NCBI RefSeq assembly: GCF_003269425.1
Contig: NZ_CP030104.1
Span: forward strand, 2,227,501-2,291,500
DNA: 64,000 bases
Direction of reading: 5' to 3'
Source of the DNA: Flagellimonas maritima
GTDB taxonomy: Bacteria; Bacteroidota; Bacteroidia; Flavobacteriales; Flavobacteriaceae
Positions within the stretch are counted from its first letter, which is position 1; the number at the start of each line of letters is the position of its first letter. The notes under the pieces were generated by a model. That model ran no database searches, was not told where the DNA came from, and worked only from the letters and a program-made list of their open reading frames with translations. A program made the position numbers and the translations under genes. Below, piece by piece: positions 1-64,000 of the stretch.

Positions 1-672
1 CTTAAAGTTTCTTAGTTGGTGAATCGCATCTACCTGGGCCAACACTCTACGGTTCAATCTCACAAACCGTAAAGGGTCCAATTGAGATTGTAAATTGTTC
101 AAGGAGCCATCTACGGGATATACTTCATTGTCAAAAGTCTTACAGAACACAATTTCTTCCCTAAAAAAATATGCAATTTTATTTGTGGCTGTGGGAATAA
201 GGGAGTTCCCGGACTTTAATAAAAATCGTTGCTTATAATCAACTTGTTTTTTCTTTTGATAATGTACGAGTGCATCCAGATTTTTTAACATCCAATCAGT
301 TTGATGATCTGCTTTCATAAGGAAAAACTTTTCCATGGCGGCAGTAAGGTCTTCTTGGGTAATTGGTTTTAACAAATACTCAATACCTGTAGTCTTAAAA
401 GCTCTAATGGCATATTGGTCATAGGCAGTAGTATAAATGATCGGGCATGTAATTTCAATGTGGTTCAAAATATCAAATGAAATACCGTCTGACAGTTGAA
501 TATCCATAAAAATAAGCTCTGGGAGTATATTGTTTTTTAACCAATGGACGGCATCCTTAACAGTACTCAAACATGCAACCACTTTTATGGCATATTCTTG
601 ATTGTTCAATAAATTGGTCATATGCCTTTGCGCACTGATTTCATCTTCAATAAGCAACACTTCAATCCTCAT
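1..672 (-). CDS. LytTR-family response regulator (3' end beyond window)
   Basis: The reverse strand from the ATG at 670-672 reads an N-terminal receiver domain with an acidic pocket (LLIEDE), the phospho-acceptor aspartate in FMDIQLSDG and the conserved region YDQYAIRAF, ending in EYLLKPI. A C-terminal DNA-binding region follows with FVRLNRRVLAQVDAI, typical of LytTR domains. The protein runs off the left edge, so its last residues are missing. It should receive phosphate from the LytS-type kinase immediately upstream; its ATG overlaps the TGA that would end that kinase if the kinase frame were intact, which is the usual translationally coupled arrangement. Target genes cannot be inferred. 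Confidence 0.93.
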   Translation of the reverse strand, partial: MRIEVLLIEDEISAQRHMTNLLNNQEYAIKVVACLSTVKDAVHWLKNNILPELIFMDIQLSDGISFDILNHIEITCPIIYTTAYDQYAIRAFKTTGIEYLLKPITQEDLTAAMEKFFLMKADHQTDWMLKNLDALVHYQKKKQVDYKQRFLLKSGNSLIPTATNKIAYFFREEIVFCKTFDNEVYPVDGSLNNLQSQLDPLRFVRLNRRVLAQVDAIHQLRNFK

Positions 673-730
673 GATTCCATATCTATTAAAGGTAAAGTCA
701 CACAAAATCCATTATTGTCATTTTCAACAA

Positions 731-745
731 TTACTTTTTATTGGT
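731..745 (-). other. Frame break / candidate -1 slippage site at the kinase 3' end
   Basis: On the reverse strand the codons AAT AAA AAG TAA close the zero frame. Slipping back one base at the tandem lysine codons, or adding one A to the five-A run, gives an open frame of 21 further codons with conserved LytS-family C-terminal character. The tandem Lys codons resemble the A-site half of known -1 slippery heptamers, but the preceding base is T, so the canonical A-AAA-AAG is not complete. Confidence 0.6.
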
Positions 746-1747
746 AAGAAGTCCATACCGTTGCATAATATTTTGCAACCCTTTTTTATGACTGCCCGTC
801 ACTGTTTTTGGAAGAACTGAATTGCATAATGTAAGATTTTCAAGAGTTGAAGTGAACGTAAGTGTCAACTTTTTTTCAATATTGATTTGATTGTGCTTAA
901 ATACATTTTCAACCAATTCTTGAAGCGCTAGAGGTGCAATGTACTTGTCTTTAAAATGGTTTTCAAAAACATTATACTGAATATTCAATCCATCGCAATA
1001 GCGTTCTTGAAGAATTTCCAAGTACTGTTTTACTACAAGAAATTCCTCTTTTACAGGAATAAGATTACCTTCTGTATGTTGCAAAATATGTCTGTAAATG
1101 CTTGAAACATTCTTCAAAAATCGTTTAGCCAAATAAGGATCTTCATCAATTAAATAGTACAACGTATTAAAATTGTTGAACATAAAGTGTGGATCTAGCT
1201 GGTTTCTGAGCATGTTAAGATTGGCAGTTACAATTTCCTTTTTAAGAGCTTCATTTCGAATATATGAGCCATAATAACGATCCTTCCAATGCGTAATAAG
1301 TAAAAATAGGCTAAAAATGATAGCCAATAGTAGTCCTACAAGGCTGGCCGCAACCATGTGCTTTAGGTAGGGAGGTTCACTGTGGAATAAAAAATAATCT
1401 ATCCATTTAAATCCATAAAAGAGTATTATGTACACCATTGTACCTATTACTATACTGCTTATAAAAATTAGAGACTGACTTAGGAAATAAGGATTTTGGT
1501 CTACAAATTTTCTAAGCATCCTTCTTTGTACCCAATAAACGGACTCAAAACAAAAAAAGGCCATTACTACCAATAAGAAATTCATAAGAATATTTAGCTG
1601 TGGCGGCTCTTTAAATCTGGAAAAAATCCATATCATTAAGAAGAGTATTGTTGAAACGGCGAACGCAATAGAAATCCGCCAAAATAAAGGAAGTTTATGG
1701 GCAACAAGTATCATGCTTTGCGGAATTGATTGAATAAATGTAGACAT
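731..1747 (-). CDS. LytS-type membrane sensor histidine kinase, C-terminus frameshifted
   Basis: The 338-residue reading frame has about four hydrophobic segments (residues 20-42, 54-72, 88-113, 130-152), then a His_kinase domain with the phospho-acceptor motif LDPHFMFNN (His187) and an N-box LVENVFKH near 278-285. The frame ends abruptly at LLTNKK-stop, just after the glycine-containing GLQNIMQRYG motif. The next 21 codons in the -1 frame encode a normal kinase tail (VIVENDNNGF..VTLPLI) and end in a TGA overlapping the ATG of the response regulator. The intact gene would therefore span 669-1747. The break lies at AAA-AAG-TAA. It may be a natural mutation, a sequencing error in the run of five A, or -1 ribosomal slippage. 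Confidence 0.88.
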   Translation of the reverse strand: MSTFIQSIPQSMILVAHKLPLFWRISIAFAVSTILFLMIWIFSRFKEPPQLNILMNFLLVVMAFFCFESVYWVQRRMLRKFVDQNPYFLSQSLIFISSIVIGTMVYIILFYGFKWIDYFLFHSEPPYLKHMVAASLVGLLLAIIFSLFLLITHWKDRYYGSYIRNEALKKEIVTANLNMLRNQLDPHFMFNNFNTLYYLIDEDPYLAKRFLKNVSSIYRHILQHTEGNLIPVKEEFLVVKQYLEILQERYCDGLNIQYNVFENHFKDKYIAPLALQELVENVFKHNQINIEKKLTLTFTSTLENLTLCNSVLPKTVTGSHKKGLQNIMQRYGLLTNKK

Positions 1748-1920
1748 TTGAACGCTATCGTCAACTAGATTTAATACCCATATCGCAAGCTCATCTCTCG
1801 TTTATTTGACTTCATTACATTCATGTTTGATTTCATGGGAATGGAAATGCCTTCTATCAATACAAATAGAAATTACGAGTGCCAATCTTTTATTTTTGAC
1901 TAAACAAGAATTGATATATT

Positions 1921-3108
1921 ATGAAATATTTGATGATATTTTTTTTAATGATACCGCTATTTCTAACTGCTCAAAAAGAATTGCACTTAGCTGAAAATAG
2001 CTTTCAAGTAGATTCTTTTACAGAAAGAACATTTGAAGATTTTGTAGAGAAAGTTATACCTGAAAGTCAGTTTATATTTATAGGAGAGCAGCACGGTATT
2101 CAGGAAGCGGGAATTTTCACCAATATTATTTTTAACTGGGTGAATCCTTTAGGTTTTGAAACACTTTGTATTGAGACCGATGCCATATTAGCTGAAAAAT
2201 TGGCATATATCGCTTCGTTGGAACGACCGCTCGAAGCTGCAAAGAAATTGAACGATACATTTCCCTATGCGATTCCTTTTTATAACTCAAAAGAAGATTA
2301 TTCACTTTTTAAAAATGTTGTTGATAGAGGTGGGCATATTTGGGGCATCGACCAAACCTTTATGGCACAATTCCGTTTAAACCTAGATCATCTAATCCAA
2401 AACACAGATAATGTCCTCTTTAAAGAAAGACTTCTTCCCATAAAAAAACTAGCATTTGATTCATACGCGCAGAGTATTGCCAAAAAATCCTTTGAATCAA
2501 TGTTCTGGACCACGTACGACTTAGCAACACATGAAGAATTAATGGCTCTGAGTACCAATAACGAGGAAAAGGATATTCTGTACCATCTCTGGAAAACAAA
2601 AGAGATTTATGGGTATAATGCCAAAAAGGAATATTATCAAAACAATAATGAAAGGGGGAAACTGATGAAGGCCAATTTTACGAAATATTACATGGAAGCC
2701 CTAAAAAAGACTGAGTTACCTAGAGTAGTGTTCAAATTGGGCGCTAGCCATGCTACCAGGGGATTGAGCATGACCAACATCTATGATGTTTCAAACTATG
2801 CTTCTGAATTGGCCATCTTCAATCATCAAAAGTCACTACACTTTTTTGTTGCAGGTATTACCGGAGAAGCGATGACAGGAAATCCTTTTGCAGAAAAGCC
2901 CGTCGCCGCCTTTGATAATACTAAAAGATTACCAAAAGAACTGCAGGTGCTTGTGTCTTCTTTTTCAAAAAAGTACACCATAGTTCATTTGGCTCCATTA
3001 CGAAAATATGCCTATGGCGAAACATATTCTGAGGCAATGAAAAAGTATATTTTCAATTTTGACGTTATGGTGCTCGTAAAAAACGCAGAACCTCTTTCAC
3101 CCTTATAG
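1921..3108 (+). CDS. Secreted protein, tentatively erythromycin-esterase/ChaN-like
   Basis: A 395-residue protein that begins with a short signal peptide (MKYLMIFFLMIPLFLTAQ). Mature residues include FIFIGEQHG near the N-terminus and FKLGASHATRG near residue 275. Paired His-containing motifs of this kind recall erythromycin-esterase-like and ChaN/TraB-like proteins, but I cannot assign it firmly to either. No membrane segment follows the signal, so a periplasmic or secreted location is likely. It stands alone between the divergent two-component genes and a small gene downstream. The start is the ATG directly before the signal peptide; the 173-bp upstream gap shows no clear regulatory site. 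Confidence 0.6.
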   Translation: MKYLMIFFLMIPLFLTAQKELHLAENSFQVDSFTERTFEDFVEKVIPESQFIFIGEQHGIQEAGIFTNIIFNWVNPLGFETLCIETDAILAEKLAYIASLERPLEAAKKLNDTFPYAIPFYNSKEDYSLFKNVVDRGGHIWGIDQTFMAQFRLNLDHLIQNTDNVLFKERLLPIKKLAFDSYAQSIAKKSFESMFWTTYDLATHEELMALSTNNEEKDILYHLWKTKEIYGYNAKKEYYQNNNERGKLMKANFTKYYMEALKKTELPRVVFKLGASHATRGLSMTNIYDVSNYASELAIFNHQKSLHFFVAGITGEAMTGNPFAEKPVAAFDNTKRLPKELQVLVSSFSKKYTIVHLAPLRKYAYGETYSEAMKKYIFNFDVMVLVKNAEPLSPL

Positions 3109-3157
3109 AACATAATTTAGAACAGTTTTCTTCTGAATAATTATAAATACAGAGCAT

Positions 3158-3571
3158 ATGGACTATAAAGAAAAAATTGGAACTGTAAAAAATCCCTTGC
3201 AGTTGAAAACACCACCTTTATCATCGGAATATACCATGCACGTAGCAGAAAAAGATGGAAGCGAAATTCTGGTTTGTACCGTGGGCAAAACTGTTCTTCA
3301 TTACGATATTCGTTGCATACAGGATTTACACAATATGCTTAAATCCCATGGAGATTGGATGCTCTTGGGAAGCAAAGATGAAAAGGTTCTTACTAAACCG
3401 GATACGGTAGAGCACTGGGGAAGATCACCTGAAAATCCTATTGGAGGTTGGTACGGTCTAAAAAAGAACTTTCGTGGGCGGTTTGGAATGTACATCCCCC
3501 CACTCCTAGAACATTTGGGACTTGCAGAAGTGGAACATAACAAGCGAAATAATCGGATGTGTGCAGTGTAA
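3158..3571 (+). CDS. Hypothetical protein, 137 aa
   Basis: This is a soluble, basic protein without signal peptide or membrane segment. Its C-terminal half is rich in Gly and aromatic residues (EHWGRSPENP, IGGWYGLKKNFRGRFGMYIPP), suggesting a compact conserved domain rather than a spurious frame. It follows the exported protein upstream by 49 bp on the same strand and may be cotranscribed. I do not recognise the family with certainty and assign no function. Confidence 0.65.
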   Translation: MDYKEKIGTVKNPLQLKTPPLSSEYTMHVAEKDGSEILVCTVGKTVLHYDIRCIQDLHNMLKSHGDWMLLGSKDEKVLTKPDTVEHWGRSPENPIGGWYGLKKNFRGRFGMYIPPLLEHLGLAEVEHNKRNNRMCAV

Positions 3572-3633
3572 TGTAGCTCGTTCGTTTGCCAAGTACATTC
3601 ATCTGCTTATAGCTTTGTCTTAGGTCAATCAAT

Positions 3634-4581
3634 TCATTGTTTTTTGAGATGGGTTTCTACAAATACCGGTGCATATTGCTCAGTGGTATCATTGGTCAAC
3701 TGAATTATTTTACCATTAGTTGTTCTTTTGTATAATTCGTAACCATCTTGATTGTTCATAGATGCCTCAAAAACCATTTCACCTGAAGGGCTCCACGAAT
3801 GAAATACTTGATTGTTCTCCCATGGTGTTACCGCTTCAAGTTCTGAGCCATCGGGATTTACAATATATATATCATAATTATTGTTGTTTTTGGAAGCAAA
3901 GGATATTTTTCCATCATCGCGCCACCTTGGTGCTGCCGCTAAATAACCCGTCCATTGTATATTTTTGGTTTCATCTGGATGAGAAGTAATTTTCTTGATG
4001 GAATCTTCGCCCAAGGTTTTGACGTAAAGTGCATCAGTAAACCCTAATTCACGTGGAGAGGTTTTTTTACTTCCCCTAAAAACAATTTTCTTTCCGTCCG
4101 GTGAAAATGTTGGGTCATTTACATAGGTTAAGTCAATCATTACTTTTTCGATTATAGTCCCTTGAAGGTCAATGATATAAAATGTATTATTTTTTCCTTC
4201 GGAAGGCCCGCTTGATGACAGGACAGGTTTTACTATGAATTCAGTACCATTTTTACGACTTCCAAACCAACTATCCGCCAATTTATAATTAGTTATTTTT
4301 CGAACATTTTTTCCTTCTGAATCCATTTCGTAAAGGTAAAAACACCTAGAACATTCGTTTCTGTCAGAAAGAAAATATAATTTCTCGCCAAAGCTGGTAT
4401 AGACCCAATCCACAGATTTTGAATTTGTTATATTCTTGGCATTTCTACCATCCGCATCCATGATATAAATTTCATAATCGTGGGTTTCAGCATTTTCTAG
4501 CACATTGTAAGTAATTTTTTGTTGCGCCGGGCAAGAAATACCGGTACTGAGAATCAATAAAAGCAATACTATTCTTTTCAT
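3634..4581 (-). CDS. Exported TolB-like beta-propeller protein
   Basis: A 315-residue protein with a signal peptide (MKRIVLLLLILSTGISCPAQ) containing a cysteine near the cleavage region, so it could be a lipoprotein or a periplasmic protein. The body carries repeated PD40/WD40-like blades: YEIYIMDADGRNAKNIT, FSPDGKKIVFRG, YDIYIVNPDGSELEAVT and WSPSGEMVFEAS. TolB-like propellers usually mediate protein contacts in the envelope or form part of DPP-like enzymes; no catalytic domain is attached here. It lies 19 bp downstream of the DUF1761 gene on the same strand. Confidence 0.85.
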   Translation of the reverse strand: MKRIVLLLLILSTGISCPAQQKITYNVLENAETHDYEIYIMDADGRNAKNITNSKSVDWVYTSFGEKLYFLSDRNECSRCFYLYEMDSEGKNVRKITNYKLADSWFGSRKNGTEFIVKPVLSSSGPSEGKNNTFYIIDLQGTIIEKVMIDLTYVNDPTFSPDGKKIVFRGSKKTSPRELGFTDALYVKTLGEDSIKKITSHPDETKNIQWTGYLAAAPRWRDDGKISFASKNNNNYDIYIVNPDGSELEAVTPWENNQVFHSWSPSGEMVFEASMNNQDGYELYKRTTNGKIIQLTNDTTEQYAPVFVETHLKKQ

Positions 4582-4599
4582 TTTATTAAAATTTAAGTT

Positions 4600-5007
4600 T
4601 TATCTCCAGATGCCCAATATGAATCCTATCAAGGTGAAATAGACAATAATATATCCGCTATTGATGAAAATATATTTCCATGATTTTTTTTCAAACAGGG
4701 CTATGGCTGTAAAAATCATAGAACAGAATCCAAACCCTGTGAAGAATCCTGCGGACATTCCCCATATCCAATCAGTATTTGCGTCGCCTAGAAAGAGAGC
4801 CATATTGTAAGACATTACCAAGGCCATAATAAAAGTTATGCCATATACCTTGCCCATGTTAACATCCTTAAAATCATCATCGGTCAGGTTGTTTTCTTTT
4901 TTCCAAGCGTTGTAGAAAAGGGCAGGACTGTACCAAACGGCTCCCACCACTAGATTGGTGACCGCACAGACAAGTACTGCTAAATGATTAATGTACATTG
5001 ATTCCAT
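4600..5007 (-). CDS. DUF1761 family membrane protein
   Basis: A 135-residue protein with four predicted membrane helices. The N-terminus (HLAVLVCAVTNLVVGAVWYSP..FYNAWKKENNLTDDD) is the characteristic DUF1761 signature. Function is unknown for the family. It is followed by the TolB-like gene after 19 bp and preceded by the AraC regulator after 66 bp, all on the reverse strand, so the three may form a unit. Confidence 0.85.
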   Translation of the reverse strand: MESMYINHLAVLVCAVTNLVVGAVWYSPALFYNAWKKENNLTDDDFKDVNMGKVYGITFIMALVMSYNMALFLGDANTDWIWGMSAGFFTGFGFCSMIFTAIALFEKKSWKYIFINSGYIIVYFTLIGFILGIWR

Positions 5008-5073
5008 AATATTATCTTAGGATTAGTTTAAAACAAAGAAATCGGAATTCAATCAGTGAAAATTGTAAAAAAT

Positions 5074-5901
5074 TTACTTTACGGGTAAAAAGTTGGGATA
5101 GTCTTCGATGTCCTTCAGATATTTTTTGGGATTGATACCAGAAAAAGATTGAAAATCCTTAATGAAATGTGATTGATCAAAATAACCACAATCGGCAGCA
5201 ATGGCAGTCCATGAAATCTGTTCTTTATTCTCTACTGCGGATAGAATTTTATTAAAACGAACGATACGATGAAATCGTTTTGGAGTAATTCCTACGTATT
5301 TTTTGAACAGTTGGATAAATTGCTTTTGTGAATACCCGGATTTTTCCACCAAAGTACCTAGAACTATTTGATTGGGTGATTCTTCAATGGCATTGAGGGC
5401 ATATTGAATAATGTCCCTGTAAAAATCATCTTCATTGAGTTGCTCTTTCAACCAATGCTCTACAGATGAAAACTTCGATTCTGGGGAAGCGTCCTTTTGT
5501 ATTTGGCCGTGTAAATCCAGTATGGCACTACCAAAGATTTGTTGCGCAGCAACCACTTTGTTGGAATACTTGGATACAGTCTCACCAATTAGCGGAAACC
5601 CAGCTCCAGGTTTAAAGACCAGTACCATCATCTCCTCCGCTTCCGCACTTATGGTAATATAGTCTCTTTGCACACCAGAGAACCAAACATCACGGCATTC
5701 CTGAACCTTTTCATTTAAACCGTTTCTGTAAATATATTTTGGTTTTCCCGCAAGCTCAAACACTAGGTTGATGGTCCCATCAGGAAGATACTTCTCCTTA
5801 GTATGTCCTGGATGAAAATCCTTTATGTAGTTTATTTCCAAAATATATTTGGACAAATAGGAATCAAGTACGTGTTGTTTAAAAAGCATGCAGATTGCCA
5901 A
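5074..5901 (-). CDS. AraC-family transcriptional regulator
   Basis: A 275-residue regulator. The N-terminal part (about residues 1-150), including FHPGHTKEKYLPDGTINLVFEL, resembles the DUF6597-type sensory domain seen with AraC proteins. The C-terminal 100 residues hold two helix-turn-helix units: LVEKSGYSQKQFIQLFKKYVGITPKRFHRI and WTAIAADCGYFDQSHFIKDF with the ending GINPKKYL. It probably regulates nearby genes, such as the DUF1761/TolB-like pair downstream. The start could be the first Met or the one at residue 5; there is no clear ribosome-binding site to decide. Confidence 0.9.
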   Translation of the reverse strand: MAICMLFKQHVLDSYLSKYILEINYIKDFHPGHTKEKYLPDGTINLVFELAGKPKYIYRNGLNEKVQECRDVWFSGVQRDYITISAEAEEMMVLVFKPGAGFPLIGETVSKYSNKVVAAQQIFGSAILDLHGQIQKDASPESKFSSVEHWLKEQLNEDDFYRDIIQYALNAIEESPNQIVLGTLVEKSGYSQKQFIQLFKKYVGITPKRFHRIVRFNKILSAVENKEQISWTAIAADCGYFDQSHFIKDFQSFSGINPKKYLKDIEDYPNFLPVK

Positions 5902-5971
5902 AATAATGAAAATTGAAAACTTTTTGGAGCAAATACAGATGATAAACCTTGGTTGAGGTTAAATACTGGAA

Positions 5972-6919
5972 TTAAAAAGGCAGTTTTCCCAAATCAACAT
6001 TGCCACCGGAAATAATTACTCCAATTTTCTTTGAACGGAATACCTCTTTTTCTTTTAATACTGCGGCCAAAGCAACGGCACAGGAAGGTTCACAAACAAT
6101 TTTTAAGCGTTCCCAGATGATTCGCATGGATGAAATTATTTCTTCCTCGGAAACCCTGACAATACGCTCTACATATTCTTGGATAATAGGAAAGTTTCTA
6201 TCTCCCAATTGGGTCTTGAGGCCATCGGCAATGGTATTGGTTGTAGTATTCGTTTCAATAGTGCCACTCAGTAAAGAGCGATAGGCATCATCCGCTTCAA
6301 AAGGCTCTCCCCCTATAACTTTGCAATTGTTTCCAAAATAATTGGCGGCCAAAGCAGTACCTGCAATCAAACCTCCACCTCCAACAGGTGCAAAAACATA
6401 GTCCAGATTAGGATGAAGTTCCAATAATTCCTTACATGCGGTTCCTTGACCTATAATAACCGCATCGTCGTTGGATGGGTGCAAAAAAGTTGCTCCTTTT
6501 TCTTGTTGTATTTTTTTTGTGGCAGTTTTTCGCGCTAACAGTGTAGGTTCACATTCAAAAATTCTTCCACCGTATTCTTTTACTGCATCTTTCTTGACTT
6601 GTGGTGCATTTGAGGGCATTACAATATACGCTGTTACACCCAAACTCTGTGCTGCCAAGGAAAGTGCTTGTGCAAAATTGCCGGATGAATGTGTTACTAC
6701 CCCATTTTGCTTTTGCCCCTCCGAAAGTTGCATGATCGCGTTTGCAGCACCTCTCATCTTAAATGCGCCCATTCTTTGAAAATTCTCACACTTAAAAAAA
6801 ATAGTAGAGCTCGCTATACCATCGATTAGTCTAGAATGGAGCACAGGCGTGTTGTGGATAAAGGGTTTTATTCGTTCGTGGCATTCAATGAGCTTATGTT
6901 TATCCATCAAAACAAGCAT
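5972..6919 (-). CDS. PLP-dependent threonine/serine dehydratase or serine racemase-like enzyme
   Basis: A 315-residue fold-type II PLP enzyme. The Schiff-base lysine lies in FQRMGAFKMRGAANA (Lys54), the substrate loop in SSGNFAQA (78-85), and the phosphate-binding glycine loop in GGGGLIAG (180-187); the end has the SGGN motif. Such enzymes deaminate threonine or serine to 2-oxo acids, or racemise serine. There is no C-terminal ACT domain, which points to a catabolic dehydratase or racemase rather than feedback-regulated biosynthetic IlvA. A second start four codons inside (MDKHK) is equally plausible. The gene is monocistronic, 71 bp from the AraC gene. Confidence 0.88.
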   Translation of the reverse strand: MLVLMDKHKLIECHERIKPFIHNTPVLHSRLIDGIASSTIFFKCENFQRMGAFKMRGAANAIMQLSEGQKQNGVVTHSSGNFAQALSLAAQSLGVTAYIVMPSNAPQVKKDAVKEYGGRIFECEPTLLARKTATKKIQQEKGATFLHPSNDDAVIIGQGTACKELLELHPNLDYVFAPVGGGGLIAGTALAANYFGNNCKVIGGEPFEADDAYRSLLSGTIETNTTTNTIADGLKTQLGDRNFPIIQEYVERIVRVSEEEIISSMRIIWERLKIVCEPSCAVALAAVLKEKEVFRSKKIGVIISGGNVDLGKLPF

Positions 6920-7029
6920 TTATTTACGCTGTAACACTATCAGAAGCATATAAATATAAGAATGGATTGGTAATTATCCCTGTAGAAATTTACCGAATTG
7001 CACGTATTCCAATAAATAAATTTAGAATG

Positions 7030-7932
7030 CTAACTTGAAATTACCTGCTGCTCTACATGATTTTTAGAAACCCCGCTCATACCCAATTCAGGAATGACCA
7101 ATAACGGAATCTGTGTATGGAAGGCCGTTCTTTTAACGATAGGCTCACGTGTCATTTTTTCCATATAGCTATGCTGGTAATTCAAAAGTGCCAACAAGTG
7201 AATATCCAGTTCCTCGGAAAAAAGTTCCAAAGTCTGGGATACCGAGTTTAGTTCTGAGACCGTATGAACATAGTGCTCGGTATCGCTGAGGTACCTTCTG
7301 AGCATGTTCAGATTGAACTGTTGCAGTTCGGATAATGCTTTAATGCCATATTGTACATGAACAATGCGAATGGTCGCTTGGAACATTTTGGCGAGTTCCA
7401 GAAGGGGATTTAATTCGGAAATAGTATAAAAACGGTTAAAATCCGTTGCAAATGCAATTTCTGAAGGTGTAATGAAATCAAAGTGTTGCGGAATGGCCAG
7501 AACAGGACATTTTTTTGTACTTTTTATAATGCGTACCGTATTGCTGCCCATAAATACCTCATCAATTCCCGAGGCTCCTTTTGTTCCGGTAATCACCAAA
7601 TTGATATCAAAAGTCTCTACAATATCCTTGACCTCGTCTACCAATAGGCTAAAAGATGAAATAGTCTCAAAACTATGGTTGGAATTACCATATTTCGTCT
7701 TGATTCTATCCACAGTTTTTTTTAAACCTTGTTCAGAAGAGTTTCTGACGGCATCCACTATGCTGACACCATCTATCATCTTAGCCATAAACCTACTGCT
7801 TGGGATTACTGGTGTATATGTGTTGAGCAAATAAAAGGTGCATTTTCTGTTTCGGAACAACTGCATGGCGTAGTTAATGGCATTCCAAGCATTTTCCGAA
7901 AAATCCGTAGGTATCAATATCTTTTGCATCAC
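7030..7932 (-). CDS. Tandem-domain universal stress protein (UspA family)
   Basis: A 300-residue protein of two Usp domains. The first begins KILIPTDFSENAWNAINYA and has the glycine-rich phosphate loop GTKGASGIDEVFMGSNTVRII followed by CPVLAIP; the second, from about residue 155, is more degenerate. Family members bind ATP or sense stress. Upstream lies a strong copy of the CRP/FNR-type promoter described for this region (dyad 7983-7994, -7 element 7952-7959), giving a predicted leader of about 15 nt, so expression in low oxygen or redox stress is likely. It is one of four Usp genes here, each in a unit with such a promoter. Confidence 0.93.
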   Translation of the reverse strand: MMQKILIPTDFSENAWNAINYAMQLFRNRKCTFYLLNTYTPVIPSSRFMAKMIDGVSIVDAVRNSSEQGLKKTVDRIKTKYGNSNHSFETISSFSLLVDEVKDIVETFDINLVITGTKGASGIDEVFMGSNTVRIIKSTKKCPVLAIPQHFDFITPSEIAFATDFNRFYTISELNPLLELAKMFQATIRIVHVQYGIKALSELQQFNLNMLRRYLSDTEHYVHTVSELNSVSQTLELFSEELDIHLLALLNYQHSYMEKMTREPIVKRTAFHTQIPLLVIPELGMSGVSKNHVEQQVISS

Positions 7933-7951
7933 AGTATTTATAAAGATGCAA

Positions 7952-7994
7952 TAAAATTAGCCCGTAGAAATAGCGTATACTATGACAAATATCA
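7952..7994 (-). promoter_or_regulatory. CRP/FNR-type class II promoter of the Usp gene
   Basis: On the reverse strand a dyad TGATATTTGTCA (7983-7994) is followed by exactly 23 nt and the -7 element TAATTTTA (7952-7959). The predicted start lies near 7947, putting the dyad centre at about -41.5. Confidence 0.75.
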
Positions 7995-8013
7995 GTTTTT
8001 GAATAGGTGTTTT

Positions 8014-8703
8014 TCAGAATCCTTCTACCAGCTCCCGAAGCTTTCTTTCGTTCTTGATTCCTACTTTTTTACCAGAAGTATGGATAAATCCTTTTTTCTT
8101 GAATTCCGAGATTATTCTGATTGCTGATTCGGTTGCCGTACCTACGACATTGGAGATATCCTCTCTTGATAAGGTCAGCGCCAAATAACCATCTTCATCT
8201 TCACCAAAATTATTCTTCAGGTATAGAAAAGCTTCGGCAATACGTTGCTTTACCGTTTTTTGGGACATGTTTACGATTACGTCATCGGCCTCTTTTAGAT
8301 CATGTGCCATGTGGCGGAGCACCTCAAGCGTAAAATTGGGATTTTTCTGTAAGGTATTCGCTATGCTCTCTTTTGGGATAAAGCATACTTCCATATCGCT
8401 AACGGCAATAGCAGATAAGTTTGCGCACTCTTCAGCTACTATAGAGCGCTGCCCAATGACTTCGCCCTTAGATGCCAATTTCACAATTTGATCCTTGCCA
8501 TTTGGACTCAATTTAGAAAGCTTGGAGACCCCGTTGCGTACACAATAGACTCCGTTAAGTTTATCCCCCTCTTCAAATAGGGATTCCCCTTTTTTAATTT
8601 TCTTTGTTGTTTTTGAGTCGGAAACTGTTTTCAACTCTTCTTTGCTCATGGCCCGTAAAGAATTGAACTGCCGAACGATACAATTTTCACACCTGCTTTC
8701 CAT
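8014..8703 (-). CDS. CRP/FNR-family transcriptional regulator, FNR-like
   Basis: A 229-residue regulator with an N-terminal cyclic-nucleotide-type beta-roll (about 25-135), a long dimer helix and a C-terminal winged helix (150-215). Compared from memory with E. coli FNR, the N-terminus RCENCIVRQFN aligns with the cluster-binding region, keeping two of three cysteines (Cys5, Cys8; Asn at the third), and Cys107 in VCFIP aligns with FNR Cys122. The recognition helix GTATESAIRIISEF keeps the FNR Glu and Arg (Glu192, Arg196) that read TGA half-sites. It is the best candidate to bind the TGA-N6-TCA sites nearby. It may sense oxygen with an incomplete or non-cysteine-completed cluster. Confidence 0.92.
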   Translation of the reverse strand: MESRCENCIVRQFNSLRAMSKEELKTVSDSKTTKKIKKGESLFEEGDKLNGVYCVRNGVSKLSKLSPNGKDQIVKLASKGEVIGQRSIVAEECANLSAIAVSDMEVCFIPKESIANTLQKNPNFTLEVLRHMAHDLKEADDVIVNMSQKTVKQRIAEAFLYLKNNFGEDEDGYLALTLSREDISNVVGTATESAIRIISEFKKKGFIHTSGKKVGIKNERKLRELVEGF

Positions 8704-8773
8704 TACTATAAAATTTACCTGACGTTTAAAGTTACTGCTTATTCAATTAAAAAAAACTGTAATTTTTTAGGTT

Positions 8774-8785
8774 TGATTCAAATCA
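8774..8785. promoter_or_regulatory. Weak TGA-N6-TCA dyad upstream of the FNR-like gene
   Basis: TGATTCAAATCA lies about 70 bp upstream of the FNR-like regulator and overlaps the last codons of the second CRP/FNR gene. It looks like an FNR box, but no TAnnTTTG element sits at the 23-nt spacing seen elsewhere. Autoregulation is possible; chance is also possible. Confidence 0.35.
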
Positions 8786-9458
8786 GATTTTTTAGACCTT
8801 TTTTTGAGTCCAATATGATTTCGCTCCTTGTAATTTTTAGAAACCCCTTATTCTTGAAGTGGGTCAATAAATTGATCACATATTCTTGTGAAGTACCCAG
8901 GACCGAAGCCATATCTTCCCGCTTGATCCGTATCAATAGCTTGCCGTTGGGCTCTTGTCCAAATTTTTCCGCCAAGTACAATATCAGTTTGGCCAAGCGT
9001 TGTTTTATACTTTTGTGTGCACAATAAATTGTTCTGGTAGAATCATGCGTATCAACATCATCTACAAAGGCACTCAATAGATCGTTACAGAAATCGGGGT
9101 TTGTTTTTAGATTTTTTTGTATTTCTTTTTTGTCCAAGCAGCACAGTACCGAGTCTACTAGGGCCGTAGCGGAAACTTTGGCACACCTGTTGGAAACCAA
9201 CGAACGTTTGCCCATTATATCTCCTTTTCCCAGAAAACGTGTAATGTGTTCCCGTCCCAGATTATCAAAAGTACTGAATTTACAAGCTCCCTCTTTTATA
9301 CAGTATACCTTGTTCAAAGGTTGATTTTCCTCAAAGATAACAGTACCCTTTGGTACAAAAAGCGATTCGGAAGTGTGTACTAATCTATTCAGTGATTTTT
9401 TGGAAAGAGACCTAAAATCATGTAGCTGTCGCACCTTTATGTTACTACACTTTTCCAT
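8778..9458 (-). CDS. CRP/FNR-family regulator, second paralogue with altered recognition helix
   Basis: From the ATG at 9458 the protein has 226 residues and aligns without obvious gaps to its downstream neighbour (KCSNIKVRQLHDFRSLSKK against RCENCIVRQFNSLRAMSKE). An upstream Met at 9482 would add eight residues with no counterpart in the paralogue, so the inner start is preferred. It keeps one N-terminal Cys, has Cys-Cys where FNR Cys122 aligns, and has a C-terminal winged helix. The recognition helix GTSQEYVINLLTHF keeps Glu192 but has Asn196 in place of the Arg of FNR-type proteins, so its DNA specificity may differ. It is divergent from ccoI and 75 bp from the next regulator. Confidence 0.9.
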   Translation of the reverse strand: MEKCSNIKVRQLHDFRSLSKKSLNRLVHTSESLFVPKGTVIFEENQPLNKVYCIKEGACKFSTFDNLGREHITRFLGKGDIMGKRSLVSNRCAKVSATALVDSVLCCLDKKEIQKNLKTNPDFCNDLLSAFVDDVDTHDSTRTIYCAHKSIKQRLAKLILYLAEKFGQEPNGKLLIRIKREDMASVLGTSQEYVINLLTHFKNKGFLKITRSEIILDSKKGLKNLI

Positions 9459-9493
9459 AGTGCAAAGGTAGTGGCGAGGCATTCCTTAAAAGC

Positions 9494-9536
9494 TGATATT
9501 TATCATGTTTTTTGCGTTTGTCGTAGTCCATCTTTG
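9494..9536 (+). promoter_or_regulatory. CRP/FNR-type class II promoter of ccoI
   Basis: The dyad TGATATTTATCA (9494-9505), followed by TGTTTTTT, is exactly 23 nt from CATCTTTG (9529-9536), a one-mismatch -7 element. The predicted start is near 9541. The site lies between the divergent regulator and ccoI and could also influence the regulator. Confidence 0.75.
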
Positions 9537-9548
9537 TATCAGGTATAA

Positions 9549-11939
9549 ATGCAAATGTGTATGGTTGCTTCAAAATGTTATCATTGTGGCGATGATTGCA
9601 ATCGGACAAAAATTCTTTTTGACGAAAAGGAGTTTTGTTGCAACGGCTGCAAAACTGTCTATGAGATATTTACATCCAACGGGCTTTCCAACTTCTACGA
9701 TATAGAGGCCAGGGCGGGCAGCGCTCCCAACGAAATCCGACAGAAATATGATTTCCTTGATAATGATGACATCATAGAAAAACTGGTTGAATTCAATGAG
9801 GAGAAAGTACAGGTTGTGAGTTTGAGCATACCGACCATCCATTGCAGTTCTTGCATTTGGGTTTTGGAAAATCTCAATCGTTTGCACAAATCGATTACAA
9901 ATTCGCAGGTGGATTTTCCCAAAAAAACCATTCGGGTAACTTATGGAACTGAAGGTTTTTCCCTGAAGGCGTTGGTTCTTTTATTGGGCAGTATAGGCTA
10001 TGAACCCTATATCTCATTGGAAGAGTATGATAGAAAGGATGGAAAAGAGAACCGTTCACTGATTTACAAGCTTGGTGTTGCAGGTTTTGCGTTTGGCAAT
10101 GTAATGTTGTTTTCCTTTCCTGAGTATTTTGAAGTTGAAGAGTTCTGGTTGGAACAATATAAGCAGGTCTTCCGTTGGTTAATGTTTGCCTTTTCGTTAC
10201 CTATCGTATTTTATGCGGCTCAGGATTATTTTATTTCAGCTTATAAAGGCCTGCGCTCAAAAATGTTGAATATAGATGTGCCAATAGCGTTGGGAATCTT
10301 GACCTTGTTTATAAGAAGCACCGTGGATATTGTCTTTGATTTGGGGTCAGGATTTTTTGATAGTCTAACCGGATTGGTCTTTTTCCTTTTACTGGGAAAA
10401 TATTTTCAGCAGAAAACCTATTCTTTTTTGTCTTTTGAACGGGATTACAAATCCTATTTTCCAATTGCGGTAACCAGACTGAATAGCGACAGGAATGAAG
10501 AAAACGTACAAATCTATGCTATAAATGTAGGTGATAGGATTTTAATCCGGAGTAACGAGATTATTCCATTTGATTGTATTCTGATAAAAGGTACCGCAGA
10601 AATAGATTATAGTTTTGTTACGGGAGAATCGCAAGCTGTATTTAAGCAATCGGGCGAGAAGCTTTTTGCAGGTGGAAAACAGCTTTCCGGGGTTTTGGAA
10701 GTTGAGGTGCTAAAATCGGTTTCGCAAAGTTACTTAACACAGCTGTGGGGCAATTCGGTTTTTGGCAAGGATAAGGTAACCGCTTTTCAAACACTTACGG
10801 ATAGTATTGGAAAACGTTTTACCATTGGCGTTTTGAGTATTGCTATTTTGGCCACCGCTTTTTGGCTTTTCCATTTGCCAAGTATGGCCCTGAACGTTTT
10901 TACGGCCGTGCTGATCATTGCTTGCCCCTGCGCAATAGCCTTGGCGGCTCCATTTACTTTGGGCAACATGTTGCGCATATTTGGCAAACACAAATTCTAT
11001 CTAAAGAACACCAATGTTATCGAGAGATTATCGAAAATAGATACGGCTATATTTGATAAGACAGGAACAATTACAACTACAGAAAAAGAAACCATCTTGT
11101 ATGAAGGTGTAGCGCTTACGGATTCAGAAAAAATATTGCTCAAGACTACGCTACGTGCTTCCAACCATCCATTGAGCAGATCGCTTTATGAAATTCTAAA
11201 ATCCAACGCCATTATGACTTTGGACGAGTTTCAGGAACATACGGGAAAAGGTATAGAAGGCAGATCGAACGAGCATTCCATTAAAGTGGGTTCCGCAAGC
11301 TATGTGGGTGGGAACAATTCAAATTCTGTTATAAATACAGCTGTTTATGTGAGTTCTGATGAGGATTATAAGGGACGTTTTATATTTAAGAACAACTACA
11401 GAAACGGTTTGGGGGGACTCTTCAAGAGCTTGGGCAAAGATTTTGGATTGGGGATTCTTTCCGGAGATAATGATGGGGAACAGCAACAACTTAAAAAAAT
11501 ACTTCCTAAAAATACAAGTTTGCTTTTCAATCAAAGACCAGAGGATAAACTGGAATACATAAGCGGATTGCAAAAGCACAAAAATGTTTTGATGGTTGGC
11601 GATGGCCTCAATGATGCAGGAGCCTTGGCGCAAAGTGACGTTGGCATCTCGGTTTCTGAAAACATCAATGTTTTTTCACCGGCCTGTGATGCCATTCTTG
11701 ATGCTTCACAATTGACCAAGCTTCCAGCGTTCATCAAAATGTCCAAAAAGTCCATGCAGGTTATAAAATTGAGCTTCCTTTTTTCATTGTGCTATAACAT
11801 AGTTGGACTTTATTTTGCGGTAACTGGTCAGTTGCAACCGGTCATAGCAGCGATATTGATGCCCTTGAGCTCTATTAGCATAGTTGTGTTCACTACGGTT
11901 TGTACCAATGTGTTGGGAAGAAAATTAAAAATTAAATAA
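9549..11939 (+). CDS. ccoI: Heavy-metal P-type ATPase, cbb3 oxidase assembly (CcoI/FixI type)
   Basis: A 796-residue copper-type P1B ATPase that supplies copper for cbb3 oxidase maturation. The N-terminus has the Cys-rich CYHCGDDC and FCCNGCK metal-binding region and an HMA domain with CSSC (99-102). It has the actuator TGES (358-361), the transmembrane CPC ion site (459-461), the phosphorylation motif DKTGT (503), an HP-type SNHP motif (about 537-540) and the hinge GDGLND (about 684). The in-frame Met at 9561 (MVASKCYHC) would leave a leader of about 20 nt from the predicted promoter and may be the true start. The gene directly precedes ccoS and carries its own class II CRP/FNR-type promoter. 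Confidence 0.95.
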   Translation: MQMCMVASKCYHCGDDCNRTKILFDEKEFCCNGCKTVYEIFTSNGLSNFYDIEARAGSAPNEIRQKYDFLDNDDIIEKLVEFNEEKVQVVSLSIPTIHCSSCIWVLENLNRLHKSITNSQVDFPKKTIRVTYGTEGFSLKALVLLLGSIGYEPYISLEEYDRKDGKENRSLIYKLGVAGFAFGNVMLFSFPEYFEVEEFWLEQYKQVFRWLMFAFSLPIVFYAAQDYFISAYKGLRSKMLNIDVPIALGILTLFIRSTVDIVFDLGSGFFDSLTGLVFFLLLGKYFQQKTYSFLSFERDYKSYFPIAVTRLNSDRNEENVQIYAINVGDRILIRSNEIIPFDCILIKGTAEIDYSFVTGESQAVFKQSGEKLFAGGKQLSGVLEVEVLKSVSQSYLTQLWGNSVFGKDKVTAFQTLTDSIGKRFTIGVLSIAILATAFWLFHLPSMALNVFTAVLIIACPCAIALAAPFTLGNMLRIFGKHKFYLKNTNVIERLSKIDTAIFDKTGTITTTEKETILYEGVALTDSEKILLKTTLRASNHPLSRSLYEILKSNAIMTLDEFQEHTGKGIEGRSNEHSIKVGSASYVGGNNSNSVINTAVYVSSDEDYKGRFIFKNNYRNGLGGLFKSLGKDFGLGILSGDNDGEQQQLKKILPKNTSLLFNQRPEDKLEYISGLQKHKNVLMVGDGLNDAGALAQSDVGISVSENINVFSPACDAILDASQLTKLPAFIKMSKKSMQVIKLSFLFSLCYNIVGLYFAVTGQLQPVIAAILMPLSSISIVVFTTVCTNVLGRKLKIK

Positions 11940-11942
11940 AGC

Positions 11943-11985
11943 TGATAAATGTCATTTTTTCAAAAAAAAGGTAAAAGTAGTTTTA
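11943..11985 (+). promoter_or_regulatory. CRP/FNR-type class II promoter of the ccoS-NO-Q-P operon
   Basis: The dyad TGATAAATGTCA (11943-11954), followed by TTTTTT, is exactly 23 nt from TAGTTTTA (11978-11985). The predicted start is near 11990, about 12 nt before the ccoS ATG. It gives the oxidase operon a promoter separate from ccoI. Confidence 0.77.
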
Positions 11986-12001
11986 CGCTCAATTAGTAGG
12001 T

Positions 12002-12193
12002 ATGAGTGTTATTTATGTGTTATTGGCCATAAGTGTTTCCGTGGCATCGGTTTTTTTTATAGCCTTTGTCCTCTCTGTGAGGAACGGCCAGTACGATGAT
12101 TCATATACACCTTCGGTAAGAATGCTTTTTGAAGATGAACTTTTACCGGATTCAGAAAAAAGTGATGTGAAAACAAAAAATCAAACCAAATAA
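12002..12193 (+). CDS. ccoS: Cytochrome cbb3 oxidase maturation protein CcoS
   Basis: A 63-residue protein with one N-terminal membrane helix (VIYVLLAISVSVASVFFIAFV) and a short acidic cytoplasmic tail with FEDELLPDSE. Size, topology and position between ccoI and ccoNO fit CcoS, a factor needed for cofactor insertion into the cbb3 oxidase. It starts the oxidase operon, 17 bp before ccoNO. Confidence 0.88.
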   Translation: MSVIYVLLAISVSVASVFFIAFVLSVRNGQYDDSYTPSVRMLFEDELLPDSEKSDVKTKNQTK

Positions 12194-12210
12194 GGAACAA
12201 ACCGATCACT

Positions 12211-14415
12211 ATGGAAATACAACAATTTCGCTACGATAATAAAATCGTACAAAAGTTTTTATACGCTACCATGTTGTGGGGCGTTGTTGGAATGCTGGTA
12301 GGCCTTTTACTGGCTTTCATGTTTTTGTTCCCAAATATTACGGACGGTATCTCATGGTTGAGCTTTGGACGTTTACGTCCATTGCATACAAATGCCGTGA
12401 TTTTTGCCTTTGTGGGGAACGCCATATTTGCAGGTGTATATTACTCTACACAACGCTTGCTAAAGGCTAGGATGTTCAACGATTTTCTAAGTAATTTCAA
12501 TTTTTGGGGATGGCAGTTAATCATTGTTGCGGCGGCCATAACATTGCCTTTGGGATACACAACATCAAAAGAATATGCAGAATTGGAATGGCCTATAGAT
12601 ATAGCCATTGCTATAGTTTGGGTCGTTTTTGGATGGAACTTGATCGGTACCATCCTTAAAAGAAGACAACGTCATCTATATGTTGCAATATGGTTCTATT
12701 TGGCCACATTTGTTACCGTTGCCGTATTACATATTTTCAATAGTTTGGAATTGCCAGTAGCTGCGTTGAAAAGTTATTCCGTATACGCAGGAGTACAGGA
12801 TGCTTTGGTACAATGGTGGTACGGACATAATGCCGTGGCTTTCTTTTTGACTACACCATTTTTGGGATTGATGTACTATTTTGTCCCAAAGGCGGCCAAT
12901 AGACCAATATACTCTTACCGTCTTTCCATTGTTCATTTTTGGTCGTTGATATTCATCTATATCTGGGCAGGGCCTCACCATTTATTGTACTCTTCTCTTC
13001 CAGATTGGGCTCAAAATCTTGGTGTTGTTTTCTCGATTATGCTAATTGCCCCGTCTTGGGGAGGTATGATCAATGGTCTGTTGACCCTACGTGGAGTATG
13101 GGACAAAGTAAGAACAGATGCCACATTAAAATTTATGGTGGTCGCCATTACGGGATATGGTATGGCCACCTTTGAAGGACCCATGTTGTCCCTTAAAAAC
13201 GTAAATGCCATAGCCCACTTTAGTGATTGGATCATTGCCCACGTACATGTTGGGGCATTGGCTTGGAACGGGTTCCTCACATTTGGCATGATTTATTGGT
13301 TGGTCCCTAAAATGTTCAAGACAACACTTTACTCCAAAGGGCTTGCCAATGTACACTTTTGGATAGGAACGTTGGGAATTATACTATATGCGCTCCCCAT
13401 GTACGTTGCAGGATTCACGCAAGCGTTAATGTGGAAAGAGTTCAATCCGGATGGAACATTGGTCTACGGTAACTTTTTGGAAACGGTGACCCAAATTATC
13501 CCAATGTATTGGATGCGCGCTATTGGCGGTACGATGTTCCTGGTAGGAATGTTGATAATGGTCTACAATGTAATTGCAACCATCAGAAAAGGAAGCTCTG
13601 TGGAAGATGAGCTTGCCGAAGCAGCAGCATTGACAAGGGTGTCAAAAAAACGAGTTGCTGGAGAAACTTTCCACAATTGGTTGGAACGTAGACCTGTACA
13701 GCTTACGATTTTGGCAACCGTAGCTATATTGATAGGTGGAATCATTCAGATTGTTCCTACTATTCTGGTAAAATCAAATATTCCAACAATTACAAGTGTA
13801 AAGCCATATACACCTTTGGAATTGGAAGGACGTGATCTCTATATCCGTGAAGGTTGTGTGGGGTGTCACTCCCAAATGATAAGACCATTTAGAAGTGAGG
13901 TAGAACGCTATGGGGAATATGCCAAAGCAGGAGAATTTGTATATGACCATCCTTTCCTTTGGGGAAGTAAAAGAACGGGTCCGGATTTATTGCGGGTAGG
14001 TGGAAAATATTCTGATAACTGGCATCTAAATCACATGTACGACCCACAAAGTACTTCATCGGGCTCCATCATGCCAGCATACCAATGGTTGGTCACCAGT
14101 GAACATGATAGAAGCGCGGTAAAAAATAAAATGGAAGCTATGGTCAAGCTGGGCGTTCCCTATACCGAAGAAGACATTGCCAATGCAGGGCAATCCATGG
14201 CAGAACAATCCATACAAATTGAGAAGAACCTTTATACAGACCCTGAATTTGCCAGAACCTATGAGGCGGATAAAAAATATGCACAGGAAAATGGGGAGGA
14301 TTTTGTTCAGATGCGCGATAGGGAAATAGTTTCGCTGATTGCCTATTTACAGCGATTGGGTACTGATATAAAAATTAAGGGAGACGATGGATTGTTGTCA
14401 GATAATAAAGAATAG
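12211..14415 (+). CDS. ccoNO: Cytochrome c oxidase cbb3-type, fused subunits I and II (CcoN-CcoO)
   Basis: A 734-residue fusion. Residues 1 to about 490 form the multi-span CcoN core: heme-ligand region LRPLHTNAVIF (His59), the WWYGHNAVAFF segment and the GPHHLLYSSLPDW region that carry heme and CuB ligands. After a linker and one more membrane helix, residues about 520-734 are CcoO, with one heme-c motif CVGCH (549-553) and the following SQMIRPF. It is the catalytic subunit of a high-affinity terminal oxidase that reduces oxygen and pumps protons in the inner membrane. The N-O fusion is common in Bacteroidota. It is transcribed with ccoS, ccoQ and ccoP. Confidence 0.96.
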   Translation: MEIQQFRYDNKIVQKFLYATMLWGVVGMLVGLLLAFMFLFPNITDGISWLSFGRLRPLHTNAVIFAFVGNAIFAGVYYSTQRLLKARMFNDFLSNFNFWGWQLIIVAAAITLPLGYTTSKEYAELEWPIDIAIAIVWVVFGWNLIGTILKRRQRHLYVAIWFYLATFVTVAVLHIFNSLELPVAALKSYSVYAGVQDALVQWWYGHNAVAFFLTTPFLGLMYYFVPKAANRPIYSYRLSIVHFWSLIFIYIWAGPHHLLYSSLPDWAQNLGVVFSIMLIAPSWGGMINGLLTLRGVWDKVRTDATLKFMVVAITGYGMATFEGPMLSLKNVNAIAHFSDWIIAHVHVGALAWNGFLTFGMIYWLVPKMFKTTLYSKGLANVHFWIGTLGIILYALPMYVAGFTQALMWKEFNPDGTLVYGNFLETVTQIIPMYWMRAIGGTMFLVGMLIMVYNVIATIRKGSSVEDELAEAAALTRVSKKRVAGETFHNWLERRPVQLTILATVAILIGGIIQIVPTILVKSNIPTITSVKPYTPLELEGRDLYIREGCVGCHSQMIRPFRSEVERYGEYAKAGEFVYDHPFLWGSKRTGPDLLRVGGKYSDNWHLNHMYDPQSTSSGSIMPAYQWLVTSEHDRSAVKNKMEAMVKLGVPYTEEDIANAGQSMAEQSIQIEKNLYTDPEFARTYEADKKYAQENGEDFVQMRDREIVSLIAYLQRLGTDIKIKGDDGLLSDNKE

Positions 14416-14570
14416 ATAAGAATCAAGATAAAAGAACCAAGAAAAGAGATGATTTTTATAGTCAAAAGCCTTGAATATTAATATCTGAAATCAAATAAAA
14501 AACAGAAAAAGTAACGTCTTTGTTCTCATATCTGATTTCTAAGAGCGAAGCGGTCTAAAATCTAATTACG

Positions 14571-14756
14571 ATGTTGAAATTTGTAAAAAACCATATGGAA
14601 AGTATTGAAGGGATTGCAAGTTATCCCATGATATCCCTGTTGATTTTCTTCGTGTTCTTTGTTTTGCTGTTTTGGTGGGTCTTTACGGCTACAAAAGCAC
14701 ACATAAAAGAGATGGAGGAACTCCCGTTAGATAACGATTACCATAACCAAAAATAG
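14571..14756 (+). CDS. ccoQ: cbb3 oxidase small subunit CcoQ-like
   Basis: A 61-residue protein with a single membrane helix (MISLLIFFVFFVLLFWWVF) and a short charged tail KAHIKEMEELPLDND. Its size and place between ccoNO and ccoP identify it as the CcoQ-type stabilising subunit. The 155 bp between ccoNO and this gene show no other gene and no clear terminator. It ends 4 bp before the ccoP ATG. Confidence 0.85.
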   Translation: MLKFVKNHMESIEGIASYPMISLLIFFVFFVLLFWWVFTATKAHIKEMEELPLDNDYHNQK

Positions 14757-14760
14757 CATT

Positions 14761-15720
14761 ATGAGTACTAAAACGCCTTGGTGGATACGCATTCCGTTTC
14801 TATTCTTTGTAATCTTCGGATTAATGGAATACTTTATAGATTCCGGTGAGAAACCCGCAATTATCGAATATCCGATAACACAGTTTTTTATGCTCATGGT
14901 CTTGATGATCTTGATTGCGATAGAACTGATTCTGAATTCTATAGAGAACGTAATGTTTCAAACGCTTTCTCCTGAAGCAAAGGAGCGCTATTTGGCGGTA
15001 AAAAACAAGAAAAGGGAATGGACCTGGCTCAACAATATCTACAAGCGTCTAACAAAGACAAAAGCTATAGAAAAAGAGGGAGAAATCATCATGGACCATA
15101 ATTATGATGGCATTCGCGAGCTTGATAATGTATTGCCGCCATGGTGGGTATATATGTTCTATGCCACAATTATTTTTGGTGTGGTTTATTTGGTTCGTTT
15201 TCACGTTGCAGGCGACTATGACCAAGAATTGGAGTACGAACAAGAAGTTGCAGCCGCAAAGATTGCAATAGAGGAATACAAAAAAACAGCAAAGGACTTG
15301 GTAGATGTCAATACTGTTGAATTTCTTGCCGATGCTTCAGATTTAAGTGCCGGAGAAAAAATCTTTATAAACAATTGTGTTGCATGCCACATGGCCGACG
15401 GTGGTGGTGGAATAGGACCAAACCTAACGGACGAATATTGGATTTTGGGAGGCGGCATCAAAAATGTGTTCAATACTATATCGGAAGGCGGTCGTGATGG
15501 AAAAGGAATGGTAGCGTGGAAACAAAGTCTTAAACCTGTTGAAATGGCCCAAGTGTCCAGTTATATATTGACCTTGGGCGGAACAACTCCTGCAAATCCA
15601 AAAGCGCCGGAAGGTGAAATTTGGGTAGACCCGGATGCTCCTGCCGAAGCAGAAGAAAAAATAGAAGAGGTAACACCTGTTGAGCAAGTTGTGGACTCTA
15701 CGGATATTGCTATGAATTAA
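14761..15720 (+). CDS. ccoP: cbb3 oxidase subunit III (CcoP), single visible heme-c site
   Basis: A 319-residue protein with two N-terminal membrane helices, a cytoplasmic linker, a third helix (PPWWVYMFYATIIFGVVYLV) and a periplasmic cytochrome c domain with CVACH (206-210) and a probable Met ligand in GKGMVAW. Proteobacterial CcoP has two heme-c sites; only one CxxCH is present here, as often in Bacteroidota. The C-terminal tail is rich in Pro, Glu and Ala. It donates electrons to the fused ccoNO subunit. The gene is 68 bp before ccoG. Confidence 0.94.
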   Translation: MSTKTPWWIRIPFLFFVIFGLMEYFIDSGEKPAIIEYPITQFFMLMVLMILIAIELILNSIENVMFQTLSPEAKERYLAVKNKKREWTWLNNIYKRLTKTKAIEKEGEIIMDHNYDGIRELDNVLPPWWVYMFYATIIFGVVYLVRFHVAGDYDQELEYEQEVAAAKIAIEEYKKTAKDLVDVNTVEFLADASDLSAGEKIFINNCVACHMADGGGGIGPNLTDEYWILGGGIKNVFNTISEGGRDGKGMVAWKQSLKPVEMAQVSSYILTLGGTTPANPKAPEGEIWVDPDAPAEAEEKIEEVTPVEQVVDSTDIAMN

Positions 15721-15788
15721 GAAATAATTCCATCTTTTTTATTAGATGGAGAAAGGTGTTTGAAGGAGGAGTTGAAAATTAAACTGCA

Positions 15789-17198
15789 ATGGAAGAGAAT
15801 TTTAGGGATTCCATAGGTACAATATCAGAAGAAGGCAAGCGGGCATGGGTATACCCTAAGAAACCTAAAGGACGGTTTTTTGAGTACAGGAAATATGTGA
15901 GCTATGTGCTTTTACTCTTTTTGGTTGCTTCGCCATTTATCAAAATAAAGGGCAACCAGTTTTTAATGTTCAACATACTGGAAAGGCGTTTCAATATTTT
16001 TGGATTTCCGTTTTGGCCCCAAGATTTCCATTTGGTCGTAATTTCAATGCTTGCCGGTGTTATATTTATTGCCCTTTTTACAGTGGCGTATGGCCGTATA
16101 TTCTGTGGTTGGGTATGTCCACAGACCATTTTTATGGAAATGGTATTCCGTAGGGTCGAATATTGGATAGATGGTGACCGTGGTGCACAGATGCGGTTGG
16201 ATAGGTCTCCATGGAATGGGAAAAAGATACGCAAACGAGTTTTAAAATGGACCATCTTTTTCATTATCTCTTTCTTGATAGCAAATGTTTTTTTAGCATA
16301 CTTGATCGGTAGCGATAAACTGATTCGATACGTATTCGATGGTCCTTCCGCACACATGGGAACCATTATTCCGTTGCTGATTTTTACGGCAGTATTTTAT
16401 TTTGTTTTTGCATGGTTTCGCGAGCAGGTCTGTATCATTGCTTGTCCATATGGAAGATTACAGGGCGTGCTTTTGGATAATAAATCGATAGTGGTCGCAT
16501 ATGACCACAAACGCGGAGAAGCAGAGAATGGCCGCAAAAAATTCAGGAAGAATGAAGATAGGGATGCACTTGGCCATGGAGACTGTATCGATTGTTTTCA
16601 ATGTGTCAATGTTTGCCCTACGGGGATTGATATTCGTAATGGTACCCAATTGGAATGTGTGAACTGTACGGCATGTATCGATGAATGTGACCATATTATG
16701 GAAAGCATCCAAAAACCCAAAGGGTTGATTCGTTATGCCAGTGAGGATGAAATTAACAAAAAATCCAAATTTAAGTTCACTGCTCGCATGAAGGGATACA
16801 CTGCTGTTTTGACCATATTGATAGGGATACTAATAGGCATGCTTTTCCTTAGGAGCGAGTTGGAAGCAAACATATTTAGGTTGCCCGGGCAACTCTACGA
16901 GAGAAAGGAAAACAATATCATCAGCAATGTCTATACCTATAAATTGATGAACAAGACCACCAAGGATATTGAAGATATCAGTTTTAGATTATTGTCGCAT
17001 AAAGGTGAAATAAAAATGGTTTCACAGGATAATTTTCAAATATCCGCCGAAGAACCTGCGGAAGGGACTTTATTTATAGAAATCAATAATTCTGAATTAA
17101 CGGGGGATAAGGATAAGTTGGAAATTGGAATCTACAGTGGAGAAAAACTTGTAGAAACCACAGCGACACAATTTTTGGCTCCAAGGAGTTATCATTGA
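15789..17198 (+). CDS. ccoG: cbb3 oxidase accessory protein CcoG (4Fe-4S membrane protein)
   Basis: A 469-residue membrane protein. N-terminal helices carry CGWVCPQT and CIIACPYGR, and the central domain has two ferredoxin-type clusters (CIDCFQCVNVCPTG and CVNCTACIDECDH). A final helix leads to a C-terminal periplasmic beta domain. CcoG/RdxA proteins are proposed to reduce copper during cbb3 assembly. It follows ccoP by 68 bp and is probably in the same operon. Confidence 0.95.
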   Translation: MEENFRDSIGTISEEGKRAWVYPKKPKGRFFEYRKYVSYVLLLFLVASPFIKIKGNQFLMFNILERRFNIFGFPFWPQDFHLVVISMLAGVIFIALFTVAYGRIFCGWVCPQTIFMEMVFRRVEYWIDGDRGAQMRLDRSPWNGKKIRKRVLKWTIFFIISFLIANVFLAYLIGSDKLIRYVFDGPSAHMGTIIPLLIFTAVFYFVFAWFREQVCIIACPYGRLQGVLLDNKSIVVAYDHKRGEAENGRKKFRKNEDRDALGHGDCIDCFQCVNVCPTGIDIRNGTQLECVNCTACIDECDHIMESIQKPKGLIRYASEDEINKKSKFKFTARMKGYTAVLTILIGILIGMLFLRSELEANIFRLPGQLYERKENNIISNVYTYKLMNKTTKDIEDISFRLLSHKGEIKMVSQDNFQISAEEPAEGTLFIEINNSELTGDKDKLEIGIYSGEKLVETTATQFLAPRSYH

Positions 17199-17322
17199 CA
17201 GCTATAAGTTTTTTAATTAAAACCTATGACTTATTTATGAATGTGAAGTTGGTATAAAAGTAAGATTTGTGGTCAGTAAAAAAATTATCATGATCATTAT
17301 GCTTAAAGCTTAAAATTAAGAT

Positions 17323-17769
17323 ATGAAAATAAATTGGGGAACAAGTATAGTATTGGCCTTTGTAGCTTTCATTGCATTTATACTCTATTTCGTGGTACGA
17401 ATGAGTACTGACGATAGAGCAAACCATGATTTGGTCACCGATGATTATTACAAGCAAGAACTAGCGTATCAGAATGAAATCAATGCATCTAAATCCGCTA
17501 CGGATATGAATGCAACACTTGAGGTTATAAAATCTGAAGAAGGTTTATCCATTTTTTTTCCCAAACAATTTGATTATAAAGAAATTACGGGAACGGTGTC
17601 CCTTTACAGACCGTCTAACAAGCATTTGGATGTTGACTTTTCCATAAGTCTGTCCAAAACACATTTGCTCATACCTGACAATAGCTTGCTGGACGGTCGC
17701 TGGGACATTAAAATTAAATGGAAATATCAAGGAAAGACCTTTTTACATAAAGAAAAATTAGTTTACTGA
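17323..17769 (+). CDS. ccoH: FixH/CcoH family protein, cbb3 assembly
   Basis: A 148-residue protein with one N-terminal membrane helix (GTSIVLAFVAFIAFILYFVVR) and a periplasmic FixH-like domain containing the typical DLVTDDYYKQELAYQ segment and a C-terminal beta-sandwich. It supports cbb3 oxidase assembly together with CcoG and CcoI. It lies 124 bp after ccoG, with an AT-rich gap and no recognised regulatory dyad, and 4 bp before the TauE/SafE-like gene. Confidence 0.92.
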   Translation: MKINWGTSIVLAFVAFIAFILYFVVRMSTDDRANHDLVTDDYYKQELAYQNEINASKSATDMNATLEVIKSEEGLSIFFPKQFDYKEITGTVSLYRPSNKHLDVDFSISLSKTHLLIPDNSLLDGRWDIKIKWKYQGKTFLHKEKLVY

Positions 17770-17773
17770 GCGT

Positions 17774-18484
17774 ATGTTGTTGTCTGCATTGGCATTAGGT
17801 TTTTTGGGAAGTCTGCACTGTTTGGGCATGTGTGGCCCCATAGCTTTCTTTTTGCCATTGGATAGAAACAGCAAAATAAAAAAAACCATTCAACTTTTTA
17901 TATACCATGCCGGTAGATTGTTGGCCTATGGTTTGATCGGAATGCTCTTTGGCTTTTTGGGCAAAGGACTGTCCATTTTTGGAATGCAACAGAAATTGTC
18001 GATAGGAATAGGTATTATAATGATTCTTTTGGTAGTAGTTCCTAGTAGGTATTTCAATAAGTATAGACTATCGAAACCTATCTACGCCGCCTTAGGAAAA
18101 GTAAAGTCAAAACTTGGGGCCGAGCTCAAAAAAAAGACTCCAGATGTATTTTTGACCATCGGTTTTTTGAACGGCTTTTTGCCATGCGGATTGGTATATA
18201 TGGCATTGTTGGGGGCAATTGCCTTTGGCAGCCCTTTACAAGGCGGATTTTACATGATTTTGTTTGGTGCCGGCACCATCCCCTTAATGACACTAGTTGT
18301 CTTTTCAAAGGGATTATTGGCAGACCCATTAAAATCTAAAATGCGAAAATTGGTTCCGATATTTGTGATGATGATCGGAGTCCTTTTCATCATCAGAGGG
18401 CTCGGTTTGGGCATTCCTTATGTTTCTCCCAAACCTGCTTCAGCCAATTCGGTATCCGCATCAATTGAATGTCATCAACCTTAA
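17774..18484 (+). CDS. TauE/SafE (UreH-like) membrane protein of the cco operon
   Basis: A 236-residue integral membrane protein with about six helices. The first helix contains GSLHCLGMCGPIAFF, and a second FLPCGLVYMAL motif lies near residue 135, the paired Cys/Pro motifs of the SafE/UreH/DsbD-like membrane family. In many Bacteroidota this gene closes the cbb3 assembly operon, where it is thought to handle copper or reductant. The sequence supports the family; the specific role is inferred from the 4-bp spacing to ccoH. Confidence 0.85.
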   Translation: MLLSALALGFLGSLHCLGMCGPIAFFLPLDRNSKIKKTIQLFIYHAGRLLAYGLIGMLFGFLGKGLSIFGMQQKLSIGIGIIMILLVVVPSRYFNKYRLSKPIYAALGKVKSKLGAELKKKTPDVFLTIGFLNGFLPCGLVYMALLGAIAFGSPLQGGFYMILFGAGTIPLMTLVVFSKGLLADPLKSKMRKLVPIFVMMIGVLFIIRGLGLGIPYVSPKPASANSVSASIECHQP

Positions 18485-18495
18485 AAAAAATATAA

Positions 18496-19764
18496 GTGAA
18501 AATTACATCAGCAGAAGAAGTAGTAAAAATTGTAAATTCAGGTGACCGTGTCTTCGTTCAGGGAGCGGCAATGACCCCTAATGAACTTATCGATGCACTT
18601 TGTGACCGTCATAAGGAGATAAAGGATGTGGAGATTATTTCGATCCATACCGAAGGAGATGCAAAATATACACAAGAGCCTTATATCAATTCCTTTACGC
18701 TAAACTCTTGTTTTGTGGGGGGTAATGTAAGAAAAAGTGTCAATACTCCAAACGCAGATTATATTCCAATTTTTTTGAGTGAGATTCCTTGGTTGTTCAA
18801 AAGAAACATTTTACCATTGGATGTTGCCATTGTTCAAGTTTCCAGTCCAGATAAACATGGATATTGTTCTTTGGGTGTTTCTGTAGATGTGGCTTTGCCC
18901 GCTATCCGAACAGCAAAGAAAATAATAGCCCAAATCAACCCTAATGTTCCCAGAACACATGGAACGGGCATCATCCATATTGATCAAATTGAATTTGCCA
19001 CGGAAGTTGATAGACCTATACATGAGCACGGTATTGGTTCAATATCCGATTTGGAGCAAAAAATAGGTGTCAATGTTGCCTCTTTGATAGAAGATGGGGC
19101 CACATTACAGATGGGTATCGGAAACATTCCCAATGCTGTATTGACCAATCTGAACAACCATAAACGTTTGGGCATTCATACTGAAATGTTTTCAGATGGG
19201 GTTTTACCGTTGATTGAAAGTGGGGTAATCACTGGCGAAGAGAAAGCGGTAAAGGTTGGAAAAATTGTAAGTTGCTTTGCCGTTGGATCAGGAAAACTTT
19301 ATGATTTCATCGATGATAATCCAATCTGTGATTTCAGGGATTCAGGTTATACGAACGATACGGCTAGAATCAGGAGAAATCCAAAAGTAACGGCTATCAA
19401 TAGTGCCATTGAGATAGATTTGACGGGTCAGGTCTGTGCAGATACCATAGGGAGCTATCAGTTTTCTGGAGTAGGAGGCCAGATGGATTTTATTCGTGGA
19501 GCTTCATTATCCAATGGTGGTAAACCTATTTTCGCCATTTCCTCAACTACGAACAAAGGGATTTCCAAAATAACCCCTTTTTTAAAGCAAGGGGCAGGAG
19601 TGACCACCACAAGAGCACATGTTCACTATGTTGTCACTGAATACGGAGTGGTAAACCTGTATGGGAAAAATTTACAGCAACGGGCAAAGGCACTTACATC
19701 CATAGCACATCCAGACCATAGGGAGATGTTGGAAAAAGCTGCACATGAACGATTCAAGGGGTAA
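18496..19764 (+). CDS. Acetyl-CoA hydrolase/transferase family (4-hydroxybutyrate or acetate CoA-transferase)
   Basis: A 422-residue CoA-transferase. The N-terminal half has the CoA-transferase fold (DRVFVQGAAMTPNELIDAL) and the C-terminal half the AcetylCoA_hyd_C domain, with the GVGGQMDFIRGA motif and the conserved VTEYGVVNLYGK. It exchanges CoA between acyl-CoA and acetate or a similar acid. The start is GTG, with no in-frame ATG nearby at the right position. It follows the TauE/SafE gene by 11 bp and may be read through from the cco operon, which would fit acetate or short-acid metabolism under oxygen limitation. Confidence 0.92.
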   Translation: MKITSAEEVVKIVNSGDRVFVQGAAMTPNELIDALCDRHKEIKDVEIISIHTEGDAKYTQEPYINSFTLNSCFVGGNVRKSVNTPNADYIPIFLSEIPWLFKRNILPLDVAIVQVSSPDKHGYCSLGVSVDVALPAIRTAKKIIAQINPNVPRTHGTGIIHIDQIEFATEVDRPIHEHGIGSISDLEQKIGVNVASLIEDGATLQMGIGNIPNAVLTNLNNHKRLGIHTEMFSDGVLPLIESGVITGEEKAVKVGKIVSCFAVGSGKLYDFIDDNPICDFRDSGYTNDTARIRRNPKVTAINSAIEIDLTGQVCADTIGSYQFSGVGGQMDFIRGASLSNGGKPIFAISSTTNKGISKITPFLKQGAGVTTTRAHVHYVVTEYGVVNLYGKNLQQRAKALTSIAHPDHREMLEKAAHERFKG

Positions 19765-19788
19765 ATGCTTTTCCTTTTATAAAAAGGA

Positions 19789-20244
19789 ATGAATAGTTCC
19801 GAAGAAGATATAAGGAATTCGTTAAAAAGTTTGAATAGAACTGTTGAGGAACTTATTTATTTCTTCAGTCAAGATTTTGATTTCACGAAGAGAATCAATA
19901 CCCATTGGAACGCCAAAGACATTTTAGGCCATTTGGTATTTTGGCAAGAAAGCTTTGAGCGCAACCTAAGATGTGTAGCTACAGGTGTTGAACCAAAAGT
20001 TTTAAAGGGAAAACTCTCTGAGGTCAATAAACAAAGTGTCGATTCAACACGGGATGTGGACATAGATATGCTTATAAACAGATTGAAGAAAGCCCAGACC
20101 AGTATCCAGAAAAATATCCTAAATACTTCGGTTTTCCTTATACCCTATAAAAAAGGTTCTAGGGACTATTCAAGGCTGGAACATTTGAAGATAGTTGATG
20201 CGCATATTAAAAAGCATTTAAAACAACTCAAAAAATATATATGA
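19789..20244 (+). CDS. ClbS/DfsB-like (DinB superfamily) protein 1
   Basis: A 151-residue helical protein. The segment HWNAKDILGHLVFWQESFERNL matches the metal-binding helix of ClbS/DfsB (DUF1706) proteins in the DinB superfamily, and DAHIKKHLKQL near the end supplies the last helix. Family members act as small hydrolases or self-resistance proteins, but most are uncharacterised. It lies 24 bp after the CoA-transferase gene and 1 bp before a second gene of the same type. Confidence 0.75.
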   Translation: MNSSEEDIRNSLKSLNRTVEELIYFFSQDFDFTKRINTHWNAKDILGHLVFWQESFERNLRCVATGVEPKVLKGKLSEVNKQSVDSTRDVDIDMLINRLKKAQTSIQKNILNTSVFLIPYKKGSRDYSRLEHLKIVDAHIKKHLKQLKKYI

Positions 20245-20245
20245 T

Positions 20246-20743
20246 ATGCCCAGACCAAAAATCAAAAAGGATTTACAGGAACTAAGTAATGCGAATTTTG
20301 AAAAATTGAATAATTATATAGATTCCTTTTCGCAAACAGAACAGGAGGAAGATTTTCCTAAAGGAACCATGAACAGAAATATCAGGGATGTACTGGGCCA
20401 CTTGCACCATTGGCATCTGATGTTTCTTGATTGGTACATTGTTGGAATGAAAGGTGAAAAGCCCCATATACCTGCAAAAGGCTATAATTGGCGTACCATA
20501 CCTGCATTAAATAAAGAAATACATGAAAAATATTCAAATCTGGATTTGGAAGAAATCAAAAAGAGATTCAACAAATCACATTCTAAAATAATGAAGATAA
20601 TTGACGGGCATACCAATGAAGAACTGTTTGAACGTAAGCGTTATGAGTGGACTGGCAATAATGCCATGGGAGCTTATGCCATAGGTGTATTGTCCAGTCA
20701 TTACGATTGGGCCTATAAAATTATTAGAAAGGCAAAAAAATAA
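20246..20743 (+). CDS. ClbS/DfsB family (DUF1706) protein 2
   Basis: A 165-residue helical protein with NRNIRDVLGHLHHWHLMFLDWY, the DUF1706 signature, the YNWRTIPALNKEIHEKY segment, and AYAIGVLSSHYDWAYKIIRKAKK at the C-terminus. ClbS, the known relative, is a cyclopropane hydrolase giving colibactin self-protection; no biosynthetic cluster is seen here, so that role cannot be transferred. It starts 1 bp after the preceding paralogue stops, showing translational coupling, and ends at a hairpin terminator. Confidence 0.87.
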   Translation: MPRPKIKKDLQELSNANFEKLNNYIDSFSQTEQEEDFPKGTMNRNIRDVLGHLHHWHLMFLDWYIVGMKGEKPHIPAKGYNWRTIPALNKEIHEKYSNLDLEEIKKRFNKSHSKIMKIIDGHTNEELFERKRYEWTGNNAMGAYAIGVLSSHYDWAYKIIRKAKK

Positions 20744-20771
20744 AAGGGAAGCTATTTTAAAGCTTCCCTTT
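20743..20771. terminator. Bidirectional hairpin terminator
   Basis: A perfect 11-bp stem, AAAGGGAAGCT (20743-20753) with AGCTTCCCTTT (20761-20771), and a 7-nt loop. An A-rich tract before it becomes a T-run on the reverse strand, so it ends the reverse-strand hemN-usp unit well and can also stop the forward ClbS-like pair. Confidence 0.85.
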
Positions 20772-20807
20772 GCAAATCTCAAAAACTTAATCAAAAAAAT
20801 CAATCGA

Positions 20808-21629
20808 TCAGATTTTAAATGTTATAACTGGAGTATCGGAATGGTTCGCAATATCCTCCCCTATACTTCCCATAAAGAAGTGCGATAATCCTCTTCTGCC
20901 GTGTGTGGGGATTCCAATAAGGTCGGCAGCTACGCTTTCACTGTAATTAAGGACTCCCTTTTCAACAGTATAATCATTGAAGATTTCTACCTCCAATCCT
21001 AATTTGGCAATGTTCAAAAATTTTGAAATTCTGTCATAAGCATCATCGGTACTCAAAAACTCATCCCCTGGCGTGTTTATGTAAACAGGAAGTAAATCAG
21101 ACTTGAACAGTTTTGCAATTTCAATGGCCTTTTTAAGGGCGGGAATATTTTCCTCCTTAAAATCACACGCAAAAACAAAACGCTTGGGAGTAAATTCCTT
21201 CTCATCGCCTTTTATGACCAATACCGGAACATCTGAAGTTCTGACAACGCGCTCCGTATTGGAACCAATGAATACCTCCTGTAACCCGTCCGTTCCATGA
21301 GACCCCATAACAACTAGGTCTGCGTTATGTTTTTTAACAATCTCATTGACTTCCGTGAATACTTTATAGTGCTTAATGACAGGTACGACCTTGACATCTT
21401 TCAAATATGGTTTGTCCAAGAAATCCGAGAAACGTTTCTCCCCAATTTTTATTAAATGTACTACTTGCTCTTGCGATACATAGCCCGATTCGCTCATAAT
21501 AGCGGGAGAAAGCTCCAACATGTGGAGCACCAATAGCTCGGCATCACTGCCTTTTGCCAAAGTAGCTGCCGCTTTTAAAGCTTTTTCTGATTGTTCCGAA
21601 AAATCTACGGGTACGATTATACTTTTCAT
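20808..21629 (-). CDS. Tandem-domain universal stress protein
   Basis: A 273-residue protein with two Usp domains. Domain 1 starts SIIVPVDFSEQSEKALKAAA and has GSHGTDGLQEVFIGSNTERVV and PVLVIKG; domain 2 ends with the intact loop GIPTHGRRGLSHFFMGSIGEDIANH and PVITFKI. Both nucleotide-loop signatures look complete. It starts 18 bp after hemN on the same strand, so it should be transcribed from the hemN promoter. Confidence 0.94.
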   Translation of the reverse strand: MKSIIVPVDFSEQSEKALKAAATLAKGSDAELLVLHMLELSPAIMSESGYVSQEQVVHLIKIGEKRFSDFLDKPYLKDVKVVPVIKHYKVFTEVNEIVKKHNADLVVMGSHGTDGLQEVFIGSNTERVVRTSDVPVLVIKGDEKEFTPKRFVFACDFKEENIPALKKAIEIAKLFKSDLLPVYINTPGDEFLSTDDAYDRISKFLNIAKLGLEVEIFNDYTVEKGVLNYSESVAADLIGIPTHGRRGLSHFFMGSIGEDIANHSDTPVITFKI

Positions 21630-21647
21630 TTTTTTTCTTTTTAATGG

Positions 21648-23006
21648 TTAAACTGTCATTGAAAACATTTGGGTTTCTGGTTTTTTTCGATGTAATTTTA
21701 AATCAAATGCCATACTGATATTCCGAACAAAAGGCCTTCCTTTTTGGGTGACATTGATTCTGTCGGGCTCGGTGGTCAGTAAACCATCTGATTCCAATTC
21801 CGATAAGTTATCCATAATTTTTTTAAAGTCTATTATTTTCATTTCTTCCAATTCCCAACGGGTTTCAAATCGACACATAAGATTGAGAATATGTTTTCTT
21901 ATAATCTGGTCTTCTTCTGTTAAGATATGTCCTCTGAAAATGGGAATGATGTCATGGGATACTAAATGTTCATATTCCTCAATACTTTTTACATTTTGTG
22001 CGAATCCGTACCAGCTATCACTAATACTGGATGCTCCCAAACCTATCATCAGTTTGGTTTTTGAAGGGGTATATCCCATAAAATTTCGGTGTAAAGTACC
22101 ATTTTCCAATGCCTTGTGAAGACTGTCCGTAGGAAGGGCAAAATGGTCCATTCCTACATCTTTATAACCAAGACCCATCAATTCTTTCTTACCATACTCA
22201 TATTGCCTCTTTTTTTCCACGGAAGAAGGCAAATCTGATTCTTTGTAACCGCGTTGGCCGTTTCCTTTTAACCAAGGCACATGGGCATAGCTGTAAAATG
22301 CTATTCTATCTGGTTTAAGTTCATTGGTTTTTGCAATTGTCTGCTGTACATTCCCATAGGTCTGAAATGGAAGCCCATAAATAATATCGTGACCTATTGA
22401 GGTATATCCAATTTTCCTTGCCATCTCCGTAACTTCCCTTACCTTTTCAAAAGGCTGAATCCTGTTTATGGCTTTCTGAACACTTTCATTATAATCTTGC
22501 ACTCCAAAACATACTCTTCTAAAGCCCACATTGAAAAGTGCTTGCAGGTGTTCTTTTGTAGTATTGTTCGGATGTCCCTCAAAACTGAACTGTGAATTTT
22601 CTGCCTTCTTGCCCAGTCTAAGAATACCATTAATAAGCATTTTTAAATGTTCTGGACTAAAGAAAGTGGGGGTTCCCCCGCCTAAGTGTATTTCTTTTAT
22701 AATTGGTTTGGAGTCCAAAAGATTACAATACAAACGCCACTCCTTAAGTACTGTTTTTATATAGGGTAATTCAAGATCGTGCCGTTTTGTAATACGTTTA
22801 TGGCAACCACAGAAGGTGCACATACTTTCGCAATAGGGAAGATGTACATAAAGGCTTATGCCATCTTCAGGCTCATCCTTATAAGCCTCCAACACACTTT
22901 TTTCCCACAACTTGCCAGAAAAACTGCCTAAATCCCAATAAGGCACGGTAGGGTAACTCGTATATCGAGGTCCTGGAATGTTGTATTTTTGAACTAACTT
23001 ACACAT
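21648..23006 (-). CDS. hemN: Oxygen-independent coproporphyrinogen III oxidase
   Basis: A radical-SAM enzyme of 452 residues from the preferred start. The cluster motif is YCESMCTFCGCHKR (Cys59, Cys63, Cys66), followed by the SAM-binding region LGGGTPTFFSPEHL and GHDIIYGLPFQT; the last third has the HemN C-terminal domain. It decarboxylates coproporphyrinogen III for heme synthesis without oxygen. A Met at 23030 (MTNTIIAN) is upstream, but the predicted transcription start near 23023 lies inside that extension, so the Met at 23006 (MCKLVQKYN) is chosen. A perfect TGATAATTATCA dyad drives it, and a usp gene follows. Confidence 0.96.
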   Translation of the reverse strand: MCKLVQKYNIPGPRYTSYPTVPYWDLGSFSGKLWEKSVLEAYKDEPEDGISLYVHLPYCESMCTFCGCHKRITKRHDLELPYIKTVLKEWRLYCNLLDSKPIIKEIHLGGGTPTFFSPEHLKMLINGILRLGKKAENSQFSFEGHPNNTTKEHLQALFNVGFRRVCFGVQDYNESVQKAINRIQPFEKVREVTEMARKIGYTSIGHDIIYGLPFQTYGNVQQTIAKTNELKPDRIAFYSYAHVPWLKGNGQRGYKESDLPSSVEKKRQYEYGKKELMGLGYKDVGMDHFALPTDSLHKALENGTLHRNFMGYTPSKTKLMIGLGASSISDSWYGFAQNVKSIEEYEHLVSHDIIPIFRGHILTEEDQIIRKHILNLMCRFETRWELEEMKIIDFKKIMDNLSELESDGLLTTEPDRINVTQKGRPFVRNISMAFDLKLHRKKPETQMFSMTV

Positions 23007-23027
23007 GTTTGCAATAATGGTATTGGT

Positions 23028-23070
23028 CAAAATTAGGCTTGCGAGCCTTCAAAAAACATGATAATTATCA
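23028..23070 (-). promoter_or_regulatory. CRP/FNR-type class II promoter of hemN-usp
   Basis: The perfect palindrome TGATAATTATCA (23059-23070) is followed on the reverse strand by TGTTTTTT and, after exactly 23 nt, by the consensus -7 element TAATTTTG (23028-23035). The predicted start is near 23023, which fixes the hemN start codon at 23006. Confidence 0.82.
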
Positions 23071-23093
23071 GTATTTCTTTCAGAAAGCTTACC

Positions 23094-23136
23094 TGACAAG
23101 TATCATGTTTTAGTAATAGTCTGGGTTGTAGCTTAG
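23094..23136 (+). promoter_or_regulatory. CRP/FNR-type class II promoter of the GCS2-CBS gene
   Basis: The dyad TGACAAGTATCA (23094-23105), followed by TGTTTT, is exactly 23 nt from TAGCTTAG (23129-23136), one mismatch from the -7 consensus. It is divergent from the hemN site 23 bp away, so the gap holds two independent back-to-back promoters. Confidence 0.75.
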
Positions 23137-23167
23137 TAAACAAACAAACAATTATCAACTTCTAAAT

Positions 23168-25015
23168 ATGGGAGAGCATATCAGTAAAAGTAGGTTTGAC
23201 GATTTGGAGCGCGAGGCCTTTGTTGGACATTTGCTCAGTGATATCAAAATCCTTGAACATCTCTTGGAAGAGAATTTAATAGAAGACGATATAGTAAGAA
23301 TAGGTGCAGAACAGGAAATGTGCCTTGTAAACAATGATTATAGACCATCTGGAAAATCCCTAAATCTACTTAAAAATATTGATGATCCTTACTTTACTAC
23401 AGAACTGGCAAGCTATAATCTTGAAGCAAACCTGGATCCGTTTCAATTAGGCAATGATTGTTTTTCAAAAGTTGAGAAACAGCTTAAAACTTTGTTGAAA
23501 AAAGCAAATACCGAAGCAGAAAAGCTCAATATGAAGATTTTGCTAACAGGAATTCTTCCTACTATCAGCAAAAATGAGCTGGGCATAGATTATATGACAC
23601 CTATTCCCAGATACTATAAACTCAATGAAGTTCTCACATCTTTTCGCGGTGATCACTTTGCTCTAAAAATCAAGGGAGTGGATGAATTGACGTTACGCCA
23701 TGATTCTGTACTTTTTGAAGCCTGTAACACTAGTTTTCAACTCCATCTCCAAATTCCGCCAAACGATTTCATCAAAAGTTATAACTGGTCACAGGCTATT
23801 GCCGGTCCTGTCTTGGGCATTTGTTGCAATTCGCCATTACTCATGGGCAGAGAGCTTTGGAAAGAGACGCGCATAGCATTGTTTCAACAAAGTTTGGATA
23901 CTAGAAAATGGACCTATGCGCTAAAAGAACAGATGGCAAGGGTCTGTTTTGGAAACCATTGGCAAAAAGACTCTGTTGTAGAAATCTTTAAAGAAGATAT
24001 TTCTACACATCGCATTGCACTGACCAAACCTATAAAGAAAAACTCTTTGGATGTATTGAAAAGCGGTGCAATTCCCAAACTGGAGGCATTGAATCTCTAT
24101 AACGGCACTGTTTATCGTTGGAATCGCCCATGCTATGGGGTTGGAAACGGAAAGCCTCATCTGCGTATCGAAAACAGATATATTCCATCAGGTCCAACCG
24201 TGATTGATGAAATTGCAAATTTTGCCTTTTGGGTCGGATTAATGGTAGGAAGACCAAAAAAGTTTGATGACATGTCCAATGTAATGGATTTTAAAGAAGC
24301 AAAACTCAACTTTATAAAATCTGCCCGGACAGGCAGGCAGACCATATTTTCATGGTTGGGCAAATCAATAAGTTCAGAGGATTTGATTCTTAACGAACTT
24401 TTGCCAATAGCTTATGAGGGATTAAAAAAATATGATATTGATAATAAGGATATAGACAGGTTATTGGGTATTATAGAATCAAGAGCCAAAAACGGAACTG
24501 GTGCAGAATGGCAGGTCAAAAACTATAGAAACCTAAGAAAGCAAATGAAATTGGATAGTGTTTTGGTAGCATTGACTAAGGGAATCTTTGACAATCAGCA
24601 GAAAAATATACCTGTGCACGAATGGCCATCTTTAAGTGGAGCTACCAAATCAAGTAATTCTTTTGAATGGGTTGGACAAATTATGTCCACAAAATTGATG
24701 AAACTACACGAGGACGACTATATTGATTTGGCATTGTCCATAATGCAATGGAACAATATTCACCATATTCCCGTTGAAAACAACAAAGGGGAATTGACAG
24801 GTCTTTTAACATGGAGCCATATTGAAGAACTCAAAAAGAACAGTAATAAAAAAAACACCAGAATTTCAGATATCATGATTAAAAAGGTGGTTACCGTACA
24901 GCCTAGAACAAGATTGAATACAGCAAAAAAATTAATGGACGAGTATCAGATTGGCTGTTTGCCGGTTTGTGTGGGCACCAATTTGGTAGGTATCATTAGT
25001 AAAACCGATCTGTAA
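23168..25015 (+). CDS. Glutamate-cysteine ligase (GCS2) family protein fused to CBS domains
   Basis: A 615-residue protein. Residues about 20-400 form a GCS2-type ATP-grasp-like carboxylate-amine ligase domain, with RIGAEQEMCLVN near the start, ASYNLEANLDPF, and a later HLRIENRYIPSGPTV metal/ATP region. The C-terminal 120 residues hold a CBS pair (HIPVENNKGELTGLLTW; DIMIKKVVTVQPRTRL; QIGCLPVCVGTNLVGIISKTDL). The ligase domain should join glutamate or a similar acid to an amine through its carboxylate; the CBS pair suggests adenylate control. The substrate is unknown. The next gene, a deacylase, starts 1 bp after its stop. Confidence 0.88.
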   Translation: MGEHISKSRFDDLEREAFVGHLLSDIKILEHLLEENLIEDDIVRIGAEQEMCLVNNDYRPSGKSLNLLKNIDDPYFTTELASYNLEANLDPFQLGNDCFSKVEKQLKTLLKKANTEAEKLNMKILLTGILPTISKNELGIDYMTPIPRYYKLNEVLTSFRGDHFALKIKGVDELTLRHDSVLFEACNTSFQLHLQIPPNDFIKSYNWSQAIAGPVLGICCNSPLLMGRELWKETRIALFQQSLDTRKWTYALKEQMARVCFGNHWQKDSVVEIFKEDISTHRIALTKPIKKNSLDVLKSGAIPKLEALNLYNGTVYRWNRPCYGVGNGKPHLRIENRYIPSGPTVIDEIANFAFWVGLMVGRPKKFDDMSNVMDFKEAKLNFIKSARTGRQTIFSWLGKSISSEDLILNELLPIAYEGLKKYDIDNKDIDRLLGIIESRAKNGTGAEWQVKNYRNLRKQMKLDSVLVALTKGIFDNQQKNIPVHEWPSLSGATKSSNSFEWVGQIMSTKLMKLHEDDYIDLALSIMQWNNIHHIPVENNKGELTGLLTWSHIEELKKNSNKKNTRISDIMIKKVVTVQPRTRLNTAKKLMDEYQIGCLPVCVGTNLVGIISKTDL

Positions 25016-25016
25016 A

Positions 25017-26213
25017 ATGCCAAAAGTATACAGTAGCGCCCTAAAGGAAACTTTAAATATTGAACGAATCATCGGTCATTTAAAAGGTAACGAAAAAGGA
25101 CCAACGGTGGTGTTCTTTGCGGGAATTCATGGCAACGAGCCAGCAGGTGTTTTTGCGCTAAGACATATGCTACGTGAATTAAAACTCCAACAAAAGCCAA
25201 TTAATGGAGAGATTTTTGCCATTGCAGGAAATCTTAAGGCACTTGAAAGCAATGTAAGATTCAAAAAAGAAGATTTAAATAGGATATGGTCTCCACAACG
25301 AATTGAACAAATTCAGCAAAAGCAGGATGGAGGGACTGCAGACGAAAATGAATTATTTGAATTGTACGGTGTGCTGAACAATATCCTTAATAATCAACAG
25401 CCTCCGTTTTACTTTATTGATTTGCATACAACCTCCAGTGAAACATCACCATTTATCGTAATGAACGACAGCCTGTTGAACCGAAAGTTTGCATCTAGCT
25501 ATCCCTTGCCCATTGTTCTGGGTATTGAAGAGTATTTGGTGGGCGCGTTACTGAGCTATATCAATGAACTGGGTTATGTGTCGTTGGGGTATGAAAGTGG
25601 TCAACATGACGAGATAAGCGCAATCAAAAACTGTGTCGATTTTATCCGTTTTACATTGGTACTAACAGAATCCATCAAGCTATTTCCCAATGAACAGACA
25701 GCTCTAAAAAAAGAAATTCTAGGTTCCAGCAAGGTCTCCAAAAAATTTTATGAAATCTATTATCAATATGATATAAAACAAGGGAGCAGCTTTAAAATGT
25801 TGCCCGGTTTTGTAAATTTTCAAAAGATTCCCAATGGAAAACATGTGGCCCTCACCAACGATCGTATATTAAAAGCAAAGGGGAGAAAACAGATTTTTAT
25901 GCCATTGTACCAAGAGCAGGGACGGGAAGGTTTTTACTACATAAGATCAATTCCAAAAATACTTCTGTGGATTTCAAAAGGATTGAGAAAATTAAAGGCC
26001 GACCACCTTTTGGTAAGATTGCCCGGCATTAGATGGGAATCGTTAAAAAAAGATGCACTATTGGTCGACCAGCGAGTGGCAAAGTTTTTGGCGAAATCCA
26101 TCTTTCATTTATTGGGTTACCGTGCCAGGCAGTTTGATAAGACACATCTAGTGGTCAAGAGCAGGGAGACAGCTTCCAAAAATGAAGAATATTTGGACGC
26201 TAATTGGTTTTGA
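25017..26213 (+). CDS. Succinylglutamate desuccinylase/aspartoacylase family protein
   Basis: A 398-residue zinc-carboxypeptidase-like protein. The metal site is seen in FFAGIHGNEPAGVFALRHM (His, Glu) and FIDLHTTSSETSPF (His), with RFKKEDLNRIW between them. AstE/AspA enzymes cleave N-acyl amino acids. The C-terminal 120 residues, after the catalytic domain, are basic and unassigned. It is coupled to the GCS2-CBS ligase by 1-bp spacing, so the two proteins probably act on the same product or on its acylated form. The first repeat copy follows the stop codon. Confidence 0.87.
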   Translation: MPKVYSSALKETLNIERIIGHLKGNEKGPTVVFFAGIHGNEPAGVFALRHMLRELKLQQKPINGEIFAIAGNLKALESNVRFKKEDLNRIWSPQRIEQIQQKQDGGTADENELFELYGVLNNILNNQQPPFYFIDLHTTSSETSPFIVMNDSLLNRKFASSYPLPIVLGIEEYLVGALLSYINELGYVSLGYESGQHDEISAIKNCVDFIRFTLVLTESIKLFPNEQTALKKEILGSSKVSKKFYEIYYQYDIKQGSSFKMLPGFVNFQKIPNGKHVALTNDRILKAKGRKQIFMPLYQEQGREGFYYIRSIPKILLWISKGLRKLKADHLLVRLPGIRWESLKKDALLVDQRVAKFLAKSIFHLLGYRARQFDKTHLVVKSRETASKNEEYLDANWF

Positions 26214-26225
26214 TCGGCAAGAAAG

Positions 26226-26361
26226 AAAAGGCTGTCCAATAAAAGTAGATTTAAAATCTGCTGTCAATTTGAGAGGTGTCAAGATGCATTCAAAATCAAG
26301 CTATTAAAGTTCTCGACTCCGCTCGAATTAACAGTAGTAAGACCTTTTTGGACAGCCTTTT
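26226..26361. repeat. Nested palindromic intergenic repeat, copy 1
   Basis: An outer 14-bp inverted repeat, AAAAGGCTGTCCAA (26226-26239) with TTGGACAGCCTTTT (26348-26361), encloses a core containing AAGATGCATTCAAAATCAAG and TCTCGACTCCGCTCGAATT. The left inner arm has decayed relative to copy 2 at 63602. It lies between convergent genes, where the outer stem can act as a terminator. Confidence 0.85.
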
Positions 26362-26385
26362 ATTTCCAATTTTATAAAAAGTCAA

Positions 26386-27108
26386 TTACTGCATTACAAA
26401 GTTTATGGGTATTCCATAGTTGACCTTTACGGCTTTTCCTCTCTGTATGCCCGGCTTTACCGTAGGAAGCGCAGCTATGATTCGTTCTGCTTCATCCTCT
26501 AGCAATCTGTCCGGCCCCCGCTTTTTTATATTCTTTACCCTTCCTTTGGAATCGATTACGAATTGTACATAGACTCTACCGCTAATTCCCATTTCAAGAG
26601 CTGAGGGAGGGTATTTAAAGTGTTTTTTTACATGTTCCTGTACCTTTTTATTAAAACAGGCCTTGCGTTCCGCTTCAGACTCCAGACCTTCACATCCAGG
26701 GAATACAGGAACATTCTCAATAATTGCAAAGGGAACGATCTCTTCTTCTTCTATTTCCCCTACTTCTACATCATCAACGGCAACAGCATCTTCTATAAAT
26801 ACTTCTTGGCTACTTTCCGTGCTTTCGATCAAAGTTTCCTCAACATCCTCAACATCTTCTACAATTTCAATAACATCCGGTGCCGAAGGTGGTGGCGGTG
26901 GCGGTGCGGTATTTATGATTTCGGTAATGGGAACATCTTCCTTTAGTTCGTCCACTACCTCTGTCATATCCATGGCCGTGGTTTCTTTCTCGTAGGTCTT
27001 AACTTCAAAAGACTGCCATGTAACGAACAATACTGAAGTTAGGCCTATCATGAAATAGAGGCTGCTATTGCGCCCTATATCTGCATTGGGATTCTTTTTT
27101 AGTTCCAT
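26386..27108 (-). CDS. tonB: Energy transducer TonB
   Basis: A 240-residue protein with an N-terminal membrane anchor (about 16-32), a proline run TAPPPPPPSAPD (about 66-77), an acidic, valine-rich periplasmic stretch and a C-terminal TonB domain (about 150-240) with YPPSALEMGISGRVYVQF and KVNYGIPINF. It carries proton-motive energy to outer-membrane receptors. It has no linked exbB/exbD (those lie at 49.8-52.1 kb). Its promoter has the CRP/FNR dyad with a leader of about 18 nt, pointing to increased nutrient or metal uptake under oxygen limitation. Confidence 0.93.
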   Translation of the reverse strand: MELKKNPNADIGRNSSLYFMIGLTSVLFVTWQSFEVKTYEKETTAMDMTEVVDELKEDVPITEIINTAPPPPPPSAPDVIEIVEDVEDVEETLIESTESSQEVFIEDAVAVDDVEVGEIEEEEIVPFAIIENVPVFPGCEGLESEAERKACFNKKVQEHVKKHFKYPPSALEMGISGRVYVQFVIDSKGRVKNIKKRGPDRLLEDEAERIIAALPTVKPGIQRGKAVKVNYGIPINFVMQ

Positions 27109-27130
27109 GACTTTTCTTATTTAACTTAGA

Positions 27131-27173
27131 TAAAGTTAGATAGGACGACCAAAAAAAAATATGATAAAAATCA
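27131..27173 (-). promoter_or_regulatory. CRP/FNR-type class II promoter of tonB
   Basis: On the reverse strand TGATTTTTATCA (27162-27173), followed by TATTTTTT, is exactly 23 nt from TAACTTTA (27131-27138). The predicted start is near 27126. Confidence 0.73.
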
Positions 27174-27227
27174 GGTTGGTACGTTAAAATACTCATTTTA
27201 AGCACGGAACTCATCTATTAAGAATTG

Positions 27228-27926
27228 TTAGTTGTGCTGCGCAACATCCTTTTTTGTGAAATCTGTTTTGAAGATCAACGACATTCTAACGACATCATGA
27301 TCGGATTTTTGAAAATGATTTTTTAAATAACCGATATCCACTTTTATGGAAGGAGTTATGGTTTGTCCCAGCCCAACGTAAAATCTATTCTGATTGAACA
27401 GGGGTTTTTCAAGGTTTACGAAATATTCATTGAAAGTACGTAAATGAACATTTTTGTAAATAGGTGTTATGTATTGAAATCGATACCTTAACCTGTTGTT
27501 GATATGGAGGTCATCAGCATTTTTTTTCCATCGGGTCTCCAACCTAAATCGATGTGAGAATAATTTTGTCTTTAAAGCATATTCCTCATAGACCCAAAAC
27601 TGGGTAGCATTTCTAAATTCTTCTGATCCCGTGTAATTTCTAGAACTTAAGTAAGCTATACCTGTAGTTAAGGTTGATGATTTACTTAATTTATATGATA
27701 TGCCCGTTCTAATAAAAGCAAATTCATATTTTTCAAAAATTTCATGGTGCCTAAGAATGCCCACAGTTGGGATGCTCCACTTTTCATGTATTTTGTTGTC
27801 GCCATAAAGAACGACCCAGGAACCAGATCGTTCTTCGTCGTTGGATTGTCCATAAAATGTGGTTTTGGGAAGTATTGAGAACGCTATAAAAAAAAGAATA
27901 AATGGAAATCGCTTTGCGCACCCCAT
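27228..27926 (-). CDS. DUF2490 family outer-membrane protein
   Basis: A 232-residue protein with a signal peptide (FPFILFFIAFSILPKTTFYGQ) and a series of amphipathic beta strands ending in aromatic residues, such as YEFAFIRTGISYKL, HRFRLETRWKKN and NRLRYRFQYITP. It matches DUF2490, beta-barrel proteins of unknown function. The gene is monocistronic. An upstream dyad matches the regional CRP/FNR promoter with one extra base of spacing. Confidence 0.8.
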   Translation of the reverse strand: MGCAKRFPFILFFIAFSILPKTTFYGQSNDEERSGSWVVLYGDNKIHEKWSIPTVGILRHHEIFEKYEFAFIRTGISYKLSKSSTLTTGIAYLSSRNYTGSEEFRNATQFWVYEEYALKTKLFSHRFRLETRWKKNADDLHINNRLRYRFQYITPIYKNVHLRTFNEYFVNLEKPLFNQNRFYVGLGQTITPSIKVDIGYLKNHFQKSDHDVVRMSLIFKTDFTKKDVAQHN

Positions 27927-27952
27927 AACAACCAGTTTTGAATATTGGTGTA

Positions 27953-27996
27953 CAAAGTTTTGCGATTAGGTATTCTAAAAAGTATGATACTTGTCA
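27953..27996 (-). promoter_or_regulatory. CRP/FNR-type promoter of the DUF2490 gene (24-nt spacing)
   Basis: On the reverse strand TGACAAGTATCA (27985-27996), followed by TACTTTTT, is 24 nt from AAACTTTG (27953-27960), which differs from TAnnTTTG at its first base. The dyad equals the one at 23094-23105. Spacing is one longer than in the other eight sites. Confidence 0.6.
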
Positions 27997-28050
27997 GCTT
28001 TGTAATTATACTCAAAAAACAGATGTTGGAATATTTTTTAAAAAATCCTA

Positions 28051-29010
28051 CTAGACTATTTCAATCTCCCATATTAAAGCAGCTGCGCCACAAATAGCAG
28101 CTGTTTTACCATCCATGCCGGATTCCAATAATTTAACCTTTCCTTTATATACCTCTAGCAAATAATCGTTGAAATATTTTTCCAAGGGCTCTTTTATCCA
28201 CTTTCCGCTATTGGTGAGTCCGCCCATCAGAATGAAAGCTTCAGGCTGTGTGAATGCCGTAAAATTTGCCAATGCCAGCGCCATTATTTTGGCAGTATAG
28301 TCAAAAGCTTTTTGAGCAATGATGTCTCCTTCTTCTGCAGCTTTTGTAATGTCCTCCCCATGAAGATTATTGTAAGCAACGTCCTTAAATCTGCTATCCA
28401 CCATATATTTGCTCAGCATATACATTATAGTCCGTTTCAACCCCGTCGCGGAAACATAGGCCTCCAACCCTCCGCGTACTCCCAAACCTGTCAATCTGCC
28501 ATCACCAATGGTCATATCAACATGACCCAACTCTCCTGCAAAACCATCATAACCATCTATGAGCTGCCCATTGGCGACTATGCCTGCTCCAAAGCCCGTG
28601 CCCAAGGTGATAACTATAAAATCGGTCATGTTTCTACCTCTGCCAAAGAGCATTTCGCCCAATGCCGCGGCACTTGCATCGTTCATTATGCGCATGGGCA
28701 TGGGCATCCGCTCCTTTAATTTTTCAAGAATGGGAACACTGCCCTTCCATAGCAGGTTACTTGCATTTTCAATAGTTCCATTTTTGCTGGAAGCATTTGG
28801 AGCACCAATTCCACACCCCAAAACATTTACTTTTTTATCTAAACTTTTAACAAGATCGTCAGCTGTTTTTTTGATGTTGTCCAAATAATCATCAAGATTG
28901 GGGAACTCCTTGGTTCTGAAAAAAGTCTTTACGTGACATTTCCCATTTTTGTCTACCAATCCAATTTTGGTTTTGGTGCCCCCAATATCTATTCCTATTA
29001 CTATATCCAT
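28051..29010 (-). CDS. ROK-family sugar kinase (glucokinase-like)
   Basis: From Met at 29010 the 319-residue protein begins MDIVIGIDIGGTKTKIGLVD, the ATP-binding motif of ROK kinases. It contains the catalytic aspartate in RIMNDASAAALGE, the DFIVITLGTGFGAGIV loop and the ROK signature around DGFAGELGHV. The family's cysteine zinc motif is absent. The upstream Met at 29100 adds a leader with no family counterpart and is rejected. It probably phosphorylates glucose or a related hexose. It is divergent from the usp gene at 29202 and may share its regulatory dyad. Confidence 0.92.
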   Translation of the reverse strand: MDIVIGIDIGGTKTKIGLVDKNGKCHVKTFFRTKEFPNLDDYLDNIKKTADDLVKSLDKKVNVLGCGIGAPNASSKNGTIENASNLLWKGSVPILEKLKERMPMPMRIMNDASAAALGEMLFGRGRNMTDFIVITLGTGFGAGIVANGQLIDGYDGFAGELGHVDMTIGDGRLTGLGVRGGLEAYVSATGLKRTIMYMLSKYMVDSRFKDVAYNNLHGEDITKAAEEGDIIAQKAFDYTAKIMALALANFTAFTQPEAFILMGGLTNSGKWIKEPLEKYFNDYLLEVYKGKVKLLESGMDGKTAAICGAAALIWEIEIV

Positions 29011-29127
29011 TTCAATGAAGTGTTTCAATGTCGTTTTTAAAGATAATAATAATGAATGCATAATTATGGCCAATGTCCTTGGAAATAAATGATAAAACAA
29101 AGTTTAATGAACTAAAATTTCAAAACC

Positions 29128-29170
29128 TGATTTCTGTCATGTTTTAGGTCACTGTCCAGCCATAATTTTA
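29128..29170 (+). promoter_or_regulatory. CRP/FNR-type class II promoter of usp-SLC13-pckA-pfk
   Basis: The dyad TGATTTCTGTCA (29128-29139), followed by TGTTTT, is exactly 23 nt from TAATTTTA (29163-29170). The predicted start is near 29175. On the opposite strand an AAACTTTG at 29098-29105 lies 22 nt away, so the site might also activate the divergent ROK gene. Confidence 0.77.
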
Positions 29171-29201
29171 CCTAAGAATTTGATCACTAAATTTTTCAGG
29201 T

Positions 29202-29993
29202 ATGAGTATAATTAAAAAAATTTTAATCCCTTTTGATTTTTCAGAGGCCTCGGTCAATGCATTGGAATATACGGTGAGCTTTGTGGGCCCAAATAGGGCA
29301 GTGGATATTCTTGCACTATACGTAGCTTCTGTTTCAATTACAGAATCTGAGGAAGACAGGTTGCGAAACGATTTTTCCAAAGTCTTGAAATCATTCAAAA
29401 AGAAAGTAAAAAATGCTCCATCATTCATGACGGAAAAGGGCGAGATGATAAAAAAGATTCTTGATGTTCAGATGGCACAGGGATCTAATATAATAGTAAT
29501 GGGTACCATGGGCGATAAGAGTACCGATGAGGCCATAACCAATACATCCAGGCTTGCCTTGGAAGCCAATTGTCCCATGATATCCGTTCCATTTGGTTAT
29601 GAAAGCGAAGAACCCAAAGACATAGCCTTGGTCATGGGCAACGAGAAAATAGATGATAGGGAAGTATTGCGAACCCTTTTGGATATTGCTCGAACCTTTA
29701 ATTCAAGAGTTCATGTATTGACAATTTATAAAGAATCCGTCTACGCAGAAGAATCTGTTGTTGATAGCAACGAAAATCTACTCGAATATTATTTGGAACA
29801 TTTTTATGAGGAACATGCCTTTAGTAAAAATCAAGATATTGAGGAAGGGATCTTGGATTACATTACAAAAAAAAATATAGATCTTCTGGCAATATTGCCC
29901 AGGAACCATACAAAACAAAGTACCCCTTCTGAAGGGCGCTTGACAAAATTGTTGACTTTGCATTCAGAAATTCCGGTCTTGACCTTAGACTGA
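29202..29993 (+). CDS. Tandem-domain universal stress protein
   Basis: A 263-residue protein of two Usp domains. Domain 1 begins KKILIPFDFSEASVNALEYT and has GTMGDKSTDEAITNTSRLALEANCPMISVP; domain 2 starts near residue 140 with DIALVMGN and ends LLAILPRNHTKQS..PVLTLD, with a weak glycine loop. It is the first gene of a unit with the anion transporter (22 bp), pckA and pfk. It carries the regional CRP/FNR promoter with a leader of about 27 nt. Confidence 0.92.
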   Translation: MSIIKKILIPFDFSEASVNALEYTVSFVGPNRAVDILALYVASVSITESEEDRLRNDFSKVLKSFKKKVKNAPSFMTEKGEMIKKILDVQMAQGSNIIVMGTMGDKSTDEAITNTSRLALEANCPMISVPFGYESEEPKDIALVMGNEKIDDREVLRTLLDIARTFNSRVHVLTIYKESVYAEESVVDSNENLLEYYLEHFYEEHAFSKNQDIEEGILDYITKKNIDLLAILPRNHTKQSTPSEGRLTKLLTLHSEIPVLTLD

Positions 29994-30015
29994 TGTCAGT
30001 TTCAACAAAAAAACT

Positions 30016-31854
30016 ATGGTAACACTACTCGTAATACTAAGTATTACAATTATTCTTTTCGTCTGGGGAAAATTTCCACCAGATGTGGTAGCACTAATGT
30101 CAATGCTCATTCTGTACTTGACAGGTATACTCGATGTTACGGAAACCCTGAGTGGATTCAGCAATACGACAGTAATTATGATTGCCGCTCTTTTTATTAT
30201 TGGTGAAGGTCTCTCCAGAACAGGTTGGACCGCACTCGCAGGTCAGAGATTTGTAAGTTGGGCGGGCAAAAGTGTTCCAAAATTATTGGTCATAGTCACT
30301 TTGGGCGCAAGTGTGCTTTCAGGATTTGTAAGCAATACGGGAACGGTTGCTGCATTATTGCCGGTTACGGTATCGGCAGCTTGGAGCGCAGGTACGCTAC
30401 CATCAAAGCTATTGATGCCGGTAGCCTTTGGCTCAAATACAGGGGGTCTGTTGACTCTAACGGGTACGCCTCCCAACATCATCGCCAGCAATACTTTGGT
30501 CGAAAATAATCTTGAAGGATTCTCATTCTTTGAATTTGGATTGATAGGCTTGCCACTATTGATAATCGCCATCATTTATTTCAGGTATCTGGGATACCGA
30601 TTATTGCCCAAGCGGCAGACCAATGAAAGGCCTGCAGATATTGATGCGGAAATGCACAAATGGATTTCAAGCTATAGTATCGGTGACAACCTTTACAGAT
30701 TGCGCATACGTTCCATGTCGCCCCTAATTAATACCAAAATCGGTGATTGGAACTTTGAATTAGACTACCAAATAGCTGTAATGCGCTTAAAACGCAGGCA
30801 TCCAAGTCCTTTAAAGCAAAGTGTACCTCAATTTGTGGAGCTTCCCGAACCAAATACCGAGATGCGTTACCATGATATTATTACTGTAAAAGGTACACCT
30901 GAGGATGTGGATAAGTTAGTGTTGAAGTTCAGCCTAGGGATAATTCCGACCAAAGCTGAGAAAGACACATTAAAAAACGAATTGATCAACCAAGAGGTGG
31001 GTATGGCGGAAATGTTGATAACGCCAAATTCAGTTTTTGTGGGCAGGGTAATCAACTTGGGCAATTATTTGAAACGTGCGGGAGTACAGCTGTTGGCCGC
31101 TTCAAGAAACAATCGCCCGCTAGCCGGTAAGATCAAGATAGAGGCAGGTGATGGTTTCGTAATCAGGGGACCGTGGGAAAATATTGAAAATTTAAAATCA
31201 CTTTATGAAAATGTAGTGATTTCAGGTAGTCCTGAAGCTTTGTCCAAAAATGTAGCAACATTAAGTACAAGAAGTTATATAGCTATGGGAACACTTGTTT
31301 TAATGATACTGTTATTGGTATTTAAGGTATTTCCGGGTGCCATAGCTGCATTGATTTGTGCAGGAATTATGCTATTGACCCGCTGTGTGCCAATATCAAA
31401 AGCATACAAAGGCATAAGTTGGACCAGTGTTGTAATGATTGCCGCGATGATACCTATGGGTACCGCTTTGCAGAAAACCGGGGTGGCCGAGATGGCTGCC
31501 AATGGATTGGTAGATATTTTGGGAAGCATACACCCGACCGCGCTTTTGGCAGGCATTTTTCTGCTGACAACTGCATTTAGCCAAACAATAAACAATTCAG
31601 CTACGGCAGTATTGATGGCTCCGATAGCTTTATTGGCTGCAACATCCTTGGGTGTTTCGCCAAAGCCATATTTGATAACAGTGGCCATAAGTGCATCAAC
31701 GGCATTTTTGACCCCTGTGGGCACGACCACCAACGCCATGGTTTTATCCGCTGGCGGTTATACATTTTTAGATTACGTAAGAGTCGGTGGGCCACTATTA
31801 CTATTGTTTTTTATTGCTACAATAGTACTGGTGCCATTGATTTGGAGCTTTTAG
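30016..31854 (+). CDS. SLC13/DASS-type anion transporter with cytoplasmic TrkA-C (RCK-C) domains
   Basis: A 612-residue transporter with two blocks of membrane helices (about 1-200 and 410-612) separated by two TrkA-C-like regulatory domains (about 210-400). Motifs are GFSNTTVIMIAALFIIGEG, NTGGLLTLTGTPPNIIASN and, in the second half, FSQTINNSATAVLMAPIA and FLTPVGTTTNAMV, the paired Ser-Asn-Thr-type hairpin signatures of the DASS family. It probably takes up or exports dicarboxylates or sulfate with sodium; the sequence does not decide between them. Its place before PEPCK favours a C4-dicarboxylate. Confidence 0.9.
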   Translation: MVTLLVILSITIILFVWGKFPPDVVALMSMLILYLTGILDVTETLSGFSNTTVIMIAALFIIGEGLSRTGWTALAGQRFVSWAGKSVPKLLVIVTLGASVLSGFVSNTGTVAALLPVTVSAAWSAGTLPSKLLMPVAFGSNTGGLLTLTGTPPNIIASNTLVENNLEGFSFFEFGLIGLPLLIIAIIYFRYLGYRLLPKRQTNERPADIDAEMHKWISSYSIGDNLYRLRIRSMSPLINTKIGDWNFELDYQIAVMRLKRRHPSPLKQSVPQFVELPEPNTEMRYHDIITVKGTPEDVDKLVLKFSLGIIPTKAEKDTLKNELINQEVGMAEMLITPNSVFVGRVINLGNYLKRAGVQLLAASRNNRPLAGKIKIEAGDGFVIRGPWENIENLKSLYENVVISGSPEALSKNVATLSTRSYIAMGTLVLMILLLVFKVFPGAIAALICAGIMLLTRCVPISKAYKGISWTSVVMIAAMIPMGTALQKTGVAEMAANGLVDILGSIHPTALLAGIFLLTTAFSQTINNSATAVLMAPIALLAATSLGVSPKPYLITVAISASTAFLTPVGTTTNAMVLSAGGYTFLDYVRVGGPLLLLFFIATIVLVPLIWSF

Positions 31855-31878
31855 AACAATTTATTAAAATCAATATTT

Positions 31879-33507
31879 ATGAACGAAACTATGGAACACC
31901 GAAAAGATTTAGAGAAATACGGTATCAAGTCAGATACGGTACATTGGAATTTGGATGCCGAAACCTTACAGCGTATTACCGTTGAAAAAGGAATGGGTGT
32001 TGAAACTGAAAATGGAACACTGTCCATAAACACGGGTAAATTTACGGGACGCTCACCCAAAGATCGTTTTTTGGTAAAAGATGATTATACAAAAGATAGA
32101 ATATGGTGGGGCAGGATCAACAAACCCATCTCTCCTGAGAATTTTGACAAGCTTTATGATGAAGTAGCCAAATATTTATCGAACAAAGAGATTTATGCTA
32201 GGGATGCCGCCGTTTGTGCCCATCCAGATTATACCATGAACGTTCGCACGGTTACCGAGTTTCCGTGGTCCAACTATTTTATCAAGAATATGTTCTTGAG
32301 ACTTTCTGAGGAAGAATTAAAAGATTTTGACGAGGAATGGTTGGTGCTGTGCGCTCCTGGCTACGAAGCTCCAAACCCTGAAGATTTTGGAATTATTGCA
32401 GGAAATTTTTCCATCCTCAACTTTACCCGTAAGGTTGCCTTGGTCGGCGGGTCAGAATATCCAGGAGAGATGAAGAAAGGAATTTTTTCCGCATTGAACC
32501 TCATACTCCCCGTAGACAAAAACGTTTTGCCGATGCACTGTTCTGCCAATGTTGGTGAAGATGGGGATACAGCAATTTTCTTTGGACTGTCAGGTACTGG
32601 TAAAACTACTTTGTCCGCAGATCCGGACAGAAAATTGATCGGTGACGATGAGCATGGCTGGACTGCTGAAAATATCATCTTTAATTTTGAAGGAGGTTGC
32701 TACGCAAAGGTCATCGACCTTACCGAAGAAAAAGAGCCGGACATTTATAGGGCGATCAGACCGGGGGCATTATTGGAAAATGTGGTTTTTAAGGAAGGAA
32801 CTAAAGAAGTGGATTATTTTGATAGTTCTATAACCCAAAATACCAGGGTAAGCTATCCCATAGACCACATTGATAATATTCAAACACCTTCCTATGCATC
32901 GAATCCGAAAAATATCTTTTTCTTAACATGTGATGCCTTTGGAGTTCTGCCTCCAGTGTCTAAATTAACGCCAGGTCAAGCTGCATATCACTTTATCTCT
33001 GGATATACTGCCAAGGTTGCCGGTACAGAAGCTGGAATAAATGAGCCCGTACCCTCTTTTTCAGCATGTTTTGGAGAGCCTTTTATGCCGTTGCACCCTA
33101 CCGTCTATGCTGAGATGTTAAGCAAAAAAATGCAAGATGCAGGAGTTAATGTATGGTTGATCAATACAGGATGGAGCGGAGGCCCTTACGGAGTGGGATC
33201 AAGAATAAAGTTGAAATACACAAGAGCAATGATATCTGCAGCTTTGGAAGGTAAATTGGAAGATGTTGATTTTGATGCACATCCAGTGTTTGGATTGTAT
33301 ATGCCTAAATATTGCCCTGGTGTCCCAACAGAAATATTGGATCCAATGAATACTTGGTTGCAAAAAGGGGCATATGTTAGCAAAGCCATTCAATTGGCGC
33401 ATTCATTTCACATCAACTTTGATAAATTTGCAAGCGAAGCTTCTGAGGAAATCCTAAACGGAGGGCCACTGATTGATTCGCACCATAGTTTGGACGAACA
33501 TTTTTAA
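31879..33507 (+). CDS. pckA: Phosphoenolpyruvate carboxykinase (ATP)
   Basis: A 542-residue enzyme of the ATP-dependent family. It has the substrate region TGRSPKDRFLV near the N-terminus, the P-loop GLSGTGKTTLSAD (about 234-246), the metal/kinase-2 motif GDDEHGW, and the R-binding segment NTRVSYPIDHI. It interconverts oxaloacetate plus ATP with PEP, CO2 and ADP. In Bacteroidota it can run in the carboxylating direction during fumarate/succinate fermentation. The gene lies 24 bp after the transporter and 13 bp before pfk, in the unit with the CRP/FNR promoter. Confidence 0.97.
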   Translation: MNETMEHRKDLEKYGIKSDTVHWNLDAETLQRITVEKGMGVETENGTLSINTGKFTGRSPKDRFLVKDDYTKDRIWWGRINKPISPENFDKLYDEVAKYLSNKEIYARDAAVCAHPDYTMNVRTVTEFPWSNYFIKNMFLRLSEEELKDFDEEWLVLCAPGYEAPNPEDFGIIAGNFSILNFTRKVALVGGSEYPGEMKKGIFSALNLILPVDKNVLPMHCSANVGEDGDTAIFFGLSGTGKTTLSADPDRKLIGDDEHGWTAENIIFNFEGGCYAKVIDLTEEKEPDIYRAIRPGALLENVVFKEGTKEVDYFDSSITQNTRVSYPIDHIDNIQTPSYASNPKNIFFLTCDAFGVLPPVSKLTPGQAAYHFISGYTAKVAGTEAGINEPVPSFSACFGEPFMPLHPTVYAEMLSKKMQDAGVNVWLINTGWSGGPYGVGSRIKLKYTRAMISAALEGKLEDVDFDAHPVFGLYMPKYCPGVPTEILDPMNTWLQKGAYVSKAIQLAHSFHINFDKFASEASEEILNGGPLIDSHHSLDEHF

Positions 33508-33520
33508 TTAATACAAAAAC

Positions 33521-34837
33521 GTGAATAGAAACGTCAAGTTCCAGATAGAAAGTCTAGGTACTCCAGAATTTAAATCTCCCCTACAGTTAAGCACTGTAAG
33601 GGGAGATAATATTTTTAGTTTTATAAAAGAGAAAGATAAACTGGTTTTTGACTTATCGGTCGAGAATTACAACCATTGCCTTTCAACAGGAGAGACACCG
33701 CAATGTCTTGAGAAGGCAGGGCCGCGTCAAGACGTATTTTTTGACCCAGGGAAGACCACGGCAGCCATAGTTACTTGTGGGGGTCTGTGTCCTGGTATCA
33801 ATAATGTGATAAGAGGTGTGGTCATGGCACTCCACTACTTTTATGGAATAAAAAGAGTAATAGGCATTCCATACGGTTATGAAGGCCTGAACCCGGATAT
33901 TGGTCATGGGTTTATTGAACTGAGTCCAGAAAAAGTTAAGGATATCCATCAATTTGGAGGAACTTTTCTTGGCTCGTCAAGAGGAGGTCAAGACGTTTCT
34001 AAAATGGTGGACACTCTCGTTAACAACAAAATAGACATGTTGTTTGCCATTGGCGGGGACGGTACTTTAAAAGGTGTTAACGCAATTGGAGAGGAAATCA
34101 ATAGAAGAAATGAAAAAATCAGCGTGGTCGGGATTCCAAAAACAATTGACAATGACATTGATTTAATCGACGAATCTTTCGGTTTTGAAACTGCTTTTGA
34201 TGTAGCCAGCCCTATTTTGAGGGATGCCCACAATGAAGCAGCGGGAGCTTATAATGGAATTTCCATAGTAAAGCTCATGGGGAGGGACAGTGGATTTATA
34301 GCTGCCTCCGCAGCTCTGGCAATGCCAGTAGTCAATTTTGTTCTGATTCCTGAAATGGATTTTCAACTGGAAGGTGAAAATGGCTTTTTAGAAGTCTTGA
34401 GACGTAGACTGGATCGAAAGAAACATGCTGTAATTGTTGTGGCAGAAGGTGCAGGCCAACATCTGTTCAAAAATAAAAATGTAATCAAAGATGCTTCAGG
34501 AAACATAAAACACGATGATATAGGCTTATTTTTAAAGCATAAGATAGAGGAACACTTTGACGATTTTCCAGTGACCATAAAATATATCGACCCTAGTTAT
34601 ATCATCAGGAGCGCTCCAGCAAACTCCAGTGACAGTGTATATTGTAGTAGATTGGCATACCACGCCGTACATGGGGCAATGGCGGGCAAGACCAAATTTG
34701 TGGTGAGCACTGTAAATAATAGGTTCGTATATGCGCCAATAGTGGAAGTAACAAAAAAACGAAAGAAAATAGATTTGGAAAGTGAGTTTTGGTTTTCGGT
34801 ACTTCAGAGTACGGGCCAACCATTTTCAATAAAATAA
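33521..34837 (+). CDS. pfkA: 6-phosphofructokinase (long, plant/TP0108-like group)
   Basis: A 438-residue phosphofructokinase with a GTG start. It has GGLCPGINNVIRGVV near the ATP site, the segment GGTFLGSSRGG, the donor-site motif GGDGTLKGVNAIGEE (Gly after Asp favours ATP over pyrophosphate), the catalytic PKTIDNDIDL and the hexose-site GRDSGFIAASAALA. Lys in PKTIDND is shared with the PPi/plant-like clade, so donor choice is best called probable ATP. It follows pckA by 13 bp. Opposite-direction carbon enzymes in one unit suggest a fermentative flow from sugar to PEP to oxaloacetate. Confidence 0.93.
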   Translation: MNRNVKFQIESLGTPEFKSPLQLSTVRGDNIFSFIKEKDKLVFDLSVENYNHCLSTGETPQCLEKAGPRQDVFFDPGKTTAAIVTCGGLCPGINNVIRGVVMALHYFYGIKRVIGIPYGYEGLNPDIGHGFIELSPEKVKDIHQFGGTFLGSSRGGQDVSKMVDTLVNNKIDMLFAIGGDGTLKGVNAIGEEINRRNEKISVVGIPKTIDNDIDLIDESFGFETAFDVASPILRDAHNEAAGAYNGISIVKLMGRDSGFIAASAALAMPVVNFVLIPEMDFQLEGENGFLEVLRRRLDRKKHAVIVVAEGAGQHLFKNKNVIKDASGNIKHDDIGLFLKHKIEEHFDDFPVTIKYIDPSYIIRSAPANSSDSVYCSRLAYHAVHGAMAGKTKFVVSTVNNRFVYAPIVEVTKKRKKIDLESEFWFSVLQSTGQPFSIK

Positions 34838-34859
34838 TAGCGTTTCCATTTTTAGATAC

Positions 34860-34902
34860 TGACAGATGTCATGTTTTTACATATGACAAGTTTTTAGCTT
34901 TG
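34860..34902 (+). promoter_or_regulatory. CRP/FNR-type class II promoter of the hibernation-factor gene
   Basis: The dyad TGACAGATGTCA (34860-34871), followed by TGTTTTT, is exactly 23 nt from the perfect -7 element TAGCTTTG (34895-34902). The predicted start is near 34907, with a 21-nt leader. This is the cleanest example in the window. Confidence 0.83.
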
Positions 34903-34927
34903 ATATGCATCAAAAAAATAACTTGTT

Positions 34928-35230
34928 ATGGTTGTAAATATTCAATATCAAAAAATGAAAGCCAGTGAGTCCTTGAACAAAATTTTGCTCAAAAAGCTTG
35001 ATAAGATAGGCGAAAGATATAGCTGGGTCATCAAGGCCAATGTTCTCTTTAAGTTGGAGAACGACAGAACGGGGGCACAGAGCAACATATGCGAAATTGA
35101 ATTGAGCGCTCCAGGGCCCCGTCTTTTTGCAAAATCCAAAACCGATAACTTTGAAAAATCAATGGCTGATACCATCAATGAGCTTAACAAACAACTTGAA
35201 AAGAGGCAAGGTGTATTTATTAGGCACTAG
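34928..35230 (+). CDS. HPF/RaiA-like ribosome hibernation factor, short form
   Basis: A 100-residue protein of the HPF/RaiA (S30AE) fold: an N-terminal strand (VVNIQYQKMKASESLNKILLKKLDK), a central hairpin VIKANVLFKLEN and a C-terminal helix DTINELNKQLEKRQG. It lacks the long C-terminal dimerisation domain of long HPF. It binds near the ribosomal decoding site and silences ribosomes in stasis. The CRP/FNR promoter upstream links this to oxygen limitation. A lipoprotein gene follows after 40 bp. Confidence 0.85.
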   Translation: MVVNIQYQKMKASESLNKILLKKLDKIGERYSWVIKANVLFKLENDRTGAQSNICEIELSAPGPRLFAKSKTDNFEKSMADTINELNKQLEKRQGVFIRH

Positions 35231-35270
35231 ATGCTGGATATTCTGTTATAAACATATAAAACGTATTCCA

Positions 35271-35897
35271 ATGAGACCTCAAATTTTAGTTCTTTGTTTG
35301 TTGCTTTTAGCGGGATGCTCTTCTACAAAGCTTGTTAGTACATGGAAAAGCCCCGAAATTGTTTTGTTTGATGCTTACAAGGTTCTTGTAGTCGGCATGG
35401 CTCAAGATGTTAATGTACGAACGGAATTTGAGACAAGGTTGGTGGAAAAGTTGGAAGAAAAAGGCGTTGAGGCAGTACGGAGTTTAGACCTTTTTGATGT
35501 GGAGTTCACATCATCTGAAAAATCTGAAGAAGAACTTTCCGAAGTAGAGGAGCAACTTTTGGATAAAGGTTTTGATGCAATACTTTTTACTAAGGTCATC
35601 GGTACAGAAAATAGAAGAACCTTTAAGGAAAGAATGAACAGGTTCAATGATATGTATACCCGCTTCAGTTCAGATTATTTAGAGCATCAAGACATTTACT
35701 ATGATTCTGAATACCATAAAACATTCAATATCTATACTGCGGAAACATCATTATACTGTATCTGCGTAGATAAGGAAAGAGAACTTATTTGGAGGGGGAA
35801 CCTAGAAATTATGGAGCCTGTAAAAGTTGAAAAAACTATCGATTCCTATATCAAAAGAATAGCTGATGCCATGCACGAACAGGATGTTATTTTTTAA
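35271..35897 (+). CDS. Lipoprotein, DUF4136-like character
   Basis: From Met at 35271 the 208-residue protein has a lipoprotein signal (MRPQILVLCLLLLAGCSS) with a good lipobox at LAGC. The mature part begins STKLVSTWKSPEI and has an alternating strand-helix pattern with VLVVGMAQDVNVRTEFETRL and LIWRGNLEIMEP. This resembles the DUF4136-like outer-membrane lipoproteins, but the family call is uncertain. A longer frame from 35127 overlaps the HPF gene and is rejected. It is probably cotranscribed with the HPF-like gene. Confidence 0.82.
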   Translation: MRPQILVLCLLLLAGCSSTKLVSTWKSPEIVLFDAYKVLVVGMAQDVNVRTEFETRLVEKLEEKGVEAVRSLDLFDVEFTSSEKSEEELSEVEEQLLDKGFDAILFTKVIGTENRRTFKERMNRFNDMYTRFSSDYLEHQDIYYDSEYHKTFNIYTAETSLYCICVDKERELIWRGNLEIMEPVKVEKTIDSYIKRIADAMHEQDVIF

Positions 35898-35950
35898 AAT
35901 TGAGAAATCAAGACTTTTAGTTGAAAAACTATTTCTTGGATGAATTATGG

Positions 35951-36082
35951 CTAGGATAAAATTCCAAGAAAATCAAGCAGTATACAAACCGGTATTGCAA
36001 TTAAAATAAGTACGAGCACAAATACCATTAGTCTTAGAAAGCCAACCAACAGTTTATTTCCAAAAGAAACTTCATTAGTCAT
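35951..36082 (-). CDS. Small single-span membrane protein, 43 aa
   Basis: The reverse strand from the ATG at 36080-36082 to the TAG at 35951-35953 encodes 43 residues: a short polar start (MTNEVSFGNKL), an arginine, then a strongly hydrophobic segment (LMVFVLVLILIAIPVCILL) and DFLGILS. It is the only content seen in the 291-bp gap between the lipoprotein and the sugar porter genes. The frame is uninterrupted and of normal codon use, but the gene is too short to be certain. No function is assigned. Confidence 0.5.
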   Translation of the reverse strand: MTNEVSFGNKLLVGFLRLMVFVLVLILIAIPVCILLDFLGILS

Positions 36083-36188
36083 AGTTGTGTAATTTCTTTC
36101 AATGTACGGAAATATTCATTTATCAATCCAATATTTCAAGTCGATATTCGATTAACGGACAGGTTTTTAGCATATCCTGTATGGATTT

Positions 36189-37547
36189 TTAGCTGATTTT
36201 AGAACCTTTTGAGCTAAGTTTTTGCCCCAGCTCCTCCAAGCTTATTCCTTTGGTTTCGGGCATTACCAACATTACCCATAATAATTGGAGTATCATCATA
36301 AAAGCAAAGAATATAAAAATAGGCCAGGGATTGTCTTTAAAGATTCCGTTTTCCACATCTAAAAAGATAGGTGTAATCAATGTAATCACAGCCGCAAAGA
36401 CCCAATGGGTCCCCGTACCCCAAGATTGTCCATATGCCCGTACTTTGTTCGGGAATATTTCAGAAATAAATACCCAAATAACCGCACCTTGGCCAATTGC
36501 ATGCGAGGCAATAAAAACTAAAATAAACGTAAGCAGCACTGTTGAACTGGCATTGCTGTAAAAACACCATCCTACTGTCACCAAACTTATGATGTAGCCC
36601 AACGAGCCTATTTTCATGAGCTGTTTTCGACCCAAACGATCGATCAGTCTAATACCGACCAAAGTAAAAATCAGATTGACAATACCTATGGAAATAGAAC
36701 TAAAAAGCGATTCTTTGGCAGCTAATCCCGCACGTTCCAAAATTTCGGGAGCATAATAAAGTATAAAATTTATTCCAGAAAGTTGATTGAAAAATGCAAT
36801 GAAAAAAGCCAAGAGCAATTGTTTGTTGTACTTGCCTGAAAATAGGCTCTCTTTGGATATACTCTGTCCAATGGCTTCTTTGATTTCATGTAACCTTTTG
36901 GCAGCTAATTCCTTAGTGGAGATATATTCCAAAGTCTTAAGGGCTCCATTTTCGTCTTGCTGTTTCATCATCAGCCATCTTGGACTGTTTGGAATTCCCA
37001 AAACCATAAGCGTGTAGCCCAATGCAGGAATTGCTTCTACACCAAGCATCCACCGCCAATCATTTGCACCACCAAATCCTTGCAATAAATAGTTGGATAT
37101 AAAAGCGATGAAAATTCCAAAAACTATATTGAACTGATACATGGCGCCTAACTTACCACGGTTATCCGGAGTGGAAATTTCAGAGATATATATCGGTGCC
37201 GCTACGGATGATGCGCCAACTCCAACCCCGCCAATAAATCTAAAAAATGAAAAAAGATAAGGATCATGGGCAATGGCCGACCCCAAAGCAGAAGCAAAAT
37301 ACAAAATTCCAATCCATACCAATGTTTTTTTTCTTCCCAATCTGTCACAAGGAATACCACCGAACAGCGAACCTAAAACGGTTCCCCATAAAGCCATGCT
37401 CATTATAAAAACCCCATGAAACAATGGAGAAGTATCCCAAAGCTCTTTAATAGGTAAGTTGGCTCCGGAAATCACTACTGTATCAAATCCAAACAAAAAA
37501 CCGGCAAGGGCAGCGGTGAGGGAAATTTTAAAAATACGATTGTTCAT
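36189..37547 (-). CDS. Sugar porter family MFS transporter
   Basis: A 452-residue protein with 12 predicted helices. It has the MFS/sugar porter signatures: GFLFGFDTVVISGA in helix 1, DRLGRKKTLVWIG between helices 2-3, PNSPRWLMMKQ before the central loop, NQLSGINFILYYAPEI in helix 7 and PETKGISLEELGQKL at the end. It should import a hexose or pentose by proton symport. It is monocistronic, followed downstream by no gene of the same strand within 200 bp except the small membrane protein. Confidence 0.95.
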   Translation of the reverse strand: MNNRIFKISLTAALAGFLFGFDTVVISGANLPIKELWDTSPLFHGVFIMSMALWGTVLGSLFGGIPCDRLGRKKTLVWIGILYFASALGSAIAHDPYLFSFFRFIGGVGVGASSVAAPIYISEISTPDNRGKLGAMYQFNIVFGIFIAFISNYLLQGFGGANDWRWMLGVEAIPALGYTLMVLGIPNSPRWLMMKQQDENGALKTLEYISTKELAAKRLHEIKEAIGQSISKESLFSGKYNKQLLLAFFIAFFNQLSGINFILYYAPEILERAGLAAKESLFSSISIGIVNLIFTLVGIRLIDRLGRKQLMKIGSLGYIISLVTVGWCFYSNASSTVLLTFILVFIASHAIGQGAVIWVFISEIFPNKVRAYGQSWGTGTHWVFAAVITLITPIFLDVENGIFKDNPWPIFIFFAFMMILQLLWVMLVMPETKGISLEELGQKLSSKGSKIS

Positions 37548-37579
37548 GTAAAGGTTGATTTTTTAAAACTAGTTAAAAA

Positions 37580-38842
37580 TCACAGAATATCATCAATATG
37601 ATTTAGGATCTGTTTGGTAGCTCCAACATTTTTAGCAATATAATTTGAATTTATAGCACCTGTCTTTTTCCTAAAATTATCATCATTGATAAAGCGCGTC
37701 ATTAACTCCGTAAATTCAAGCTTATTTTTAATTACATAAATTCCTTTTTGGTCAATTAGATCTTCCGCTTCCTTGAAGCCATGATAGTTTGGACCAATTG
37801 TGACAGGGATTCCAAAAACTGCCGGCTCCAAAGTGTTATGGAGACCTGTTGCAAAAGCTCCGCCCACATAGGCAAAATCTGCGTAGGCATAAATTTTGGT
37901 CAAAAGGCCTATAGTATCGATGATGATGACCTTGTAATCCGAGAGTTTTTCTTTCGTTATTTTAGAAAAACGGATTGATTTTTTGAGGATACCCGATTGT
38001 ATTTTATTAATATGAGTTTCATTGATTTTATGAGGGGCTATGATGTATTTTGATAATGTATTGGCAGTATTGATAAAGTCGATGATAATCTCTTCATCTT
38101 CAGGCCAGGTACTGCCGGCAACCAAACAGAAATTTCCCTTTTTAAAGTCATCCATAAAATCCAATCCGTTGTCCTGATTCAAAATTTTGGATACTCGATC
38201 AAAACGAGTGTCCCCACTAACAGTTACATTTTTATGGCCGATTGAAGCTAGGAGTTCCTTTGAATTTTCATTTTGAACAAAAAAATGTGAAAAGGATCGA
38301 AGACTGTTTCTCATAAAACTACCATAAGACTTAAAAAAGACTTGTCTTTTCGAAAAAATTGCCGAGACCAAAAATGTTGGAATATTTCTATCTCTTAGTT
38401 CATGAAGATAGTTTGGCCAAATCTCATATTTTACAAAAATGACCAGCTCAGGCTTGATGATATCTAGAAATTTTTTTGCATTTGAGATGGTATCCATTGG
38501 TAAATACACAACGATGTCAGCAATGGGAGTGTCTTTTTTTACTTCATATCCAGATGGTGAAAAAAAGGTGAGCACAATTTTATATAGGGGATGATCCAGT
38601 TTTATTCGTTCCAAAATAGGGAGTCCCTGTTCATACTCCCCCAATGATGCAACGTGCATCCAAATAAGCTTGTCCCCATCACTAATTTTCGCTTCAATTT
38701 TTTGAAAAACTCCTTTTCTTCCCAAAACGAATAATCTCATTTTGGAGTTAAAAAGTGCAATTACCTTTAAAACGATCCAAGAAAGCGAAATTAAAATGTT
38801 GTAAACAAATCGCACAAGCGTCATATTTCCGCTAAAATACAT
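37580..38842 (-). CDS. waaA: 3-deoxy-D-manno-octulosonic acid (Kdo) transferase
   Basis: A 420-residue glycosyltransferase with an N-terminal membrane anchor, the Glycos_transf_N domain with WMHVASLGEYEQGLPILERI (general-base region) and a C-terminal donor domain with VAGSTWPEDEEIII and FAYVGGAFATGLHNTLEPAVFGIPV. It adds Kdo to lipid A precursor at the inner membrane. The second Met (MTLVRF, 38824) may be the true start. It is divergent from the DegT aminotransferase gene. Confidence 0.94.
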   Translation of the reverse strand: MYFSGNMTLVRFVYNILISLSWIVLKVIALFNSKMRLFVLGRKGVFQKIEAKISDGDKLIWMHVASLGEYEQGLPILERIKLDHPLYKIVLTFFSPSGYEVKKDTPIADIVVYLPMDTISNAKKFLDIIKPELVIFVKYEIWPNYLHELRDRNIPTFLVSAIFSKRQVFFKSYGSFMRNSLRSFSHFFVQNENSKELLASIGHKNVTVSGDTRFDRVSKILNQDNGLDFMDDFKKGNFCLVAGSTWPEDEEIIIDFINTANTLSKYIIAPHKINETHINKIQSGILKKSIRFSKITKEKLSDYKVIIIDTIGLLTKIYAYADFAYVGGAFATGLHNTLEPAVFGIPVTIGPNYHGFKEAEDLIDQKGIYVIKNKLEFTELMTRFINDDNFRKKTGAINSNYIAKNVGATKQILNHIDDIL

Positions 38843-38904
38843 TCTTTCATCAATAGGTTGTTGTGGTGCGTTAATTTCTTAATTTTAGGCCATAATTCAA
38901 ATGC

Positions 38905-40059
38905 ATGAAAAAAATACAGATGGTTGACCTTAAAGGTCAATATGAGGGTATAAAAAATAACGTGGATGTCTCCATAGCAGAGGTTTTGGATTCTTCAGCA
39001 TTTATAAACGGTCCACAAGTACATGCTTTTCAAAATGAACTGGAAGCGTATTTGAATGTTGAGCATGTCATACCATGTGCAAATGGAACGGATGCACTCC
39101 AAATTTGTATGATGGGGCTCGGATTGCAGCCTGGTGATGAGGTAATCACGGCAGATTTCACCTTTGCAGCAACCGTAGAGGTAATTGCTTTATTGAATCT
39201 TACGCCAGTTTTGGTGGATGTTGAACCTGATACTTTTAATATTGATCCAAAAGCCATTGAAAAAGCGATAACTCCAAAAACGAAGGCTATTGTACCCGTA
39301 CATCTATTTGGGCAATGTGCCAATATGGACGCCATTATAGAATTGGCAGATAAACATGGCCTTTATGTAATCGAAGACAATGCACAGGCCATAGGTGCAA
39401 CACATACCTTTAAAGATGGCAAAAAACAAAAAGCAGGAACCATTGGCCATGTGGCATCAACTTCTTTTTTCCCATCAAAAAATTTGGGTTGTTATGGGGA
39501 TGGAGGGGCTATTTTTACAAATGATGGCGACCTCGCCCATACAATACGGGGAATGGTAAACCATGGCATGTACAAACGTTACCATCATGACGTGATTGGA
39601 GTCAATTCACGATTGGATTCCATTCAAGCAGCGGTATTGAGAGCTAAATTACCTAATCTTGACGTTTATAATGAAAAGCGAAGAAATGCAGCTAGAAAAT
39701 ACTCAATGGCCTTTAAAGACAACCCGGACATTATTGTTCCAAAGACCGTAAATGGTTGCAATGGAATATGCGATACCTGTGATTGTCATGTATTTCATCA
39801 ATATACCTTAAGAATTTTAAATGGCAAAAGAGACGATTTGGTACAACATCTAAATGACCAAAACGTTCCTTGTGGGGTATATTATCCTATACCGTTGCAC
39901 AAGCAGAAGGCTTATGTGGATGACCGTTATAATGAGGCTGATTTCCCAATTACCAATCAACTGGTCAAAGAGGTCATATCGCTTCCCATGCACACTGAGT
40001 TGGATGATGAACAGATTGAATTTATTACTAAAACAATAATTGATTTCGTAAACAATTAG
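38905..40059 (+). CDS. DegT/DnrJ/EryC1/StrS aminotransferase, Cys-rich insert
   Basis: A 384-residue PLP enzyme that aminates a keto-sugar nucleotide. It has the N-terminal MVDLKGQYEGIKN segment, cofactor region ANGTDALQICMMGLG, VIEDNAQAIGA and the internal-aldimine lysine in SFFPSKNLGCYGDGG. Near residues 284-296 is a Cys-rich insert, CNGICDTCDCHVF, not part of the usual DegT core. The galE-like gene starts 1 bp after its stop, so the pair should make a nucleotide amino-sugar for surface glycans. Confidence 0.93.
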   Translation: MKKIQMVDLKGQYEGIKNNVDVSIAEVLDSSAFINGPQVHAFQNELEAYLNVEHVIPCANGTDALQICMMGLGLQPGDEVITADFTFAATVEVIALLNLTPVLVDVEPDTFNIDPKAIEKAITPKTKAIVPVHLFGQCANMDAIIELADKHGLYVIEDNAQAIGATHTFKDGKKQKAGTIGHVASTSFFPSKNLGCYGDGGAIFTNDGDLAHTIRGMVNHGMYKRYHHDVIGVNSRLDSIQAAVLRAKLPNLDVYNEKRRNAARKYSMAFKDNPDIIVPKTVNGCNGICDTCDCHVFHQYTLRILNGKRDDLVQHLNDQNVPCGVYYPIPLHKQKAYVDDRYNEADFPITNQLVKEVISLPMHTELDDEQIEFITKTIIDFVNN

Positions 40060-40060
40060 C

Positions 40061-41077
40061 ATGAAAATAGTAGTTACAGGTGGGTTGGGATTTATAGGTT
40101 CGCATACCGTCGTTGAACTTCAGAATGAAGGTTTTGAAGTGGTGATTATCGATAATCTTTCCAACGCTGATGAAAAGGTGCTGGAGGGTATAGAAGCCAT
40201 AACTGGAAAAAAACCCATCTTTGAGAAAATGGATTTACGTGACAAATCCAAAGTTGAAGCATTCTTCGAAAAATATAATGATATTGGCGGAATAATTCAC
40301 TTCGCGGCTTCAAAAGCGGTAGGGGAAAGTGTAGAAAAACCATTACTGTACTATGAAAACAATCTTGGAGTGTTGGTTTATATTTTGCAAGAGCTTGTAA
40401 AAAAAGAAAGGGCCAGTTTTATTTTCAGTTCTTCCTGTACAGTCTATGGGCAAGCAGATACCATGCCCATTACCGAAAGCGCACCGGTTAAACCAGCTGA
40501 ATCCCCTTACGGAAATACAAAACAAGTGGGTGAAGAAATAATTAGCGATACCTGCAAAGTTAATTCACAACTGAACGCTATTGCACTTCGCTATTTTAAT
40601 CCAATAGGAGCGCACTCCAGCATTAAAATTGGAGAATTGCCCATAGGTGTACCACAAAATCTTGTTCCTTTCATTACGCAAACAGGTATAGGATTACGGG
40701 AACAGCTTTCAGTATTTGGGGATGATTACCCAACAGAAGATGGCACCTGTGTTCGGGATTATATCCACGTAGTCGATTTGGCCAAGGCCCATGTAGCAGC
40801 TTTGCAACGCTTGCTTGACCAAAAGAACGATTCAAATTATGAGGTTTTTAATCTAGGAACGGGTAAAGGCAGTTCAGTACTGGAAGTGATTCAAAGCTTT
40901 GAGCGTGTATCCGGTAAAAAATTAAATTATAAAGTGGTTGAAAGGCGCCCTGGGGATGTTGTGCAAGCGTATGCAGATACCGAAAAGGCAAATGATGTAC
41001 TGGGTTGGAAAGCAAAGTCCAGTTTGGATGATTCCATGAAATCCGCGTGGGATTGGGAACAAAAGATCAGGGACTAA
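40061..41077 (+). CDS. galE: UDP-glucose 4-epimerase
   Basis: A 338-residue extended SDR epimerase. It has the Rossmann motif VTGGLGFIGSHTVVEL, HFAASKAVGESVEKP, the catalytic Ser in FSSSCTVYG, the Tyr-Lys pair in YGNTKQVGEE, and RYFNPIGAH. It interconverts UDP-glucose and UDP-galactose with NAD. The ATG follows the aminotransferase stop by 1 bp, showing coupling. Full-length and intact. Confidence 0.95.
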   Translation: MKIVVTGGLGFIGSHTVVELQNEGFEVVIIDNLSNADEKVLEGIEAITGKKPIFEKMDLRDKSKVEAFFEKYNDIGGIIHFAASKAVGESVEKPLLYYENNLGVLVYILQELVKKERASFIFSSSCTVYGQADTMPITESAPVKPAESPYGNTKQVGEEIISDTCKVNSQLNAIALRYFNPIGAHSSIKIGELPIGVPQNLVPFITQTGIGLREQLSVFGDDYPTEDGTCVRDYIHVVDLAKAHVAALQRLLDQKNDSNYEVFNLGTGKGSSVLEVIQSFERVSGKKLNYKVVERRPGDVVQAYADTEKANDVLGWKAKSSLDDSMKSAWDWEQKIRD

Positions 41078-41274
41078 AATTTTACAGTCATAAGCCCTGA
41101 CTTGTAAGGGATTCTTTTATTTCAAAATTTAGAATTTTTATTGCGAGCTTAGATAGGTCCATTTTTATTCCATATTGGCATCCTCTTTCTTTTTTATAAC
41201 ACAAAGTTGATGAATTTCTTGTGGTAGAAATGTAATCTATGCTTATTTTAGAAGCATAATCAACTAACTCAAAA

Positions 41275-42552
41275 ATGAAAAAAATTCTTTTTGTATCAAT
41301 CTCGCTCTTTACATCGTTACTTTTTGCCCAAGAAACTTACTTGCACTGTGGAAACATAGTGGATGTAAAATCAGGTAAAATATCCTCCGAAAAAACAATT
41401 ATCATTTCTGGAAATAGCATTAAATCAATCCAAAATGGATATCAATCCGGAGGCACCGAAGCTACTGTTATTGATTTAAAAAACAAGACAGTTCTGCCTG
41501 GTTTCATAGATATGCACGTACATATTGAAGGGCAGTCCAGTCCACAATCCTATATTGAAAGATTTACTTTAAATGATGCAGATGTGGCGTTTCAATCTAC
41601 GGTATATGCCAAAAATACGTTGATGGCAGGTTTTACCACTGTACGTGATTTGGGTGGCAGTGGCGTGAACATTGCATTGAGGAAAGCTATCAACAAAGGG
41701 ACTGTGGTAGGCCCAAGAATCTTTACTGCCGGAAAAGCAATTGGCACCACGGGCGGACATGCAGACCCGACCAATGGAATGAAAATGACCGATATGGGTG
41801 ATCCAGGACCAAAAGATGGAGTGGTCAATTCTCCCGAAGATGGAAAAAAAGCGGTCAGACAGCGTTATAAAGATGGTGCCGATGTAATCAAAATAACGGC
41901 AACAGGAGGAGTTTTGAGTGTGGCAAAGAGTGGCCAAAATCCACAATTTACCATTGAAGAGATCAAAGCGATTACAGATACGGCAAGGGATTACGGAATG
42001 TTGACCGCTGCACATGCCCACGGGGACGAAGGGATGCAGCGTGCAATCAAAGGAGGAATAAAGACAATAGAGCATGGCACTTTAATGAGTGAGGAAACCA
42101 TGGATTTAATGATTCAATACAAATCATTTCTAGTTCCTACCATTACTGCGGGCAAACAGGTTACGGAAAAAGCCAAGATTCCAGGATATTTCCCAGAAGT
42201 AGTTGCCAAGAAAGCGAGCGATATTGGTCCCAAAATACAGGGAATGTTCCGCAGGGCTTACAAAAAAGGAGTTCCAATCGCTTTTGGGACGGATGCCGGG
42301 GTTTTTCCACATGGTGAAAATGCAAGGGAATTCGGTTATATGGTAGAAGCGGGAATGCCGGTAATGAAAGCGATTGAATCAGCAACGATTACCAACGCAG
42401 AACTTTTGGGAATGAGTGATTCATTGGGACAATTAAAAGAAGGGTTTATTGCGGATATTATTGCTGTGGAAGAAAATCCCGAAGAGAATGTCAAAACCTT
42501 GGAAAACGTAACTTTTGTAATGAAAGAAGGAAAGATATTCAAATCTGAATAG
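41275..42552 (+). CDS. Exported amidohydrolase (Xaa-Pro dipeptidase/imidazolonepropionase-like)
   Basis: A 425-residue metal-dependent hydrolase with a signal peptide (MKKILFVSISLFTSLLFAQ). The metal site is DMHVHIEG (His81, His83), with a carboxylated-lysine-like site in VIKITATGG, HAHGDEGMQRA, TIEHGTLM and the Asp in FGTDAGVFPHG. This group hydrolyses prolyl dipeptides or related amides in the periplasm. Its promoter region shows a long AT-rich gap without a regulatory dyad. The small hypothetical gene follows after 30 bp. Confidence 0.93.
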   Translation: MKKILFVSISLFTSLLFAQETYLHCGNIVDVKSGKISSEKTIIISGNSIKSIQNGYQSGGTEATVIDLKNKTVLPGFIDMHVHIEGQSSPQSYIERFTLNDADVAFQSTVYAKNTLMAGFTTVRDLGGSGVNIALRKAINKGTVVGPRIFTAGKAIGTTGGHADPTNGMKMTDMGDPGPKDGVVNSPEDGKKAVRQRYKDGADVIKITATGGVLSVAKSGQNPQFTIEEIKAITDTARDYGMLTAAHAHGDEGMQRAIKGGIKTIEHGTLMSEETMDLMIQYKSFLVPTITAGKQVTEKAKIPGYFPEVVAKKASDIGPKIQGMFRRAYKKGVPIAFGTDAGVFPHGENAREFGYMVEAGMPVMKAIESATITNAELLGMSDSLGQLKEGFIADIIAVEENPEENVKTLENVTFVMKEGKIFKSE

Positions 42553-42582
42553 GGGTCTTTAGAATATTGATCCTTAAGCCAT

Positions 42583-42939
42583 ATGAAGCGGAGTTTTGAA
42601 AATAGTCTGGAAGTATTGGAATTGGCGGAAAAAGAATTGCTTTACGAAAAGCTGGTTCTCCAAATAAAGAAAGACTTTGATCGCGCTAACACAAAACTGA
42701 ATTTTCCATCAAACATTTTACCTTCTGATTTGGTTAAAATACTTCATGAAAAAATCTATTTTTTGCTATTGGAAAAATTTCAGGAATGTTTGAATCTGTT
42801 GTACATGGTCGATGTTTCCGAGAGGGATATAAAAAAAATAAAGTCTTCGGATGCGGTCGATGTTTCTGCAGAGGTCTGTTTCTTGCTATTGAAGAGGGAG
42901 TGGCAAAAAGTGTGGTTTAAGTATAAATTTGGTTCTTAA
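42583..42939 (+). CDS. Hypothetical protein, 118 aa
   Basis: A helical, charged, soluble protein with no signal or membrane segment. It contains LEVLELAEKELLYEKLVLQIKK (probable helix), LVKILHEKIYFLLLEKF and a second half that repeats the LLxLEKF/LLLKREW pattern. The frame is open and follows the amidohydrolase by 30 bp. I do not recognise a family. Confidence 0.6.
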   Translation: MKRSFENSLEVLELAEKELLYEKLVLQIKKDFDRANTKLNFPSNILPSDLVKILHEKIYFLLLEKFQECLNLLYMVDVSERDIKKIKSSDAVDVSAEVCFLLLKREWQKVWFKYKFGS

Positions 42940-43040
42940 TGGATTTTCAATGCCATCAATGCGTTAGAGAGTCAATCTTTAGCATTATTTATTGTATTTT
43001 TGGTTAAATTTTTCAGGTAGGTTTTAGCCGTAAACTGTTT

Positions 43041-45839
43041 ATGGATAAATATTCTTTTTTAAATGCTGCGCACACCTCTTTCTTTGCTGAGCTGTATGAT
43101 AAATACGTAACAAGTCCCGATAGTCTTGAACCCAGTTGGAGGGCTTTTTTTCAGGGTTTTGATTTTGGTAGGGAAGGTTCTTTGGAAGAGCTCGGAATCG
43201 AATCCGAAAAAGGCGGAATGGTTGTACTTTCCAACGGAAGGGAAGTCGAAATGCCGGAGACCCTTCAAAAAGAATTTCAGGTCATTCGATTGATTGATGG
43301 GTATCGCTCCCGTGGTCATTTGTTTACAAAAACCAATCCAGTAAGGGAACGTAGAAAGTATGAACCCACTTTGGAAATATCCAATTTTGGATTGTCCGAA
43401 GCGGATTTGGATATTGTTTTTGATGCAGGAAAAATAATAGGCATAGGTTCCAGTTCACTAAAGAACATTATCTCCCACTTGGAACGAATCTATTGTGATG
43501 CCATTGGTGTCGAATATATGTACATTCGAACTCCAGATCGTATACAGTGGATCCAGGACTGGCTGAATGTCAACGATAATCATCCGAACTTTTCTCCAGA
43601 GGAAAAAAAGAATATTTTACGCAAACTGAACGAAGCAGTTTCCTTTGAAAGTTTTTTGCACACCAAATATGTGGGCCAGAAACGTTTTTCCCTTGAGGGG
43701 GGCGAATCTTTGATTCCCGCGTTGGACGCCATAATGGAAAAAGCGGCCGATGCTGGCGTTAAGCAGTTTGTTATGGGAATGGCACACCGTGGCCGTTTGA
43801 GTGTGCTCACAAATATTTTTGGGAAATCACCAAAAGATATATTTAGTGAATTCGATGGCAAGGATTACGAGGAAACCATCTTTGATGGAGATGTAAAATA
43901 CCACCTCGGTTGGACCTCTAGGCGAGAAACCGATTCTGGGAAGGTCGTAAACATGAACATTGCCCCAAACCCATCGCATTTGGAAACCGTGAATTCTATC
44001 GTGGAGGGAATTACGAGGGCGAAGCAAGACCGCGACCATCAAGAAAATATTTCAGAGGTACTTCCTATACTGGTTCATGGAGATGCTGCATTTGCAGGCC
44101 AAGGCATTGTCTATGAGATTATACAAATGGCTCGTTTGGACGGATATCATACCGGTGGTACCATTCATATCGTTGTCAACAACCAGATTGGTTTTACCAC
44201 AAACTATTTGGATGCTCGATCATCTACCTACTGTACCGATGTAGGTAAGGTTACGCTTTCGCCGGTATTGCACGTTAATGCAGATGATGCAGAGGCTGTT
44301 GTACACGCCTCCATTTTCGCATTGGAATATAGAATGCGCTTTAAAAGGGATGTTTTTTTGGATTTATTGGGATATCGCAAGTATGGACACAATGAAGGTG
44401 ATGAGCCCAAGTTTACCCAGCCCTTATTGTATGGATTGATATCAAAACATCCAAATCCTAGGGACATCTATGCTGAAAAATTGATTGAACAGGGAGTCAT
44501 TGACAAGGGCTATGTGAAGAAACTTGAAACGGAATACAAGAAGAATCTAGAAGAAGATTTGATGGATTCCAGAAAAGTTGAAAAAACAAGAATCACCCCT
44601 TTTATGCAGGACGAATGGGAAGGTTTTAATCAGAAGACCGAGGATTCCATGTTAAGTGCTATAGATACCTCCTACGACCTTAAAAAGCTTGATGCCATTG
44701 CTAAGGGCATTACGCACTTACCCGAAGGAAAAAAATTTCTGAGAAAATTGGAGCGATTGGTCCAAGGAAGAAACAAAATGTACTTTGAGGACAATCAATT
44801 GGATTGGGCCATGGGGGAACTGCTCGCTTATGGTTCATTGATTGAAGAGGGTTATGATGTACGAATGACAGGGCAGGACGTGGAACGAGGAACATTCTCT
44901 CACCGCCATGCCGTGATCAAAACAGAAAAGCATGAAGAAGAAGTAGTCCTTTTGAACGATTTGGGAATACATCAGAATGGAAAATTCCATATTTATAATT
45001 CATTGCTATCGGAATATGCCGTAATGGGCTTCGATTACGGATATGCAATGGCAAGTCCAAATACGTTGACTATTTGGGAGGCGCAGTTTGGTGATTTTAG
45101 CAATGGAGCGCAAATCATTATTGACCAGTATCTCTCTTCGGCAGAAGATAAGTGGAAATTACAGAATGGACTCGTGCTTTTACTGCCCCATGGCTATGAA
45201 GGCCAGGGAGCAGAACATTCCTCGGCACGTATGGAACGTTATCTTCAACTGTGCGCAAAGGACAATATGTACATGGCAGATGTAACCACACCTGCAAACA
45301 TGTTTCATTTGTTGCGCAGACAGATGAAAGCGGACTTTAGAAAACCGCTTGTGGTTTTTACCCCTAAAAGTCTGCTAAGACATCCAAGGGTATTATCAAC
45401 AAAAGAGGAAATGGCAAATGGAAGCTTTCAGCCATTGATTGATGATGAAAAAGCAACTGTTTCAAAAATAAAAACATTGGTCTTTTGTACAGGTAAGTTT
45501 TATTATGATTTACTTGATAAAAAGGAAGAGGAGAAAAGAGACGATATGGCGTTGGTGCGTTTGGAACAATTGTTCCCGCTACCGTCCAAGGAAATACGAA
45601 GTATTCTCAAAAAATATAAAAATGCGGACGATGTGGTGTGGGCGCAGGAAGAACCCAGAAATATGGGTGCTTGGGGACATCTCTTGATGCATTTGGAAGA
45701 AGCAAAACAATTTAGGGTGGCTTCCAGAAGATTTTATGGTGCCCCTGCGGCAGGTAGTGCTGTAAGGTCAAAGCGGAGACATGAGCAAGTAATGGAATAC
45801 GTCTTTGACAAAAGCAAGGACAATATGAAAAGAAGCTAA
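43041..45839 (+). CDS. sucA: 2-oxoglutarate dehydrogenase E1 component
   Basis: A 932-residue thiamine-diphosphate enzyme that decarboxylates 2-oxoglutarate in the TCA cycle. It has the N-terminal E2-binding region (FLNAAHTSFFAELYDKY), the catalytic FVMGMAHRGRLSVL, HGDAAFAGQGIVYE and VNNQIGFTT thiamine-binding segments, and the transketolase-like C-terminal half with GYAMASPNTLTIWEAQFGDF and HSSARMERYLQL. A TATTTTTG element at 42995-43002 is a possible promoter. The E2 gene follows after 27 bp. Confidence 0.97.
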   Translation: MDKYSFLNAAHTSFFAELYDKYVTSPDSLEPSWRAFFQGFDFGREGSLEELGIESEKGGMVVLSNGREVEMPETLQKEFQVIRLIDGYRSRGHLFTKTNPVRERRKYEPTLEISNFGLSEADLDIVFDAGKIIGIGSSSLKNIISHLERIYCDAIGVEYMYIRTPDRIQWIQDWLNVNDNHPNFSPEEKKNILRKLNEAVSFESFLHTKYVGQKRFSLEGGESLIPALDAIMEKAADAGVKQFVMGMAHRGRLSVLTNIFGKSPKDIFSEFDGKDYEETIFDGDVKYHLGWTSRRETDSGKVVNMNIAPNPSHLETVNSIVEGITRAKQDRDHQENISEVLPILVHGDAAFAGQGIVYEIIQMARLDGYHTGGTIHIVVNNQIGFTTNYLDARSSTYCTDVGKVTLSPVLHVNADDAEAVVHASIFALEYRMRFKRDVFLDLLGYRKYGHNEGDEPKFTQPLLYGLISKHPNPRDIYAEKLIEQGVIDKGYVKKLETEYKKNLEEDLMDSRKVEKTRITPFMQDEWEGFNQKTEDSMLSAIDTSYDLKKLDAIAKGITHLPEGKKFLRKLERLVQGRNKMYFEDNQLDWAMGELLAYGSLIEEGYDVRMTGQDVERGTFSHRHAVIKTEKHEEEVVLLNDLGIHQNGKFHIYNSLLSEYAVMGFDYGYAMASPNTLTIWEAQFGDFSNGAQIIIDQYLSSAEDKWKLQNGLVLLLPHGYEGQGAEHSSARMERYLQLCAKDNMYMADVTTPANMFHLLRRQMKADFRKPLVVFTPKSLLRHPRVLSTKEEMANGSFQPLIDDEKATVSKIKTLVFCTGKFYYDLLDKKEEEKRDDMALVRLEQLFPLPSKEIRSILKKYKNADDVVWAQEEPRNMGAWGHLLMHLEEAKQFRVASRRFYGAPAAGSAVRSKRRHEQVMEYVFDKSKDNMKRS

Positions 45840-45866
45840 AATAAAAGCATTAAAAACTAAAATAAC

Positions 45867-47105
45867 ATGGTTTTAGAAATGAAAGTTCCCTCACCTGGGG
45901 AATCAATAACCGAGGTTGAGATCGCAGAATGGTTGGTTCAAGATGGAGATTACGTTGAAAAAGACCAGGCAATTGCCGAGGTAGATTCAGATAAAGCAAC
46001 TTTGGAACTTCCTGCTGAGGAAAGTGGAATCATCACATTAAAGGCTGAAGAAGGAGATGCCGTTGCCGTAGGCGAGGTTGTATGTCTTATTGACACAAGC
46101 GCAGAAAAGCCGGAAGGCGGCGATGCACCAGCAGCCGAAGAAAAGTCCGAAAAAAAGGAAGAACCTAAAACAGAAGAACCTAAAAAAAGTTCCCCTCAGG
46201 AGAAAGCGCCGGAAAAACCCAAAACCTATGCTTCAGGCACTCCCTCGCCCGCTGCAAAGAAAATCCTTGATGAAAAAGGTATAGCGCCCACTTCCGTAAC
46301 AGGTTCTGGGAGAGATGGCCGTATTACCAAAGAAGATGCGGTAAAAGCGGTTCCATCCATGGGAACGCCTACTGGTGGAAATAGGGGCGAATCGCGTTCC
46401 AAACTCTCCATGTTGCGACGAAAGGTCGCCGAGCGTTTGGTGGCCGCTAAGAATGAAACTGCAATGTTGACCACTTTTAATGAAGTGGATATGTCACCCA
46501 TTTTTGAACTTCGAAAAGAATATAAGGAAAAGTTCAAAGAAAAGCATGGTGTTAGTCTGGGCTTTATGTCTTTCTTTACAAAAGCCGTTGTTCGTGCTCT
46601 GGAAATGTATCCAGCCGTAAATTCCATGATCGATGGCAAAGAGATGATATCTTATGATTTTTGCGATATCAGTATAGCAGTTTCAGGTCCAAAAGGACTA
46701 ATGGTCCCAGTTATCAGAAATGCCGAGAACTTAAGTTTTAGGGGAATTGAAGCTGAGGTCAAGCGATTGGCAATTCGTGCACGTGAAGGAGAAATCACCG
46801 TTGATGAAATGACTGGCGGTACGTTTACCATTACCAATGGTGGTGTTTTTGGGTCTATGTTATCCACACCGATAATCAACCCTCCACAGAGTGCAATTTT
46901 AGGAATGCACAATATTGTTGAGCGCCCTATTGTAAAGGATAGTCTTATTGCGATCGCTCCTATAATGTATGTTGCTCTTTCCTATGACCATAGAATCATC
47001 GATGGCAAGGAATCCGTAGGGTTTTTGGTTGCTGTCAAAGAAGCTTTGGAAAACCCTGAAGAATTCTTGATGGATAATGATGTGAAGAAGGCGTTGGAAT
47101 TGTAG
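45867..47105 (+). CDS. sucB: 2-oxoglutarate dehydrogenase E2, dihydrolipoyl succinyltransferase
   Basis: A 412-residue acyltransferase: an N-terminal lipoyl domain with the modified lysine in VDSDKATLE (Lys43), a Lys/Glu/Pro-rich linker, a peripheral subunit-binding domain (SPAAKKILDEKGI, about 126-138) and a C-terminal catalytic domain with the active-site HRIIDG in YDHRIIDGKE. It transfers the succinyl group to CoA within the complex core. It directly follows sucA; the E3 gene is not in the window. Confidence 0.97.
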   Translation: MVLEMKVPSPGESITEVEIAEWLVQDGDYVEKDQAIAEVDSDKATLELPAEESGIITLKAEEGDAVAVGEVVCLIDTSAEKPEGGDAPAAEEKSEKKEEPKTEEPKKSSPQEKAPEKPKTYASGTPSPAAKKILDEKGIAPTSVTGSGRDGRITKEDAVKAVPSMGTPTGGNRGESRSKLSMLRRKVAERLVAAKNETAMLTTFNEVDMSPIFELRKEYKEKFKEKHGVSLGFMSFFTKAVVRALEMYPAVNSMIDGKEMISYDFCDISIAVSGPKGLMVPVIRNAENLSFRGIEAEVKRLAIRAREGEITVDEMTGGTFTITNGGVFGSMLSTPIINPPQSAILGMHNIVERPIVKDSLIAIAPIMYVALSYDHRIIDGKESVGFLVAVKEALENPEEFLMDNDVKKALEL

Positions 47106-47205
47106 CGATATAACCGCGATCAAAGTCGAGAGACTTTATATAATATTTATTCGGTTTTCAATTGTGACTGCCTGCCGACAAAGGCCCGATCAAACTGAAA
47201 TTAGC

Positions 47206-47649
47206 TTATCTATATTTCAAAAACAGATATTTTTTATTATAATCAATAACCGCTTTGCCCTTTTTTAAGATATCTGCACCTATAATACCATCAACTGGCA
47301 AGACATTATGTGAGGTTAGTGCTTGGTTTACATGTTTTAAATCAAACAGGACTATTTTTTGTTTGTCTCTTTTCCAATCCCCAATCTTAATTTTGTTCTT
47401 GGCTGAGACCAAGGTTTCCATTTCTATAGCACCTGCTCCTGCAGCCTTAATATCTGAAACCTTGGAAACCATTTTAAAATTTTCAATCTTATCTATGCCC
47501 ACGCATGTATTGGAAGCCCCAGTATCAAGAATAAACCGTCCCGAAACCTCATTTATTTTAGCGGTAATCTCAAAATGATTGGTCTCGGTAAGTACCAAAG
47601 GAATTTTTATGTAGTCTTTTGATTTCAAAAATTTTTGTAGCGATTTCAT
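47206..47649 (-). CDS. Retropepsin-like aspartic protease (clan AA)
   Basis: From the inner Met at 47649 the protein has 147 residues. RFILDTGASNT supplies the catalytic Asp-Thr-Gly, and VDGIIGADIL matches the hydrophobic-hydrophobic-Gly element of single-domain pepsin-like proteases, which act as dimers. There is no signal peptide in this start; the longer Met (47667) adds only six polar residues. A substrate cannot be assigned. It is convergent with sucB. Confidence 0.83.
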   Translation of the reverse strand: MKSLQKFLKSKDYIKIPLVLTETNHFEITAKINEVSGRFILDTGASNTCVGIDKIENFKMVSKVSDIKAAGAGAIEMETLVSAKNKIKIGDWKRDKQKIVLFDLKHVNQALTSHNVLPVDGIIGADILKKGKAVIDYNKKYLFLKYR

Positions 47650-47671
47650 GTGCTTTGATTGATTCAATGTT

Positions 47672-47697
47672 CATACTGAGCTTGTTGACAGTGCAGG
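47672..47697. repeat. Degenerate intergenic hairpin repeat
   Basis: The segment with ACTGAGCTTGTTGACAGTGC resembles the short interspersed hairpin (CTGAGCTTG..GAAG type) seen in many Flavobacteriaceae intergenic regions, but with several mismatches. It lies upstream of the retropepsin gene. Confidence 0.4.
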
Positions 47698-47754
47698 GAT
47701 ATTTTTATTTAAATTGAGCCCTGCAAACCTCTAAGATAAACCTATTTTTGCTCT

Positions 47755-48522
47755 ATGGTCATAACCGATACACATACTCATTTATATAGCGAAGCTTTTG
47801 ATGCTGACCGTAATGAAATTATAAAGAAAGCCATTGATCTGGGGGTAGAACGTTTTTTTGTTCCTGCAATAGATTCGACCTACACAAAATCTATGTTGGA
47901 TCTGGAAACCGATTATCCTGAACATATTTTTCTAATGATGGGATTGCACCCTACACACGTAAAAGGAAACTATAAAAAGGAACTGGCCCATGTGGAGGAA
48001 CAATTGACAAAAAGAAAATTTTATGCCGTAGGTGAAATCGGAATCGATTTATATTGGGACAAAACTTTTTTAAAACAACAACAAGAAGCCTTTGTATATC
48101 AAATACAGTTGGCCAAAAAAAATAAATTGCCTATCGTAATTCACTGTCGAGAATCTTTTGATGAAATATTTGAGATTTTGGAAAAAGAGAAGGGACCTGA
48201 TTTATATGGTGTTTTTCATTGTTTCACGGGAACATTGGAACAGGCGCATAAAGCAATATCATACAATATGAAACTGGGTATTGGAGGTGTTGCAACTTTT
48301 AAAAATGGAAAAATTGATCAATTTTTGAACAAAATCGAATTGGAACATATTGTGCTCGAAACGGATTCGCCGTATTTGGCTCCAGTACCTTATCGGGGAA
48401 AAAGAAATGAAAGTTCTTATATTTTGAATGTACTGGAAAAAATTTCCATTATCTACGATCAAACAAAAGAAGAAATAGCATCGATAACCACTCAAAATTC
48501 CAAAGACGTATTTGGTATTTAA
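47755..48522 (+). CDS. TatD family metal-dependent DNase/hydrolase
   Basis: A 255-residue TIM-barrel hydrolase. The metal site is DTHTHLY (His7, His9) with GEIGIDLYWD, IVIHCRESFDE, VFHCFTG and the late ETDSPYLAPVP. TatD enzymes act as DNases or in protein quality control. The asparaginase gene follows after 5 bp, indicating one transcript. Confidence 0.94.
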   Translation: MVITDTHTHLYSEAFDADRNEIIKKAIDLGVERFFVPAIDSTYTKSMLDLETDYPEHIFLMMGLHPTHVKGNYKKELAHVEEQLTKRKFYAVGEIGIDLYWDKTFLKQQQEAFVYQIQLAKKNKLPIVIHCRESFDEIFEILEKEKGPDLYGVFHCFTGTLEQAHKAISYNMKLGIGGVATFKNGKIDQFLNKIELEHIVLETDSPYLAPVPYRGKRNESSYILNVLEKISIIYDQTKEEIASITTQNSKDVFGI

Positions 48523-48527
48523 TATAA

Positions 48528-49562
48528 ATGCAAAACGAGATAAATATATTGCTCATTTATACCGGTGGAACCATCGGCATGGTCAAGGATTATGAAACGG
48601 GAGCCTTAAGGGCTTTTAATTTTGATGAACTTATTGGGAACATTCCGGAATTGAACCAATTGGACTGTAAATTAAAGGGTATATCCTTTGAAGAGCCAAT
48701 TGACTCCTCTAATATGAATCCTGGCCATTGGACTACTATCGCTACGATGATAGGAGAAAATTATGGTCTTTACGATGGTTTTGTGATTTTGCATGGCAGT
48801 GATACCATGAGCTATTCAGCTTCTGCATTGAGCTTTATGCTGGAAAATCTTGATAAGCCCGTAATCTTTACAGGGTCCCAGCTTCCAATAGGTGATTTGC
48901 GAACGGATGCCAAAGAGAACTTGATAACATCCATCCAGATAGCGGCCTTACAAGAAAAAGGGAAGGCAGTTGTACAGGAAGTAGGTCTATATTTTGAATA
49001 TAAATTATATCGGGGCAATAGAACAACAAAACTAAACGCAGAGCATTTTGAAGCTTTCGCATCATTAAATCATCCTCCGCTGGTGGAATCTGGTGTTCAT
49101 TTAAACGTACATTACAATAATCTCTTTAAGTCTTATAGGGTTTCCAACAAAAAGTTTAAAGTTCACAGTAATATGGATAACAACGTTGCTGTTCTAAAAC
49201 TGTTTCCTGGAATTAATCCATCAGTCCTAAAATCGATATTGAATATTCCAGGGCTAAAAGCGCTGATATTCGAAACATACGGTGCGGGCAATGCTCCAAC
49301 CGATGAGTGGTTTTTAAAAGCGTTGAAGGAAGCGGTCAATAAAGGTCTACACATCATAAATGTTACACAGTGTTCAGGAGGAGGTGTATCTATGGGTCAT
49401 TATAAAACGAGCGAGAAGCTAAAAAAAATGCAATTAATTAACGGAAAGGACATTACAACTGAGGCAGCCTTGACCAAAGCAATGTACCTATTGGGCAACA
49501 ATGTTTCGGGAAAACTCTTTAAGACAATTTTTGAAACACCGCTTCGTGGCGAAATGCACTAA
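48528..49562 (+). CDS. ansA: Type I L-asparaginase
   Basis: A 344-residue asparaginase with the two active-site threonine motifs: IYTGGTIGMV near the N-terminus and HGSDTMSYSASAL with following TGSQLPIGDLRTDA. There is no signal peptide, so it is the cytoplasmic low-affinity type that deamidates asparagine. It shares a short operon with the TatD gene and ends 66 bp before tRNA-Ser. Confidence 0.95.
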   Translation: MQNEINILLIYTGGTIGMVKDYETGALRAFNFDELIGNIPELNQLDCKLKGISFEEPIDSSNMNPGHWTTIATMIGENYGLYDGFVILHGSDTMSYSASALSFMLENLDKPVIFTGSQLPIGDLRTDAKENLITSIQIAALQEKGKAVVQEVGLYFEYKLYRGNRTTKLNAEHFEAFASLNHPPLVESGVHLNVHYNNLFKSYRVSNKKFKVHSNMDNNVAVLKLFPGINPSVLKSILNIPGLKALIFETYGAGNAPTDEWFLKALKEAVNKGLHIINVTQCSGGGVSMGHYKTSEKLKKMQLINGKDITTEAALTKAMYLLGNNVSGKLFKTIFETPLRGEMH

Positions 49563-49628
49563 AATTAACGCCTCAAATTTTATTAACTAATTATTTTTTT
49601 GTTTATTGGGCGACCTAACTATAATAAT

Positions 49629-49716
49629 AGAGAGGTGGCCGAGTGGTCGAAGGCGCACGCCTGGAAAGTGTGTATACACCAAAAGTGTATCGAGGGTTCG
49701 AATCCCTTCCTCTCTG
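49629..49716 (+). tRNA. tRNA-Ser(GGA)
   Basis: The acceptor stem AGAGAGG (49629-49635) pairs with CCTCTCT (49709-49715), followed by the discriminator G. The D arm is GGCCGAGTGGTCGAAGGC, the anticodon arm CACGC-CTGGAAA-GTGTG with anticodon GGA (49663-49665), and a long variable arm (GTATACACCAAAAGTGTAT) identifies a class II serine tRNA. The T loop is TTCGAAT. The CCA end is not encoded (CTA follows). Confidence 0.97.
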
Positions 49717-49794
49717 CTAAGTATTTTAATTTTTCAATTGTAAAATTTTTATATCTTTAACATTATTAACTAACTAAATTTAAGTTTGAACGAA

Positions 49795-50541
49795 ATGAAA
49801 AAAATATCCTTTACTCTGGCTGCTGCCGGAATGTTTGTTATGGGAACGACAACTGCATCGGCAGCTATGTTACAAGATGAAGCTGCGGCTGCAACCAGCA
49901 AAGGTTTCACCCAAATACTAAAAGAACAGTTTATTCAAGGAGGTCCTGCTTTTATGGGCATCGTACTTTTGTGTTTGATTTTGGGATTGGCAGTTGCAAT
50001 CGAAAGAATTATTTATTTAAACTTGGCCAGCACCAACTCGGCAAAGCTTAGACAACAAGTTGAAGATGCTTTGGCTTCAGGTGGAGTAGAGGCGGCAAAA
50101 GAAGTTTGTAGAAATACAAAAGGCCCTGTTGCTTCTATTTACTATCAAGGTCTTGATCGTTCAAGCGAAGGTCTGGAAGCTGCCGAAAAAGCGGTAGTTG
50201 CTTACGGCGGTGTACAAATGGGTCAATTGGAGAAAAATGTATCTTGGCTGTCCCTCTTTATTGCAATTGCTCCAATGCTTGGATTCATGGGTACGGTAAT
50301 CGGTATGATTGCAGCTTTCCAAAAAATTGCAGCTGTAGGTAATTTGAGCGCATCATTAATTGCCGGTGATATTCAAGTAGCACTATTGACAACCGTATTC
50401 GGTTTGATTACGGCTATTATTCTTCAAATATTTTACAACTATATCATTGCAAAAATTGATAGTATCGTAAACGACATGGAAGACTCCTCTATCGCATTAA
50501 TAGATATGTTGGCGGCCCATAAAGTTGTAGTAAGAAAATAA
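49795..50541 (+). CDS. exbB: MotA/TolQ/ExbB proton channel protein
   Basis: From the ATG at 49795 the protein has 248 residues; a TTG nine bases earlier is less likely. An N-terminal signal-like segment (MKKISFTLAAAGMFVMG) ends in an Ala-rich stretch, then three membrane helices follow, with the MotA/TolQ domain (about 95-230) carrying SLFIAIAPMLGFMGTVIGMI and VALLTTVFGLITAIILQI. It couples proton flow to outer-membrane transport or to envelope functions with ExbD. It begins a cluster of exbB, a small membrane gene, two exbD genes and porT. Confidence 0.94.
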   Translation: MKKISFTLAAAGMFVMGTTTASAAMLQDEAAAATSKGFTQILKEQFIQGGPAFMGIVLLCLILGLAVAIERIIYLNLASTNSAKLRQQVEDALASGGVEAAKEVCRNTKGPVASIYYQGLDRSSEGLEAAEKAVVAYGGVQMGQLEKNVSWLSLFIAIAPMLGFMGTVIGMIAAFQKIAAVGNLSASLIAGDIQVALLTTVFGLITAIILQIFYNYIIAKIDSIVNDMEDSSIALIDMLAAHKVVVRK

Positions 50542-50556
50542 AAACTATCAAGAATC

Positions 50557-51003
50557 ATGAATAAATTAGTAAAAATAGTGCTCATTGTCATTGGACTTGT
50601 AGCTGCAGCATTGTGGTTCTTTATGCCATCTGCTGATGACCCAGACGCAATAAACAGTGGCGCGATGAACTTTATGTTCATTATCATGTACATATTATTG
50701 GCAATAGCTGTAATAACAACGGTTTTTTTCGGACTTGCAAAATTAGTCTCTTCACCGGCAAGCATCAAAAAAGCATTGTTCGCCATTGGTGGATTGGCTT
50801 TGGTCGTTGCAATTTCTTACGGACTTTCTTCTTCAGAAGAAGCACAGGCAGTTGTCAGTACTTTTGAAAACAATCCAAACCTTGTCGCAGAGGAAAGTAC
50901 AGTAAAAACAATTGGTATGGGACTGAATGTGTTCTTCATTCTTACCTTAATTGCAGTTGGGTTAATGGTATTTTCTGGATTGAAAAAAATGTTTGTTAAG
51001 TAA
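50557..51003 (+). CDS. Small membrane protein of the exbB-exbD cluster
   Basis: A 148-residue protein with about four hydrophobic segments: VKIVLIVIGLVAAALWFFM, FMFIIMYILLAIAVITTVFFG, LFAIGGLALVVAISYGL and MGLNVFFILTLIAVGLMVFSG. No family is recognised. It sits 15 bp after exbB and 12 bp before the first exbD, a position typical in Bacteroidota gliding/secretion or TonB-energising clusters. A structural or regulatory part in the motor complex is an inference. Confidence 0.75.
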   Translation: MNKLVKIVLIVIGLVAAALWFFMPSADDPDAINSGAMNFMFIIMYILLAIAVITTVFFGLAKLVSSPASIKKALFAIGGLALVVAISYGLSSSEEAQAVVSTFENNPNLVAEESTVKTIGMGLNVFFILTLIAVGLMVFSGLKKMFVK

Positions 51004-51015
51004 AAATTAAAGATT

Positions 51016-51621
51016 ATGCCTAGAAGAAAAGGAGCACCAGAAGTGAATGCCGGTTCTATGGCAGACATAGCTTTCTTATTACTTATCTTTTTCTTGGTTA
51101 CGACAACCATAGAAACTGATGCGGGATTAGACCGTATGTTGCCACCAATGGAACCGCCAGAGAATCCTCCAATTATAAAGCAAAAGAATATTTTTACGGT
51201 TAATATCAATAAAAATGGTCAATTGCTTGTTGAGGATAATCTAATGAATTTAAAGGATTTGAGAAGTTCTGCCACCGCATTTTTGGAAAATGGGGCAGAT
51301 GGAACTTGTGATTATTGCAAAGGTAGAAGAGATCCTTCGTCTTCCGATAATCCGGCAAAAGCGATTATATCTTTAAAAAACGATCGTGAAACAAAGTATA
51401 GCACATACATAACAGTTCAAAATGAACTTGTAGGCGCCTATAATGACTTACGTAATAGAGAGGCTCAACGTTTGTTTGGTCGGGATTTTACTGAAATGGA
51501 AGCTGAATATTTAAATCCTGAAACACCCAAAAGTGTTAGAGATGATTTAAAGGATAAGGTTAAGCGGGTTCAGGATATGTTTCCCCAGAAACTATCTGAA
51601 GCTGAAACATCAACTAATTAA
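51016..51621 (+). CDS. exbD: ExbD/TolR family protein 1
   Basis: A 201-residue protein with one N-terminal helix containing the proton-path Asp in MADIAFLLLIFFLVTTTI, followed by a periplasmic ExbD domain. Residues about 90-115 include the Cys pair in GTCDYCKGRRD, a feature not seen in the second copy. It pairs with ExbB in a proton-driven complex. The second exbD starts 15 bp on. Confidence 0.92.
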   Translation: MPRRKGAPEVNAGSMADIAFLLLIFFLVTTTIETDAGLDRMLPPMEPPENPPIIKQKNIFTVNINKNGQLLVEDNLMNLKDLRSSATAFLENGADGTCDYCKGRRDPSSSDNPAKAIISLKNDRETKYSTYITVQNELVGAYNDLRNREAQRLFGRDFTEMEAEYLNPETPKSVRDDLKDKVKRVQDMFPQKLSEAETSTN

Positions 51622-51636
51622 ACGAATAAATATAGT

Positions 51637-52119
51637 ATGGCAAAGTTTGCAAAAAAGAAGGATGGGGATTTGCCGGCGGTATCAACCGCTTCATTGCCCG
51701 ATATCGTCTTTATGTTACTGTTCTTTTTTATGACAGTGACTACTATGAAAGATAGTTCTCTTTTGGTTGAGAATACGCTTCCCAATGCCTCAGAAATAAA
51801 GAAGCTCGAGAAAAAGGATAGAGTGATTTATATTTACGTAGGTAAGCCTACGCAAGAATATCAAAAGGTTTTTGGTACGGAACCAAAAATCCAATTGAAC
51901 GATAAGTTTGCCAATGTAGACGAAGTAGGTTCTTATATTCTGGCTGAACGCGCTAAAAAACCTCAAGAAATACAGAATGTCTTGACTACAGCTTTAAAGG
52001 TAGATAAAGATGCCAATATGGGTCTTATCGCTGATATAAAGCAGCAATTGAGAGAAGTAAATGCACTAAAGGTCAATTATACGACCTATGAGGGAAATGC
52101 TTTCAACAATTTGCAGTAG
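51637..52119 (+). CDS. exbD: ExbD/TolR family protein 2
   Basis: A 160-residue ExbD/TolR protein with the membrane-helix motif LPDIVFMLLFFFMTVTTM, keeping the conserved Asp, and a periplasmic domain ending LKVNYTTYEGNAFNNLQ. It differs enough from its upstream paralogue to be a distinct subunit. Two ExbD proteins per ExbB is the common Bacteroidota plan. A long perfect hairpin terminator follows. Confidence 0.92.
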   Translation: MAKFAKKKDGDLPAVSTASLPDIVFMLLFFFMTVTTMKDSSLLVENTLPNASEIKKLEKKDRVIYIYVGKPTQEYQKVFGTEPKIQLNDKFANVDEVGSYILAERAKKPQEIQNVLTTALKVDKDANMGLIADIKQQLREVNALKVNYTTYEGNAFNNLQ

Positions 52120-52140
52120 ACAATAGCTTAGATTTAGTAA

Positions 52141-52178
52141 AAAAGCGCTACAAATTTTATAAAATTTGTAGCGCTTTT
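52141..52178 (+). terminator. Perfect 38-bp palindromic terminator after exbD
   Basis: AAAAGCGCTACAAATTTTA (52141-52159) is followed immediately by its exact reverse complement (52160-52178), with a T-run at the 3' end. It ends the exbB-exbD transcript 17 bp before porT and may be bidirectional. Confidence 0.88.
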
Positions 52179-52195
52179 TATTTCGGGTACAGTAA

Positions 52196-52909
52196 ATGAA
52201 AATGTTGGTTAACATATTAAAATTTTCCCTTTGCTCGGCTTTCTTGATTCATTGTACTATCGGGAATGCTCAGGCAGAAATGGATAGCGTTATTTACAAG
52301 TCTTCTTCAAGATATTTGGAAGACCAGTTTTATGTAGGTCTTGGTTATAATATCTTATTGAACAGACCAACAAATATTTTCCAAAGAAATTTATCGTATA
52401 ATCTGCAATTGGGCTTTATAAAGGATTTTCCTTTAAACGCACGAAGGAACTTTGGAATTGGGTTGGGGTTGGGCTATGCTGCGAATTCTTATTATAGTAA
52501 TATTGGCGCCAGTGAAGCCAATAATATAATTACCTATCAAGTTTTGAGTGCTTCGGATTTTGAGAGAAGTAAATTTGAAACACATGCCATTGAAATTCCT
52601 TTCGAGCTAAGATGGCGTACGTCAACCATCGATGAATACAAGTTTTGGCGAATTTATGCCGGTGCCAAAATCGGCTACGTATTTTCTGGAAGATCAAGAG
52701 TGGTGACAGAATCAGGATCAAATGCATTTTCAAATGAAGACATTCAAGACTTTCAATATGGACTATTATTGAGTTTTGGTTATAATACATGGAATATTCA
52801 TGCATATTATGCTCTAAACCCGTTATTACAAAATGGAACCAATCTGGAAAATGGCGATGTAATAGATATGCGCGTACTTCGCGTAGGCATTATCTTTTAT
52901 ATTCTATAA
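52196..52909 (+). CDS. porT: PorT-like outer-membrane beta-barrel protein
   Basis: A 237-residue protein with a signal peptide (about residues 1-26, ending IGNAQA) and beta-barrel strands such as EDQFYVGLGYNILLNRP, LQLGFIKDF, IGLGLGYAANSYYS and WRIYAGAKIGYVFSG. It resembles PorT/SprT, a component of the type IX secretion system in Bacteroidota, and its place downstream of exbB-exbD fits that context. Family identity is judged from motifs only. Its last codons overlap the convergent membrane-protein gene by 6 bp. Confidence 0.78.
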   Translation: MKMLVNILKFSLCSAFLIHCTIGNAQAEMDSVIYKSSSRYLEDQFYVGLGYNILLNRPTNIFQRNLSYNLQLGFIKDFPLNARRNFGIGLGLGYAANSYYSNIGASEANNIITYQVLSASDFERSKFETHAIEIPFELRWRTSTIDEYKFWRIYAGAKIGYVFSGRSRVVTESGSNAFSNEDIQDFQYGLLLSFGYNTWNIHAYYALNPLLQNGTNLENGDVIDMRVLRVGIIFYIL

Positions 52910-53509
52910 CCAATATTTTAAAATAATAAGTTGGGAACACATCCCAATCAGTAGGCCAATTAACAACTCAGACCTGTTGTGTGCCTCAAGGTATAATCTT
53001 GAAGTGGCGACCAATCCAGTCAATAGAGTGAACATACTAATGGCCAAAGTAATATTTATCTCAAAATGGATGCTCAGTCCTATCATAAACATTAAAAGGC
53101 TTCCCATTCCCAAGAGGTGAAGGCTTGTTTTAAATTTTAAGAACAAAAGTATAAGAGCTGCACCGGTAGCCGTCAAAAGTCCTGTGAAGAAATAAAAAAG
53201 TTCTTGAACATAGTTATTTGGGATGACCTTGTACAGAATCAAAAGTAATAATGCAAAGCTTATATAGAGCGGATATTTTCGCTCTTTAATTGTGGGCAGG
53301 AAGATCGAATTTATTATACCAAGATTTTTAAGAATCAAAAAGAAAATAATAGGTATGATGACCGTTAATATAAAAATAGGAAGAATATTACCGCTTTGTA
53401 TTTCTAGGGAACTGTATTTTGGAGTTACCATAAAGTAGAGCACTGTTCCACCTACAGGAATGAACAAGGGGTGAAATATATAAGAAACAACGTTCAAAAA
53501 ATGTCGCAT
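52904..53509 (-). CDS. Integral membrane protein, PAP2-like region
   Basis: A 201-residue protein with about six hydrophobic helices (for example IFHPLFIPVGGTVLYFMV, ILPIFILTVIIPIIFFLIL, LYISFALLLLILYKVI). The phosphatidic-acid-phosphatase active-site motifs are not complete: there is a late HNRSELLIGLLIG but no clear catalytic Lys-Arg-His set. I therefore call it a PAP2-like or unrelated membrane protein of unknown function. It overlaps porT at its 3' end by 6 bp, and its ATG meets the rpoN stop. Confidence 0.65.
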   Translation of the reverse strand: MRHFLNVVSYIFHPLFIPVGGTVLYFMVTPKYSSLEIQSGNILPIFILTVIIPIIFFLILKNLGIINSIFLPTIKERKYPLYISFALLLLILYKVIPNNYVQELFYFFTGLLTATGAALILLFLKFKTSLHLLGMGSLLMFMIGLSIHFEINITLAISMFTLLTGLVATSRLYLEAHNRSELLIGLLIGMCSQLIILKYWL

Positions 53510-54966
53510 TAAATCTGCTTTCTTAACCTGGCAACAGGTATTCCAAGCTGTTCTCTATATTTGGCAACGGTTCTTCTAGCGATAGGGTATCCTCGCTCTT
53601 TTAAGATTTTTGCCAATTTATCATCCGTTAAGGGTTTTTTCTTCTCTTCTTCCCCAATTACGCTTTCCAGAATCTTTTTGATTTCCTTTGTGGATACGTC
53701 CTCTCCCTGCTCATTTTTCATGGACTCCGAAAAATATTCCTTGATTAGTTTTGTCCCGTATGGAGTATCTACATATTTACTGTTCGCAACCCTCGAAACC
53801 GTTGAGACATCCATATGGATTTGATCGGCAATATCCTTTAAGATCATGGGCCGTAGCTTACGTTCATCACCTGTAAGAAAGTATTCGCGCTGATAATTCA
53901 TAATAGTGCTCATGGTGACGTACAATGTCTGTTGTCTTTGTTTAATGGCATCTATAAACCATTTGGCAGCATCCAATTTTTGTTTGATGAATAGTACGGT
54001 ATCTTTTTGGGACTTGGATTTTTCCTTGGAATTTTTATACCCTTCGAGCATATTGTTGTAATCTCTTGAAACATGGAGCTCAGGAGCATTTCTTCCATTC
54101 AAGGTCAGTTCCAGTTCTCCCTCCACAATTTTAATGGAAAAATCAGGAACAATATGTTCAATAATTCTAGTATTACCGGCATAAGAACCTCCTGGCTTAG
54201 GATTTAGCTTTTCAATTTCTGAAATGGCATTCTTGAGTTGTTCTTCCGTTATATGATGCTTTTGCATCAATTTGGAATAATGTTTTTTGGTAAACTGCTC
54301 GAAAGATTTTTCTAAAATTAAAATGGCAAGTTCAACAGCAGGATTCTTTTCCTTTCTTTTCAATTGAATAATAAGACATTCCTCTAAAGATCTTGCGGCC
54401 ACTCCAGCTGGGTCAAGATTTTGTACAATATTTAGGACGTTTTCTATCTTTTCTTCTTCTACATAGATATTTTGGGTAAAAGCAAGATCATCCATAATAT
54501 CCGTTAGCGGCCTACGTATGTAACCGCTCTCATCAACACTACCAACCAAAAATTCTGCAATGGCCCATTCTTCATCATCTAAATAAATGGTATTTAATTG
54601 ATTTAAAAGGTATTGGTTAAAAGAAATCCCTGCGGCGTAAGGGATACTTTTTTCATCGTCGTCAGCACTGTAGTTGCTGGTTTGTGTTCGATATTCTGGA
54701 ATCTCATCATCGCTTAAGTAATCATCGATGTTGATTTCTTCTGCGGCGATGGTTTCGCTATCCGCTGTATCATCATAGACATCATCAAACCCATCATCCA
54801 TTGCCTCACTTTCTTCTTTTCCACTCTCTAGTGCAGGATTTTCTTCAAGCTCTTGTTTTAATCGTTGTTCAAATGCCTGGGTAGGTAATTGAATCAACTT
54901 CATGAGCTGAATCTGCTGTGGAGACAGTTTCTGGGAAAGCTTAAATTGTAGGTGTTGTTTTAGCAT
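53509..54966 (-). CDS. rpoN: RNA polymerase sigma-54 factor
   Basis: A 485-residue sigma-54. Region I has the glutamine-rich LSQKLSPQQIQLMKLIQLP, followed by an acidic linker, the core-binding domain, and a DNA-binding half with DIADQIHMDVSTVSRVANSKY and the RpoN box ARRTVAKYRE near residue 464. It recognises -24/-12 promoters with an AAA+ activator. It lies downstream of asnS by 44 bp on the reverse strand, and its stop overlaps the following gene by one base. Confidence 0.97.
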   Translation of the reverse strand: MLKQHLQFKLSQKLSPQQIQLMKLIQLPTQAFEQRLKQELEENPALESGKEESEAMDDGFDDVYDDTADSETIAAEEINIDDYLSDDEIPEYRTQTSNYSADDDEKSIPYAAGISFNQYLLNQLNTIYLDDEEWAIAEFLVGSVDESGYIRRPLTDIMDDLAFTQNIYVEEEKIENVLNIVQNLDPAGVAARSLEECLIIQLKRKEKNPAVELAILILEKSFEQFTKKHYSKLMQKHHITEEQLKNAISEIEKLNPKPGGSYAGNTRIIEHIVPDFSIKIVEGELELTLNGRNAPELHVSRDYNNMLEGYKNSKEKSKSQKDTVLFIKQKLDAAKWFIDAIKQRQQTLYVTMSTIMNYQREYFLTGDERKLRPMILKDIADQIHMDVSTVSRVANSKYVDTPYGTKLIKEYFSESMKNEQGEDVSTKEIKKILESVIGEEEKKKPLTDDKLAKILKERGYPIARRTVAKYREQLGIPVARLRKQI

Positions 54967-55010
54967 AGGGGTTTGTAGTCTTCCTTCTCTATAAATTTAA
55001 GAATTCAATA

Positions 55011-56444
55011 TTAAAACTCTGCATTTTGAGGGGTTCTAGGATAAGGAATAACATCTCTAATGTTACCCATTCCCGTTGAAAATTGGACCAAGCGTTCAAA
55101 ACCGAGCCCAAATCCACTGTGCACAGCGGTACCAAACCTTCTTAAATCCAAATACCACCATAGCTCTTTTTCATCAATGTCCAATTCATTTATTTTTTGC
55201 TGAAGGATTTCCAGACGTTCTTCGCGCTGGGATCCACCGGCTATTTCACCAATTTGTGGGAAAAGGACATCCATTGCCCTGACCGTTTTTTTGTCCTCGT
55301 TCAATCGCATATAGAAAGCTTTGATTTTTGCTGGATAATCAAAAAGAATAACTGGGCATTTAAAATGCTTTTCTACAAGAAAACGCTCGTGCTCGCTTTG
55401 AAGGTCCACTCCCCATTCGTTGACGGGAAATTGAAACTTTTTCTTTTTGTTCGGCTTGCTATTTTTTAGAATATCAATAGCTTCTGTATAGGACACTCTC
55501 TTAAAATTGTTATCCACAACGAACCTGAGCTTTTCTATGAGTGCCATTTCTGAACGTTCATGTTGGGGCTTGGACTTTTCCTCGTCCAAGAGGCGTTTCT
55601 CCAAAAATTCTAAATCATCTTTGCAATTGTCAAGAACGTATTGCAATACCCATTTGATAAAATTTTCGGATAGATCCATATTGGCATCTAAATCATAAAA
55701 TGCCATTTCGGGTTCAATCATCCAAAATTCGGCCAAGTGCCTTGACGTGTTCGAATTCTCAGCCCTAAATGTTGGGCCAAAGGTATACACTTTACCTAGT
55801 CCCATTGCGTAAGTCTCCGCTTCCAATTGTCCGGATACGGTAAGATTGGTTTCCTTTCCAAAAAAGTCTTGGGTGTAATCTACTTCCCCATTATCGTTCA
55901 GTGGTGGTTTTTTAGTATCCAAAGTAGTCACCCTGAACATTTCTCCCGCCCCTTCTGCATCAGAACCGGTAATGATAGGCGCATGCATATAATAGAATCC
56001 ATTTTGTTGAAAATAGCTGTGGATTGCAAAAGCAAGAGCAGAACGAACACGCATTACCGCAGAAAATGTATTGGTACGCACCCTAAGATGAGCTTTTTCC
56101 CTTAAAAATTCCAAAGAATGCTTTTTTGGCTGTATGGGATATGTTTCTGAATCTGCAGTTCCATGAACAAAAACATCAGTAGCTTGAATTTCTACACTTT
56201 GCCCTCTTCCTTGACTCTCTACAAGTATGCCATTAATCTTCAGAGCTGCTCCCGTAGTAATCTGTTTGAGAAGATTTTCATTAAAATTTTCAAAATCTAC
56301 GACACACTGTAAATTATGTATGGTAGAACCATCGTTTAGGGCAATAAATCTATTGCTCCTAAAAGTTTTTACCCATCCATTTATTTCAACAGAATCTCCA
56401 ATGGGCTGCTTGTTGAGCAGTTCTTTGATTGAATAAGACTTCAT
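55011..56444 (-). CDS. asnS: Asparaginyl-tRNA synthetase
   Basis: A 477-residue class II synthetase. It has the OB-fold anticodon domain ([20 protein letters not shown]), class II motif 2 ([21 protein letters not shown]) and motif 3 ([12 protein letters not shown]). It charges tRNA-Asn. It is expressed on the reverse strand with rpoN downstream and the RND exporter upstream. Confidence 0.96.
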
Positions 56445-56535
56445 TACTAAACTATCGTAAATTAAGCGGTAAAGATAGGTTTTTGATGAAAAATGATAGC
56501 AACAGTATCGGTTTATTTGTACTGTTACTAAAGCA

Positions 56536-58950
56536 CTATTTATCTTTTATGTTTATTTCATCCTTGGGCAAGATGTCAATCTGTGGTTTTTTAAGCACAG
56601 CTTTGTTGGCAATACTTCGTTCAAGGGAAAGTAAAAGCGATGGGAGTAAAATAAGATTGGCGAGCATAGCAAAAAGCAATGTTGCCGAAACCAATCCACC
56701 CAATGCTTTTGTTCCGCCAAAACTGGAGATGGTAAAAACTGAAAAGCCAAAGAACAATACTATTGAAGTATAGAACATACTCACTCCAGTTTCACGTAAA
56801 GCAGCATATACCGATTTTTTGATTTGCCAACGATTGGCAGCAAGCTCTTGACGATATTTAGCCAAAAAGTGAATTGTATCATCCACGGAAATTCCAAATG
56901 CGATACTGAACACTAGGATAGTAGATGGTTTTATGGGAACGCCCAAATAACCCATTAAACCAGCTGTAATGACCAAGGGTAAAAGATTGGGCACCAATGA
57001 AATTATAATCATCCTAAAAGAACGGAACAGGTAGGCCATGAAAAGGGAAATGAGTCCAATGGCCAATGCCAAAGAGAGTAATAGATTCTTGACGAGATAT
57101 CTGGTTCCCTTTAAAAACAACAAAGCTTTTCCCGTCATAAACACATTGTAGCGTTCACTGGGAAAGATTTTGTCTATGGACTGAAGCATGCTTTTCTCGA
57201 TTTCTTCCATGCGATCAATCTTTATATCACGCATAAAAGTAGTTATACGAGCGGTCTGGCCCGTACTGTCCACAAAACTTTCAAGGAGGTTGCCGTCATC
57301 CGAAGATTTTCTGGCCACGTCCATAATAAAAGTGTTTTCTTGTGAAGTGGGTAGCTGGTAATATTTTGGAATTCCGTTATAAAAAGCCTGTTTGGAATAC
57401 TTAACTAGATTTACTACGGACAATGGTTTGGAAAGTTCAGGGGTCTCTTCAATTACATTTCCCAGTTGATCAATACGTCTCAAGGTTGCGGGTTTCAACG
57501 CACCGTTTTTTCTTTTGGTATCCACTACGATTTCCATGGGCATAATCCCATCAAACTCCTCTTCAAAAAAGCGGATATCCTTAAAGTAATGGGTGTTTTT
57601 GGGTAAATCCTCAATCCTACTTCCCGTAATTTCAATTTGATAAATACCGATAATGCTTAAAATCAGAACAATGATGGAAGTGATATAGACCCCGATTCTG
57701 TAATCCCTTACCATCCGCTCCATCCAGTTGACGAAAATGTCTATCCATTTTTTATTCAAATGCTTTAGGTGCTTTGTTTTGGGGAGCGGCATGAAGCTGT
57801 AGACTATTGGAATAATTAAAAGTGACAATATAAAAATCCCAATAATATTAATTGAAGCTACAATGCCAAATTCCTTGAGCAGGTCACTGTCCAAAATGAT
57901 AAATGTTGCAAATCCTGATGCAGTCGTAATATTTGTCATTAAAGTGGCATTTCCTATTTTGGAAATAACACGCTGTAATGATAGTGCTTGATTGCCGTGT
58001 TTTTTTACCTCTTGTTGATATTTATTGATAAGGAATACACAGTTAGGAATTCCAATAACTATAATCAGAGGGGGAATCAACGCAGTAAGAATGGTGATTT
58101 CATACCGTAGTAAGCCCAATATTCCAAAGGACCACATTACACCGATTATCACCACGAACATAGAGATAAACGTAGCCCTAAAGCTTCTAAAAAAGAAGAA
58201 AAATATAATCGATGTCACCAATAAGGCTGCTCCTATGAATATGCCTATTTCATCTACGATTGACTTCGTGTTCCAAGTTCGTATGTAAGGCATGCCAGAA
58301 ATGCGAACATCTAAGTTGGTCTCTTTCTCAAAACCTTCAACAAGATCAGCAAGATCGTTAAGAATAAATTCGTTCCGAACGGCCGTGTTCATGATATCCT
58401 TATCCAGATATGCAATCGTCTGAATAGTGCCGCTTTCGGGATTATAGATTAAGTTATCGTAGAACGGAAGCTCTTCAAAAAGTTGATTCTTGAGTTTTTT
58501 TATTTCCTCTTCAGTTTTTGGAGTAGTACTGATAAATGGTTCCATGACAAATTCTTGTTTGTCATTGTCCTTTATCAAAACCTTAAGGTTGTCTGTTGAA
58601 ACTACGAAATCAATTTCTGGGAAAGCTTCGAGTTGTTTGCTGAGTTTATTCCATCTGTTGAATTTACTTGGTGTGAAAAGTGATGAATCCCTAATGGCAA
58701 GAACTATGGCATTTCCCTCTTCCCCAAAAATGTTCTTAAACTTATTGTATTGGACAGTAGCAGGATGGTCATCTGGAAGGATGTTGGCTTCTGTGTTGGA
58801 AAACTGCATATTTTTCCATTGCATGGCCAAAAAAACAGTGAATGCTGCAACCCCTAATAAAATAAGGATTCTGTTACGAAGTATAATTCTAGAGACTTTT
58901 TGCCAAAATCCTTTAGTCAGCTTAGCTACCATATTGGTTTTATTCGCCAC
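56536..58950 (-). CDS. RND/MMPL superfamily exporter
   Basis: An 804-residue membrane protein with 12 predicted helices and two large periplasmic loops (about 60-230 and 450-640). Two repeats of the MMPL/patched-like signature are present: [39 protein letters not shown] and [18 protein letters not shown], the second with the proton-relay Asp-Asp. It may export lipids or hydrophobic compounds. It lies 52 bp after frr. Confidence 0.93.
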
Positions 58951-59002
58951 AAATGTAAAAAACGATTAGCTGTGTTCCTAGGTAAAGTAGTAGGAAGGAT
59001 GC

Positions 59003-59557
59003 CTAAACTTTCATAATTTCCGTTTCCTTTATAGAAAGTATGGCATCGACTTTTTTACTGTAAGAATCAGTTAATTCCTGAACATCAACTTCCGCATTCT
59101 TCAAAAGATCTTCTGATATATCCAATGCCTTTAATTCCTTATTGGCTTCTTGTCTTGCACTACGGATACTCACTTTTGCATCTTCAGCTTCAGATTTGGC
59201 CTGTTTTACCAGTTGAACTCTTCGTTCCTCGGTCAAAGGTGGAACATTAATAATGATCATTTCCCCATTGTTCATGGGGTTAAAGCCTAAATTGGAGTTC
59301 ATAATGGCAGTCTCAATATCGGAAAGAATATTCTTTTCCCATGGTTGAACGGAAATCGTTCTTGCATCTGGAGTATTGATATTGGATACTTGGGAAAGCG
59401 GAGTTACGGACCCATAATACTCAACCATAACTGTGGATAACATTACAGGACTCGCTTTACCAGCACGTATTTTGACCAAAGCTTTTTCTAAATGGGAAAT
59501 ACTCCCGTCCATGCTTTCTTTAGCACTGTCAAGTACAAATGTTACTTCTTCATTCAT
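59003..59557 (-). CDS. frr: Ribosome recycling factor
   Basis: A 184-residue RRF of normal length, with the three-helix-bundle signature VKIRAGKASPVMLSTVMVEYYG, IGTISVQPWEK-like ARTISVQPWEKNI and PPLTEERRVQLVKQAKSEAE. It dissociates post-termination ribosomes with EF-G. It follows pyrH by 38 bp, the common order in bacteria. Confidence 0.97.
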   Translation of the reverse strand: MNEEVTFVLDSAKESMDGSISHLEKALVKIRAGKASPVMLSTVMVEYYGSVTPLSQVSNINTPDARTISVQPWEKNILSDIETAIMNSNLGFNPMNNGEMIIINVPPLTEERRVQLVKQAKSEAEDAKVSIRSARQEANKELKALDISEDLLKNAEVDVQELTDSYSKKVDAILSIKETEIMKV

Positions 59558-59595
59558 AATTTTATTTTTTAATTGGAATCAAAACTTATACCATT

Positions 59596-60303
59596 TTAAA
59601 GATTTACCACTGTCCCAATATTTTCTCCGGAGACTATTTTCATTAGGTTTCCTCTCGTGTTCATATCAAAAACAACAATTGGGAGTTCATTTTCCTGACT
59701 TAGTGTAAAAGCAGTGGTATCCATAACCTTCAAGCCTTTGGAAAGTACCTCATTGAAAGAAATGGAATCAAACTTTGTAGCAGTCTTATCCTTCTCTGGG
59801 TCAGAGCTATAAATACCGTCTACACGCGTCCCTTTTAAGATTACGTCCGCTTTTATTTCAATAGCTCTCAATACTGCTGCAGAATCTGTGGTAAAGTATG
59901 GGTTTCCCGTACCACCACCAAAAATGACCACTCTCCCTTTTTCAAGGTGGCGCATGGCCCTTCTTCGAATAAAAGGTTCTGCAACTTCGTTTATTTTGAT
60001 TGCCGATTGCAGTCTGGTTTCCACACCTTGAAGTTCAAGAGCACTTTGCAGAGCCAGTCCATTGATTACTGTTGCCAGCATACCCATATGGTCTCCCTGT
60101 ACACGATCCATACCTTGGCCAGACCCCGCTAAACCTCTAAAGATATTGCCACCACCAATAACTATTGCAACTTCAACCCCCTTTTCTATAACGGCTTTTA
60201 TATCTTCAGCATATTCGGATAACCGTTGAGCGTCAATTCCATATTGTTGTTCACCCATTAAGGCTTCGCCACTAAGTTTCAATAAAATTCTTTTGTACTG
60301 CAT
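59596..60303 (-). CDS. pyrH: UMP kinase
   Basis: A 235-residue UMP kinase of the bacterial amino-acid-kinase fold. It has [14 protein letters not shown] at the N-terminus, GGGNIFRG for phosphate binding, [15 protein letters not shown] and [16 protein letters not shown]. It makes UDP for nucleotide synthesis. In many genomes it is close behind tsf; here a 3.5-kb block on the other strand lies between them. Confidence 0.97.
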
Positions 60304-60467
60304 TTAGGATGTGTTGGAGTCCGGACAAAAATAATCAAAATTATTTATGGCCAATCTTCTTAAAAACAGAAGATGCTAGAATAAATTGAATAAAAAATTC
60401 CATACATTCTGTAACCTTTTTCAAAAGCGAAAGTATATCCTTTAACTAATCAAGAAACAAAATCATA

Positions 60468-61022
60468 TTGCAAGATTTAACCGATAATGCCCTTATGCTA
60501 AAAGTTAAAAATGGCGACTTGGATAAGTTGGGATTACTCTATGAACGATATAAAAAGAAATTGTTTGGCTTTTTCTATAATCTGGGCAATAATCCTTCTG
60601 TAAGTGAAGATCTGGTTCAAAATGTATTTGTTAGAATCCTCAAATACAAGGCATCTTATTCTGGGGAAGGAATTTTTGCGGCATGGATGTTCAGCATGGC
60701 AAGAAATGTAAATTATGATTATCACAAAAAGACTTCGAGCGAAAAAATTTCCAGAGATGTTTCACCAGAAGATATAAAGGGGAAAGCCGAAGATTATCTC
60801 AATGAGGCAATTGAGGTCGATGGTAATGCAAACATGGTAAGAAAAGCATTGGGAATGCTACCAAAAGAAAAAAGAGAGGTTTTGGTCCTGAGTAAATACA
60901 GGGAGATGAAATTTAGTGAAATTGCCAAGGTTATTGGCTGTACAGAAGGTGCTGCAAAAGTAAGGGTACATAGAGCACTGAAAGATTTAAGAACTATTTT
61001 TTTACAAATGGAAATTAATTAA
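60468..61022 (+). CDS. ECF-type RNA polymerase sigma factor
   Basis: A 184-residue sigma-70 family protein. Region 2 (about 15-85) has LGLLYERYKKKLFGFFYNLGNNPSVSEDLVQNVFVRILKY, and region 4 (about 120-175) has MLPKEKREVLVLSKYREMKFSEIAKVIGCTEGAAKVRVHRALKDL. The start is TTG; no in-frame ATG precedes region 2 early enough. It starts a four-gene unit: sigma, anti-sigma-like protein and two DUF4097 proteins, separated from pyrH by 164 bp. Confidence 0.94.
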   Translation: MQDLTDNALMLKVKNGDLDKLGLLYERYKKKLFGFFYNLGNNPSVSEDLVQNVFVRILKYKASYSGEGIFAAWMFSMARNVNYDYHKKTSSEKISRDVSPEDIKGKAEDYLNEAIEVDGNANMVRKALGMLPKEKREVLVLSKYREMKFSEIAKVIGCTEGAAKVRVHRALKDLRTIFLQMEIN

Positions 61023-61023
61023 G

Positions 61024-61818
61024 ATGGTCAATAAGGAAAAATTTGAACTACTGGCGATGGATTATATGATAGGAGCAATGTGCCCAAATGAAAAGAAGGC
61101 TTTTGAGGATTTTCTTGATCAGAACCCAGAATATAATTCGCAATACCAAGATTTAGTCGACGCATGGGAAACTATCAATGATCTAGATACTCCCGAACCT
61201 TCTGAAAAAATGGATTTGGTTTTTTTTGAAATGCTATCCAGTAAAATGGAACATAAAAAAGAGAAAAGGAAATCAGAAATTATTAAAAGTTTAGCAAGAA
61301 TCTTTAGACCACAACTGGCTTATGGAATCCTCTTGTTAGGAATTGGTGTTGGAATAGGGTATTATGTAAATTCTTTGAAAAATATTGGCAAGGCTCAAAC
61401 TATAGTAACAAACAATGAAACTGAGAGTATACGCCAAAAGCTTGTTCTCACACTTTTAGAGCAACCATCAGCTAACCAGAGGTTACAAGGGGTTGGCGAA
61501 GCGAATAAGATTATTGATGTGGATGAAACGGTGGTCAAGGCACTTTTACAGACACTGAACAACGACTCCAATGTAAATGTGAGATTGGCTGCGATAGCTT
61601 CTTTGACAAACTATGTTGAAAATCCATTGGTAAGACAGGGTTTGGTGCAATCGATTCCCAATCAAAAATCACCCTTGGTTCAAATTACTCTGGCTAATTT
61701 GATGGTTGCCTTACAGGAAAAAACTTCTATCGAGCCTTTTCGGGAATTGCTAAAAGAGAAAGAGTTGGATACAACGGTAAAGAAAAAAATAATGAACTCT
61801 ATAGAATCTATAATCTAG
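61024..61818 (+). CDS. Anti-sigma-like membrane protein with HEAT-type C-terminus
   Basis: A 264-residue protein. The N-terminal cytoplasmic region (about 1-90) has a short helical domain (MDYMIGAMCPNEKKAFEDFL) like the anti-sigma ASD, with one membrane helix LAYGILLLGIGVGIGYYV near residue 100. The periplasmic C-terminus (150-264) is helical with HEAT-like units (RLAAIASLTNYVENPLVRQGL). It begins 1 bp after the sigma stop and should control it. There is no classical zinc HxxxCxxC motif. Confidence 0.86.
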   Translation: MVNKEKFELLAMDYMIGAMCPNEKKAFEDFLDQNPEYNSQYQDLVDAWETINDLDTPEPSEKMDLVFFEMLSSKMEHKKEKRKSEIIKSLARIFRPQLAYGILLLGIGVGIGYYVNSLKNIGKAQTIVTNNETESIRQKLVLTLLEQPSANQRLQGVGEANKIIDVDETVVKALLQTLNNDSNVNVRLAAIASLTNYVENPLVRQGLVQSIPNQKSPLVQITLANLMVALQEKTSIEPFRELLKEKELDTTVKKKIMNSIESII

Positions 61819-61830
61819 TTAATTCAATTG

Positions 61831-61850
61831 CCCTGAGCTAAGCTGAAGGG
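61831..61850. repeat. Short interspersed hairpin (CCCTGAGC..AAGGG type)
   Basis: CCCTGAGCTAAGCTGAAGGG is an imperfect dyad flanked by TTCAATTG and TCAATT, in the gap between the anti-sigma gene and the first DUF4097 gene. It resembles a small repeat common in Flavobacteriaceae intergenic DNA. Confidence 0.5.
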
Positions 61851-61904
61851 TCAATTATCCCAAAATGGGATACAATCAAATCACGAACAGTCAAATTTTA
61901 AAAG

Positions 61905-62762
61905 ATGAAACAGTTAATTTTAATGGTATTCCTTATCACTTTTTTGGGAATACAAAGCTGCGATGCGCAACAAAAAAAGTATGAGGAGCGAATAAAAGAG
62001 GAAGTGCCGCTTTCCAATGTTACTAAAAACCGATTGGTCATTAAGAATGTTTTTGGTTCCATAGCCGTAGAAGGGTATAGTGGAGACAACATATTGATAG
62101 AAGTGGAAAAAATTATTTCTGCGAATACCTCCAAGGATTTGGATCTGGGAAAGAAGGAGTTAAACCTCAAAATTGTTAAAGAGCAAAACTTGGTTATTCT
62201 ACATCCCGATGCGCCCTATATTGAATTTGATAAAAAAAACCTTCGGTACAATTGGTGCAATAAAAATGAAGAACCTCCGTACGAACATCAGCTAAACTTT
62301 AAGATAAAAGTTCCCAAATCAATTCAAATTGATGTAAGTACCGTGAATGATGGTGAGATTTTCGTGGAAAATACCAATGGCAATTCAATAAAAGTGGAAA
62401 ATATAAATGGAGGAATCACCTTGAACAATATTACGGGTAAAACTGATGTGAACTGCATCAACGGAGCTGTGAATATATCTTACAAAAATAACCCTGAAAA
62501 AGCGTCTAAGTACTATTCGCTAAACGGCGATATTAACATTTCATATCAGAAAGCACTTTCGGCCAATATTTCGTTCAAAAGTATGAACGGGGAACTATTT
62601 ACCGACTTTGATATCAATAAACAGTTTATGAAAACAAATAAAGAAACTGGAGATAGGGCAAAATATAAATATGAAGCCAAACCTGTGGTTCAAATTGGTA
62701 GCGGTCAAGTTGATTTCGACTTTGAAACGCTTAACGGAAATGTATTCATCAAAAAAATATAA
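61905..62762 (+). CDS. DUF4097 family exported protein 1
   Basis: A 285-residue protein with a signal peptide (MKQLILMVFLITFLGIQSCDAQ); the Cys does not fit a strict lipobox. The mature part has repeated short strands of the DUF4097 beta-helix type: VNDGEIFVENTNGNSIKVEN, INGGITLNNITGKTDVN and INGAVNISY. DUF4097 proteins are called putative adhesins, but their role is unknown; being downstream of an ECF sigma and its anti-sigma suggests cell-envelope stress output or sensing. A second copy follows 4 bp on. Confidence 0.85.
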   Translation: MKQLILMVFLITFLGIQSCDAQQKKYEERIKEEVPLSNVTKNRLVIKNVFGSIAVEGYSGDNILIEVEKIISANTSKDLDLGKKELNLKIVKEQNLVILHPDAPYIEFDKKNLRYNWCNKNEEPPYEHQLNFKIKVPKSIQIDVSTVNDGEIFVENTNGNSIKVENINGGITLNNITGKTDVNCINGAVNISYKNNPEKASKYYSLNGDINISYQKALSANISFKSMNGELFTDFDINKQFMKTNKETGDRAKYKYEAKPVVQIGSGQVDFDFETLNGNVFIKKI

Positions 62763-62766
62763 CGAC

Positions 62767-63582
62767 ATGAAAAACTTCAAATCAATAACAATAATAGTCG
62801 CATTGCTGATGGTAAGTATATCATCGGCCCAAGAAAAGAGTATCGATTTATTTTCGGTGCCTTTAAGTAATCCGAACAATCCAGGAAAACTGATAATCGA
62901 CCAGATATCAGGCTCTATTCATGTTGAGGCCTATGAAGGGAACGAAGTTGTAATTAAAGCTTCTTTTGGAAGCGAGAAAAACCATTATAGGGACAACGTT
63001 AACAAAAATGGTATGAAACGTATTTCCAATACTTCACTGGCCATAAGTGCGGAAGAAAAAGATAATGTGGTACAGGTAATCAATGAGCAATGGAACAAGG
63101 TCACAAATCTGGAGGTGAAGGTTCCCAAAAACTTTTCCTTAAAACTATCTACAGTAAATAATGGTAATATTTCCGTAAAAGGTGTGAATGGCGAAATGGA
63201 GATCAGTAATGTGAACGGTGAGATTACTTTGAAAGGTGTAAGTGGATCAGCTTCTACAGACACCGTCAATGGAGATATAAAGATAGATTTTGAAAATATA
63301 ACCAAAGATGCAAACATGGCGTTTAGCAGTCTTAATGGCGATGTGGCGATTACTTTCCCAAGTTCTTTAAAGGCGGATATTAAAGCAAAGTCTGATATGG
63401 GAGATATATTTACGGATTTTGATATGCAAGTTTCTTCAAATAAACCAGAAGTAAATAAAAATACTTCTTCAGGGGCTTACAAAGTCAAAATAGAGCAGTG
63501 GGTGAACGGAAAGATAAATGGAGGTGGTCCAGAGATGTTGTTCAAGACATTTAATGGGGATATTTTGATAAAATCCAAATAA
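62767..63582 (+). CDS. DUF4097 family exported protein 2
   Basis: From the ATG at 62767 the 271-residue protein has a signal peptide (MKNFKSITIIVALLMVSISSAQ) and the same beta-helix repeats as its neighbour: VNNGNISVKGVNGEMEISN, VNGEITLKGVSGSAST and VNGDIKIDF. An upstream in-frame extension overlaps the first DUF4097 gene and lacks family character, so it is rejected. The two proteins are tandem paralogues. The second repeat copy lies just after the stop. Confidence 0.86.
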   Translation: MKNFKSITIIVALLMVSISSAQEKSIDLFSVPLSNPNNPGKLIIDQISGSIHVEAYEGNEVVIKASFGSEKNHYRDNVNKNGMKRISNTSLAISAEEKDNVVQVINEQWNKVTNLEVKVPKNFSLKLSTVNNGNISVKGVNGEMEISNVNGEITLKGVSGSASTDTVNGDIKIDFENITKDANMAFSSLNGDVAITFPSSLKADIKAKSDMGDIFTDFDMQVSSNKPEVNKNTSSGAYKVKIEQWVNGKINGGGPEMLFKTFNGDILIKSK

Positions 63583-63601
63583 GGGGAATCCTATAAAAAT
63601 A

Positions 63602-63738
63602 AACGAGGCTGTCTAAAAAGGTAAATTTTATATTTACCGTCACATCGAGCGGAGTCGAGATGCATTCAAAATCAAGATGTTAAAGTTCTCGATTCCGCTC
63701 GAATTGACAATGGAAAGCTTTTTTTAGACAGCCTCGTT
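63602..63738. repeat. Nested palindromic intergenic repeat, copy 2
   Basis: An outer 18-bp inverted repeat (63602-63619 with 63721-63738; AACGAGGCTGTCTAAAAA type) encloses an inner 22-nt imperfect dyad (63639-63660 with 63687-63708) built on TCGAGCGGAGTCGAGA and TCTCGATTCCGCTCGA. The spacer contains ATGCATTCAAAATCAAG, also seen in copy 1 at 26226. It lies between convergent genes and may serve as a bidirectional terminator. Confidence 0.9.
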
Positions 63739-63762
63739 CTTATCTTCTATCTACCATAGAAA

Positions 63763-64000
63763 TTACCCCAAAGCGACTCTTGCAAACCCTGTAACCTCCA
63801 AATTGGAATCAACAGATTTTACATATTGTGCAACACTTTGTTTGCTATCCTTTATAAAGTCCTGATTTACCAACGTATTGTCTTTGAAAAATCGCTTTAT
63901 CTTACCTTTTGCGATATTATCCAACATTGCCTCTGGCTTACCTTCTTGACGTAATTGGTCTTTGGCTATTTCAATCTCTTTTTCAATTATGGATTGGTCA
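63763..64000 (-). CDS. tsf: Elongation factor Ts, C-terminal part (start beyond window)
   Basis: The reverse strand reads NQSIIEKEIEIAKDQ..EGKPEAMLDNIAKGKIKRFF.DNTLVNQDFI and ends KSVDSNLEVTGFARVALG-stop at 63763-63765, the typical C-terminal dimerisation region and end of EF-Ts. EF-Ts recycles EF-Tu. The N-terminal part is outside the window. It is convergent with the DUF4097 genes, with the palindromic repeat between. Confidence 0.95.
   Translation of the reverse strand, partial: DQSIIEKEIEIAKDQLRQEGKPEAMLDNIAKGKIKRFFKDNTLVNQDFIKDSKQSVAQYVKSVDSNLEVTGFARVALG

Follow-up and report, generated by a model that had tools for sequence, protein, structure and literature searches.

The window, that is, the whole stretch of 64,000 nucleotides of Flagellimonas maritima DNA analysed here, carries cbb3 oxidase and universal stress genes together with two genes for CRP/FNR proteins, given the working names RegA and RegB. 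The principal genes of the cluster are:

7030..7932, minus strand: usp1, universal stress protein (Pfam PF00582)
8014-8703, minus strand: regA, CRP/FNR regulator (PF00027 and HTH_Crp_2, PF13545)
8778-9482, minus strand: regB, divergent CRP/FNR paralogue (Cys8 replaced by Ile, recognition-helix Arg by Asn)
9549..11939, plus strand: ccoI, CcoI-type heavy-metal P-type ATPase (family match)
12002..12193, plus strand: ccoS-like small ORF of 63 aa, named by resemblance
12211..14415, plus strand: ccoNO, fused cbb3 oxidase subunits I/II (NF011053, TIGR00780, TIGR00781)
14761..19764, plus strand: ccoP (FixP_N, cytochrome c), ccoG, ccoH (FixH), a DsbD_2-type membrane protein and an acetyl-CoA hydrolase/transferase family protein
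20808..23030, minus strand: hemN-like radical SAM gene and Usp gene (PF04055 above the cut-off, PF06969 HemN_C below it, PF00582)

The ORF at 12002..12193 is one that we take to be ccoS from its likeness. Among the gene names of the original prediction, which had been made from the sequence alone, usp, CcoI-type ATPase, ccoNO, ccoP, ccoG, ccoH, tonB, pckA, pfk and HPF were right by family, while the hemN-like gene matches Radical_SAM and reaches HemN_C only below its cut-off. The GCS2 part attributed to the CBS protein was not recovered, as Pfam identifies CBS alone and the NCBIfam matches are below cut-off and all on the CBS part; the lipoprotein label was likewise not confirmed, the listed ORF having no family match above cut-off.

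Upstream of these and neighbouring genes, dyads of the form TGA-N6-TCA are found at a near-constant distance from a -7 box of the TAnnTTTR type:

Site 1, 7952..7994, minus strand: dyad 7983-7994, 23 nt, -7 box TAATTTTA at 7952-7959, toward usp1 (7030-7932)
Site 2a, 9463..9505, minus strand: dyad 9494-9505, 23 nt, -7 box TACCTTTG at 9463-9470, toward RegB/RegA
Site 2b, 9494..9536, plus strand: same dyad as 2a, 23 nt, -7 box CATCTTTG at 9529-9536, toward ccoI
Site 3, 11943..11985, plus strand: dyad 11943-11954, 23 nt, -7 box TAGTTTTA at 11978-11985, upstream of ccoS
Site 4, 23028..23070, minus strand: dyad 23059-23070, 23 nt, -7 box TAATTTTG at 23028-23035, toward the hemN-like gene
Site 5, 23094..23136, plus strand: dyad 23094-23105, 23 nt, -7 box TAGCTTAG at 23129-23136, toward the CBS protein and AstE_AspA deacylase genes
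Site 6, 27131..27173, minus strand: dyad 27162-27173, 23 nt, -7 box TAACTTTA at 27131-27138, toward tonB (26386-27108)
Site 7, 27953..27996, minus strand: dyad 27985-27996, 24 nt, -7 box AAACTTTG at 27953-27960, toward a DUF2490 gene (27228-27926)
Site 8, 29128..29170, plus strand: dyad 29128-29139, 23 nt, -7 box TAATTTTA at 29163-29170, toward usp3-CitMHS-pckA-pfk
Site 9, 34860..34902, plus strand: dyad 34860-34871, 23 nt, -7 box TAGCTTTG at 34895-34902, toward HPF (34928-35230)

Eight dyads had been predicted at exactly 23 nt from the -7 element, and six of them (7983, 11943, 23059, 27162, 29128 and 34860) were confirmed with an exact TAnnTTTR on the listed side. The dyad at 9494 has the 23-nt spacing on both sides, although its ccoI-side box lacks the first T, and that at 23094 has the spacing with a box one letter off TAnnTTTR; the ninth, at 27985, was correctly described as lying at 24 nt. 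The listed TTG start at 23030 is inside the -7 box of site 4, and the true start is therefore probably further in. A second promoter facing the ROK kinase from the dyad at 29128 was considered and rejected, as 0 of 18 genus regions had the 23-nt spacing there.

Within the window, the dyad followed by TAnnTTTR at 23 nt occurred seven times, compared with a mean of 0.09 (maximum 1) for the remaining 80 spacings up to 80 nt and a mean of 0.055 (maximum 2) for the same link in 200 first-order Markov sequences, which places the claimed 23-nt link beyond chance. The bare 12-mer was present 37 times, a number reached in one of 100 shuffles; its chance expectation, previously put at 15-20 per window, was computed as 24.4. 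The whole F. maritima genome contained 12 matches to the dyad-23-nt-TAnnTTTR pattern (seven of them inside the window) versus two to the reversed pattern. With the core written as TGAY-N4-RTCA and any gap between 10 and 36 nt allowed, 33 matches were obtained in this genome, ten at 23 nt and at most three at any other gap, against 18 for the reversed control over all gaps. In the genus set of 71 genomes (relatives named Flagellimonas, Allomuricauda or Muricauda), the 23-nt form of this core was counted 1665 times, while the reversed pattern gave 25 matches and a 21-nt spacing 51, counts across these related genomes not being independent; the genome-wide check that had been proposed thus came out strongly in favour of enrichment. 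Equal counts at other spacings were not found in the window (0-80 nt), the F. maritima genome (10-36 nt) or the genus (21 nt), and the same 23-nt excess was seen in other families of the phylum.

Conservation was assessed in 21 syntenic genus regions (F. maritima and 20 of 70 relatives, chiefly with long contigs), in 15 of 18 family regions (left out were G074, for lack of a match, and G077 and G080, whose matches were weak) and in five order genomes taken from those with a match, a -7 box being accepted with at least five of the six letters of TAnnTTTG. In eight units no genus region that has the gene departs from the dyad and the 23-nt spacing: they are kept in 21 of 21 regions for sites 1, 2b, 3, 4, 6, 8 and 9 and in all 20 having the gene for site 5; site 3 was also kept in 12 of 13 family/order regions. 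The site 5 box in the 19 other genus regions with the gene ends in TTTR in 17 and has the TTAG form of F. maritima in two (G034, G051). DUF2490 is the sole unit off 23 nt, and its spacing is itself conserved: of 17 genus regions, 14 have 24 nt and three 23 nt. The distance between dyad and -7 element is thus constant in the other units of these regions, and the sequence of the spacer is not conserved: across the nine unit promoters, identity in the genus regions is 35-59% in the spacer, 81-95% in the dyad and 81-100% in the -7 box. None of the genus regions has a 23-nt site at the operon-internal genes ccoP, ccoG, ccoH, astE, cit, pck, pfk and usp2, and the score of 21/21 for the lipoprotein gene repeats the HPF site, which falls within 420 nt.

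The dyad between regA and ccoI is predicted to serve both genes, back to back. A 23-nt site precedes regA (17) or regB (4) in 21 of 21 genus regions, and the ccoI box, always CAnnTTTG in these regions, lies at 23 nt from the dyad in 79 of 80 named loci; L149, whose locus has only 654 bases upstream, was scored as a miss. In family/order regions the ccoI box was at 23 nt in 15 of 20 cases (16 of 20 if the search begins at ccoI). Most relatives have a site at regA's own promoter, with a regA-side spacing of mostly 23 or 9 nt, and no dyad was found within 160 bp upstream of regA in three of the 20 more distant regions (G082, G107, G134).

In class II activation by CRP/FNR proteins the operator is centred at about -41.5, at a fixed distance from the core promoter, and the distance is fixed in the present promoters too, with the exception of the DUF2490 unit at 24 nt. 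TAnnTTTG is the -7 box of Flavobacterium primary sigma promoters, located at -12 to -5 in F. psychrophilum according to PMC9723704. With this published position the dyad centre would fall at -41.5, and the dimer, once bound, would contact RNA polymerase across the -33 region, in which the sites have T-runs. Among 184 readable sites, the column that would then be +1 is A in 115 and the one at -1 is a pyrimidine in 142, while the base at -48, just before TGA, is C in 152, A in 35, G in one and T in none of 188 sites (all raw counts, unweighted by unit). The site core in these 188 is the inner TGAY-N4-RTCA.

The regulon lies largely within one 27-kb cluster and includes several universal stress genes. 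Beyond this cluster, the cytochrome gene heading the nosZ operon has a site in 30 of 30 loci, and NosZ (TIGR04246) is present in the F. maritima genome. Sites elsewhere were associated with OmpW in two genomes and with Thioredoxin_9 and biotin-carrier/carboxylase genes in three, and in genome G033, from which eight of ten sites outside the cluster were fetched, a COX1-family gene resembling NorB carries one; in the family survey of 20 fetched sites, L217 and L226 were left out and no family could be assigned to L223 or L227. Such targets as cbb3 oxidase, CcoI, the hemN-like gene, the nosZ operon and OmpW are typical of a low-oxygen regulon, and they support low oxygen well as the putative signal. 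The low-oxygen or redox regulon of the original prediction is also supported by the regulator in the cluster, the site at its promoter, the predicted operator position of -41.5 and the count test. A signal consisting of nitric oxide or another redox cue, and not chiefly oxygen, appears rather unlikely: the sites at the nosZ operon and the NorB-like gene of G033 would suit it, as would the reactivity of FNR with NO reported in PMC4601167, but the constant core of cbb3 oxidase, copper ATPase and hemN-like gene serves low-oxygen respiration, and in the related F. psychrophilum both cbb3 oxidase and haem enzymes increase when oxygen is limiting, as described in PMC9723704.

RegA is the best regulator candidate, and its putative binding of the dyads is suggested by gene neighbourhood. 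Residues Cys5, Cys8, Cys54 and Cys107 are invariant in 120 of 120 RegA proteins (L149, the 121st, was omitted as it is read at less than 200 aa); of the 121 proteins in the P set, RegB alone lacks the full set of four. Cys5, Cys8 and Cys107 align with Cys20, 23 and 122 of FNR, whose position 29 corresponds to Asn14, while Cys54 sits in the beta-roll. The recognition helix of FNR carries Glu209, Ser212 and Arg213; RegA keeps the glutamate and arginine (Glu192, Arg196) and has Ile195 at the Ser212 position. Additional, non-invariant cysteines occur in the 20 family/order RegA proteins (position 30 in eight, 33 in five, 93 or 194 in others), and the fourth ligand is therefore not fixed by conservation alone. 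RegA has a PDB sequence match to an FNR-type regulator (4e-24), and a search with its structure model (mean pLDDT 73.8, residues 1-17 mostly below 50) returned CRP/FNR structures on top, confirming the fold only. NCBIfam scores were highest for the Fnr model (Fnr 109, FnrL 74 and FixK 58 bits) but all below cut-off, the cut-off for a FixK or FnrL equivalog being 300 bits.

RegB is present in just four of 21 genus regions, and all five copies examined have lost a candidate cluster cysteine as well as the arginine of the recognition helix; its true start is likely at 9458, the same position as the putative transcription start. As it is absent from 17 of 21 regions that keep the sites, RegB was rejected as an equal partner or main regulator, and the two regulators of the original prediction are not on a par. 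That the dyads are operators of some other CRP/FNR protein (RegB, a paralogue with FNR cysteines or a cAMP-type CRP), with RegA a mere neighbour, is considered improbable. Relatives do possess several CRP/FNR paralogues (20, hand-picked among the matches listed, were examined), some CRP/FNR proteins lie near 23-nt sites, and in other species a receiver-CRP fusion adjoins further such sites, the number of which climbs with its copy number. In F. maritima, however, a search with RegA at E 0.001 matched two proteins, RegA itself and RegB, and there was no full-length receiver-CRP among the matches listed (best E 1.3e-22, versus <=1e-60 in genomes having the fusion). Furthermore, the bases at -48 are unlike TTGAT or TGTGA; the cAMP-CRP site is TGTGA-N6-TCACA, whereas G precedes TGA in one of 188 sites here.

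Taken together, and judged from sequence, the sites are quite probably operators through which an FNR-like activator, RegA being the likeliest, acts in a low-oxygen response on class II promoters read by the primary sigma factor of Bacteroidota. At low oxygen, RegA would hold an iron-sulphur cluster on Cys5, Cys8, Cys54 and Cys107, dimerise and bind the dyads, its dimer making the proposed -33 contact with RNA polymerase. It would thereby switch on the high-affinity cbb3 oxidase with its assembly factors and the hemN-like gene, along with ribosome hibernation, universal stress proteins and the enzymes PEP carboxykinase and phosphofructokinase; in other genomes the nosZ operon would be added. 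It would also control its own gene via the dyad common to regA and ccoI. It is very improbable that the dyads are instead repressor operators or structural repeats, the 23-nt spacing having no activating role: in some genera the regA promoter does have the dyad 9 nt from its -7 box, a repressor-like place, but a repressor does not need an exact distance upstream of -33, a single unit departs from the 23 nt although the spacer has diverged, and the conserved poor first base of the ccoI box is as expected for an activator-dependent promoter. Chance or recent common descent, for which the abundance of TAnnTTTR in AT-rich intergenic DNA and the relatedness of the genus genomes might speak, is ruled out by the small reversed-pattern and spacing controls, the divergence of spacers and upstream DNA and the excess in other families.

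A wider reading, which we offer tentatively as one possibility, is that RegA founds a branch of FNR particular to Bacteroidota, where one of the cluster ligands would have shifted from the N-terminal loop (Cys29) to the beta-roll (Cys54), and in which the class II rule (-41.5) would have been carried intact to a different promoter type. A single dyad would serve the two back-to-back promoters of regA and ccoI; between genera the sign of regA control may flip, its -7 box jumping between 9 nt (repression, dyad over -33) and 23 nt (activation); and the receiver-CRP fusion may have joined the same geometry, adding universal-stress targets. The Flavobacteriaceae, an understudied major family by the account given in PMC9723704, gain a likely oxygen sensor together with an activator site and the rule for its spacing. 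The moved cysteine would be a case in which nature has rearranged the cluster site of FNR, and whether class II contact is a property of CRP/FNR and polymerase that survives a change of promoter alphabet becomes a testable question. Within the group, the spacing rule should allow low-oxygen and N2O-reduction genes to be predicted from sequence alone.

In Proteobacteria, the FNR-type regulators FixK, FnrL and ANR control ccoNOP, ccoGHIS and hemN; the system described here is alike in placing an FNR-type protein over cbb3 genes and differs in promoter type. It shares the TAnnTTTG -7 box with the Flavobacterium primary sigma promoters of PMC9723704, from which it differs in the dyad at a fixed distance and the T-runs at -33; neither Crp nor Fnr occurs in the main text of that article. 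A literature search, with subscription journals and preprints outside its scope, returned no recognisable description of the regulon or of the 23-nt spacing. For CRP/FNR homologues of Flavobacteriales, carbon sensing by MalR-like proteins has been predicted (PMC8510549); compared by description, the RegA family differs in its invariant cysteines and respiratory targets. A further comparison is with E. coli FNR, for which PMC4601167 gives cluster cysteines 20, 23, 29 and 122 and the site TTGATNNNNATCAA. The CRP/FNR fold, the inner TGAT-N4-ATCA core, the respiratory targets, the cysteines matching Cys20, 23 and 122 and, as we infer here, an operator near -41.5 as in FNR class II promoters are alike. 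RegA has the fold of FNR proper but departs from it in cysteine set (no Cys29, the third N-terminal cysteine, and an invariant Cys54), recognition helix (Ile at the Ser212 position) and site consensus, the sites being without the outer T of TTGAT and using TGAC-N4-GTCA too. Unlike that of E. coli FNR, moreover, the present regulon uses promoters of the TAnnTTTG type, contains several universal stress genes and is largely gathered in its 27-kb cluster.

The window (G000:C1:2227501-2291500) belongs to a source genome of 3.77 Mb in one contig, with a GC content of 38%. The following features are needed here, where a dyad is TGA-N6-TCA and the spacing is the gap between the dyad and a TAnnTTTR-like -7 box:

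8014-8703, minus strand: regA, encoding the CRP/FNR protein RegA
8778-9482, minus strand: regB, encoding the CRP/FNR protein RegB
Dyad 9494: 23 nt on both sides, box TACCTTTG facing the CRP/FNR genes and CATCTTTG facing ccoI
Dyad 23094: 23 nt, box TAGCTTAG
Dyad 27985: 24 nt, box AAACTTTG

All nine dyads of the original prediction (7983, 9494, 11943, 23059, 23094, 27162, 27985, 29128 and 34860) were confirmed on the sequence, including the 24-nt gap of 27985. The claim that the other eight each lie exactly 23 nt from a -7 element held with a full TAnnTTTR for six of them; dyad 9494 has a box on each side and 23094 a variant box. A strict count gave seven matches at 23 nt in the window, compared with a mean of 0.09 (maximum 1) for the 80 other spacings from 0 to 80 nt and a mean of 0.055 (maximum 2) in 200 Markov sequences. 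Genome-wide, the form TGAY-N4-RTCA produced 33 matches at gaps of 10 to 36 nt (reversed pattern: 18 over all these gaps), with ten at 23 nt and at most three at any other gap; seven of the ten fall inside a 27-kb part of the window. The anticipated excess over control was borne out in 71 genomes of the genus (Flagellimonas, Allomuricauda and Muricauda, to which most of the closest relatives of RegA in the named collection searched belong, placing the source genome in this section of the Flavobacteriaceae), where the 23-nt pattern occurs 1665 times (per-genome range 8-41, median 23) versus 25 reversed; at 21 nt, the other spacing counted genus-wide, the figures were 51 versus 16. In a phylum sample of 395 genomes (box TAnnTTTG, group totals being summed rows), 334 sites versus 8 reversed were counted in 40 other genomes of the family, 36 versus 0 in eight genomes from other families of the order, and 138 versus 9 in 49 genomes from other orders of the class, while most remaining genomes had 0 to 2 sites. 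Two genomes of a distant family of the phylum, G413 and G446 (loci L259-L280), stand out with 28 and 30 such sites.

To assess conservation, regions around RegA were compared (40 kb from 20 genus genomes, the window making the 21st genus region; 20 kb from 15 family and five order genomes), a site being scored where a dyad and a -7 box matching at least 5/6 letters are separated by exactly 23 nt. The gene order usp, regA, ccoI, ccoNO-P-G-H, usp-hemN-like, CBS-AstE, tonB, usp-CitMHS-pckA-pfk, HPF is genus-wide with some losses, and a CcoI-type gene adjoins regA in 41/41 regions, all picked for having RegA.

Sites upstream of the units (23 nt unless stated)
usp1: 21/21 genus regions
ccoI: 21/21 genus regions; 16/20 outside the genus
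ccoS-NO: 21/21 genus regions; 12/13 outside the genus
hemN-like gene: 21/21 genus regions; 3/4 outside the genus
cbs: 20/20 genus regions
tonB, usp3 and HPF: 21/21 genus regions each
regA or, where present, regB: 17 and 4 genus regions, respectively
DUF2490 (27953-27996): 24 nt in 14/17 and 23 nt in 3/17 genus regions

The 24-nt DUF2490 promoter is thus a stable exception to the 23-nt rule. Operon-internal genes of the genus regions have no site with a box at 23 nt; pfk has a dyad, but without such a box, in 6/21. Pairwise identity across the genus is 35-59% in the spacer, 81-95% in the dyad and 81-100% in the -7 box. In the gap between the hemN-like gene and cbs (23059-23105), back-to-back dyads stand approximately 30 to 52 bp apart depending on the species, each holding its own 23 nt despite this variation.

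The consensus of 188 sites, in which the regA/ccoI dyad was entered once per side, reads AAAA-n-C/A-TGAY-A-W-W-T-RTCA-T/G-n-TTTT, followed by TA-n-n-TTT-R. PMC9723704 places the TAnnTTTG box of Flavobacterium psychrophilum at -12 to -5, and with the box so placed the dyad would be centred at -41.5; on this footing the column at +1 is A in 115/184 sites, preceded by a pyrimidine in 142/184. T occupies -30 in 185/188 sites and A the mirror position -53 in only 96/188, so that the downstream T-run exceeds flank symmetry and may substitute for a -33 box. The ccoI box is CAnnTTTG in 21/21 genus regions, its first base being weak yet conserved.

The single dyad between regA and ccoI (9494-9505 in the window) faces both genes. 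On the ccoI side the gap is 23 nt in 79/80 named loci and, within 160 bp of regA, in 15 of 20 family/order regions, three of which lack a dyad within this distance. The regA side mostly has 23 or 9 nt, varying by genus: 23 nt in 71, 9 nt in five and neither in four of the named loci, and, within 160 bp, 23 nt in three, 9 nt in seven, 11 nt in two and none of these three spacings in five family/order regions. The 9-nt form would put the dyad centre at -27.5, on top of the -33 region, and a protein bound there would be expected to act as a block; RegA self-control would be negative in the 9-nt genera and positive in the genus of the window.

Cysteines 5, 8, 54 and 107 are invariant in 120/120 RegA proteins. 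Alignment to Aliivibrio fischeri FNR, whose cluster ligands are given in PMC4601167, equates Cys5, 8 and 107 with FNR cysteines 20, 23 and 122, while FNR Cys29 is replaced by Asn14 and Cys54 corresponds to an Ala of FNR. Among 20 other CRP/FNR proteins from relatives, ten carry Phe or Ile at 54 but keep the N-terminal pair and Cys107, and each of these ten has a further FNR-like N-terminal cysteine near the pair; seven lack cysteine at all four places, two have all four plus a further N-terminal one, and one is RegB-like. Cys54 thus tends to accompany absence of the FNR-type third cysteine, a pattern compatible with a moved cluster ligand. Two observations speak against a simple version of this account: the two paralogues with all four and the distant-family RegA homologues L279 and L280 have both cysteines, and family/order RegA proteins carry an extra cysteine at position 30 (8/20) or 33 (5/20). 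The RegA homologues of G413 and G446 have all four cysteines plus further ones.

Ser212 belongs to the DNA contacts of the FNR recognition helix. RegA retains the Glu and Arg of this helix and has Ile at the Ser212 place, which fits the site's loss of its outer base. In 5/5 RegB copies, Ile replaces Cys8 and Asn the recognition-helix Arg, so a RegA-like mode of action is improbable for RegB. By appearance, RegB is a decaying or re-purposed paralogue; its predicted transcription start coincides with the A of its likely ATG (9458), so its message may be leaderless.

Further candidate targets were sought at the three 23-nt sites of the source genome outside the window and at outside-cluster sites of two relatives (12/12 in G053, 8/10 in G033). 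The former precede a cytochrome c-fasciclin-nosZ operon (NosZ TIGR04246, 934 bits), a Thioredoxin_9 gene, and a biotin-carrier gene that has a biotin-carboxylase-like gene behind it and a uridine-kinase-like gene on the opposite side (the last two named by resemblance). Thioredoxin, biotin-carboxylase and cytochrome-fasciclin genes recur at sites in both relatives, each of which also has OmpW and a small gene ahead of a Gfo/Idh/MocA oxidoreductase, the latter recognised by profile in G033 and by resemblance in G053. Single finds in G053 were universal stress proteins (three sites), a ferritin-like protein and a pyridine nucleotide-disulphide oxidoreductase; the one in G033 was a COX1-family gene resembling NorB. 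Homologues of the cytochrome gene at the head of the nosZ operon occur in 71/71 genus genomes, and all of the 30 best loci have a 23-nt site upstream of this gene, with nosZ profile-confirmed only in the source genome.

Universal-stress gene clusters with further 23-nt sites occur in G046, G053 and G058, and in each genome one such cluster encodes a receiver-CRP/FNR fusion protein, its gene preceded by a histidine-kinase gene (Pfam domains checked for both genes of G046 and for the kinase of G053):

L234:4655-5722, L237:4103-5149 and L233 ~9997-11037: receiver/CRP-FNR fusion beside a histidine kinase

Genomes with no, one or two fusion copies average 15.7 (n=21), 24.6 (n=38) and 33.2 (n=12) 23-nt sites, respectively, with presence taken from best E-values and the matches listed, three stop-containing copies counted and kinship ignored. 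Among the matches listed, none is from the source genome.

There is good support for a real and conserved regulon, class II-like and under an FNR-like regulator, and the sequences argue strongly for oxygen as its probable signal, RegA as its putative binder and -41.5 as the likely true position. The working of this regulator would resemble that of FNR; however, the strict features Cys29, Ser212 and TTGAT are missing, distinguishing it from FNR proper.
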